From: a virus
DNA: 22,998 nucleotides
Virus record (IMG/VR): IMGVR_UViG_3300031586_000023
Coordinates: 1-22,998 of that record
Reading direction: 5' to 3' (one strand)
Part shown: positions 1 to 22,998 of the stretch, in pieces
Layout of the letters: every line of letters begins with the position of its first letter
Position numbering within the stretch: the first letter of the stretch is position 1
Notes under the pieces: model-generated
Told to the model about the DNA's origin: nothing
The model's input: only the letters and a program-made list of their open reading frames with translations
Databases searched by the model: none
Program-made: the position numbers and the translations under genes

Positions 1-62
1 GTGTCAAATGCGGACGCTTCAGTTTTGAGAAGAATTTTTATCGCAGAAAAACAGGATCATAA
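1..62 (+). CDS. C-terminal end of an upstream gene (partial)
   Basis: The frame beginning at base 3 is open from the window edge to a TAA at 60-62 and would encode about 19 residues rich in basic and aromatic amino acids with one cysteine. The next gene starts at base 63 directly after this stop. The same stop-then-ATG abutment occurs at 302/303 and 1000/1001, which is the main reason to believe this is a real gene end. Function cannot be judged from so short a tail. Confidence 0.4.
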   Translation, partial: VKCGRFSFEKNFYRRKTGS

Positions 63-302
63 ATGGACATTCAAAACGAAATCTTAGAGCAGCGATGGGG
101 AATGCTGACTAATTCATTCGCATTACCGGTCCCGCCGATATGCAAGGTTACAGAGCGGGAAATAATGGAGCATTCACAATTTATAGATTTGGTAAGAGCG
201 GCAGAAGATGAGCCGCAATTAAGTAATTCAAGGCAGTTGGAATTGATGAAAAGGTTCCGGCGATTTTGCGAAACTCAATGGCTTTGGAGAGACAGAAACT
301 AA
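63..302 (+). CDS. small phage protein of unknown function
   Basis: A 79-residue reading frame beginning with ATG directly after the stop of the preceding frame and ending one base before the ATG of the next gene, so it sits in a tightly coupled cluster. The protein is charged, with an acidic middle (around residues 47-52, AEDEPQ) and a basic aromatic tail (RRFCETQWLW). I see no signal peptide, membrane segment or metal site. No strong Shine-Dalgarno sequence is present; translation is probably coupled to the upstream gene. I do not recognise the family. The position in front of a winged-helix protein and a replication initiator suggests an early gene, which is inference from context only. Confidence 0.55.
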   Translation: MDIQNEILEQRWGMLTNSFALPVPPICKVTEREIMEHSQFIDLVRAAEDEPQLSNSRQLELMKRFRRFCETQWLWRDRN

Positions 303-857
303 ATGCCGGTTAGAAATACGAGTTTGATGGCGCTCGAGCAAATCCAGGATAAGCTGGAGCCTGACCAGTGGGCGGTCTTTGAAATATTGGATGAGATAGG
401 CCCAGCATCCGATAGGCGGATTCTCGAAGCTCTTAATCAAAAAGAGCAGATGACATTAAAACCTAAACGCTTCAAAAAGAGGTGGGAGATAAATCAGGTA
501 ACCGCCCGGCGTAATGAGCTCGTCAAATTACAACTTGTCAGATACATAGGGATTTATAAAGGGCAATTCCACGGAAAGAATAAAACATATTATTTCTGGG
601 CAGTTAGAGGGGATGAAAGAGAACCAATCGGATGGGAGAGATTGCCGGACAAGCTGCTTGCCGTTGTAATCCCTGACAAGTGCGCAAATTGCAGATATAG
701 AAGGAATTTTATACAGCAGCAGGCAGGCAGACTGATCGTGGAGAAATTAAACGTTAGCCAGGCAGGAAGGATTTTGGCTCAACATCGACAAAGTAGAAAG
801 AGGCAGCCAATAGAAACGGCCTTATTATTTGGATGGAAATTATGGGTAAACCCTTAA
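303..857 (+). CDS. winged-helix-like phage DNA-binding protein
   Basis: A 184-residue protein. Residues about 14-100 look like a winged helix: two helices, a segment with NQVTARRNELVKLQLVRYIG resembling a recognition helix plus wing, then a hydrophobic strand YYFWAV. Such domains in phage early regions bind DNA and often regulate replication or transcription. The C-terminal part has a CANC pair (residues 127-130) followed by arginine-rich segments; a single CxxC pair is not a complete zinc site. The start abuts the previous stop; a second in-frame ATG eight codons later could also be used. The final 16 bases overlap a small downstream gene starting at 842. The fold call rests on pattern recognition, and the exact role is unknown. 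Confidence 0.55.
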   Translation: MPVRNTSLMALEQIQDKLEPDQWAVFEILDEIGPASDRRILEALNQKEQMTLKPKRFKKRWEINQVTARRNELVKLQLVRYIGIYKGQFHGKNKTYYFWAVRGDEREPIGWERLPDKLLAVVIPDKCANCRYRRNFIQQQAGRLIVEKLNVSQAGRILAQHRQSRKRQPIETALLFGWKLWVNP

Positions 858-1000
858 CAGACGAACAGATTTGGGGCGTGCCAGCGGAAGAAGGTGAGAA
901 AGTAGAATCATCGGCGAATTATTGCCCATACAAAGAGATCGAATGCTCGGCCTGGGACCATGACTGCCAGGCGGAAATTTGCATTTTGGAAGCAGATTAA
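842..1000 (+). CDS. 52-residue four-cysteine protein
   Basis: A short frame with an ATG at 842 inside the end of the previous gene and a TAA at 998-1000 that abuts the ATG of the replication gene at 1001. The encoded 52-residue peptide has four cysteines at residues 28, 35, 42 and 47 in its C-terminal half, in an acidic aromatic context (YCPYKEIECSAWDHDC). This spacing is compatible with a small metal-binding or disulfide-stabilised fold. It fills an otherwise unexplained 143-base gap between two coupled genes, which is the best argument that it is real. I do not recognise the family. Confidence 0.5.
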   Translation: MGKPLTDEQIWGVPAEEGEKVESSANYCPYKEIECSAWDHDCQAEICILEAD

Positions 1001-1756
1001 ATGGATCAGTCGCATCTTTTCAGTGTCGAGATGGCAAAAAAGTACGGGGTGAATGCCGCAATTATGATTCGGCATTTTCAATTCTGGATTTCAAAGAATA
1101 AAGCCAACGGTAAACACCAGCATGACGGCCGCACGTGGACATATTGCTCAGTCAAAGCGTTTACGGAGATTTTTAAATACTGGACCTCCCGGCAGATTCG
1201 AGTTATATTGGACAAACTTCTTCGCAAGGGGGTCATAATCAAGGGCAACTATAATCCGAAAGGATACGATCACACCACTTGGTATGCTTTTAAGGACGAA
1301 AAGCGATTTGTCATAATTGACAAATCGAATAGTCAAAAAGGGAAAAAGGGTTCGTCAAAAACGTCAATTGGAATTGACGGAAATGACCGACCTATACCAA
1401 ATCCAATAACCAATGATAAAACAGATAAATCAACAGATCAATCGTTGCTTCCCCCAAACGAGATGTTGGAATTGGATTTGAAGATAGCAGAAGGCAAAAA
1501 GTTCTTCTTAGAAAACCTACCGAAAGTATTTCACAACCGCATAAATAGAAGAGAGGCAGCAACTTTCGCGAGGATTACGTTATATCTTATTGCGGAGTGT
1601 CAGGCTTGCAGGCTTAAACCATCCATTTTCTACAAGGCAATCGACTGGGCAAAGGAAGCTATGGTTTCAAATGCCGCCAGTAAAAAGGCTCTGTTCGTAA
1701 GCAAAGTTAAACAATCAACAGGATTCAAGGCACAGAAGAAACTATTGGTCGGGTAA
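1001..1756 (+). CDS. phage replication initiator / replisome organiser-like protein
   Basis: A 251-residue protein whose N-terminal 100 residues have the pattern of phage replication proteins with a winged-helix N-terminal domain: an early HFQFWI helix, a GRTWTYCSVKAF segment, a YWTSRQIRVIL recognition helix and a WYAF strand. Proteins of this kind bind the phage origin and help load the helicase; that is family knowledge. A charged, serine-rich linker at about 105-145 separates this from a helical C-terminal region (155-251) that could contact replication partners, comparable in layout to DnaD-type proteins. The start ATG directly follows the stop of the 52-residue gene, implying coupled translation. 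No partner helicase gene is visible downstream, so it may lie upstream of the window or be supplied by the host. Confidence 0.65.
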   Translation: MDQSHLFSVEMAKKYGVNAAIMIRHFQFWISKNKANGKHQHDGRTWTYCSVKAFTEIFKYWTSRQIRVILDKLLRKGVIIKGNYNPKGYDHTTWYAFKDEKRFVIIDKSNSQKGKKGSSKTSIGIDGNDRPIPNPITNDKTDKSTDQSLLPPNEMLELDLKIAEGKKFFLENLPKVFHNRINRREAATFARITLYLIAECQACRLKPSIFYKAIDWAKEAMVSNAASKKALFVSKVKQSTGFKAQKKLLVG

Positions 1757-1784
1757 ATATTAACTTTTTTTAGGAGAAACAAAA

Positions 1785-2462
1785 ATGAAATCAAAAAAAT
1801 TCATACTTTGTTTGATGTTTATGAGCTCGATGCTCATATATGCAGGTTGTGATACCACACCTGCCGAGCGAGTGGCTGCTATTAAGGCAACTCTCAATCA
1901 AGCCTCTGCTATTAATCAAACAATAGATTCCAGCATCGCCGATGTCGAAAAGGTTGTTGCCGATAGCCAAACAATTATAGCCGACCCTAACATTCCGCCG
2001 GATATGCGGTTGGAGGTTGAGCAGGTTCTTGCAAAAGCCTCCACCCATCTGGCTAAATTGAAAGCCGAAAAGCAGAAAGCCTCAGCCTTCATCGAGCGGT
2101 ATCAAGCACTTCTCGACCAGGTCGATGTAAATAATTTAACCGTCGAACAGGAATTGCAGCTTTATGCCGAAGGAGCTGGCGAAGCCGGTAAGCTTTTACC
2201 CCAACCATATCGAGGCTATGTTATTCTTGTTGCCGCCTTGGTGCCCTTGCTTGGCAGTATCATTAAGAATATTAACCAGGCCCGGCAACTTAAGGACGGC
2301 AGAAAGAAAATAACCGAACTGGTCATATCTGTTGATTCGTTGCTCGAGTCAGATCTTGTAAGTGACCCGAAGAAGGCCAAAACACTATTGGCAAGCAAGC
2401 AACCGACGGCATCAGCCGCGGTCGATGCCATTCATGGTCCAATGAAGAACACCGGGCCATAA
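1785..2462 (+). CDS. lipoprotein with C-terminal membrane segment
   Basis: A 225-residue protein with a classic N-terminal signal: MKSKK, a hydrophobic core, then YAGC with Cys22 as the likely lipidated residue. The middle (30-115) is predicted helical and rich in alanine, glutamine and charged residues, probably coiled coil. Around residues 140-160 there is a hydrophobic segment (GYVILVAALVPLLGSII) preceded by LLPQPYRG and followed by basic residues, resembling a transmembrane helix. This layout recalls phage membrane proteins sometimes annotated as holin-like or lysis-associated, but I cannot assign that. A clear ribosome binding site (AGGAG, spacing about 8) supports the start. It lies oddly inside the replication region rather than with lysis genes. 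Confidence 0.7.
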   Translation: MKSKKFILCLMFMSSMLIYAGCDTTPAERVAAIKATLNQASAINQTIDSSIADVEKVVADSQTIIADPNIPPDMRLEVEQVLAKASTHLAKLKAEKQKASAFIERYQALLDQVDVNNLTVEQELQLYAEGAGEAGKLLPQPYRGYVILVAALVPLLGSIIKNINQARQLKDGRKKITELVISVDSLLESDLVSDPKKAKTLLASKQPTASAAVDAIHGPMKNTGP

Positions 2463-2481
2463 ATACAACGAGGTGAAAGGT

Positions 2482-2514
2482 CCCCGCCCGTGTTTTTTAA
2501 ATTGCCGGGCGGGG
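2482..2514 (+). other. GC-rich inverted repeat between lipoprotein and ParB-like genes
   Basis: The nine bases CCCCGCCCG at 2482-2490 are matched perfectly by CGGGCGGGG at 2506-2514, giving a 9-bp GC stem around a 15-base T-rich loop. The T-run is in the loop rather than after the stem, so it is not a textbook intrinsic terminator. It may still act as a transcript-stabilising or partially terminating hairpin between two genes with separate ribosome binding sites. Confidence 0.6.
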
Positions 2515-2551
2515 CTGTACTGAAAAACCGGATTAGTGAAAGGAGATATTG

Positions 2552-4147
2552 ATGCAATTGTGCAATGTAGAAATTAAACAAATCAGAATTAGCGGGGATA
2601 ATCCCAGAATCATCAACAAAAAAAGCGAGGAGTTCCGCGAGCTGGTAAGCAGCATAAAGTCGCTGGGCGTCAAGGTGCCTATTCATGTCCGCGAAAACCC
2701 GAACGGCAAAAGCGGTTATGAAATGATTGCTGGCGAGAGGCGGCTGCTGGCTGCCGGAGAAGTGGGCCTCAACACGATACCTACCATTAACCACGGCGTG
2801 TTAAGTGACGATACGGCGTTCGAGGTCACGTTCGCCGAGAATTTTGCACGCGAGGACCTGACACCGCTTGAACAGGGCAAGGCCGTTGCGACGTTGATGG
2901 TTAAATACAAAGGCGATGTTAAAGCGGTGGCTTCTAAGATGGGCAAATCAGTTCGATGGGTCATGCAGCGAAAATCAATCCATAACAATTTATCCCAGCT
3001 GTGGAGAAAAGCAATAATTGAGGATCCGGATTTCAAAGATTTTACGGCATCACATCTACAGATGATTGCTGCGATGCCTCGGAACGTTCAGGATGAGTTG
3101 TTTAAGTATTATGATATCAGTTATGGGGAAATACCCACAGTCAAGGAACTTGAAAAAACCATTTCTGATCGCATGCGTCTTTTGACTAAAGCACCATGGA
3201 ATTTAGACTGTTCCAAACTGATAGAAAAAGTGGGTGCCTGCAGTAAGTGTTCTAAGCGCAGCAGCAGCCAGCCGGGCCTGTTCGATGATACAGATGATGC
3301 TGAGACAATTAAGAAAAACGACCGCTGCCTCGACGAGAATTGCTGGAATGCGAAATTAAAAGCACATCTTGAATGGAAAATTAATGAGCTGAAGGCAACA
3401 TATCCCAACCTCATTTATGCGGTCATGCCAAATGACTCCTTTGATTATAGTGAACGCCTGGAACTGCAGGAGAGATTTGGTAACGTGGCAAATGAATGGA
3501 AGGTTTCGAAGGAAGGCGCCAAAGATGCTATCCCTGCACTGATTGTGGCCGGAGCCAACGCTGGGGAATTGCGGTGGGTTATTATCAAGACAACAACCAG
3601 CTCAGGAACAACACGCGAGGTGGGTGCTGATGGCAAGCCGAAACCGAAGCCATTGAGGGAACGGCGGGCCATGCTCGAGAAAAAACGCTGGTTCGTCGTG
3701 ATTCGCAAATTGATGGAAATAATCGGGGAAAGTCCTGTCGAGAAGGTTATCAGTAAAGACCACGTTATCACGGTGATGGCCCTGGTGGTGACATTCGGCA
3801 CAAGCAAAGCTTACGGGGACAAGGGTAATTGGGATGACTTTAAGAAGCTGACAAAATTGCCGGAGGTTTTAACAAAGCTGTGGGAAAGTGTAAGAGGGAC
3901 TATCCGCAACAACCTGTCCTATTGCGGTCCCATTACTCAAACGCCCGACCATCTTATTGGGGATGCCAAGTGCACCGCCCAATTGCTGGGGATCGACATC
4001 GATGCGATGTTCAAAGAGGTGTCCGAGAACGATTATCCGGAACCAAAATCCTGGGCAGGTCTGAAAGCGGATGGCACACCCAAAGCGGCCGGGCCGAAAA
4101 AGAAAAACTCGAAAAAGGCCGGCAAATCAAAGAAAGCCAAATCATAG
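2552..4147 (+). CDS. ParB/Spo0J-type nuclease-domain protein with cysteine cluster
   Basis: A 531-residue protein. Residues 1-100 carry the ParB N-terminal fold: DNPR, then the nucleotide-binding motif GERRLLAA (61-68) and ENFAREDLTPLEQGKA (96-111). A helix-turn-helix follows at about 121-143 (VKAVASKMGKSVRWVMQRK). These features indicate sequence-specific DNA binding, and family members bind CTP. Residues 220-264 hold five cysteines (C220, C230, C233, C259, C264), a probable zinc site absent from chromosomal ParB. The extreme C-terminus is lysine-rich and probably contacts DNA. I chose ATG 2552, six bases after AGGAG, over the TTG just upstream. No ParA is visible, so the role may be regulatory or replicative rather than plasmid-style partition. 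Confidence 0.85.
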   Translation: MQLCNVEIKQIRISGDNPRIINKKSEEFRELVSSIKSLGVKVPIHVRENPNGKSGYEMIAGERRLLAAGEVGLNTIPTINHGVLSDDTAFEVTFAENFAREDLTPLEQGKAVATLMVKYKGDVKAVASKMGKSVRWVMQRKSIHNNLSQLWRKAIIEDPDFKDFTASHLQMIAAMPRNVQDELFKYYDISYGEIPTVKELEKTISDRMRLLTKAPWNLDCSKLIEKVGACSKCSKRSSSQPGLFDDTDDAETIKKNDRCLDENCWNAKLKAHLEWKINELKATYPNLIYAVMPNDSFDYSERLELQERFGNVANEWKVSKEGAKDAIPALIVAGANAGELRWVIIKTTTSSGTTREVGADGKPKPKPLRERRAMLEKKRWFVVIRKLMEIIGESPVEKVISKDHVITVMALVVTFGTSKAYGDKGNWDDFKKLTKLPEVLTKLWESVRGTIRNNLSYCGPITQTPDHLIGDAKCTAQLLGIDIDAMFKEVSENDYPEPKSWAGLKADGTPKAAGPKKKNSKKAGKSKKAKS

Positions 4148-4162
4148 GGCATGAATGGCGGT

Positions 4163-4196
4163 CCTGGTGGAGAAAGTGGTGACACGGGGCACCAGG
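4163..4196 (+). other. inverted repeat upstream of the radical SAM gene
   Basis: CCTGGTG at 4163-4169 pairs perfectly with CACCAGG at 4190-4196 across a 20-base loop in the 69-base gap between the ParB-like and radical SAM genes. There is no following T-run. It could be a weak regulatory hairpin before the ribosome binding region at about 4205-4212; the arms are short enough to occur by chance. Confidence 0.3.
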
Positions 4197-4216
4197 GCTG
4201 CAGAAAGGGTTAATAA

Positions 4217-4978
4217 ATGGGTGTTATCTATCGACCAGCGGGCAGAGCCGGGGAGTTTTCGCACCTGGCGGCGAATCTATATGTCGGCTGCAGTCATGGT
4301 TGTATGTACTGCTATGTGCCGGATTATACGCATAACAACGAGTTTCATACTAAACAATCAGTTCGTAAGGATGTGATCTATCAGCTGAGGAGAGAAGCCC
4401 CGAATTTCACAGGCACGGATGAGCAGGTATTACTCTGCTTTACTTGTGATCCATATCAACCACTTGATGATACCGAACAAATCACCCGCCAGGCCATCAA
4501 AATTCTGCGAGCTAATGACGTGCCGTTTCAGGTTTTGACTAAAGGCGGAATAAGGGCCACGCGAGATTTCGACCTATACGGTCCTTATGATACATTCGGA
4601 ACGACTTTGACGCTGTTGGATGATGATAAATCCAGATTGCACGAGCCGCGTGCAGCTCTGCCGCAAGAGCGGATTGCAGCGATAAAGCTTGCCAAAGAAA
4701 AGGGAATCGAGACATTTGTCAGTCTGGAGCCGGTTGTAGAGCCGGCGGCTTCATTAGAAATAATCCATCAAACACGTACATTCGTTGATCATTTCCGAAT
4801 CGGCAAACTAAATCACGTGGATACCGGAATTACTGCTCAAAGTTGGCGGAGATTCGGTATTGCGGCCATTCAATTGTGTCGAGATCTCGGTGTCGATTAT
4901 TATATCAAAGCGGATTTGGCCAAATATCTTGATGGGATTCACTTTTTCAACACAGACAAACGAAAGGTCAAGCGATGA
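4217..4978 (+). CDS. radical SAM protein, spore photoproduct lyase / SplB-like
   Basis: A 253-residue protein with the radical SAM signature CSHGCMYC: C25, C29 and C32 would ligate a 4Fe-4S cluster that cleaves S-adenosylmethionine. The context NLYVGCSHGCMYCYVPDY, the following LCFTCDPYQP and later FVSLEPVVEPAASLEII match the SplB-like 'DNA repair photolyase' group, whose founding member repairs thymine spore photoproduct. Most phage homologues have no proven substrate, so the actual reaction is unknown. The length fits a compact single-domain radical SAM barrel without extra cluster domains. AGAAAGGG precedes the ATG, and the stop overlaps the next start by four bases (ATGA), so it is coupled to the membrane protein downstream. 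Confidence 0.85.
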   Translation: MGVIYRPAGRAGEFSHLAANLYVGCSHGCMYCYVPDYTHNNEFHTKQSVRKDVIYQLRREAPNFTGTDEQVLLCFTCDPYQPLDDTEQITRQAIKILRANDVPFQVLTKGGIRATRDFDLYGPYDTFGTTLTLLDDDKSRLHEPRAALPQERIAAIKLAKEKGIETFVSLEPVVEPAASLEIIHQTRTFVDHFRIGKLNHVDTGITAQSWRRFGIAAIQLCRDLGVDYYIKADLAKYLDGIHFFNTDKRKVKR

Positions 4979-5352
4979 TAAACTGGCTCATTGCAGCTAT
5001 TGCCTTGGTGGGGGTTGTATTGAATGTTTGGGGCAAATGGCAAGGGTTTTTGTTCTGGCTTATTTCTAACGCTTGGTGGTGTGGATACAACTATGTTTCG
5101 AATGAATATGCTCAATCGGTTTTATTCGGTGCGTTCTGGTTTCTGTCGTTGTATGGGATTTATAAATGGCGAAAGAATAGAGAGGCAACTGAAAAGAAAA
5201 TAGAGCAGGCCAAGGCGGAGAGACGCAACTTTAATAACAAGCAAATGTCGACATTGTTTCATAATAATTTCGTTATGGCTCAGCATATTGTTGGACAGAA
5301 ACATCCAAAAAAATCATTTAAGAAGGGAAAATCTGATGGCAAAAGAAGCTAA
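4975..5352 (+). CDS. small PnuC-like membrane protein
   Basis: A 125-residue protein with three hydrophobic segments: about 4-18 (LIAAIALVGVVLNVW), 23-38 (QGFLFWLISNAWWCGY) and 47-64 (SVLFGAFWFLSLYGIYKW), ending in a basic cytosolic-looking tail (WRKNRE) with a helical charged region from 70 to 125. The pattern of small residue turns and the terminal YGIYKWR recall PnuC nicotinamide-riboside transporters, of which phages carry short relatives; only half-length homology is apparent, so transport is unproven. Its ATG overlaps the radical SAM stop (ATGA), arguing for a functional link or at least co-expression. The end overlaps the next gene by 17 bases. Confidence 0.6.
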   Translation: MINWLIAAIALVGVVLNVWGKWQGFLFWLISNAWWCGYNYVSNEYAQSVLFGAFWFLSLYGIYKWRKNREATEKKIEQAKAERRNFNNKQMSTLFHNNFVMAQHIVGQKHPKKSFKKGKSDGKRS

Positions 5353-5545
5353 AAAAATCTCAGGTGAGGGTTTTCTGACAAGTGCGACATTGAAAACCGG
5401 CGGGATTAGATTTGTGTTTGATAACTGCACATCGAACAGTTCGATAGAGCAGCTTCAGAAATTAACTAAGCCAAAACAAAAAGACAAAGAAAAAGTGAAA
5501 TTTGCCTTCGAGGCCGTACAGCCGGATCTACCATCGATGGAGTAA
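5336..5545 (+). CDS. small basic protein of unknown function
   Basis: A 69-residue frame. I placed the start at ATG 5336 because it is preceded by AGAAGGG at suitable distance; a longer version from 5288 would overlap the upstream gene by 65 bases and lacks a good ribosome site. The sequence has a short beta-like core (GIRFVFDNCT) and a lysine-rich middle (KPKQKDKEKVK). The stop lies three bases before the integrase start, so the two are probably cotranslated. It might be an accessory factor of the recombinase, but that is context only; I do not recognise the family. Confidence 0.5.
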   Translation: MAKEAKKISGEGFLTSATLKTGGIRFVFDNCTSNSSIEQLQKLTKPKQKDKEKVKFAFEAVQPDLPSME

Positions 5546-5548
5546 TTC

Positions 5549-6283
5549 ATGAGGCAACCGCGGACCGGTCCGAGAAAACGCAAGGATGTGATCAGCTGGA
5601 GAAAGCTCTTAAATGATGAGGAGCAGCAGCAGTTTATGGTCCATTTAAGAAAACAAGCCACTACGATTATGGGCAGGCGGATTTACTTGATATGTGACAT
5701 TTTGCTTAATACAGGCCTGCGTATTTTGGAATTGGCCAAGTTGCGGATTCAGGACACGCCAGGTGTTTTAGGTGAAAACGTGATTGAAGTTTATATGGGT
5801 AAGGGCAAAAAGGACAGAACGGTACCTGTCAGTCAACGGCTGGCTAAAGCGATTGATAAATATATTCGCGAAATAAGACCGAGAACCCTGCCTCGACATA
5901 TCCGTCGCAGTGATACGAGCAAGCCTATATTTTACAGTTCGCAACGGCGGACATATCTACAGATGGTCAAAGCAATCAACAAAAAAACCGGCGAACTGAA
6001 AACCAGGACTCGAGTATCTGTTTCGTTGTATAGGATAATAAAAGGTCTGGGCCAAGCTGCCGGCATAGCCAAAGCGATCCATCCCCACATGTTCAGGCAT
6101 ACGTTTGCAGTTAATGCTTTGAGGTCGAAAGAAGAAGGGGGAGCTGGAATTGATATATACGCACTGCAAAATTTAATGGGGCATTCGAGCCTGGAGACAA
6201 CGGCCAAATATCTGCACTTTATTAACGGCCAGACGAACAGAATAGGTGAGCGTTTGGACCGCGGTTATGATGAGTTTTTATGA
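5549..6283 (+). CDS. tyrosine recombinase (integrase), short form
   Basis: A 244-residue tyrosine recombinase carrying the full catalytic set: R58 in NTGLRILELAKL, a lysine in GKGKKDRTV (85-92), H180 and R183 in HPHMFRHTF, H212 in GHSSLETTAKY and nucleophile Y221. These enzymes cut and rejoin DNA through a phosphotyrosine link, integrating phage genomes or resolving multimers. Typical phage integrases have 300-400 residues; here only about 45 residues precede the catalytic domain, so the arm-binding domain is absent and the core-binding domain is missing or greatly reduced. An unusual insertion-like stretch lies between 110 and 160. A GGAG sequence lies six bases before the ATG. The non-coding, repeat-bearing DNA immediately downstream could contain its attachment site. 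Confidence 0.85.
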   Translation: MRQPRTGPRKRKDVISWRKLLNDEEQQQFMVHLRKQATTIMGRRIYLICDILLNTGLRILELAKLRIQDTPGVLGENVIEVYMGKGKKDRTVPVSQRLAKAIDKYIREIRPRTLPRHIRRSDTSKPIFYSSQRRTYLQMVKAINKKTGELKTRTRVSVSLYRIIKGLGQAAGIAKAIHPHMFRHTFAVNALRSKEEGGAGIDIYALQNLMGHSSLETTAKYLHFINGQTNRIGERLDRGYDEFL

Positions 6284-6702
6284 GCCAATGTAAACCTTTT
6301 GTAGAGTAATGATGACTTTAATTTATAAATTACTTGTAAGGTTATGTTTTTGTGGTGGTTATAAAAGCAACCGAGCACGCTTAAAATCACAAAAATTAAG
6401 CCAGCGGACATTCAAACAGGTGTTTGAAATTGGCCTTTTTAACTCAAAAATAGGGTTTTGGTTTTCAAAATCTGTGTTTTTGATAACAAAAATGGTGGTG
6501 CATGGGGACATGACAGTGACATCGGTTTTTAACATAGAAATGCGGATTTTAGAAAAGGTTGTGTCCGCTATGTCCGCTTTTTTTGGCGAATCTGCGTTTT
6601 TGAGTCAAAAACGTGGGGACACCAAATCTGCGTTTTTGAGATGTAAATAAGGATTTTGCAAGACAATTTTGCAGGGTAGCGCGCATCGAAAGGGAAAACG
6701 AA
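6284..6702. other. non-coding region after integrase, candidate attP or origin
   Basis: These 419 bases are A/T-rich and hold no convincing gene; an open + frame here is low-complexity and reflects the repeats. It contains palindromes with TTTTTGA arms (listed separately), a tandem 9-base repeat TGTCCGCTW at 6562-6579, and the inverse GCGGACA at 6404-6410. A TATAAA box at 6360-6365 with TTGTAA 20 bases upstream is a poor promoter candidate. Location directly downstream of the recombinase is where attP commonly lies; iteron-like repeats could equally mark an origin. Both are inference. Confidence 0.45.
6436..6640. repeat. set of TTTTTGA/TCAAAAA palindromic repeats
   Basis: The best copy is the 19-base CGTTTTTGAGTCAAAAACG at 6595-6613, a perfect 9-bp inverted repeat around one base. 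It lies in a unit starting TCTGCGTTTTTGAG at 6591, repeated as a half-site at 6627-6640, and in altered form at 6471-6493 (TCTGTGTTTTTG, then CAAAAAT). A looser version (TTTTTAACTCAAAAA) lies at 6436-6450. GGGGACA follows the 6471 copy and GGGGACA also follows the 6591 copy. Repeated dyads of this size are typical protein-binding sites. Confidence 0.6.
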
Positions 6703-7092
6703 ATGAATGCAACAAAAGCAATGAAAATTGTTATCTCTGCCCTGAAGTTTATGCAGGGCTATAAAGAGGCAGAACAAGACATGGGCCTGCAGCCCACAAT
6801 CCCCTTGGATGACATCAAGGGTGTCATAGCTTCAGTAGAGGATTCCGCTTTAATAAAAAACGAAACGATTAAGCTGATCACTTCCATCCTAAAGACAAAC
6901 ATAAAAGTTTTAGAGAAGGGATGCCAAACGTATGCTCGAGACAAGGTTTTTTGTAAACAAGCTCAAAAAAAGATTGGTGTGTATAAAAAAATTCTTATAG
7001 GGCTACCAAGCTTTATTACCATTGGTGACACAACATCTATTGAGATGAAGATGGGAGTGAGTGTTGCTTGTGAAATTGAACATAAAAAATAA
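6703..7092 (+). CDS. helical protein of unknown function
   Basis: A 129-residue protein, predicted largely helical, with two cysteines near the middle (GCQTYARDKVFC, about 84-95) and a short beta-like end. AAAGGG about nine bases before the ATG supports the start. It is the first gene after the repeat-bearing non-coding region, so its transcription may begin there. Base composition is A/T-rich like the preceding DNA. There is no signal peptide or clear membrane segment. I do not recognise the family. Confidence 0.6.
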   Translation: MNATKAMKIVISALKFMQGYKEAEQDMGLQPTIPLDDIKGVIASVEDSALIKNETIKLITSILKTNIKVLEKGCQTYARDKVFCKQAQKKIGVYKKILIGLPSFITIGDTTSIEMKMGVSVACEIEHKK

Positions 7093-7094
7093 AA

Positions 7095-7247
7095 ATGTCT
7101 ACGGGTCCTTCCCAGGACTTGCGTTCAGTTGCAGTTGATGATGGCGCGCAAAAAGTGAATTTTGCGAGCAAAAATGCGTGTCCGGCCGGTGGAAATGACC
7201 CGCAGGAAATGTGCACCGCCGGATGGAATGGCCGAATTGAGAGGTGA
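7095..7247 (+). CDS. possible 50-residue small protein
   Basis: A short frame opening with ATG two bases after the preceding stop and ending with TGA three bases before the ATG of the nuclease gene, so it exactly fills a 158-base gap. The peptide is hydrophilic with two cysteines (ACPAGGNDPQEMCTAGW). There is no ribosome binding site, so it would depend on coupling. The exact fit argues for a gene; the lack of a recognisable family leaves it uncertain. Confidence 0.35.
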   Translation: MSTGPSQDLRSVAVDDGAQKVNFASKNACPAGGNDPQEMCTAGWNGRIER

Positions 7248-7250
7248 AGG

Positions 7251-8030
7251 ATGAAGCTGACGACAGAACAAGTTAGGGAGCGGTTGCACAATAAATATTC
7301 CGGCAATGATGTTATCCTGCTTGACGAAGTGAGAAGTGCAACAGGTTTTGGTTATAATTGCACAACGGCGGATGCCTTATGTTTTCATCTATGGCCGAGC
7401 GGGGGTTTTGAAATACACGGCTTTGAGATAAAAGTTACTCGCAATGATCTGCTCAAAGAAATACAAAGACCTCGAAAGGCCGAAAACATCAGCCAGTTTT
7501 GCGATAGATGGTGGCTGGTTGTCGGTGATGCTTCTATTGTTAACTTAGTTGAGTTACCTCCACATTGGGGATTAATGATACCTTATGGGAACGGGTTGAG
7601 TATTAAGAAATCTTCTGTATTACGGAAACCTACACCGATGGACAGAGAATTTTTTATGTCTATTGCTCGTAGTATGTATCGTCAGAACCCAGAAGCCGAA
7701 GCGATGCAGCAACAATGGCAACGTGGCTATGATGAAGGTTACAAAGAAGGCACAGAAAAAGCCCTGAACGATATGGGTGAAGCCGGTGAAATAATTCAAG
7801 CTGTACGGGAATTCGAAAAGACATCTGGGCTGAAAATAACAAGTAAATGGACGGTCAAAAGTTTAGGTGAAGCTGTGAGGGCTTTGCAAGACAGAGAGAA
7901 GGTGGAGGACTTTATCACAATGCTGAACTGGCAGCGAAAGCAACATCAAGGTTGTGTAGATAGTCTCAAAGAAATGCTGGCTGCATTGAAAAAATTTCAA
8001 GATGAGGTGAAGGATGTGTCGGAAAGGTGA
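7251..8030 (+). CDS. PD-(D/E)XK nuclease-like protein (MmcB-like)
   Basis: A 259-residue protein. The first 125 residues match a restriction-endonuclease-like fold seen in phage and DNA-repair MmcB-type proteins: an early acidic residue in LLDEVRSATGFG (E26), D41 in TTADAL, then E59-I-K61 in HGFEIKVTRNDLLKE as the (D/E)XK motif, and the conserved CDRWWLVV strand and HWGLMIP. Together these would bind Mg2+ and cleave or process DNA. The C-terminal half (about 140-259) is charged and helical, probably coiled coil, and may mediate oligomerisation. GAGGTGAAGG precedes the ATG. The gene overlaps the next by 17 bases. Target and biological role are not shown by the sequence. Confidence 0.7.
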   Translation: MKLTTEQVRERLHNKYSGNDVILLDEVRSATGFGYNCTTADALCFHLWPSGGFEIHGFEIKVTRNDLLKEIQRPRKAENISQFCDRWWLVVGDASIVNLVELPPHWGLMIPYGNGLSIKKSSVLRKPTPMDREFFMSIARSMYRQNPEAEAMQQQWQRGYDEGYKEGTEKALNDMGEAGEIIQAVREFEKTSGLKITSKWTVKSLGEAVRALQDREKVEDFITMLNWQRKQHQGCVDSLKEMLAALKKFQDEVKDVSER

Positions 8031-8310
8031 ACAGGTTGTGTTGGAATTGCCGGCGGAGATTGATAGCGGCAAAGAAAACCGGACCATCGCCGCCGATAAG
8101 TGCTGCGTAAATATTTTGAAACACCTTTGGGCCAATGGAATCGATACGCGAGGACACTGCTGCGGTCATAGCGAATGTAATCCGAGCATTGTCGTTGCAG
8201 AAAATTACAACAAAGCCGGCCTTGGCCGGATACTTTTCTTAATCGAAGAGGCAGACCCACTTAAAAGAGAATGGGATTTAATGCAATGGCAATTAACGAA
8301 GGTGAATTAG
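8014..8310 (+). CDS. small phage protein with CCGH motif
   Basis: A 98-residue protein with the pattern DKCCVNILKHLWANGIDTRG followed by HCCGHSECNPSIVV. Small phage proteins with a buried helix, a 'GI.T..CCGH' motif and a short beta hairpin are common and probably bind a metal through the cysteines and histidine; their function is unknown. The ATG at 8014 lies inside the end of the nuclease gene (17-base overlap) and is preceded by GATGAGGTGAAGG, a good ribosome binding site, so the two genes are likely expressed together. Confidence 0.6.
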   Translation: MCRKGEQVVLELPAEIDSGKENRTIAADKCCVNILKHLWANGIDTRGHCCGHSECNPSIVVAENYNKAGLGRILFLIEEADPLKREWDLMQWQLTKVN

Positions 8311-8369
8311 AAAGGCAGGTGATGCGAATGAAATAGAAGCAATGTAAGAAACTGTGATAAGTTACGCGA

Positions 8370-8460
8370 TGTGGGGCGGGAGGTTCAGTAAAAAATGTTA
8401 ACAAGAAGGTAAAAAGGTGAAGTTTCGTCCCAAAATCCCAAATTGAAAAACCGCCCCACA
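8370..8460. other. long-range inverted repeat in the leader of the methyltransferase
   Basis: TGTGGGGCGG at 8370-8379 is exactly reverse-complemented by CCGCCCCACA at 8451-8460 with a 71-base A-rich spacer. The pair brackets most of the 207-base gap before the methyltransferase coding start. It may be an operator pair, a long hairpin in the transcript, or a small element boundary. No gene is visible inside it. Confidence 0.5.
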
Positions 8461-8482
8461 GGATTTTGAAAGAGATTATTGG

Positions 8483-8510
8483 CCACAGAGGACAGAGAGA
8501 GTATAGAGAA
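8483..8510 (+). repeat. 7-base-period array (NNACAGA-type)
   Basis: Four consecutive heptads: CCACAGA, GGACAGA, GAGAGTA, TAGAGAA, with a fifth weak heptad filling the space exactly to the GTG at 8518. It is one of at least ten intergenic arrays in this window with the same period but different unit sequence. Confidence 0.55.
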
Positions 8511-8515
8511 AATTA

Positions 8516-9547
8516 GTGTGGGTAATACCAAAGAATTTAGGTGTCTCAGCCTGTGTACGGGATACGCTGGAATCGAGCTGGGGCTTAAACGAGCTATCCC
8601 TGCTCTGCGAACGATCGCTTACGTGGAGATCGAAGCCTTCGCCTGCGCGAACCTGGTTGCGAAGATTGAAGCGAATCTCTTGGATGCAGCACCTGTCTGG
8701 ACGGATATTAAGACCTTCCCTGCACGATATTTTCGCAATCGGGTACACATCATCACTGCCGGTTATCCCTGCCAGCCGTTCAGTTGTGCGGGAAAACGAA
8801 AAGGAACGGACGACCCTCGATACCTTTGGCCGCATATTGAGCGAATCATCAAAACAATTAAGCCTATTTGGTTCTTCGGGGAAAATGTCATGGGACATAT
8901 TAAATACGGCTTCGCTGATGTTTATCGAAGCTTACGAAAAATGGGTTATTCGGTTGAGGCGGGATTATTTAGCGCGGCAGAGTGCGGTGCGCCCCATCTT
9001 AGACGCAGATTATTCTTTCTGGCCCACAATACAAATTGCAGATTCAAAACAATGTCGATGCAACAAGAGGGGCAATCCGCATCTGGGGACAGCAGTTCAA
9101 AACTGGCCGACACCGAAAATACCGACAGGCGGAGCAGAGAAAAGGCAGAGCAGAGCGAAACGAGGAAGCGGCGGAGAAGATTTGGCAGCGGCGATACAGA
9201 ATGCTATTGGCCTGCCGCATTTGGACAGCAACAATATGAGTGGGAAGAGCCCAGGGTTATGGATGACACCCGAGGCAAAAAACGAGCAAGGTTATCAAAT
9301 AGCCAGAGGCAAAAAATATCCAAGACTGGGAACACAGGCGCGATTTGCAACACCCACTTGCCCGGGGAAAAGAGGAACAGCGGGCGGACAAAAAAGAAAC
9401 TTGTTGAAAGATCTAAAATGCCGAACCCGCCAATTAAACCCCGATTGGGTAGAGCAACTAATGGGACTCCCTGTAGGATGGACAGATTGCAATTACTCGG
9501 TAACGGTGTCGTGCCGCAGCAGGCGGAAAAGGCGTTCAGGGAATTGA
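8516..9547 (+). other. second open frame overlapping the methyltransferase, protein-like from 9017 to 9487
   Basis: In the +1 frame relative to the methyltransferase the DNA is open for 343 codons. Its second half (9017-9487) is not random: it has WPT, WPTP, WMTP and FATP motifs at intervals, then LNPDWVEQLMGLPVGWTD, a pattern I know from C-termini of many phage cytosine methyltransferases. The same DNA gives LADT-type motifs in the main frame, since CTGGCCGACACC reads L-A-D-T or, shifted by one, W-P-T-P (9103-9115). No ribosome site specific to this frame is evident. Independent expression, programmed frameshifting or a record of past frame switching are all possible. Confidence 0.4.
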
Positions 9548-9564
9548 TGAGGCTGTTTGAATGA
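8518..9564 (+). CDS. C5 DNA cytosine methyltransferase
   Basis: A 348-residue enzyme that would transfer a methyl group from S-adenosylmethionine to carbon 5 of cytosine. Motif I LSLCTGYAGIELGL (10-23) binds the cofactor; motif IV GYPCQPFS holds catalytic C85; motif VI is GENV (121-124); motif VIII is APHLRRRLFFLA (158-169); motif X is LGNGVVPQQA near the end (327-336). The segment between VIII and X (170-325) is hydrophilic and arginine-rich with LADT at 196-199 and WPAAFG...YEWEEPR, as in phage enzymes of this type. No ATG is available; GTG 8518 is preferred since a heptamer array precedes it, while TTG 8479 would add 13 residues. Likely protects phage DNA from restriction. A second frame is open across the whole gene. 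Confidence 0.9.
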   Translation: MGNTKEFRCLSLCTGYAGIELGLKRAIPALRTIAYVEIEAFACANLVAKIEANLLDAAPVWTDIKTFPARYFRNRVHIITAGYPCQPFSCAGKRKGTDDPRYLWPHIERIIKTIKPIWFFGENVMGHIKYGFADVYRSLRKMGYSVEAGLFSAAECGAPHLRRRLFFLAHNTNCRFKTMSMQQEGQSASGDSSSKLADTENTDRRSREKAEQSETRKRRRRFGSGDTECYWPAAFGQQQYEWEEPRVMDDTRGKKRARLSNSQRQKISKTGNTGAICNTHLPGEKRNSGRTKKKLVERSKMPNPPIKPRLGRATNGTPCRMDRLQLLGNGVVPQQAEKAFRELMRLFE

Positions 9565-9570
9565 AAAGTA

Positions 9571-9617
9571 TTCGATATTCGATGTTCGATGTTCGATACT
9601 TGATGTTCGATATTCGA
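9571..9617 (+). repeat. TTCGATR heptamer array, locus 1
   Basis: Nearly seven consecutive heptads of TTCGATR with one degenerate copy (CTTGATG) begin seven bases after the methyltransferase stop. A 33-codon frame runs through it from an ATG at 9561, but its peptide is simply the translated repeat and I do not treat it as a gene. The same unit recurs at 20772-20810 and 22542-22583. Confidence 0.8.
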
Positions 9618-9620
9618 AAC

Positions 9621-9648
9621 AAAATGCGAAAATCAAAAATCAAAATGC
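9621..9648 (+). repeat. A-rich heptamer array
   Basis: Four heptads, two AAAATGC copies flanking GAAAATC and AAAAATC, directly follow the TTCGATR array and stop six bases before the ATG at 9655. Same period, different unit from its neighbour. Confidence 0.6.
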
Positions 9649-9654
9649 GAGACC

Positions 9655-10194
9655 ATGAGTGAATCGGGAATGAAAACTGATACCGTCATCCATTGTGAGC
9701 GGTGTGGAGCCCGTTGCAAAGTGGATGGGCCGCGAAACCCAGAGGCAAAGATGCTACGTCTGTCTAAAGGGCCCAAAGGTCTGTGCATAAACTGTGCCGT
9801 TCACGATTGGTTGAGAAATACTTATCCGGTTAATATGCTTCTAGCGGAATCCGGACCGAAGATACTGGCCTGTCCGCATATACAAAAGCAATTTACGGAA
9901 ATAATGCAAGTCGGGCTGGCTGAGGCGCAGCCAAATGAAATCAATTGGGACTTAATTATCGAAAATTGGGATTTGCCGTTCCCGCACAAGGTGAAGCCGA
10001 GCGCGATTAATCCATGTACGCAGCGGGTAATGGATGAGATAGCGGCTGGGAATCGCCCGGGCCTCGGTAGCGCGGCCCCGCCAAAGCCTGACCCGCTGGC
10101 TGGTAAGATGACGATTACGAGTTTTGAGGAATTGAACTTGCTGGAGCCGGGTTTGGGTGACGACTTAAAATCAGCACTTGAGGGCAACAGATGA
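9655..10194 (+). CDS. phage protein with N-terminal zinc ribbon
   Basis: A 179-residue protein. The N-terminal 50 residues hold C14, C17 (HCERCG), C21, C44 and C47 (LCINC), a treble-clef or zinc-ribbon-like arrangement of two CxxC knuckles. The rest is mixed, with a proline-rich stretch around 140-150 (SAAPPKPDP) and an acidic C-terminus. No Shine-Dalgarno sequence precedes ATG 9655, which directly follows a heptamer array; a second ATG five codons on has TCGGGA before it and could be the true start. The stop overlaps the next gene by four bases (ATGA). I recognise the general style of small zinc proteins in phage accessory regions, but not a function. Confidence 0.65.
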   Translation: MSESGMKTDTVIHCERCGARCKVDGPRNPEAKMLRLSKGPKGLCINCAVHDWLRNTYPVNMLLAESGPKILACPHIQKQFTEIMQVGLAEAQPNEINWDLIIENWDLPFPHKVKPSAINPCTQRVMDEIAAGNRPGLGSAAPPKPDPLAGKMTITSFEELNLLEPGLGDDLKSALEGNR

Positions 10195-10475
10195 GTGAAT
10201 GTAAGCGATGCGGTCAGTGCTGCCGGACATTGTGGGCTCAAATTACACGGCGGGACATCAGGCGAGAGCCGAAATTGCAGCAGTACGCAAACGAGGCAGA
10301 TCGGGACTGGTGGCTGCTGCCGACGCCGTGCCCGTTCCTGACTGAGGAAGGACTGTGCTCGATCTATAAAACACGGCCTACAGAATGCAGGGGCTTCGAG
10401 GCCGGTGTAGATGAGAGATGTTATATGAAGAAAGCAAGGGAAATGGGCGTGTTTAACCCTGTAACTATACGGTAG
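10191..10475 (+). CDS. YkgJ-type cysteine-cluster protein
   Basis: A 94-residue protein with C4, C7, C10 and C11 at the N-terminus (CKRCGQCC), then TPCPFLTEEGLCSIYKTRPTEC with C47, C56 and C66, and C77 near the end. This is the pattern of the YkgJ family of putative zinc- or iron-chelating proteins, whose biochemical role is not established. It is shorter than many chromosomal members and lacks extra domains. The ATG overlaps the stop of the preceding zinc-ribbon gene, so the two metal-binding proteins are translationally coupled. Confidence 0.8.
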   Translation: MSECKRCGQCCRTLWAQITRRDIRREPKLQQYANEADRDWWLLPTPCPFLTEEGLCSIYKTRPTECRGFEAGVDERCYMKKAREMGVFNPVTIR

Positions 10476-10553
10476 TTTCGATGCGGAATTGTCAATGGAC
10501 TTGGCCATCCCTTACGGGACTGTAAGATAAAAAATGAAGGAGATATTAATTGA

Positions 10554-10775
10554 ATGAAGGTTGTGCTGCAAGATAAAGATTCTGGCGGAACAAAGGTGCT
10601 GGTCAGTGATTCGAAATGCTGCCCATTCTGTACACTCGTTCCCGACGGCAGGATTCGCTGTCAGCTTACTTTAGCCGGACCAGGCCCGAACGACGGGACG
10701 TGCCCGTGCGATGATACGCTCCCGGATGATTGCCCGCTGCTGAAAGGGCCGGTTTTAGTGAAAAAAGTGAGGTGA
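10554..10775 (+). CDS. small cysteine-rich protein
   Basis: A 73-residue protein with seven cysteines: KCCPFC (22, 23, 26), C36, CPC (50, 52) and C60. It resembles a small zinc-binding module with a beta hairpin between the knuckles (DGRIRCQL). AAGGAG lies about 11 bases before the ATG, slightly far but usable. The stop lies three bases from the next start. This is the third consecutive cysteine-rich protein in the region. I do not recognise a named family. Confidence 0.6.
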   Translation: MKVVLQDKDSGGTKVLVSDSKCCPFCTLVPDGRIRCQLTLAGPGPNDGTCPCDDTLPDDCPLLKGPVLVKKVR

Positions 10776-10778
10776 AAA

Positions 10779-11006
10779 ATGAAAAAATTCCATGTACATG
10801 TTTACGAAATAGCTCGAAAAATGGAAGTAGATGTCGATGCAAAAACTGAAGTTGATGCGAAAACACACGCACTTCGATTAGCAAAAGAAAATGCATTAGC
10901 TACAGTAAAGAGTGATTGTAAATTTATATCATTATCGTTTGAAATGGACGAAAAAGGCAATGGCTCTACTACAGGCCCAACCGAAGATAAAACAGTTCAG
11001 GCTTAG
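10779..11006 (+). CDS. small protein, possibly DpnD/PcfM-like
   Basis: A 75-residue protein opening with a beta strand (KKFHVHVYEIARKMEVDVDA), a helix (DAKTHALRLAKENAL) and another strand (CKFISLSFEMD), ending in a hydrophilic tail. This strand-helix-strand layout with an alternating N-terminal strand resembles the small DpnD/PcfM-like phage and plasmid proteins, whose function is not firmly known. GTGAGGTGA precedes the ATG and the gene follows the cysteine-rich gene by three bases, so they share a transcript. The family link is tentative. Confidence 0.55.
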   Translation: MKKFHVHVYEIARKMEVDVDAKTEVDAKTHALRLAKENALATVKSDCKFISLSFEMDEKGNGSTTGPTEDKTVQA

Positions 11007-11066
11007 TGAGCTGAAACTAGCGGAGTATAACAGATGATGAATCAAAAACAGAAAGGAGTGAAAAAA

Positions 11067-11567
11067 ATGGTTTACAAATGGAAATTTCAGCCGAAAGGCA
11101 ATGTAAGCGCCCAAGTGGCGGGTGAGTGCATCGAGCAGATCGCCAAAAAGAACAGAGGGGCGATAACAGCGAAAGCAATTGTTAAAGAGGCGAAAGCCCA
11201 AAGATCGCCCCTGCACAATCTCTTCGAATGGGACGATACGGTGGCAGCAAAGAATTACCGCGAAGAACAGGCCCGACAAATCCTCGTCCAACTCGTAATC
11301 GTTCAAAAAGGCAAAAAGGATAAAGAACTATTGCGAGTAAGAGCATTTGTTTCGGTGGAAGAAAAGAGAGACATTCATTACACGCCGTTCGAAAGGGCAA
11401 TGTCGAAACCACATTTGAGACAACAACTTCTCCAGCAGGCCTTGTCAGAAATAAATACCTGGCGGGAAAAATATAGAGAATTAGAAGAGCTTTCTGGAAT
11501 TTTTGATGCGATTGCAAAGGTGACGACCAAACAGAAAAAGAGAATATTACGCCGAAAGGCCGGTTAA
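11067..11567 (+). CDS. conserved phage protein of unknown function
   Basis: A 166-residue protein. I chose ATG 11067 because AAAGGAG precedes it by eight bases; an ATG at 11034 would add 11 residues that mostly encode that ribosome site. The sequence features (AQVAGECIEQIA near the start, SPLHNLFEWDDTVAAKNYREEQARQIL in the middle, HLRQQLLQQAL and FDAI at the end) match a widespread phage family I remember from accessory and replication regions of siphoviruses, without known biochemistry. The central LHNLFEWDD segment is the family hallmark. The C-terminus is helical and ends in a basic tail. A large pentamer repeat array follows immediately. Confidence 0.7.
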   Translation: MVYKWKFQPKGNVSAQVAGECIEQIAKKNRGAITAKAIVKEAKAQRSPLHNLFEWDDTVAAKNYREEQARQILVQLVIVQKGKKDKELLRVRAFVSVEEKRDIHYTPFERAMSKPHLRQQLLQQALSEINTWREKYRELEELSGIFDAIAKVTTKQKKRILRRKAG

Positions 11568-11575
11568 AAAAAATG

Positions 11576-11870
11576 ATACGGCGGGGTATGGTGCGGCGCA
11601 GTATGGTGAGTTGGGATATGGTCGGGCAAGGCAGGTAAGGTTTGGCCGGGCAGGTTTCGGTAAGGTTGGACGAGGTTGGATAGCATGGTTCGGCTTGGCA
11701 GGTAAACTTTGGTGGGGCTGGGTGTGTTGAGGCCCGGCATGATATGTTGTGGTGAGGCAGGTGAAGTCAGGCGCGGCGGGGCAGGATGCGGCGGGGCAGG
11801 ATGCGGCGTGGCGGAGCACGGTTTGGTGCGGTACGGTATGGCCCGGCGCGGCAGGCAAAATAAGGCTTGG
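11576..11870 (+). repeat. degenerate GGYNN pentamer array, about 58 units
   Basis: The whole 342-base gap between two phage genes is dominated by a strict 5-base period in which GG or GGT/GGC recurs every five bases while the remaining positions vary. The phase holds over long runs (for example 11701-11760 and 11821-11855) with one slip near 11685. A perfect 15-base tandem duplication (GCGGCGGGGCAGGAT) occurs at 11773-11802. The + strand is strongly G-rich. No gene is credible here: the open minus-strand frame only translates the repeat. Confidence 0.85.
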
Positions 11871-11909
11871 ATTGAATATTAAACCCGAATAAGAGAAAGG
11901 ATAAAAAAA

Positions 11910-12494
11910 ATGACTAAGATGAAAAAGGTAGAGCAGATAATTGAACTGCCAAGGATAGATGTCAAGTTAATGACTTTGAGGCTCGAAGGCGATTCACCTT
12001 TAATTTGTCATGCTTGGAGCGATAAGGCAAAACGAGTGATGTTGGACAAACAAATGAAAAAGGCAAGGCAGATGAAAAAGGCAAAGGACCCGAAGCAGGA
12101 TTTTAAGAATTCACTCTATCCGCACCACGACGGGGGCTATGGATTCCCGGCAGTTGCGTTCAAGGCGGCGGCGGTAAATAGTTGCACATTTTTAGATGGC
12201 GTTACAAAGGTGCTGGCTCGTGGGGCATTTCATGTTGTCGGAGAGCTTGTCAAGATAGAAGGATCCAGGCCCACACCGCGGGAGGACATGGTACGGATAG
12301 CGATGGGGACGGCCGATATTCGGTATCGCGGTGAATTTCGAAAGTGGTCGGTCAGGCTGCAAATACGATATAACGCCAGTGTTATCTCTCCCGAACAGAT
12401 TACCAATTTATTCAATACGGCCGGATTTGCAATAGGCGTGGGCGAATGGAGGCCGCAAAAAGGCGGCTCTTTCGGGATGTTCCATGTAGCATAG
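11910..12494 (+). CDS. conserved phage protein of unknown function
   Basis: A 194-residue protein. Characteristic segments are SPLICHAWSDKAKRVMLDKQMKKA (split over residues 30-55), a basic KAKDPKQDF helix, YGFPAVAFKAAAVNSC, and the C-terminal GFAIGVGEWRPQKGGSFGMF. I recognise this as a protein found in many tailed phages, often near recombination and packaging genes, with no experimentally known role as far as I know. The mixed alpha/beta pattern with a conserved glycine-rich end suggests an RNA- or DNA-binding beta fold, which is speculative. AGAAAGGATAAAAAAA precedes the ATG. It follows the pentamer array and precedes the small terminase. Confidence 0.75.
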   Translation: MTKMKKVEQIIELPRIDVKLMTLRLEGDSPLICHAWSDKAKRVMLDKQMKKARQMKKAKDPKQDFKNSLYPHHDGGYGFPAVAFKAAAVNSCTFLDGVTKVLARGAFHVVGELVKIEGSRPTPREDMVRIAMGTADIRYRGEFRKWSVRLQIRYNASVISPEQITNLFNTAGFAIGVGEWRPQKGGSFGMFHVA

Positions 12495-12531
12495 TTAATA
12501 TTCACTAACGACTAACAAGGCATGGACGCCT

Positions 12532-13071
12532 ATGTCTAAGATAACAGAAGTCAGAAGTCAGAAGTCAGAAGTAAAGAAAATCCACAAGCGCAAGCGAAGT
12601 GGGGGTAAAAGCGCTGCCGAGATTGCCGAAGCTGAAATCATCGAGACTCAGGCAGAAGCGGCAAAGTTTATCGGCAAGAGTACGAGGACGGTCCGCAGGT
12701 GGGAACGCGAGGGGATGTTGGTAGCGACCCAAAACGGCCGTAAGGTCTATATCCGCAGCCAGCTCAAACTGTTCTCCGAGCACGAAGGCAAACAGCCGAC
12801 CAAGGCAAGAAGCCGGCGAGATGAGGGTGAAGCGGACTTCAAAGAAATCAGGGCAAAACTGGCGAAATTAGAACTTGAAAAAGAGCTGGGACAGCTCGTC
12901 AATCGCGAGGAGTTCGAAAAAAAGAATATCAAAAAAATTCTCGCCATCAAAAGTGGAATATTCCTGCTGGTCCGCACAATAGTTTCGGCATTACCTGCAG
13001 AGCATAGGCTGCATATAAAAAAATTAGCTGAAAAAGAGGCAAGAACTTTAATCGAGGGTTTTAGTCGGTAA
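12532..13071 (+). CDS. terminase small subunit, Nu1-like
   Basis: A 179-residue protein. Residues about 38-82 form a MerR-like winged helix (TQAEAAKFIGKSTRTVRRWEREG, then a short wing RKVYIRS), as in lambda Nu1, which recognises the packaging site on phage DNA. A coiled-coil region follows (FKEIRAKLAKLELEKELGQLVNREEFEK, 103-130) and a helical C-terminus that would bind the large subunit. The large terminase gene starts 29 bases downstream, supporting the call. The first residues after MSKI are encoded by a TCAGAAG heptamer array, giving a repetitive SEVRSQKSEV-like N-terminus that is probably not functional. No good ribosome site precedes ATG 12532. Confidence 0.8.
   Translation: MSKITEVRSQKSEVKKIHKRKRSGGKSAAEIAEAEIIETQAEAAKFIGKSTRTVRRWEREGMLVATQNGRKVYIRSQLKLFSEHEGKQPTKARSRRDEGEADFKEIRAKLAKLELEKELGQLVNREEFEKKNIKKILAIKSGIFLLVRTIVSALPAEHRLHIKKLAEKEARTLIEGFSR
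12544..12571 (+). repeat. TCAGAAG heptamer array inside the TerS N-terminus
   Basis: Four consecutive heptads, WCAGAAG, start 12 bases after the TerS ATG, so this array is translated. Same period as the other intergenic arrays, with its own unit. Confidence 0.75.
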
Positions 13072-13074
13072 ATA

Positions 13075-13109
13075 GATGGACGTTGGATGACGGACGATAA
13101 ATGACGAAG
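13075..13109 (+). repeat. GAYGGAY heptamer array across the TerL start
   Basis: Five heptads (GATGGAC, GTTGGAT, GACGGAC, GATAAAT, GACGAAG) fill the gap between TerS and TerL and run through the TerL start codon at 13101. No Shine-Dalgarno sequence is present. Confidence 0.6.
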
Positions 13110-15062
13110 TCAGGGACGACAATCTGGTCGAAAGCCGAGCGAGAGGCGTGGAAACTGCCGGAAGATATTACGGTCAGCCAGTGGGCGGTAAAGAACAGGG
13201 TGTTGCCGGCAAGCAGCCCTTTCCCGGGGCTATATAGATTGAACCTGACGCCTTATATGGCAGGACCGCAGGATGCGTTCTGCGACGATGAGGTCGAAGA
13301 AATAGATTTGATGTTCCCTGCGCAGGTAAGCAAATCATGCTCAGCACAAAATATGATAGGTTACATTGTTGACCAGTGCCCGGGCGAGACCTTCTATGTG
13401 GTGCCGAGGGAAAAAGATGTTGATTATGTGACAGAAAAAGTTTTCAAGCCGATGGTGGAACTGTCGGAGGCCCTTTCACGGCATATATCCGGCAGCCCGA
13501 GAGACCTGCAGGGGACACATTTCGACTTTGACCGAATGACGTTGTATTTCGGCTGGGCGGGCAGCCCTGCTGAAATGGCGGCAAGATATATCAAAAATCT
13601 TTTTTTCGACGAGCCGGACAAATACCCGCCGTTCGCAGGCCGTGAGGCAAATCCGATCGACCTTGCAATCAAGAGAACAACGACGTTCTGGGACAGGAAA
13701 ATTGTAAAACTTTCAACACCGACAATAAAAGAAAATTATATATACAGCTCTTATAACAACTCCAATATGCAAAAATTTTATATACCATGTCCCCACTGCG
13801 GTCAATACAGCACGTGGCCGTTTGTCCAGCTCAAGATACACCCTAACCTGCGGGATCCGGAAGAGATTATAAAAAAAGGAACAGGATGTGTATGGTACGA
13901 ATGCGAATATTGCGCAGCTAAAATTGAGGAATTACAGAGAGGCGAACTTGTTGCAAAAGGTCTTTGGCTGCCAAAGGGACAAACAATAGATGAGGACGGC
14001 AATATACACGGGACACCCTTACGCAGTAAGCGGCACAGCGGCTTTAACGCCCCCGCCTGGATAGCTCCGTTCGAAGGGGTGAGCTGGCCGAGGATTATGG
14101 CCAAATGGTTCCGGGCCAATACCGAAGAGGGAATCGCCTTAGGTGAATTGCTTGATTTTAAGAATGCTATCGAAGGAGTGCCGTTCGAGGAAGCGGGAAA
14201 GAAATTAAAGACGAGCGAGCTGCGGAAATTAAAGGGCGGATTTTCGCAGGGGACCATGCCAGCCGATTGTGTTACTTTAGTGGCATCGGCTGATTATCAC
14301 AAATCAAAAACGCGCGGAATCGTTCGCATCGATTACGAAGTCAGAGGATTCGGATATGGTCTGAAAAATTACGTTATCACCAGCGGCTCGGCATCATCGT
14401 TCGAGCAACTTGATAAAGAAGTACTGCTCAGTCCCTTTCCATGGGAGGACGGGACGCCAAACGAAAAAAAGCCCTGGCTTGCGGTGATTTGCCTGTTCGT
14501 TGATTCTGGATACGAGCCGGATGATGTTTATGAATACTGCCGGCAGCGGCCGGGACTGACAATCCCGACCAAGGGTGAGACCGGCCCGTGCCTGAAACCG
14601 CTGCGCCCATCGGAACTGGAATCCGCCACCGAGAGACGATTGACACGCAGACAGCGAATCAGGTACCGGGGGATGCAACTTCTAATAGTCGATACCTACT
14701 TTTTCAAGAACCAGGTGATGAGCTGGGCGGAGCCGCGACTTGATGAAAACGGCAAAGTCATCGCGGAACCATTAACGCTGTTCTACAACGAAATTCCGCA
14801 TTACTACCTTACCGAATTCTCCAATGAAAAGAAGGTTAAGGTCCGCGATACAAAAGGCAACGTCAAATGGGTATGGAAACCAATAAGCCCCGGTGCGCCG
14901 ACGCACTCGCTGGATACGGCGGTCCTTGCAGCGGCAGCCGGGTTCTATAAGGGCGTGCATTACCTGAGACGGCCGGGAGAGAAAAGAACGGCACCGGCGG
15001 CGGCGGGACAAAGAAAGAAAATAAAACTATCGGAATTACAGAGGCAAAAACGAATGAGATAA
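13101..15062 (+). CDS. terminase large subunit, GpA-like
   Basis: A 653-residue lambda gpA-type packaging motor and nuclease. The N-terminal ATPase has AQVSKSCSAQN (75-84) in the position of Walker A, as in the deviant gpA loop, and NLFFDEPDK (166-174) as Walker B with D170 E171. Two cysteine pairs, C230/C233 (CPHCG) and C268/C271 (CEYC), form a zinc knuckle typical of this family. The C-terminal nuclease has acidic residues in SADYH (D398), FVDSG (D468) and HSLDTAV near the end. It cuts concatemeric DNA and pumps it into the prohead. The length is normal. Translation starts inside a heptamer array without a Shine-Dalgarno sequence. Confidence 0.93.
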   Translation: MTKSGTTIWSKAEREAWKLPEDITVSQWAVKNRVLPASSPFPGLYRLNLTPYMAGPQDAFCDDEVEEIDLMFPAQVSKSCSAQNMIGYIVDQCPGETFYVVPREKDVDYVTEKVFKPMVELSEALSRHISGSPRDLQGTHFDFDRMTLYFGWAGSPAEMAARYIKNLFFDEPDKYPPFAGREANPIDLAIKRTTTFWDRKIVKLSTPTIKENYIYSSYNNSNMQKFYIPCPHCGQYSTWPFVQLKIHPNLRDPEEIIKKGTGCVWYECEYCAAKIEELQRGELVAKGLWLPKGQTIDEDGNIHGTPLRSKRHSGFNAPAWIAPFEGVSWPRIMAKWFRANTEEGIALGELLDFKNAIEGVPFEEAGKKLKTSELRKLKGGFSQGTMPADCVTLVASADYHKSKTRGIVRIDYEVRGFGYGLKNYVITSGSASSFEQLDKEVLLSPFPWEDGTPNEKKPWLAVICLFVDSGYEPDDVYEYCRQRPGLTIPTKGETGPCLKPLRPSELESATERRLTRRQRIRYRGMQLLIVDTYFFKNQVMSWAEPRLDENGKVIAEPLTLFYNEIPHYYLTEFSNEKKVKVRDTKGNVKWVWKPISPGAPTHSLDTAVLAAAAGFYKGVHYLRRPGEKRTAPAAAGQRKKIKLSELQRQKRMR

Positions 15063-15075
15063 GGAGATATTAAAA

Positions 15076-15621
15076 ATGGAAAGCACAAACAATACAGAAA
15101 TCGAACTTAGAAATCAGGGAATAATAAATATCTGCGGAAAAATTTCAGATGATTCAATGCAAAAAGTCATACAGGAATTTGTATATATCAATTCAATCAT
15201 TGAACCGGACTTCAAGGCTATCCAGATAATCCTCAATTCACCTGGTGGAACTATACCTGCAGGATTTATGCTGACTGATTTTATCGAATTTTCAAAATTG
15301 GCGGTCTATATCACGGGACTCGGTATATGTGCTTCTATGGGGATACTTATTCTTTGTTCCGGAGCCAAAGGTCACAGAATCATTACAAAAAATACCGCAT
15401 TATTAAGTCACCAATACTCCTGGGAGAATGCTGGCAAATATCACGAATTAGTTGCTGATAGAAAAGAGCAGGACTTGGTACAACGGCGAATGATAAAACA
15501 TTATCTGAAACATACAAAACTAAACGAACGGCAAGTAAGAGAAATTTTATTGTCAGCAAAGGATGTTTGGTTGACGCATAGAGAAGCCAAAAAATACGGA
15601 CTTATCGATAAAGTTATTTAA
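15076..15621 (+). CDS. ClpP-like serine protease
   Basis: A 181-residue ClpP-fold peptidase. S87 in GICASMGILILCSGAKGHR is the nucleophile, H112 in LLSHQYSW sits 25 residues later as in ClpP, and D163 in SAKDVWLTHREAKKYGLIDKV completes the triad. NSPGG (54-58) would form the oxyanion hairpin. In some phages such a protein is the prohead protease, but here a separate protease domain is fused to the capsid protein, so this may serve another purpose, such as degrading host proteins. The gene is A/T-richer than its neighbours, lies between terminase and connector genes, and is followed by a terminator, suggesting an inserted cassette. AAGGAG precedes the ATG by about nine bases. Confidence 0.85.
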   Translation: MESTNNTEIELRNQGIINICGKISDDSMQKVIQEFVYINSIIEPDFKAIQIILNSPGGTIPAGFMLTDFIEFSKLAVYITGLGICASMGILILCSGAKGHRIITKNTALLSHQYSWENAGKYHELVADRKEQDLVQRRMIKHYLKHTKLNERQVREILLSAKDVWLTHREAKKYGLIDKVI

Positions 15622-15812
15622 TGAACAATAAGAAAAAACAGACTGGTCTGAAATGTCCGCGATGCGGATGCGCGGATTTTCGCGATGAGATGGGCAGGCC
15701 CTGGGATACGGTGAAAACCATACCCATACCGGGGGCAATTCGGCGTTATAAAATTTGCCGATACTGCGGCAAAAAAGTGCGTACGAAAGAAATTATTGAA
15801 AAAGAAGATTAA
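15621..15812 (+). CDS. small zinc-ribbon protein
   Basis: A 63-residue protein with CPRCGC (C12, C15, C17) and CRYCG (C46, C49) connected by a short basic hairpin (RRYKICRY), a standard small zinc ribbon. Such proteins are common beside phage head genes, and many have no assigned role. The ATG overlaps the stop of the ClpP-like gene by one base (TAATG), so the two are coupled and may act together or belong to the same inserted cassette. Confidence 0.7.
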   Translation: MNNKKKQTGLKCPRCGCADFRDEMGRPWDTVKTIPIPGAIRRYKICRYCGKKVRTKEIIEKED

Positions 15813-15813
15813 G

Positions 15814-15883
15814 AAAAGTTCAAAAATTAAAGTGCAAAAGGCAAAATTACAGTGTAAAATTCAAAAATTGAAAAATGAAAAAG
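15814..15883 (+). repeat. A-rich heptamer array
   Basis: About ten heptads of the type CAAAANN (CAAAAAT, TAAAGTG, CAAAAGG, CAAAATT, and so on) fill the DNA after the zinc-ribbon gene and run into the start of a small frame at 15875. Low complexity makes the exact borders uncertain, but the 7-base spacing of the A-runs is regular. Confidence 0.5.
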
Positions 15884-16015
15884 AAAAAAAGTAAAAAATC
15901 ATTGAGAAAACAAGGCCGCTATACAGGTAAAGAGCTTACGCTAAACGGGCAGCGAATTAATGGTGTTATATGTTTTTCAGTAAAAGGTAAAATATTAAAT
16001 CAGCGAAATCGCTAA
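15875..16015 (+). CDS. possible 46-residue basic protein
   Basis: A short frame with a lysine/serine-rich start (MKKKKSKKSLRKQGRY) followed by a less repetitive stretch (KELTLNGQRINGVICFSVKGKIL). The second part looks like a small beta hairpin and is not explained by the repeat. There is no ribosome binding site, and the start lies inside an A-rich heptamer array. It could be a small nucleic-acid-binding protein in the ClpP cassette; it could also be fortuitous. Confidence 0.35.
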   Translation: MKKKKSKKSLRKQGRYTGKELTLNGQRINGVICFSVKGKILNQRNR

Positions 16016-16027
16016 AAAAACTTTCCT

Positions 16028-16068
16028 ATATATAGACCATAATCAAAAAAAAGGTCTATATGTAGACC
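16028..16068. other. TAGACC inverted and direct repeats with A8 tract
   Basis: ATATAGACC (16030-16038) is reverse-complemented by GGTCTATAT (16053-16061), and GGTCTA/TAGACC (16053-16068) form a second, tighter dyad. An A8 tract lies between the repeats. Read on the minus strand the tighter dyad is a 6-bp hairpin followed by eight T, resembling a weak intrinsic terminator, although no minus-strand gene is visible. It may instead be a protein-binding site. Confidence 0.45.
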
Positions 16069-16132
16069 GCCCACTCCAAAATTCAATTTTTGCCGTTGAC
16101 AATTCTCGGTAATTGGCCGAAATTCCCTATAG

Positions 16133-16195
16133 ACAACAAGAAGGCGGCTGTGTGGGAGCCCACACCTTCCACAGCAGCCGCCTTTTTTGTTGTTA
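16133..16195 (+). terminator. strong intrinsic terminator after the ClpP cassette
   Basis: AAGGCGGCTG (16141-16150) pairs perfectly with CAGCCGCCTT (16175-16184), extended inward by TGTGG/CCACA with a one-base bulge and outward by ACAAC/GTTGT. A run of six T (16183-16188) ends the stem. This is a convincing Rho-independent terminator on the + strand, sitting 46 bases before the gpW-like gene in what would otherwise be a continuous late operon. Confidence 0.75.
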
Positions 16196-16202
16196 CCTGA
16201 CA

Positions 16203-16237
16203 GAGGCGAGAAACGAGGCACGAGCGGCGAGAGACGA
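16203..16237 (+). repeat. GNNRCGA heptamer array before the gpW-like gene
   Basis: Five heptads ending in CGA (GAGGCGA, GAAACGA, GGCACGA, GCGGCGA, GAGACGA) lie between the terminator and the ATG at 16242, four bases from the start codon. Confidence 0.6.
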
Positions 16238-16241
16238 AACT

Positions 16242-16457
16242 ATGGCTAATTACACGGCAATCATAACGGCAATCGACGAGGCAATATTAAACTGGGCGGG
16301 CGAACCTGTCACACTCTCGGAATCCGGACGGTCAGTGACATACCGCAGCCTCAATTCACTGCTCGATGCGCGAAGATATTACGCCAAACTGCAGCTGCAA
16401 ATCAATAACAAAAAGCCGTTTCGAATAACACACTTGAAGGCAGGGGGGGCGAGATGA
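16242..16457 (+). CDS. gpW-like head completion protein
   Basis: A 71-residue protein with two helices (YTAIITAIDEAILNW and LNSLLDARRYYAKLQLQI) separated by a beta hairpin (VTLSESGRSVTYRS), the layout of lambda gpW, which plugs and joins the filled head to the tail. Its place immediately before the portal gene is the same as in lambda (A-W-B). A longer in-frame extension exists upstream, but it would read through the terminator hairpin, so ATG 16242 is preferred. No Shine-Dalgarno sequence is present; a heptamer array ends four bases before the start. Confidence 0.75.
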   Translation: MANYTAIITAIDEAILNWAGEPVTLSESGRSVTYRSLNSLLDARRYYAKLQLQINNKKPFRITHLKAGGAR

Positions 16458-16464
16458 GAAACAG

Positions 16465-16492
16465 GTTAAAAGTAAAAAGTTAAAAGTAAAAA
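16465..16492 (+). repeat. GTWAAAA heptamer array before the portal gene
   Basis: Four alternating heptads GTTAAAA and GTAAAAA end three bases before the portal ATG at 16496. No ribosome binding site is recognisable in between. Confidence 0.65.
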
Positions 16493-16495
16493 CTA

Positions 16496-18253
16496 ATGAA
16501 GATTTTTGGTTTGACAATAAGAAGAGACAAGAAACAGCGAATGACGGTAAGTAATCTGCCGAGACAAAGGGTTCGCTCATACGATGCGGCCGCAATTAAT
16601 CGACACACTGAAAACCACTGGCTCTATGCAACTGCAAGTGATGCGGATTCTTTAATCCGGCAGGACCTGCCGACACTTAGAAACCGTGCACACTATGAGG
16701 TCCGCAACAATTCGTACGCCGAAGGAATTATCGATACGCTTGTGAATGAGCTTATCGGGACAGGCTCGGACCTGCAATTTCTAAGCGGCGAGGGAGAGGA
16801 CGCCGACAACGAGGTCGAGGAAAAATTCTATCTCTGGATGCAGAAATGCGACATCGAAGGCAGAATGACATTCGGGGACATTCAGCAGCTTACAGGCGCC
16901 CGGCAACAGGCCGAATCCGGAGAAGGATTAATTGTTTTAGTAAATACCAAACCGAAAAGGCAATGGGTACGGGCAAGGCCCGAGCCGACGCTTCGTTTGA
17001 GGGTAATCGAGCCGGAACGGCTGGGGACACCTATGGGTCTTATGCCAACGGGGCAAACATTCAGCGAGAGATTAAGGGATGGTATCGAATATGATGAAGA
17101 TGGCAGACCTGAATTTTATTACATACTCAAACAGCATCCTGGCTCGGCATACAACTTAAGCACATTCGGAGAATACGATAAGGTACCAGTGTCGCATGTA
17201 ATACATCTTTACCGAATAAAAAGGGCGGAACAATCACGCGGGGTGCCCTGGGTGACACCGGCACTGCCGCTGTTTGCGCAGCTTCGCAGGTTCACCCTTG
17301 CAACAATACAGGGGGCCGAAACCGCGGCCAATATATCGGGTGCGCTCGAGACCGAGCCATTAGCAGAACCCGAGGAGATAGATGTTGGAGACGAGGTCGA
17401 GATTCCCCGCAATGCCCTGCTTACACTACCCGCCGGCAGTAAGATGAATCAAATCAAGCCGGAACACCCGGCGACAACTTATGAGATGTTCAAGAACGAA
17501 ATTATCAACGAAATTGCAAGACCTGTTAGTATGCCGTTTAATATCGCCGCAGCAAATTCATCGAGATATAACTATGCATCTGGCAGACTTGACCATCAAA
17601 GCTTTGATAAATTCAAACGTGTCGTGCGTGGATGGATCGAGCAGCATCTTAATAACCGTGTGTTTTTTGCATGGCTGAGGGAGGCGACACTGATACCCGG
17701 CTACTTCAAACACTTCAAAGGCAAAAATATCGAAACAATCATACTTCAGTGGAACTGGCCCGGCAGCGAGCATGTGGACCCGTATAAAGAGGCAAGGGGA
17801 CAGGAAATTCGGCTTAAAAATCTTACAACCAATCTAAAGGCCGAATATGCAGCACAGGGCAAGGACTGGGAGCCGGAAATCAAACAACGAGTCAAAGAGA
17901 TAGAACTCTGCAAAGAGCTGGGAATACTCGATGATGAGAATGTAAAGAAGGTTATGGAGGACATCGCACGGGCAGCCAGGGCGGGAGTGCCTATCGGGGT
18001 ATCGGAGGCCCGGACTTCGATCGGCCTGCCGGAGAAGCCGCCGAACGATAAGCTGCTGCGGTTCAACGACCAGGATGTCCTGCAATGCCATATCGAAAAC
18101 GGGGTCCTTTTGATAAATGAGGTAAGGGCAGTGCTCGGCCTGCCGCCAGTGCCGTGGGGTGACAAGCCTGTCAGAAAAACGGGCGTCAAGCCGGTAACAA
18201 TAAAAGGCGGTGAAAACGAAGAGGAAAAAGAAGATGAAACGGACATCAAATAA
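16496..18253 (+). CDS. portal protein, lambda gpB family
   Basis: A 585-residue portal protein, the dodecameric ring at one head vertex through which DNA passes. Family features include an N-terminal LRNRAHYEVRNNSYAEGII segment, ELIGTGSDLQF, a central stem region (IHLYRIKRAEQSRGVPW), PVSMPFNIAAANSSRYNYASGRLDHQSF and a C-terminal helical crown region. The length is close to lambda gpB. It follows gpW and precedes the protease-capsid gene, matching the lambda-type order. The last 20 bases overlap the next gene. The acidic tail (GGENEEEKEDE) is a common feature. It begins directly after a heptamer array without a visible Shine-Dalgarno sequence. Confidence 0.92.
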   Translation: MKIFGLTIRRDKKQRMTVSNLPRQRVRSYDAAAINRHTENHWLYATASDADSLIRQDLPTLRNRAHYEVRNNSYAEGIIDTLVNELIGTGSDLQFLSGEGEDADNEVEEKFYLWMQKCDIEGRMTFGDIQQLTGARQQAESGEGLIVLVNTKPKRQWVRARPEPTLRLRVIEPERLGTPMGLMPTGQTFSERLRDGIEYDEDGRPEFYYILKQHPGSAYNLSTFGEYDKVPVSHVIHLYRIKRAEQSRGVPWVTPALPLFAQLRRFTLATIQGAETAANISGALETEPLAEPEEIDVGDEVEIPRNALLTLPAGSKMNQIKPEHPATTYEMFKNEIINEIARPVSMPFNIAAANSSRYNYASGRLDHQSFDKFKRVVRGWIEQHLNNRVFFAWLREATLIPGYFKHFKGKNIETIILQWNWPGSEHVDPYKEARGQEIRLKNLTTNLKAEYAAQGKDWEPEIKQRVKEIELCKELGILDDENVKKVMEDIARAARAGVPIGVSEARTSIGLPEKPPNDKLLRFNDQDVLQCHIENGVLLINEVRAVLGLPPVPWGDKPVRKTGVKPVTIKGGENEEEKEDETDIK

Positions 18254-20771
18254 TTTGACTGAAAGACCGTATCCGAATTTCCATAGCTGTCGTCTGGAAG
18301 ATCCGAATAAATATCCAGAAAAAACATACGGAAAATGCGATCAGAAACATAATGGCAAGTGCATCGATGTTGTTTACGGCATAAGGAAAGACGGCAAAAG
18401 CGAGATACAGGCACTTCGATTCGATAAGAAAATCTGGACAGAATCCGATGCACGGACGGTATGCAAGGACAGAGGCGGGACATTCGAAGCGTCAAAGAAA
18501 GAAGAACAAAAACAACAAAGTAGCGAAAAGACCGTCTATCAATGTGAATGTATAGAGTGCGGGTACAAAGAAACAAGCACCACGCATTGTAACGACCTGA
18601 AGTGCCCCAAATGCGGGGGGCGGATGAGAAGGGTTGAAAGACCCGGGCCCGGGCAAAAAGCCGCTCCGGTCAGTTCCGGATCGGCTCCGGTCGAAGGATT
18701 AATACAAAGAAGCGAGCTTACTACACGGACCTACCAGGTCCGGTTCGATACGCTCGATGAAAAGACGCGTTCGATAGAGGCGGTGATCGCCACAGAGAAC
18801 CCGGTCCTTGTTATAGACTGGAACCGATGGGAAATTATCGAGGAAGTTCTGCTGATGAGCGGCTTTCGGGCACCGGCAAACGGGCAAGTTCCCCTGCTCG
18901 ATACCCACGACCGCTCGACGATACAGAAACAACTCGGCAGCACACGCCAGCTTCATACCGAAGGCGATAAACTCATCGGGCGAAATTTCTTCAGCAGCTC
19001 CCCGGAGGCCGAACATGCGTGGACTCTGACAAAAGAGGGACATCTTACGGACAATTCGGCGGGTTATCGCGTAATCAATTCGGTAATAATCCCAAGGGGC
19101 GAACAGGCAACGGTAGAAGGCCGGCCGTTCAAGGCGTCGGCAACGAGAGACCTACGAATATCGACCGAATGGATGCATGGAGAAACCAGCGTCTGCCCGA
19201 TAGGAGCTGATGAAGATGCAAAGAACAGGAATAAACAAAATGTTTCAACAGAAAGGAATAATATTATGGACCCAAAATTCAAAGAATGGCTAATCGCAAG
19301 AGGGGAGAATCCGGAGACCCTCGACGAAAAGAAACGGGCGGAGCTGGAGGCCGAATATAAAGCCGAGCAGCAGCGAAGCGAGAATGAACCGTCTGCAAAG
19401 CCGGATAAAAAAGACGGTCAGCGAACCGACCCGATTATCAACGACCCGCCGACCGATACGAGGGCAATCGCCGAAGAGGCGGTCAGGGCCGAGAGAGACA
19501 GGGTCGAGACAATCAGGACACTCGGCGGAGAGGATGTGCCAGCGGAAGTAATCGAGACCTGCATAAGGGAAGGTAAAACAATCGAGCAGACAAAGAGCGA
19601 TGTCTTAGATGCTGTCCGCAAAAACAGGCCCAAGGTCTCGCCGAACATTGAGGTCACCAGCGAAATCAACCGCGAGGTGCTCGAGGATGCGATGTTGCTC
19701 CGGGCCGGAAGTAATGACGTTATCCTCGAAGATAAGAAAAAAGGCGAACAGCGGGCAGAGGCGGCAAAGAGGTTCCGTGATATGAGCCTGTTAGATGTAT
19801 GCAGGCAGGCCCTTGTTTTCGCAGGACAGGCGATCCCGATGGGACGCGAAGAGGTCATAAGGGCGGCGTTCTCGACGATGGAGCTGCCGATTATACTCGG
19901 CAATATTGCCAAGAAAAGCCTGCTCAAGGGCTATAATAGCGTGCCGGCGACGTGGCGAAAATGGTGCTCGGTGGATTCCGTTTCGGACTTCAAGGAGGTC
20001 ACCGGCGCACGGCTTACCGACACGGGTGAGCTTGAACAGGTAGGCAACAGCGGCGAGGTCAAATACGGAGCTGCAACGGAAGAGTACGAGAAATACAGCG
20101 TTGCAACATATGCCAAGAACTTCGGCGTCACGAGACAGAACATCATAAACGACGACCTTCGCGTATTGACCAAGGTCCCGCAGGCAATGGGCGCCCGGGC
20201 GAGCAGAAAGGCCGGAGACCTTGTCTATGCACACCTTATGCTGAACGGCGCTATGACAGACACCGTAGCATTGTTCCACGCCACACATCTCAATCTCAAT
20301 ACCACCGCTACGCTTGCCAAGGACAAACTGGCCGCCGCCATTGTGGCATTTATGAAACAGGTTGACAAGGACGACCAGCCCATCAACGTCGAGCCGAGAA
20401 TATTACTCGTGCCGCCTGAGCTGAGATTTACCGCATCGGAGCTGGTCAAGAGCGCAACCATCGTGATTACCGGTACCTCTGATGTCGTAAGGCCAACTTA
20501 CAACGCTATAAGCGATATGAATATCGAAGTAGTCACCGAGGCAAGATTGAGCAATGCCACTTATACCGGTTATTCGGCCACAAGCTGGTATATGACAGGA
20601 GACCCGAACATCGTCGATACGATCGTGGTGGCGTTCCTCAACGGCAGGCAGGAGCCGACGCTCGAGCAGTTCAACGCCGGCCCGAACGTGATGGGTATTA
20701 TTTACCGCATATTCACCGACGTCGGCTGCAAGTCGCTCGATTTCCGCGGGATGCAAAAGAACACGACGTAA
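18234..20771 (+). CDS. prohead protease-major capsid protein fusion
   Basis: An 845-residue multidomain protein. Residues 15-90 form a cysteine-bearing phage domain (CRLEDP, then LRFDKKIWTESDARTVCKDRGGTFEA). A zinc ribbon follows (C104, C106, C109, C119, C124, C127). Residues 155-325 are a herpesvirus/HK97-type prohead protease with H225 in LLDTHDRS and S275 in DNSAGYRV as likely catalytic residues. A charged scaffold-like helical region (345-480) leads to a Mu gpT-like major capsid domain (480-845), including LFHATHLNLNT. The protease should cut itself and the scaffold from the capsid protein during assembly. I prefer ATG 18234 (GAGG upstream) over GTG 18210. An internal start with its own ribosome site lies at 19266. 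Confidence 0.85.
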   Translation: MKRTSNNLTERPYPNFHSCRLEDPNKYPEKTYGKCDQKHNGKCIDVVYGIRKDGKSEIQALRFDKKIWTESDARTVCKDRGGTFEASKKEEQKQQSSEKTVYQCECIECGYKETSTTHCNDLKCPKCGGRMRRVERPGPGQKAAPVSSGSAPVEGLIQRSELTTRTYQVRFDTLDEKTRSIEAVIATENPVLVIDWNRWEIIEEVLLMSGFRAPANGQVPLLDTHDRSTIQKQLGSTRQLHTEGDKLIGRNFFSSSPEAEHAWTLTKEGHLTDNSAGYRVINSVIIPRGEQATVEGRPFKASATRDLRISTEWMHGETSVCPIGADEDAKNRNKQNVSTERNNIMDPKFKEWLIARGENPETLDEKKRAELEAEYKAEQQRSENEPSAKPDKKDGQRTDPIINDPPTDTRAIAEEAVRAERDRVETIRTLGGEDVPAEVIETCIREGKTIEQTKSDVLDAVRKNRPKVSPNIEVTSEINREVLEDAMLLRAGSNDVILEDKKKGEQRAEAAKRFRDMSLLDVCRQALVFAGQAIPMGREEVIRAAFSTMELPIILGNIAKKSLLKGYNSVPATWRKWCSVDSVSDFKEVTGARLTDTGELEQVGNSGEVKYGAATEEYEKYSVATYAKNFGVTRQNIINDDLRVLTKVPQAMGARASRKAGDLVYAHLMLNGAMTDTVALFHATHLNLNTTATLAKDKLAAAIVAFMKQVDKDDQPINVEPRILLVPPELRFTASELVKSATIVITGTSDVVRPTYNAISDMNIEVVTEARLSNATYTGYSATSWYMTGDPNIVDTIVVAFLNGRQEPTLEQFNAGPNVMGIIYRIFTDVGCKSLDFRGMQKNTT
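19252..19268 (+). promoter_or_regulatory. internal ribosome binding site and start for scaffold-capsid protein
   Basis: AAAGGA at 19252-19257 lies eight bases before an in-frame ATG at 19266 inside the protease-capsid gene. The residues before it (KNRNKQNVSTERNN) look like translated intergenic DNA, and the product beginning MDPKFKEWLIARGE resembles a natural N-terminus. Initiation here would give a 501-residue scaffold plus capsid protein without protease, analogous in principle to nested genes in lambda (C/Nu3) and Mu (I/Z). Confidence 0.6.
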
Positions 20772-20810
20772 TTCGATAATCGAAACTCGATATTGGATAT
20801 TCGATGTTCG
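20772..20810 (+). repeat. TTCGATR heptamer array, locus 2
   Basis: Five to six degenerate heptads related to TTCGATR (TTCGATA, ATCGAAA, CTCGATA, TTGGATA, TTCGATG) begin one base after the stop of the capsid gene. Same unit as 9571-9617 and 22542-22583. Confidence 0.7.
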
Positions 20811-20853
20811 TCAATAGTGAATGAATGAAGGCTTTTAATTGAAAGGTTTACAA

Positions 20854-21225
20854 ATGCTTAAAATTAAATGCTCCTGCGGACAGGAAAATGAGCTTGTCGA
20901 ATCCCCTGAAGGCCTGCGCTACGATATCAATAAGCATGGCAACGGTGAACTATGTAATGACCAATGCTTTAACTGCCGTGCATCCTTAGGACTTGAACCT
21001 GAGCCGGAGCCGGAAGCTGTCAAGAAGCCAACTGAAGAAGCGGCTGATGAAACGGTCGATGAAACAACTGATGATGGACTGAACCAGATGAATAGAGACC
21101 AGTTACGGAAACGCGCTGAAAAATTAGGGATTGCAACGCCGATTATGATATCGAAGAAAGAACTGCGACAACTGATACGGGAATATCTGGCTACGGAGAA
21201 GGCCGAGACAGGCGAAGAGAGCTGA
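20854..21225 (+). CDS. small protein with cysteine cluster and SAP/Rho-N-like C-terminus
   Basis: A 123-residue protein. The N-terminal part has CSCG (C6, C8) and CNDQCFNC (C34, C38, C41), a likely zinc site. The middle (47-75) is acidic and low in complexity (EPEPEPE). The C-terminal 40 residues (MNRDQLRKRAEKLGI, then SKKELRQLIREYLA) form a helix-extension-helix like SAP or Rho N-terminal domains, which bind nucleic acids or act as protein docking modules in phage head proteins. AAAGG lies seven bases before ATG 20854; an upstream TTG is less likely. It lies between the capsid and decoration genes, so a head-associated role is plausible. Confidence 0.65.
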   Translation: MLKIKCSCGQENELVESPEGLRYDINKHGNGELCNDQCFNCRASLGLEPEPEPEAVKKPTEEAADETVDETTDDGLNQMNRDQLRKRAEKLGIATPIMISKKELRQLIREYLATEKAETGEES

Positions 21226-21306
21226 GATTAGTTTTTTGATGGAGCAGTAGAAGTTTTACAGAATTGTAAAGAACAAAAAATCAACCTTTTTTAGAAAGGG
21301 TAAATT

Positions 21307-22092
21307 ATGAACACAGAAGGGCAGAATTATCAGGAAGGCGATTTTCTGGATTATACACCAGGGGTTGCCAGGGCCGCGGGCGAGATCGTCCAGGTGGGCG
21401 GTCAGGCCGGTATGTGCGCCACTGCCATAGCAGCAAGCACACTCGGAGAGGCCCAGGTCAAGGGTGTTGTTAAAGTCAGGGCCGCTGCGGTCACCGGAAG
21501 CGATGGGGACATCGTCGGATGGGACGAGGATGGTGACCCGTACGGTGGGACGGCAGGGACGGGTGCCGCGACAACGAAATTGTCGGACGCTGATTTCCTG
21601 ATCGGCTCGCTGGGGGCCGCCCTGACGGCAACGGACGGTGAGGCCATAGTGGAGCTGAACAACTTCGGGCACGTGAACAAAAAGTTGGTAAAACTGACGG
21701 CCGCCCAGATCAAGCTGCTGGCGACGACACAGCAAGAGCTGATACCCGCACCAGGAGCGGACAAGGTCATTCAGGTGCTCGGCATTCAGATGATGCTGGA
21801 TTACGGCTCGGAAGTTCTGGTAGAGCCGTCGGCGCCCGATGATCTTGAAGTCGTCTATGATGCGGCTGGCGGGACCTCGATTGCCGATGTTATAGGCGAC
21901 TTCATCATAAGCGCCGCCGATACTATCGCCCAGCCTCAGATAAAGGACATCGCAGGTGCGGCGGCGACAACAATGGTCAATAAAGCGGTAGTGCTCGACA
22001 ATACAGACGCCAACTACACCGGCAATGCAACGGGCGATACGGTACTTATCGTGATATGCACCTATCTGATTCACAGGGTAGAGCTGGCTTAA
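21307..22092 (+). CDS. capsid decoration protein, DUF2190-like
   Basis: A 261-residue protein. Residues 8-115 match the DUF2190 style of small capsid-associated proteins (EGDFLDYTPGVARAAGEIVQVG, repeated VKGVVKVRAAA strands), which stabilise the outside of phage heads in characterised members. The second half (125-261) is a different beta-rich domain with VKLTAAQIKLLATTQQELIP, APGADKVIQVLGI and NKAVVLDN, a pattern I know from other phage virion proteins. The two are apparently fused here. AGAAAGGG precedes the ATG. The position after the major capsid gene fits a decoration role; copy number and site on the virion are unknown. Confidence 0.75.
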   Translation: MNTEGQNYQEGDFLDYTPGVARAAGEIVQVGGQAGMCATAIAASTLGEAQVKGVVKVRAAAVTGSDGDIVGWDEDGDPYGGTAGTGAATTKLSDADFLIGSLGAALTATDGEAIVELNNFGHVNKKLVKLTAAQIKLLATTQQELIPAPGADKVIQVLGIQMMLDYGSEVLVEPSAPDDLEVVYDAAGGTSIADVIGDFIISAADTIAQPQIKDIAGAAATTMVNKAVVLDNTDANYTGNATGDTVLIVICTYLIHRVELA

Positions 22093-22131
22093 TAAACAAA
22101 CGGCACTTTCACTGACACTGATTCAGTTAAC

Positions 22132-22162
22132 GGGCGGCGGTCTGATACCGAAGCCGCCGCCC
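22132..22162 (+). other. GC-rich hairpin before the head-tail joining gene
   Basis: GGGCGGCGG (22132-22140) pairs perfectly with CCGCCGCCC (22154-22162) around a 13-base loop. Only ATTT follows, so it is a weak terminator at best. AAGGAG of the next gene lies five bases after the stem, so the hairpin may tune that gene's translation or expression relative to the decoration protein. Confidence 0.6.
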
Positions 22163-22177
22163 ATTTAAGGAGCTGTT

Positions 22178-22540
22178 ATGACCAGCACTTTTGAAGGACA
22201 TATGAAAAAGGCAAATGAAGCATTGCTCGATGAGTTTGGCAAGCAGATTAGCTATATACCTAAAGATGGTGAGGCATCGACAGTCATTGCAAGTATTGGA
22301 CCGGAAGATGTTATCAGAGAAGATAATGAGCAAGGAGGGATGCAGATTAAGACCCGCAATATTGTCATTCCTTTAGCTGAAGTTTCTGCACCGGCGATTG
22401 ATGATATTGTAACCATTGAAGAAGAAGACTGGATTGTAACGGGAATTATCAATATTAATTCTGGTATAGCTGAGCTTCAGTGCAGGTGGAATAAAGCGCA
22501 GAGCAAGCATCATGAGATGCATAAGACTCGTGCTACATAG
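22178..22540 (+). CDS. head-tail joining protein-like
   Basis: A 120-residue protein with an N-terminal helix (MKKANEALLDEFGKQISYIP) followed by a small beta barrel: VIASIGPEDV, QIKTRNIVIPLAEVSAPAIDDIVTIEEEDWIVTGII and IAELQCRW. This helix-plus-barrel layout, with the 'D.V.I....W.V' strand pair, is shared by phage head-tail adaptors such as lambda gpFII-like and Gifsy-type proteins that seal the connector for tail attachment. AAGGAG lies six bases before the ATG. The position downstream of the decoration gene agrees with this role. Sequence identity to characterised members appears low, so the call rests on pattern and context. Confidence 0.6.
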   Translation: MTSTFEGHMKKANEALLDEFGKQISYIPKDGEASTVIASIGPEDVIREDNEQGGMQIKTRNIVIPLAEVSAPAIDDIVTIEEEDWIVTGIININSGIAELQCRWNKAQSKHHEMHKTRAT

Positions 22541-22541
22541 A

Positions 22542-22583
22542 GTCGATATTAGATTTTCGATGTTCGATTTTCGGTGTTCGATG
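22542..22583 (+). repeat. TTCGATR heptamer array, locus 3
   Basis: Six heptads (GTCGATA, TTAGATT, TTCGATG, TTCGATT, TTCGGTG, TTCGATG) start directly after the stop of the head-tail joining gene. Same unit as the arrays at 9571 and 20772. Confidence 0.75.
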
Positions 22584-22606
22584 GATGTTAATAAAGGAAA
22601 AATCCA

Positions 22607-22873
22607 ATGATTAGAATAGCGACAATATTAACAGGGATAGCGGCATTTTTTAATACCATTTTAGGAACATCATCGGGTAATTCGGCGGCGGCTATTATCT
22701 CGATTCTGACGGCCCTGATTGTGGGAATTATGATATGCTTTATAACGAGTTACCTCAGGCATCTATCGAGCCATAAAGACTTAATCGATAAGGGAACCTG
22801 TAAAGATTACAGAGGCGAAATCAATAAAAAGCTGTGCCTGATTATCAAGCATTTCGGGATAAAAGAAGATTGA
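22607..22873 (+). CDS. small membrane protein with two hydrophobic segments
   Basis: An 88-residue protein with two probable transmembrane helices, about 3-19 (RIATILTGIAAFFNTIL) and 26-48 (AAAIISILTALIVGIMICFITSYL), and a charged C-terminal tail containing two cysteines. Holins can have this size and topology, but a lysis role is not supported by any neighbouring lysin gene in the window. The position among head-tail genes is unusual for a holin. AAAGGA lies eight bases before the ATG. I do not recognise the family. Confidence 0.6.
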   Translation: MIRIATILTGIAAFFNTILGTSSGNSAAAIISILTALIVGIMICFITSYLRHLSSHKDLIDKGTCKDYRGEINKKLCLIIKHFGIKED

Positions 22874-22916
22874 TTAATGGACGAATTTTTGGTAATATAA
22901 AGCAGGAGATATTCTT

Positions 22917-22998
22917 ATGAAAATCACTGGTCTTTTGCTGATTTTGCTTTTTGCATTTATTTGCCAAGCAGGGCATATACAACCAGTCAACCCTCAGC
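22917..22998 (+). CDS. start of a secreted or lipoprotein gene (partial)
   Basis: A frame beginning with ATG eight bases after AGGAG and open to the window end (27 codons). It starts with a clear export signal: a basic residue, then the hydrophobic run GLLLILLFAFICQA, with a possible cleavage after CQA or lipidation at the cysteine. The mature part is cut off, so function cannot be judged. A secreted product just after head-tail genes could be a cargo or lysogeny gene. Confidence 0.6.
   Translation, partial: MKITGLLLILLFAFICQAGHIQPVNPQ

Follow-up and report, generated by a model that had tools for sequence, protein, structure and literature searches.

Seven-base arrays of many different units in a phage genome, its viral relatives and Planctomycetota genomes

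Background

Short tandem arrays in one phage genome share a period of seven bases while their units differ from locus to locus, which raises the question of what could hold the length of a repeat when its sequence is free to vary. Many bacteria are known to have an excess of heptameric repeats, and the cases described in the papers cited below concern one or a few words within one lineage. The STRR of cyanobacteria are heptameric arrays whose length and sequence vary between related organisms. Why the unit should be seven bases long is posed as an open question in the available text of PMC4692102. The DNA analyzed here is IMG/VR record IMGVR_UViG_3300031586_000023, positions 1-22,998 (a phage sequence; “the window” denotes this whole stretch of 22,998 nucleotides), together with related viral loci and bacterial genomes.

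Results

Autocorrelation of the intergenic DNA of the whole window, compared with dinucleotide shuffles, revealed peaks at lags 7, 14 and 21 (z = 4.3, 5.4 and 4.2 respectively), and lags 20 and 19 stood out too (z 4.2 and 3.0). The window also contains a distinct period-5 region (11568-11909); seven is therefore not the sole period there. When the spectrum was rerun against a Markov null with 11568-11909 left out, lags 7, 14 and 21 reached z 3.7, 3.3 and 4.9, and all other lags from 3 to 24 lay within |2.1| z. At the level of single segments (score of at least 11, lags 4-13 compared), six lag-7 segments were found in the window versus 0.01 expected, with one segment at lag 8, two at lag 12 and none at the other lags; moreover, the first 8.4 kb contained no lag-7 segment even at a score of at least 9. 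The 7-base autocorrelation thus exceeds that of shuffled intergenic sequence, a check proposed in a preliminary description of this DNA, and the statement of that description that the first 8.4 kb are free of arrays is confirmed.

The same description had listed ten arrays as intergenic and strictly periodic, and its list survives in part when each array is assigned a local p (Table 1): five are far above chance by themselves, a sixth (9621-9648) reaches p 0.001 only because its context takes in 9571-9617, three are weak, and 13075-13109 is at chance level. The period is not strict, as the TTCGATR arrays hold variant units and super-periods of 14 and 21 bases (for example, TRF scores for 9569-9617 were 63, 70 and 77 at periods 7, 14 and 21 respectively). 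The intergenic label fails for two arrays: 12545-12572 falls within the N-terminal leader of a small-terminase-like (terS-like) ORF (12532-13071), in its reading frame, and 8483-8510 sits at the start of a cytosine methylase ORF (8479-9564; Pfam DNA_methylase). All arrays of the window are single-armed, with no inverted partner among those listed.

Table 1. Heptanucleotide arrays listed for the window, with local significance and setting
Array	Position	Strand	Local p	Remarks
NNACAGA, weak	8483-8510	+	0.040	lag 9 scores above lag 7
TTCGATR, 7 copies	9569-9617	+	0.001	begins 5 bases past a stop codon
AAAATCA/AAAATGC, short	9621-9648	+		adjoins the TTCGATR array 9569-9617; alone, 2.4 copies of AAAATCA (9629-9645)
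CAGAAGT (TCAGAAG), 4 perfect copies	12545-12572	+	0.001	
GAYGGAY, degenerate stretch	13075-13109	+	0.50	terS-terL junction; not above chance by itself
CAAAANN, A-rich stretch	15814-15899	+	0.018	period 8 fits equally; begins 2 bases past a stop codon
GNNRCGA, weak stretch	16203-16237	+	0.015	
GTTAAAA/GTAAAAA	16465-16496	+	0.001	immediately 5' of the portal gene start; 14-base super-period 100%
TTCGATR	20771-20810	+	0.001	begins at the capsid ORF's stop codon
TTCGATR	22543-22583	+	0.001	14-base super-period; begins 3 bases past a stop codon

Period-7 arrays of other units were present in all seven related viral loci and in one Planctomycetota genome. The seven viral loci together held 16 lag-7 arrays, compared with at most three at any other lag from 4 to 13 and a Markov expectation of 0.0. 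Arrays of the relatives often occupied the same places, namely the terS leader and both sides of terL: at the terS leader two relatives (L007 and L009) carried other heptamers and a third (L004) none, so that three phages, the window included, show three units there, and in two further loci (L003 and L005) the region upstream of terL held clear arrays built from other units. Terminase identity to the relatives was 71% at best, and none was close enough to show an empty site for the TTCGATR arrays. Thus the occurrence of arrays in relatives, at the same or other loci, which had been named beforehand as a check, was found throughout, and the earlier claim of many different heptamers under one period extends to other phages and to bacterial genomes.

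Across 26 genomes and viruses, 68 distinct heptamer units were recorded, and 75 pairs of cross-genome recurrence were counted versus 45.9 ± 7.0 expected from composition, an only moderate excess. One irregular 24-mer was matched 25 times, on 15 viral contigs, and the sequences around the matches are unrelated. Some of the material was retrieved with array sequences as bait (loci L082-L116 with TTCGATR; L325-L357 and most stretches of the bacterial genome G047 through CAGAAGT), and for the unit and 24-mer counts non-bait arrays were tallied separately from bait-derived ones.

Genomes of the host group allowed array sites to be compared with empty ones. At six array sites of G047, 21 of 21 sequences from relatives lacked the array; by these sequence comparisons, the arrays of the G047 genus are young. 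In moeA, G047 carries CAGAAGT and its sister species G444 carries AATTTCA, both in frame, and four outgroups have no array there but do have the sequence TCAGAAA, which closely resembles one of the units in the G047 array; arrays of G047 also lie in frame inside gcvT. Where filled and empty sites were compared, bases had been replaced with no clear target-site duplication such as accompanies the terminal inverted repeats of MITEs (nonautonomous transposons), though short duplications could be hidden because the relatives are only about 75-93% identical there. Neither a transposase nor a target duplication nor an enzyme that would do the copying was identified. Within genomes, single families are widespread: CAGARGA-type matches occur by dozens in both G047 and G444, and so do AATAATC-type matches in G001, whose arrays contain 14-mers indicative of local homogenisation. 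Three elements of the preliminary interpretation are not supported: that the arrays belong to the phage, as host-group genomes have them too; that they are purely intergenic, given those within moeA and gcvT; and that each arose on its own, given the dozens of loci that a single family occupies in a genome and the 24-mer shared among viral contigs.

Furthermore, G047 and G444 contain composite elements of two arrays. In 27 of 27 cases the pair faces inward and the arms are of opposite type, with arm length and unit number differing between sites. The two arms differ systematically by one base per unit in all 27, and simple fold-back copying of the arms is unlikely for this reason. With respect to coding direction, 13 of 13 composites at 3' ends point one way and eight of nine at N-termini or within genes the opposite way (five of the 27 were unassigned), a pattern that is not relied on here, since a gene call runs on through any array that is open and orientation is thereby confounded.

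The distribution is patchy: some Planctomycetota lineages and phages carry the arrays. A phylum-wide property was rejected, as blind stretches totalling 227 kb (15 readable of 16 drawn, one masked) yielded four lag-7 arrays, and periods 9 and 12 gave at least as many. An order-wide property was rejected likewise: any array was seen in three of 14 readable genomes drawn without array bait, one of the three being G001, which had been picked for its terminase. An array-poor sample (11 stretches, 160 kb, zero arrays) was picked post hoc and serves as description, not as a test.

Discussion

Unrelated heptamers coexist with only the length of seven in common; therefore something fixes seven regardless of sequence. 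The earlier proposal of a binding protein that measures seven bases finds nothing in the data pointing to it, and the observations suggest a copying or repair process working in steps of seven. We consider it rather likely that the window arrays belong to a class of dispersed elements, short and young, which consist of heptanucleotide arrays and behave in a selfish-like way. In such a class, i) an array would take the place of roughly 20-100 bases at a new site, as shown at some host-group sites; ii) it would be retained where the reading frame tolerates it, at gene junctions, in protein leaders and in occasional loops; iii) it would then be lengthened, shortened and homogenised by one, two or three units, as the 14- and 21-base super-periods suggest; and iv) one or a few unit families would spread to many loci per genome, the favored families differing between genomes. 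During repair or replication, the copying could proceed by fold-back and by a switch of template to an array already present, and the 7-base step may reflect the slip or template length that an enzyme prefers. For the phage arrays, either the same process would act on its genome or the arrays would have been received from the host. Several results weigh against this reading: the single arms of the window arrays, the distance of the nearest relatives at the TTCGATR sites, the search for a transposase, target duplication or copying enzyme that identified none, the only moderate excess of units recurring across genomes, the random stretches of the phylum in which period 7 is not in excess, and the period-5 region of the window.

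A more far-reaching version is possible but doubtful: a new class of selfish hairpins consisting of heptad arrays whose sequence is almost arbitrary and which an enzyme with a 7-base step makes or copies, present at dozens of loci per genome as inward pairs, with arms mismatched once per seven bases (thereby escaping destruction as perfect palindromes), settling in frame in protein genes and passing between bacteria and phages.

Pure local slippage, in which a polymerase slipping by seven bases duplicates a resident heptamer at a tolerant site without copying between loci, would account for a unit that varies by locus under a constant period, for the super-periods, and for the near-match to a G047 unit in the moeA outgroups; a polymerase-size hypothesis is stated in PMC4692102, whose available text credits it to an earlier paper. 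However, a unit family at dozens of loci within one genome, the irregular 24-mer common to 15 viral contigs and the fixed two-arm structure together require copying, which leaves slippage alone rather unlikely. Nor does missing mismatch repair help it: loss of this function was rejected as a cause, with MutS_V detected in 19 of 20 genomes and the exception, G444, being array-rich yet a fragmented assembly.

That the arrays are regulatory sites, bound by a protein or a ribosome component and kept for control of translation or transcription, a role proposed for TAACTGA repeats, is improbable. Several window arrays do occupy the gap from a stop codon to the following start, and the TAACTGA repeats of Beggiatoaceae are, in the available account, most often found immediately 5' of start codons (PMC4679880). 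The comparisons of orthologous sites weaken this reading, since unit and presence differ at orthologous junctions of relatives; arrays inside enzyme genes (moeA, gcvT) and the many units in one genome also argue against it.

Still less probable is a telomerase-like origin, with a reverse transcriptase adding heptamers to broken ends from an RNA template, followed by head-to-head joining. DRT10 is described as synthesizing tandem repeats of DNA in which its RNA dictates the unit (PMC12632851, available text), and inward orientation in all 27 composites is what extension of one strand at both ends would give. However, RVT_1 was not detected in five of seven array-bearing genomes (G001, G008, G034, G444 and G428), was detected in genomes where few or no arrays were seen, and was found in nine of 20 genomes overall (assemblies are incomplete and divergent reverse transcriptases may be missed), a distribution that gives no support to reverse transcriptase as the common factor; several units per genome would, moreover, need several templates. 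Chance periodicity of AT-rich or low-complexity spacers might cover the four of ten listed arrays that are weak or not significant, but it is refuted for the strong arrays by the lag-7 counts in the window and its relatives and by 50 kb of E. coli with zero lag-7 arrays, and has a negligible probability as a general account.

Among known systems, the Rickettsia palindromic elements (RPEs) are alike in being short, dispersed and able to add an in-frame peptide to unrelated protein genes (PMC10969869, as far as its available text describes them), and in-frame insertions are found here in moeA and gcvT of G047 and in the terS leader of the window. Palindromic structure is seen in the composites of G047 and G444, but not in the window arrays. 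The members of an RPE family measure about 150 bp and code for a peptide conserved within that family (same text), whereas here no conserved sequence of ~150 bp defines a family, the arms are heptamer arrays of variable unit number, units differ between genomes and the carriers are Planctomycetota and phages.

The TAACTGA repeats, in the available text of PMC4679880, resemble the present arrays in having period 7 and one unit at many loci, mostly between genes, but differ in using a single unit, with related heptamers rarely repeated, near start codons; here there are many units at other positions. Neither TAACTGA nor its complement occurs among the units of the window, and TAACTGA is not among the 68 listed units. 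The GGGAATC/GGGGAYT repeats of Xanthomonas and Nostoc likewise form heptameric arrays that vary in length and sequence between related organisms, but each is a single G-rich family, examined for possible quadruplex formation, and the available text of PMC4692102 describes no inward opposite-arm pairs. Like STRR-type heptanucleotide SSRs, the window arrays consist of over-represented seven-base units joined head to tail; unlike them, several arrays lie in coding sequence. Borg tandem repeats, carried by an extrachromosomal element, are also fast-evolving and recent and occur within ORFs as well as spacers, but, according to the available text of PMC9879509, they are perfect, of many unit lengths, divisible by three in ORFs and virtually absent from the host, whereas here the unit remains seven even within ORFs and host-group genomes carry arrays.

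The present arrays comprise dozens of words with only their length in common, are datable by empty sites, and at some host-group sites arise by replacement of DNA, even adding a peptide to core enzymes; slippage and copying are thus directly testable against each other on strain-level genomes. Peptides with seven-residue repeats occur in metagenome protein databases, and heptad arrays may account for them.

Period-7 arrays of the window

The window, an IMG/VR viral record of 22,998 bases, encodes a lambda-type terminase (GpA ATPase plus nuclease), portal, Clp-type protease, capsid, ParB-like protein, integrase and cytosine methylase. Seven viral loci encoded terminase relatives (best segments 49-71%), and the sole relative found in the genome collection was at locus L003 of a Planctomycetota MAG, with 66% identity in the best segment; we infer that the host of the window belongs to the Planctomycetota.

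Autocorrelation of the window's intergenic DNA was prominent at lags 7, 14 and 21, and at these lags only once a separate period-5 region (11568-11909) was removed. Among the ten arrays of the preliminary description, five were certain on their own (9571, 12544, 16465, 20772 and 22542), while those at 15814 and 16203 were marginal, 8483 was weak, 9621 was a short neighbour of 9571, and 13075 was no different from chance. The first 8.4 kb indeed lacked arrays. The intergenic placement originally proposed failed for two arrays: 12545-12572 forms an in-frame part of the leader of an ORF resembling the small terminase gene (terS), and 8483-8510 lies where the methylase ORF starts. Five arrays started at most 10 bases past the upstream stop codon. 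The period-5 region, a G-rich spacer of degenerate GGNNN, represents a second short period in the window: its identity at lags 5, 10, 15 and 20 was 0.48, 0.42, 0.47 and 0.43, and GG-to-GG at +5 occurred in 30/64 cases versus a Markov mean of 12 (maximum 33 in 500).

Different heptamers at orthologous places

Lag-7 arrays (segments matching the bases seven positions away) were found at score 12 in all seven related viral loci and in L003, each with its own units, L007 and L010 having identical arrays at identical coordinates. Across L003-L009 (78 kb) there were 16 lag-7 arrays, with a first-order Markov expectation of 0.0; no other lag between 4 and 13 gave more than three. Different heptamers occupied orthologous places around terS and the large terminase gene (terL); the period is independent of sequence. 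The terS leader of L004 carried no array (p 0.56 vs single-base shuffles).

Arrays by place, with p values vs single-base shuffles
Place	Sequence	Unit	Detail
Upstream of terL	L003	TGTTCRT
Upstream of terL	L005	GTTGAAA
Upstream of terL	L004, L006, L007, L009	none
Downstream of terL	L003	ACGAAAT
Downstream of terL	L004	CAGAAGT
Downstream of terL	L008	ATTGATT
Downstream of terL	L009	CAGAATA
Downstream of terL	window, L005, L006, L007	none
terS leader, in frame	window	CAGAAGT	p 0.0005
terS leader, in frame	L007	ACGAGTC	p 0.0005
terS leader, in frame	L009	ACGCAAT-like	p 0.0015
9569	window		upstream stop ends 9564
15814	window		upstream stop ends 15812
16465	window		upstream stop ends 16457
20771	window		upstream stop ends 20771
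22543	window		upstream stop ends 22540
12011-12090, 12576-12679, 13081-13180	L104	GTTATTG...AATAAC	inverted pairs

A broader search of IMG/VR with three TTCGATR units, matched exactly, recovered 35 stretches, of which 31 (272,876 bases) remained after removal of four near-duplicates. These contained 118 lag-7 arrays (other lags 4-13: at most 9 each), 41 of them, in 13 stretches, with units unrelated to the bait. Using CAGAAGT as bait, 33 stretches (292,152 bases) yielded 80 lag-7 arrays (other lags again at most 9 each), including 29 non-bait arrays in 11 stretches; part of these non-bait units may be coding repeats. With one unit per genome, bait families excluded and 33 groups entered, there were 68 distinct units across 26 genomes or viruses, and 75 of 2,176 between-genome pairs matched within one mismatch, versus 45.9 +/- 7.0 after permutation of letters within units (maximum 68, 200 runs). 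Units are therefore diverse across genomes, and their recurrence is modest.

Distribution in host-group genomes

Period-7 arrays are patchy among host-group genomes. Three consecutive CAGAAGT units occurred in 3 of 59 genomes of the order that includes G001. Across the phylum, a scan tolerating one mismatch gave TTCGATR arrays in 8 of 392 genomes and the reversed control pattern in 3; blind phylum stretches showed no period-7 excess. In G047, an array-rich bacterial genome, 348 kb in 23 stretches, many of them picked for CAGAAGT, contained 56 lag-7 arrays and no more than four at each other lag between 4 and 13; 50 kb of E. coli K-12 had none at lag 7.

Arrays are dispersed within genomes, and every array-rich genome favours one family: CAGARGA/CAGAAGT, matched by dozens in G047 and its sister G444, and AATAATC in G001, a genome of the sampled order. 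Several G001 MAG contigs (L151, L152, L157 and other loci) start or end inside AATAATC arrays, which suggests that short-read assemblies break at these arrays and that the counts given here are probably too low.

Empty sites and arrays in genes

At six G047 array sites with both flanks spanned, 21/21 sequences from relatives (G441, G442, G443 and G445, with G444 at one site only) lacked the array, indicating a young age; two more sites had no gap-spanning relative, and the L170 19895 array was left out. The arrays replaced resident DNA. At L171 3438, inspection of the sequences suggests a loss of ~20 bases, among them the upstream gene's own stop codon, and a new end provided by the array.

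Arrays also lie in coding sequence. In a gene putatively named moeA from reading of its protein, G047 carries, in frame, 91 bases of CAGAAGT with an inverted arm. Its sister G444 shares 94% identity over this region and has an in-frame AATTTCA array at the same position; the other four relatives have a short loop only and no array (G442, G443 and G445 as proteins, G441 as DNA). At a second site both sisters share one family at differing lengths, with no array in G442 and G443 (G445 is cut off there). Arrays fall within a Pfam GCV_T match in gcvT and a Malectin match in L052. In L167 6247-7836 and L177 4470-7304, in-frame arrays make up most of a predicted N-terminal signal-peptide-like segment (e.g. 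SSVLCLLSSVLC), so array DNA may have turned into a secretion signal.

Paired arms

In G047 and G444, members of one genus, all 27 arm pairs at most 60 bases apart pointed inward (CAGARGN towards TCTGNCY) and none outward, beside 18 single arms. The arms of every pair were opposite in type, one having A and the other T as its seventh base. Gaps were mostly 1-10 bases, and the two arm orders were equally frequent (13 and 14), which fits an element insertable in either direction. Because perfect palindromes are unstable, the once-per-seven mismatch between arms would be what permits a long near-palindrome to survive. Outside this set, 15 neighbouring pairs were inverted (two being G047 sites seen again), versus 5 direct and 6 unrelated.

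Inverted pairs in L116, L090 and L099 (IMGVR 3300012347_000612) had units GAACATC, GATAGGA and GAGTTGA and a common spacer, rich in pyrimidines and containing CTCTTCC-like repeats, as if the unit changed while spacer and arm architecture stayed. In L104, three successive junctions of one virus carried inverted pairs with differing cores.

Possible mechanism

Published work covers heptameric over-representation with a polymerase-size hypothesis from a 2007 source (PMC4692102), TAACTGA repeats (PMC4679880), Rickettsia palindromic elements (RPEs; PMC10969869), Borg repeats (PMC9879509) and DRT10 (PMC12632851), PMC4060949 being also cited with the repeat literature. Within the one literature collection searched, we found no report of heptanucleotide repeats in Planctomycetes and no earlier description of such multi-unit heptamer arrays.

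Arrays of the GAACATC family had the same arm on the left in every pair. An irregular 24-base stretch of this family was matched 25 times across 15 viral contigs, mostly in the context GATGAACATC...GAATGAA and with unrelated sequence outside, suggesting that arrays are copied as pieces besides growing in place. Copying could proceed through template switching or repair, and stepwise growth through slippage, with an enzyme setting the 7-base step. MutS was found in 19/20 genomes and RVT_1 was undetected in 5/7 array-bearing genomes; as far as incomplete MAGs allow, the pattern therefore seems due neither to a lack of mismatch repair nor to a reverse transcriptase shared by the carriers.

In G001, 14-base units were amplified in the interior of arrays with plain ends, a signature of local homogenisation. 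Lag 14 exceeded lag 7 by at least 0.05 in only 14 of 136 distinct arrays (each at least 42 bases), and such super-periods are thus a minority.

What the first reader, a model, noticed from the sequence alone, without database searches (positions are those of the whole stretch)
9017..9487. Methyltransferase C-terminal half reads as a recognisable protein in two frames
In the gene frame, this stretch has LADT, DDTRG and WPAAFG...YEWEEPR and leads to motif X. In the +1 frame the same DNA carries WPTP, WMTP and FATP motifs and LNPDWVEQLMGLPVGWTD, which I know as a typical end of other phage cytosine methyltransferases. CTGGCCGACACC gives L-A-D-T or W-P-T-P depending on frame, so the two recurrent motifs are the same DNA read in different frames. 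The +1 frame is open for 343 codons (8516-9547). Either the region is genuinely dual-coding, or these methyltransferases have switched frames in evolution, using a pair of frameshifts to exchange their target-recognition region.
Basis: partly seen in the sequence, partly recalled or inferred. Interest (0 to 1): 0.75.

Follow-up and report, generated by a model that had tools for sequence, protein, structure and literature searches.

The report
Two-frame gene for a split methyltransferase
One stretch of phage DNA is read in two overlapping frames over almost its whole length, apparently to make both halves of a DNA-methylating enzyme (the catalytic half and the target-recognition half), and the same arrangement turns up in phages and prophages across many bacterial phyla.

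Summary

Both frames are under selection. With alpha held fixed, 70 non-redundant relatives have 22 stops in the +1 frame over the first 160 codons, against 311±13 in synonymous shuffles; the +2 frame is barely changed. With beta held fixed, alpha has 0 stops in its second half against 347±14. In 160 loci fetched by alpha motifs alone, a +1 ORF of at least 168 codons is always present. Neighbouring genes behave as expected.

AlphaFold2 folds alpha as a methyltransferase large domain with a disordered gap where the small domain should be. Beta carries the missing motif IX (profile match to single-chain enzymes, E 1e-10). In some relatives motif IX or X sits in the other ORF, but in all those read I-VIII are frame 0 and PTP repeats +1.

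Best reading: a two-subunit methyltransferase on the plan of M.EcoHK31I, here almost fully coextensive. Dual coding is near certain; the subunit role is inferred.

The parts
8518..9564 (+). alpha: C5-cytosine methyltransferase frame, GTG start overlapping beta's (an upstream TTG at 8479 is an alternative start)
   Evidence: PF00145 1.5e-35; phrog_363 3e-59; AF2 large domain; GTG conserved in relatives
8516..9547 (+). beta: +1-frame ORF, 343 aa, PTP repeats and motif IX
   Evidence: phrog_1008 2.9e-22; open in about 100 viral loci and, as a +1 ORF of at least 168 codons, in 160 alpha-selected loci; stop depletion
8516..8520 (+). overlapping start codons GTGTG (beta GTG 8516, alpha GTG 8518); ATGTG in most relatives
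   Evidence: 72 ATGTG, 8 GTGTG, 1 TTGTG of 84 loci; 71 of 77 in a second, partly overlapping set
8545..8574 (+). alpha motif I region (LSLCTGYAGI)
   Evidence: conserved in alignment A4
8767..8784 (+). alpha motif IV PCQPFS, catalytic Cys
   Evidence: P84, C85, Q86 invariant in A4
8881..8889 (+). alpha motif VI ENV
   Evidence: invariant in A4
8986..9009 (+). alpha motif VIII GAPHLRRR
   Evidence: H160, R162, R164 invariant in A4
9040..9498 (+). alpha segment predicted disordered, in place of a small domain; opposite beta's PTP repeats and motif IX
   Evidence: AF2: no secondary structure between residue 171 and 323, pLDDT mostly below 50
9208..9255 (+). alpha motif WPAAFGQQQYEWEEPR, conserved, role unknown
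   Evidence: WPARPGExQYEWEEPR in the consensus of A4
9020..9355 (+). beta PTP-type repeats: WPTI 9020, WPTP 9104, WMTP 9260, FATP 9344
   Evidence: 1-6 such motifs per beta, median spacing 45 residues
9434..9487 (+). beta motif IX LNPDWVEQLMGLPVGWTD; the same DNA gives alpha RLGRATNGTPCRMDRL
   Evidence: profile match to motif IX-X of single-chain enzymes, E 1.2e-10; alpha third positions 0.96 conserved
9499..9516 (+). alpha motif X GNGVVP
   Evidence: G328, N329, G330 invariant in A4; helix after it pLDDT 94-95

Best explanation
The locus is a dual-coding gene for a two-subunit C5-cytosine methyltransferase. Frame 0 (alpha) makes the catalytic large domain: motifs I-VIII, plus motif X at its C-terminus, joined by a disordered loop. 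The +1 frame (beta) makes the target-recognition small domain: PTP repeats (proposed recognition modules) followed by motif IX. Ribosomes start at two overlapping codons (ATGTG in most relatives, GTGTG here), so one mRNA yields both proteins, which assemble into one active enzyme. Shown by computation: both frames are open and under selection, the start codons overlap, the motifs are divided between the frames, and alpha lacks a small domain in the model. Inferred: that both proteins are made from this start pair, that they associate, and that the PTP repeats recognise DNA.
For: Stop depletion in each frame with the other held fixed, repeated on loci chosen by alpha alone with neighbouring genes as control. 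Third-position conservation 0.50 where mostly only alpha is coded, 0.68 in the N-half, 0.96 in the motif IX segment. Conserved overlapping starts and strong Shine-Dalgarno sites before internal beta starts in Bacillota-type relatives. AF2 alpha: large domain confident, small-domain region disordered, matching M.HaeIII and M.HhaI over about half their length. Beta C-terminus aligns with motif IX-X of single-chain enzymes, E 1.2e-10. IX and X change ORF between lineages while each pair keeps the full motif set. Precedent: M.EcoHK31I and M.AquI are two-polypeptide C5-MTases (PMC3404938).
Against: No protein-level data. Beta's AF2 model is poor (pLDDT 55), with the PTP region below 50 and no fold match. 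Beta's N-half has no known role in a small domain. In Streptomyces/Gordonia relatives alpha already holds I-X and beta only PTP repeats, so beta might be something other than a small domain. Shine-Dalgarno signals in the window's clade are often weak.
Confidence: 0.75

Rival explanations
1. Programmed +1 ribosomal frameshifting after motif VIII joins alpha's catalytic half to beta's recognition region and motif IX in one chain.
For: Beta is exactly +1 of alpha; in split loci one +1 shift would give I-VIII, PTP, IX, X in order (L014, L158, L187).
Against: The window type would need a second shift back to reach motif X. Beta is open and conserved upstream of any such site and has its own conserved start codon. 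Alpha's stops in split loci lie at different places (after motif VIII, or after EEPR), with no common site. Internal betas have strong ribosome-binding sites.
Confidence: 0.1
2. Beta is a real protein but not a subunit: an independent phage function overprinted on a complete methyltransferase.
For: Alpha alone holds the catalytic motifs; in Streptomyces/Gordonia relatives alpha holds IX and X too; beta's N-half is helical in the model and fits no known methyltransferase part.
Against: Beta carries motif IX, which alpha lacks in most lineages; alpha's small-domain region is disordered; IX and X move between alpha and beta while the pair keeps the full set; 77 of 77 loci found through the beta motif have alpha overlapping in frame 0.
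Confidence: 0.13
3. The +1 ORF is an artefact of base composition or codon usage, or the gene is a damaged single-frame gene with two indels.
For: Long alternative ORFs do arise by chance, above all in GC-rich genes.
Against: The genes in the codon-conservation test are 44-57% GC. Shuffles that keep codon usage and protein fail by more than 20 standard deviations, while neighbouring genes look nearly normal. The same layout recurs in over 200 contigs from independent assemblies.
Confidence: 0.01

Closest known systems
M.EcoHK31I, a two-polypeptide C5-MTase of an E. coli restriction-modification system
   Same: Large polypeptide with motifs I-VIII and X, motif IX in the smaller one (PMC3404938). 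From memory, its small gene lies in another frame inside the large one.
   Different: There the recognition domain is predicted in the large subunit and, from memory, the small ORF is about 176 codons; here beta spans almost the whole of alpha, shares its start site, carries the PTP repeats, and stands in a phage. Its sequence could not be compared here.
M.AquI, a two-subunit C5-MTase
   Same: Large subunit I-VIII, small subunit the distal variable region with IX and X: the same division as the split relatives L014, L026, L187.
   Different: The window type keeps motif X in alpha, and the two genes overlap almost completely.
Overlapping methylase gene pairs in annotated phages (Paenibacillus phage Bloom 56/57; Mycobacterium phage Catdawg gp6/gp5)
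   Same: Two ORFs in different frames, both annotated as methylase; Bloom's beta has a strong ribosome-binding site inside alpha.
   Different: Overlap is partial (209 bp in Catdawg; the C-terminal two thirds in Bloom), not coextensive.
ShiLan element, an HNH endonuclease hidden out of frame in a phage methylase
   Same: A second protein read out of frame inside a phage methylase gene (PMC11855218).
   Different: There the second frame is an inserted homing endonuclease; here it is coextensive, has no HNH match, and carries methyltransferase motif IX.

Membership tests
C5-cytosine DNA methyltransferase (alpha) | Pfam PF00145 above the curated cut-off, with motifs I, IV (PCQ), VI (ENV), VIII, X | tested here: met
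   123.6 bits against 22; motifs invariant or nearly so in A4
C5-cytosine DNA methyltransferase (alpha) | Motif IX and a small recognition domain in the same chain | tested here: not met
   Motif IX lies in the +1 frame; alpha disordered there in the model
C5-cytosine DNA methyltransferase (alpha) | Methylates cytosine at a specific site | not testable with these tools
   needs an enzyme assay
Two-polypeptide C5-MTase (M.EcoHK31I plan) | Large chain with I-VIII and X, motif IX in a second chain | tested here: met
   plan
Two-polypeptide C5-MTase (M.EcoHK31I plan) | Both chains needed for activity | not testable with these tools
   needs expression of each alone and together
Two-polypeptide C5-MTase (M.EcoHK31I plan) | Sequence homology of beta to M.EcoHK31I beta | not tested
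   sequence not available here; original paper not held
phrog_1008 (viral proteins labelled DNA methyltransferase) | Significant profile match of beta | tested here: met
   2.9e-22; also betas of far relatives
Programmed frameshift gene | Frame change at one conserved site | tested here: not met
   Alpha stops at different places in split loci; no systematic slippery-site scan was run

The most novel reading that the evidence does not exclude
A very widespread class of phage and prophage cytosine methyltransferases is fully dual-coded: one ribosome-binding site with overlapping ATGTG starts makes two coextensive proteins of about 350 residues from the same nucleotides, the second being a modular PTP-repeat recognition subunit whose repeats set which DNA sites are methylated.
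Probability: 0.45. Interest if true: 0.9.

Novelty: new variant of a known kind. Interest (0 to 1): 0.78.

Why it matters
Same-strand overlaps of two full-length proteins are rare in bacterial DNA viruses (general knowledge). Here one of about 1 kb is conserved across many lineages, with overlapping start codons and strong statistical support. It would explain why such genes are annotated inconsistently (one frame, the other, or both, as 'DNA methyltransferase' or 'hypothetical protein'). It would turn M.EcoHK31I from an oddity into one case of a large class, and it makes a direct test possible: does a methyltransferase need a protein read from the other frame of its own gene? The PTP repeats are candidate modular DNA-recognition units.

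Tried and rejected
Assembly or pseudogene artefact with two indels: rejected, since over 200 contigs share the layout. Base-composition artefact: rejected by codon shuffles and neighbouring-gene controls. Programmed frameshift: not favoured, no common break point. HNH or other insertion as in ShiLan: no such domain in beta. Fold match for beta: none, model too weak. Per-site conservation excess in the N-half: weaker than it first looked, because the +2 control is also raised, so I rely on stop counts and third-position statistics. One Pfam query was given in the wrong frame (window:8905-9544) and is ignored. Literature searches for a general description of such overlaps found none, but only open-licence papers are held.

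Full report
OBSERVATION. The methyltransferase ORF is 8479-9564 and the +1 ORF 8516-9547, 343 aa. The window is a temperate phage contig (integrase, ParB-like protein, terminase gpA, portal, capsid), held as a virus record of 22,998 bases.

WHICH FAMILY EACH FRAME BELONGS TO. Frame 0 (alpha) matches PF00145 at 1.5e-35 and phrog_363 at 3e-59. The +1 frame (beta) has no Pfam match but hits phrog_1008, 'DNA methyltransferase', at 2.9e-22. The same PHROG recognises the betas of far relatives: Acinetobacter phage, Alphaproteobacteria, Bacillota, Streptomyces.

RELATIVES. A scan with beta found 110 viral stretches; alpha found 17. In practically all of those kept, the +1 frame is open over almost the whole length of alpha (mostly 230-480 codons), while the +2 frame is open for about 10-110. 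The LNPxWVExLMG motif is always +1 relative to alpha's catalytic block. To avoid choosing loci by the +1 frame, I searched bacterial and archaeal genomes and viral contigs again with an alpha alignment only. All 160 loci have a +1 ORF of at least 168 codons. A regular expression for motif IX found it in the +1 frame in 126, in frame 0 in 3, and missed it in 31. Hosts include Alphaproteobacteria, Verrucomicrobia, Bacillota, Bacteroidota, Actinomycetota and Planctomycetes (record titles).

SELECTION ON BOTH FRAMES. With alpha's protein and codon usage kept, synonymous shuffles of 70 non-redundant genes predict 561+-15 stops in the +1 frame; 156 are seen, and in the first 160 codons 22 against 311+-13. 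The +2 frame shows little change (545 against 575+-19 in that part). With beta kept fixed, alpha's second half should hold 347+-14 stops and holds none (loci in which alpha ends early were left out). On the alpha-selected sets the +1 counts are 83 against 328+-12 (viral) and 175 against 324+-11 (genomes). Neighbouring ORFs, as a control, give 1228 against 1280+-18. Third-position conservation within alpha is 0.50 in the motif X tail, where most relatives have only alpha, 0.68 in the N-half and 0.96 in the motif IX segment; in that last segment alpha's first positions are only 0.64, the signature of a +1 reading. Four-fold sites at conserved alpha codons are well above the composition expectation even at 40-59% protein identity. 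A per-site test of beta residues in the N-half found 20 strongly over-conserved positions against 13 for the +2 control; this alone would not be decisive.

START CODONS. Beta begins with a conserved M-W (ATG TGG). The same bases give alpha's GTG start two nucleotides later: ATGTG in 72, GTGTG in 8 and TTGTG in 1 of 84 loci, and 71 of 77 in a second, partly overlapping set. In several loci no other common alpha start lies between the upstream stop and motif I (for example L063, L037). Upstream regions are richer in Shine-Dalgarno-like sequence than in-gene controls (p 6.5e-5), though many are weak, the window's included. In Bacillota-type relatives beta starts about 60 codons inside alpha, often behind a strong site such as acAAAGGAGagtttttATG, which lies in alpha's TKESF codons. 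Paenibacillus phage Bloom has GGGAGGTG before its internal start. These internal starts are the best sequence evidence that beta is initiated on its own.

DIVISION OF LABOUR. AF2 models alpha's large domain with high confidence (residues about 5-172, and the motif X helix at the end) and what lies between as disordered. Foldseek finds M.HaeIII and M.HhaI over about 170-187 columns only. Beta's model is poor (pLDDT 55): helices in the N-half at 70-85, motif IX at about 88, PTP region below 50. Beta's C-terminus aligns with motif IX-X of single-chain actinobacterial enzymes (E 1.2e-10). The placing of motifs varies in an informative way. Window type: alpha I-VIII+X, beta PTP+IX. Split type (L013, L014, L026, L034, L037, L045, L063, L158, L187): alpha I-VIII, beta PTP+IX+X. 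Streptomyces/Gordonia type (L102, L156, L168, L169, L173): alpha I-VIII+IX+X, beta PTP only. In all of these I-VIII are frame 0 and PTP repeats +1, so each pair adds up to one enzyme. PTP motifs number 1-6 per beta, about 45 residues apart, which invites comparison with the tandem recognition modules of multispecific phage methyltransferases (from memory).

COMPARISON WITH WHAT IS KNOWN. [quoted passage not shown] M.AquI has IX and X in the small one (PMC3404938). My memory is that the M.EcoHK31I beta gene lies in an alternative frame within alpha; the original paper is not held. Some annotated phages already list both ORFs as methylases (Bloom; Catdawg gp6/gp5 overlapping by 209 bp), while others list only one frame, as in the Sphingomonas plasmid where only beta is annotated, as 'hypothetical protein'. 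I found no paper describing the general pattern, within the limits of the held library.

VERDICT. Dual coding over almost the whole gene is as firm as sequence can make it (my estimate 0.97). The two-subunit methyltransferase is the best mechanism (0.75). It is a new, far more extreme and widespread variant of a known kind.

Noticed in passing
window 9569-9617: About seven copies of a heptamer (consensus TATTCGA) directly downstream of the methyltransferase stop codon.
   Followed up: no
window 9208-9255 and relatives: Alpha keeps WPARPGxxQYEWEEPR inside its otherwise disordered loop; in L026, L037 and L063 alpha ends right after it. Its role is unknown; it may be a contact with beta.
   Followed up: partly
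L157, L158, L162, L178, L180, L182, L104: The ribosome-binding site and ATG of an internal beta ORF are written into alpha codons (TKESF in L104, L157, L158 and L162), so a conserved alpha motif may reflect translation signals rather than protein function.
   Followed up: partly
L107 1395-2504 (Sphingomonas paeninsulae plasmid): Only the beta frame is annotated (WP_239025738.1, 'hypothetical protein'); the methyltransferase frame over the same DNA is not annotated in the table shown.
   Followed up: no
L082/L083 (alpha from 3001): The alpha frame is interrupted within the catalytic half (open only from 3355) while beta stays open; possibly a decayed gene or a sequencing error.
   Followed up: no
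window 15076-15621: A ClpP-like protease gene stands between the terminase and portal genes.
   Followed up: no

Follow-up and report, generated by a model that had tools for sequence, protein, structure and literature searches.

A GGYNN pentamer array between two genes of an IMG/VR phage record is very probably a VIPR guide array

The DNA analyzed here (the window, 22,998 bases) makes up one complete virus record of IMG/VR. Its phage genes, including those for the small and large terminase, the portal and the capsid, lie on the plus strand. The host of this phage is probably a planctomycete, as the only relative of its terminase found in any cellular genome is encoded in a Planctomycetota MAG. 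Between two genes at 11034-11567 and 11910-12494, both listed in PHROG with unknown function, a hidden-Markov parse places an array of degenerate GGYNN pentamers on the plus strand at 11580-11874 (Viterbi span 11577-11874). It comprises 54 full five-base units; position 1 is G in 49 of them, position 2 is G in 43, position 3 is a pyrimidine in 52, and positions 4 and 5 are mixed. Identity at lag 5 amounts to 0.493, compared with 0.311 +/- 0.025 (maximum 0.393) among 2000 dinucleotide-shuffled versions of this sequence (z 7.4), so that the five-base period described by the first-pass annotation is confirmed. The G/C asymmetry between the strands (138 G and 46 C on the array strand) and a perfect 15-base tandem copy (11773-11812) were recovered as well. 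What had been taken for one phase slip, however, resolves into four GGCA tetramers, at 11630, 11697, 11756 and 11850, and one ragged spot at about 11674-11686. A scan for promoters and terminators revealed no convincing promoter upstream of the array. Folding of the array RNA gave a z of -2.6, and the Rfam scan of the array returned no match and thus no known ribozyme, such as the hammerhead.

The window contains repeats of other kinds. Degenerate arrays of period 7, of the TATTCGA or TTCGATG type, fill three further intergenic gaps (9569-9617, 20771-20810 and 22543-22583). Other period-7 runs, at 12545-12572 and 16465-16496, are CAGAAGT (four copies, close to where the small terminase gene begins) and AAAAGTA (ahead of the portal gene). 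An inverted repeat, TATATAGACC ... GGTCTATAT, occupies 16028-16070 within the long A-rich gap that precedes the portal gene.

The gene downstream of the array (11910-12494, plus strand) encodes a protein of 194 aa in the phrog_4652 family and is, judged by its sequence, a homologue of SUSP1 Vipr. In a phmmer search, the window protein alone matches the solved structure PDB 36pp, 'SUSP1 Vipr protein', with E 3.5e-7, and the family profile matches the same entry with E 4.2e-10. With the family HMM, ALH47069 of SUSP1 is reached at E 3e-37; this gene is itself flanked by GGYNN arrays. An AlphaFold2 model of the window protein (pLDDT 90.7) resembles Cas7-type RAMPs, Csm3 among them (Foldseek E 5.4e-5; Z 11.7 over 153 residues, 3.4 A), and a Cas7/Csm3-type RAMP fold is predicted accordingly from the model. 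SSAP/RecT proteins take up 5 nt per monomer; a reading of the array along this line was abandoned when homology to RAMP proteins became evident.

The upstream gene (11034-11567, plus strand; probable start at the ATG at 11067) belongs to the phrog_15946 family (PHROG E 1.4e-23) and is a candidate vipr-accessory gene, vap. The family is present in 98 loci with vipr or an array, and it neighbors vipr in most loci fetched with the downstream gene. The AlphaFold2 model of the protein (pLDDT 90.9) yielded weak winged-helix-like DNA-binding matches only, none of them below E 0.1 in the fold search, and by profile there is no homology to the SUSP1 gene adjoining Vipr. Single-sequence searches with phrog_15946, as with the capsid protein, retrieved few relatives. 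Its product presumably assists the system in which vipr takes part.

Gene and array were followed through other phages from both sides. A search of IMG/VR with the downstream protein gave 80 loci, which together with the window and one further locus (L083) form a set of 82; an array of the same kind is carried by 75 of them. Conversely, a scan of IMG/VR for the array alone, with consecutive GGYNN units matched exactly, returned 120 stretches, 90 of which encode a Vipr relative. At the remaining 30 (including L097, L102 and L106), no Vipr lies within the retrieved stretch; these may represent divergent Vipr types or stretches that were cut off. Over all loci, the array is on the vipr strand 214 times and on the opposite strand three times, and over 250 arrays GGY is kept and NN is free to vary. 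The seven loci fetched with the large terminase of the window contain neither the vipr gene nor an array. Since the array travels with vipr in relatives and both are missing from these terminase loci, it belongs to vipr and not to the packaging region. As vipr is accompanied by like arrays in cultured phages and in independent contigs by the dozen, an assembly artefact is very unlikely.

The statement of the first-pass annotation that similar arrays occur in other phages proved correct, and some of them are mistaken for proteins. In Gordonia phage UmaThurman, the gp40 annotation covers a GGCA-punctuated array (L244, 3134-3457), and gp40 is probably no gene. In Pseudomonas phage LESphi2 (L245, 2091-2395), the array adjoins a vipr relative with a different neighbor gene and is interrupted by longer unrelated inserts, a layout of spacers or tails that differs from the window.

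A system built of such parts was first described in April 2026. According to the preprint in question (PMC13142463), VIPR is an RNA-guided DNA-targeting system of phages, CRISPR-like and directed by them against one another, consisting of the RAMP protein Vipr and guide RNAs of 9-16 GGY/NN units, with one base skipped per unit on the DNA. For SUSP1 the preprint reports that the arrays are transcribed, that an RNP forms, that targets are read by the one-base-skip code and that repression follows (PMC13142463). The window shows the characteristic parts: a RAMP-fold Vipr of about 20 kDa (194 aa, with profile and fold matches), YNNGG units adjoining vipr in which GGY is conserved and NN hypervariable, and an accessory vap gene next to vipr, here phrog_15946. 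With homology and fold of Vipr and the GGY/NN repeat matched, the locus qualifies as VIPR in both protein and repeat. We therefore hold, with high confidence, that this is a genuine array and that it supplies the guides of a VIPR system.

Three other explanations of the array were weighed against this assignment. It might be a functionless pentamer microsatellite, decayed or slowly renewed and kept by slippage, and the perfect 15-base tandem copy indeed attests that duplication occurs. Slippage is at odds with the constancy of GGY beside variable NN in 250 arrays, with a strand fixed to that of vipr and with the regular spacing of the GGCA tetramers, and the linkage to one gene family refutes it in practice, so that we regard it as highly improbable. 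The first-pass annotation had likewise judged the units too diverged for a young microsatellite and had considered selection on the spacing; both judgments stand, the variable positions being guide bases, i.e., content rather than decay. It had also offered an R-loop-prone origin, a pausing element or G-rich strand structures. The G-rich strand, the neighborhood of the small terminase gene and the RNA fold score would suit a structural DNA or RNA element of this sort, an R-loop or G-quadruplex serving as origin or in pausing or packaging. Such a role, to which we attach a similarly slight probability, finds no support in the distribution of the array, which follows vipr and not terminase and is lacking in terminase relatives, nor in Rfam; moreover, standard quadruplexes are built from runs of three G, unlike the GG doublets every five bases seen here. 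Finally, a reverse-strand ORF of 103 aa (11547-11858) might be a protein-coding gene, as its frame is open and gene finders call ORFs of this kind, as in UmaThurman. Open frames arise by themselves in a repeat of period 5 in which stop words are rare, though, and here the variable positions hit all codon positions and the GGCA slips shift the frame, which leaves a coding function with next to no probability.

The GGCA tetramer splits the window array into four guides, all on the plus strand according to the Viterbi parse. Guide 1 (11580-11633) has 10 units with the variable pairs GG-AT-GC-GC-AT-GA-GG-AT-CG-AA and closes with GGCA at 11630-11633. Guide 2 (11634-11700, closing GGCA at 11697-11700) has about 12-13 units and is ragged at 11674-11686. 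Guide 3 (11701-11759, closing GGCA at 11756-11759) consists of 11 units, AA-TT-GG-TG-GT-GA-CC-AT-AT-GT-GA, and guide 4 (11760-11853, closing GGCA at 11850-11853) of 18 units, among them the 15-base (three-unit) tandem duplication. We took these lengths to agree with the 9-16 units of VIPR guides. The phase shifts are not random: across loci, the spacing from one GGCA to the next peaks at 9-13 units. Among loci fetched with the gene, GGCA accounts for 386 of 493 units that are four bases long, compared with only 793 of 4657 full units that begin with GGCA. This punctuation is found in 91 of the 98 loci with phrog_15946, in contrast to 8 of 67 loci with vipr but without phrog_15946, a correlation for which shared descent without any direct mechanism could be enough. 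The main text of PMC13142463 does not mention GGCA; its supplement shows 'staggered arrays'.

SUSP1, an Escherichia phage with a type II VIPR system (PDB 36pp), resembles the window in its homologous Vipr, its GGY/NN units, its same-strand arrays adjoining vipr, its phage-borne location and, going by two individual matches, perhaps its target code. It differs in that its vrRNAs are separate and each end in a 3' tail, and in its accessory gene, whereas the window has a continuous array cut by GGCA, marks that are absent in SUSP1, and phrog_15946. A structured 3' tail is described for the characterized VIPR clades in PMC13142463, which also states that array architecture varies. In the window, a tail of the SUSP1 type is absent: the 3' end after the last GGCA (11854-11874, plus strand) has no conserved tail in common with relatives in a listing of array 3' ends, and no Rfam match. 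Absent tail and different accessory gene together exclude the SUSP1 (type II) layout and leave the assignment to VIPR itself unaffected. Closer in layout are the cultured phages Saal, ODay, UmaThurman and Cy-LDV1, all of which carry vipr, phrog_15946 and a GGCA-punctuated array, though with vipr preceding phrog_15946 instead of the order phrog_15946 - array - vipr of the window. The Cas7/Csm3 RAMPs of class 1 CRISPR systems share the predicted fold of the window Vipr. The window nevertheless lacks CRISPR repeats, spacers and other cas genes and has a single small protein with a noncontiguous guide; the tandem-repeat scan revealed no identical CRISPR repeats, and PADLOC matched neither vipr nor vap.

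For one guide of the window, a possible target was identified in a related phage. Read with one base skipped per unit, guide 3 (11701-11755) matches contig G002 in 20 of 22 guide bases, with two mismatches; none of 2000 reorderings of the guide matched as well. G002 has a terminase 66% identical to that of the window and lacks vipr and phrog_15946. The site (11487-11519) lies in frame in a ParB-DNA methyltransferase gene, where it encodes the peptide KFGCVEPIVVN and the skipped base is codon position 3. This gene occupies the place between the counterparts of the flanks of the window cassette (the gene at 9604-10191 and the small terminase gene). Among 397 genomes of the class to which the Planctomycetota MAG belongs, guide 3 fits 10 places with at most three mismatches, compared with one for the reversed pattern, and three of the 10 are ParB-methyltransferase genes. 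Because the ParB motif hit by the guide is conserved, it is uncertain which phage or gene is the actual victim. The window phage itself encodes a ParB-domain protein and a C5-cytosine DNA methylase (2549-4147 and 8479-9564).

Guide 1 fits 19 places in the same 397 genomes with at most two mismatches, which fall in mixed genes and give no clear target. Without its first unit, guide 1 (11580-11629) matches perfectly, 18 of 18, on the glutamine synthetase motif MAAIDGIRN in three of the 397 genomes; two of the three sites were translated and the gene was confirmed. The match may point to a host target or may be coincidental. Scans of IMG/VR for exact targets of guides 1 and 3 and part of guide 4 found none. 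When 362 guides were compared with a small set of mostly unrelated DNA, 4 Mb in all, the one-base skip showed no excess, so that support for the skip code is confined to the guide 3 match, the incoming match described next and the published work. A missing excess is expected if the true targets are absent from the DNA searched, and it lends no support either.

The incoming match concerns the vipr gene of the window. The nearest sister phage, G001 (L002), has most genes in common with the window, at about 44-81% identity for most, and possesses its own vipr and array. Its guide 2 matches 23 of 24 bases at 12039-12074 (plus strand), in frame within the window vipr, and the base skipped is again the third of the codon. 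Four mismatches were the best that 5000 reorderings achieved, and skips of 0, 2 and 3 bases gave 6, 6 and 7 mismatches. The site encodes MLDKQMKKARQM, within the most conserved stretch of the Vipr family (the MLDKQMKKA segment). Among about 80 vipr loci, the window is the best match, with one mismatch, followed by three for the next best. The vipr of G001 itself has 7 of 24 mismatches at the same site, as would be expected if G001 must avoid targeting itself. Both this match and that of guide 3 stop at the GGCA marks, and the adjoining codons on either side depart from the array.

Even with the VIPR locus accepted, both matches might be coincidences produced by conserved motifs, given that guide 3 meets a ParB motif common to many phages and genomes and the sister guide meets the best conserved part of vipr. 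For the same reason, exact victims are uncertain at both sites. The failure of every reordered guide to do as well, the rank of the window among the vipr loci together with the diverged copy in G001, the failure of any skip other than one base, and the position of the skipped base at the codon wobble site in both cases speak against chance, which we consider unlikely, though a good deal less so than the other explanations of the array.

Under the VIPR assignment, the locus at 11034-12494 would constitute a system in the order vap - vrRNA array - vipr. Its G-rich strand, co-directional with the genes, would give rise to the guide RNA, and transcription of the window array into guide RNA is the most likely course in our analysis. 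Vipr subunits would line up on this RNA, one per five-base unit, gripping GGY and presenting NN, and the window copy is presumably transcribed and active. The earlier idea of a protein-binding array thus stands as regards a protein partner, a RAMP filament protein; it has to be amended in that what is bound in the characterized system is RNA transcribed from the array, not the repeat as DNA. The NN pairs, read as xNN with one target base skipped, would recognize double-stranded DNA and repress the gene located there. One array would supply four guides of about 10-18 units with a short GGCA unit between them, GGCA presumably ending one guide and starting the next, and rival phages would be the targets. 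More tentatively, and with somewhat less confidence than an even chance would warrant, we propose that GGCA is the punctuation of a distinct tail-less VIPR architecture: a continuous multi-guide transcript, with a one-base-short unit between guides, would be read or cut with the help of phrog_15946, and sister phages of one host would aim guides at each other's vipr and alter their own copy to escape.

The phage of the window, with its probable planctomycete host, hence joins the newly described VIPR family, and it is confirmed independently, from databases only, that GGYNN arrays and vipr go together. Three testable points are added: the tie of GGCA to one accessory gene, a target in a rival phage, and a VIPR-versus-VIPR target in a pair of sister phages, one of which has altered the site in its own copy. 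The punctuation by GGCA and the target of the sister phage may be the parts that are new to a specialist. For annotators, ORFs called over GGYNN arrays are not genes. Direct tests are possible in cultured phages of mycobacteria and Gordonia that carry these parts.
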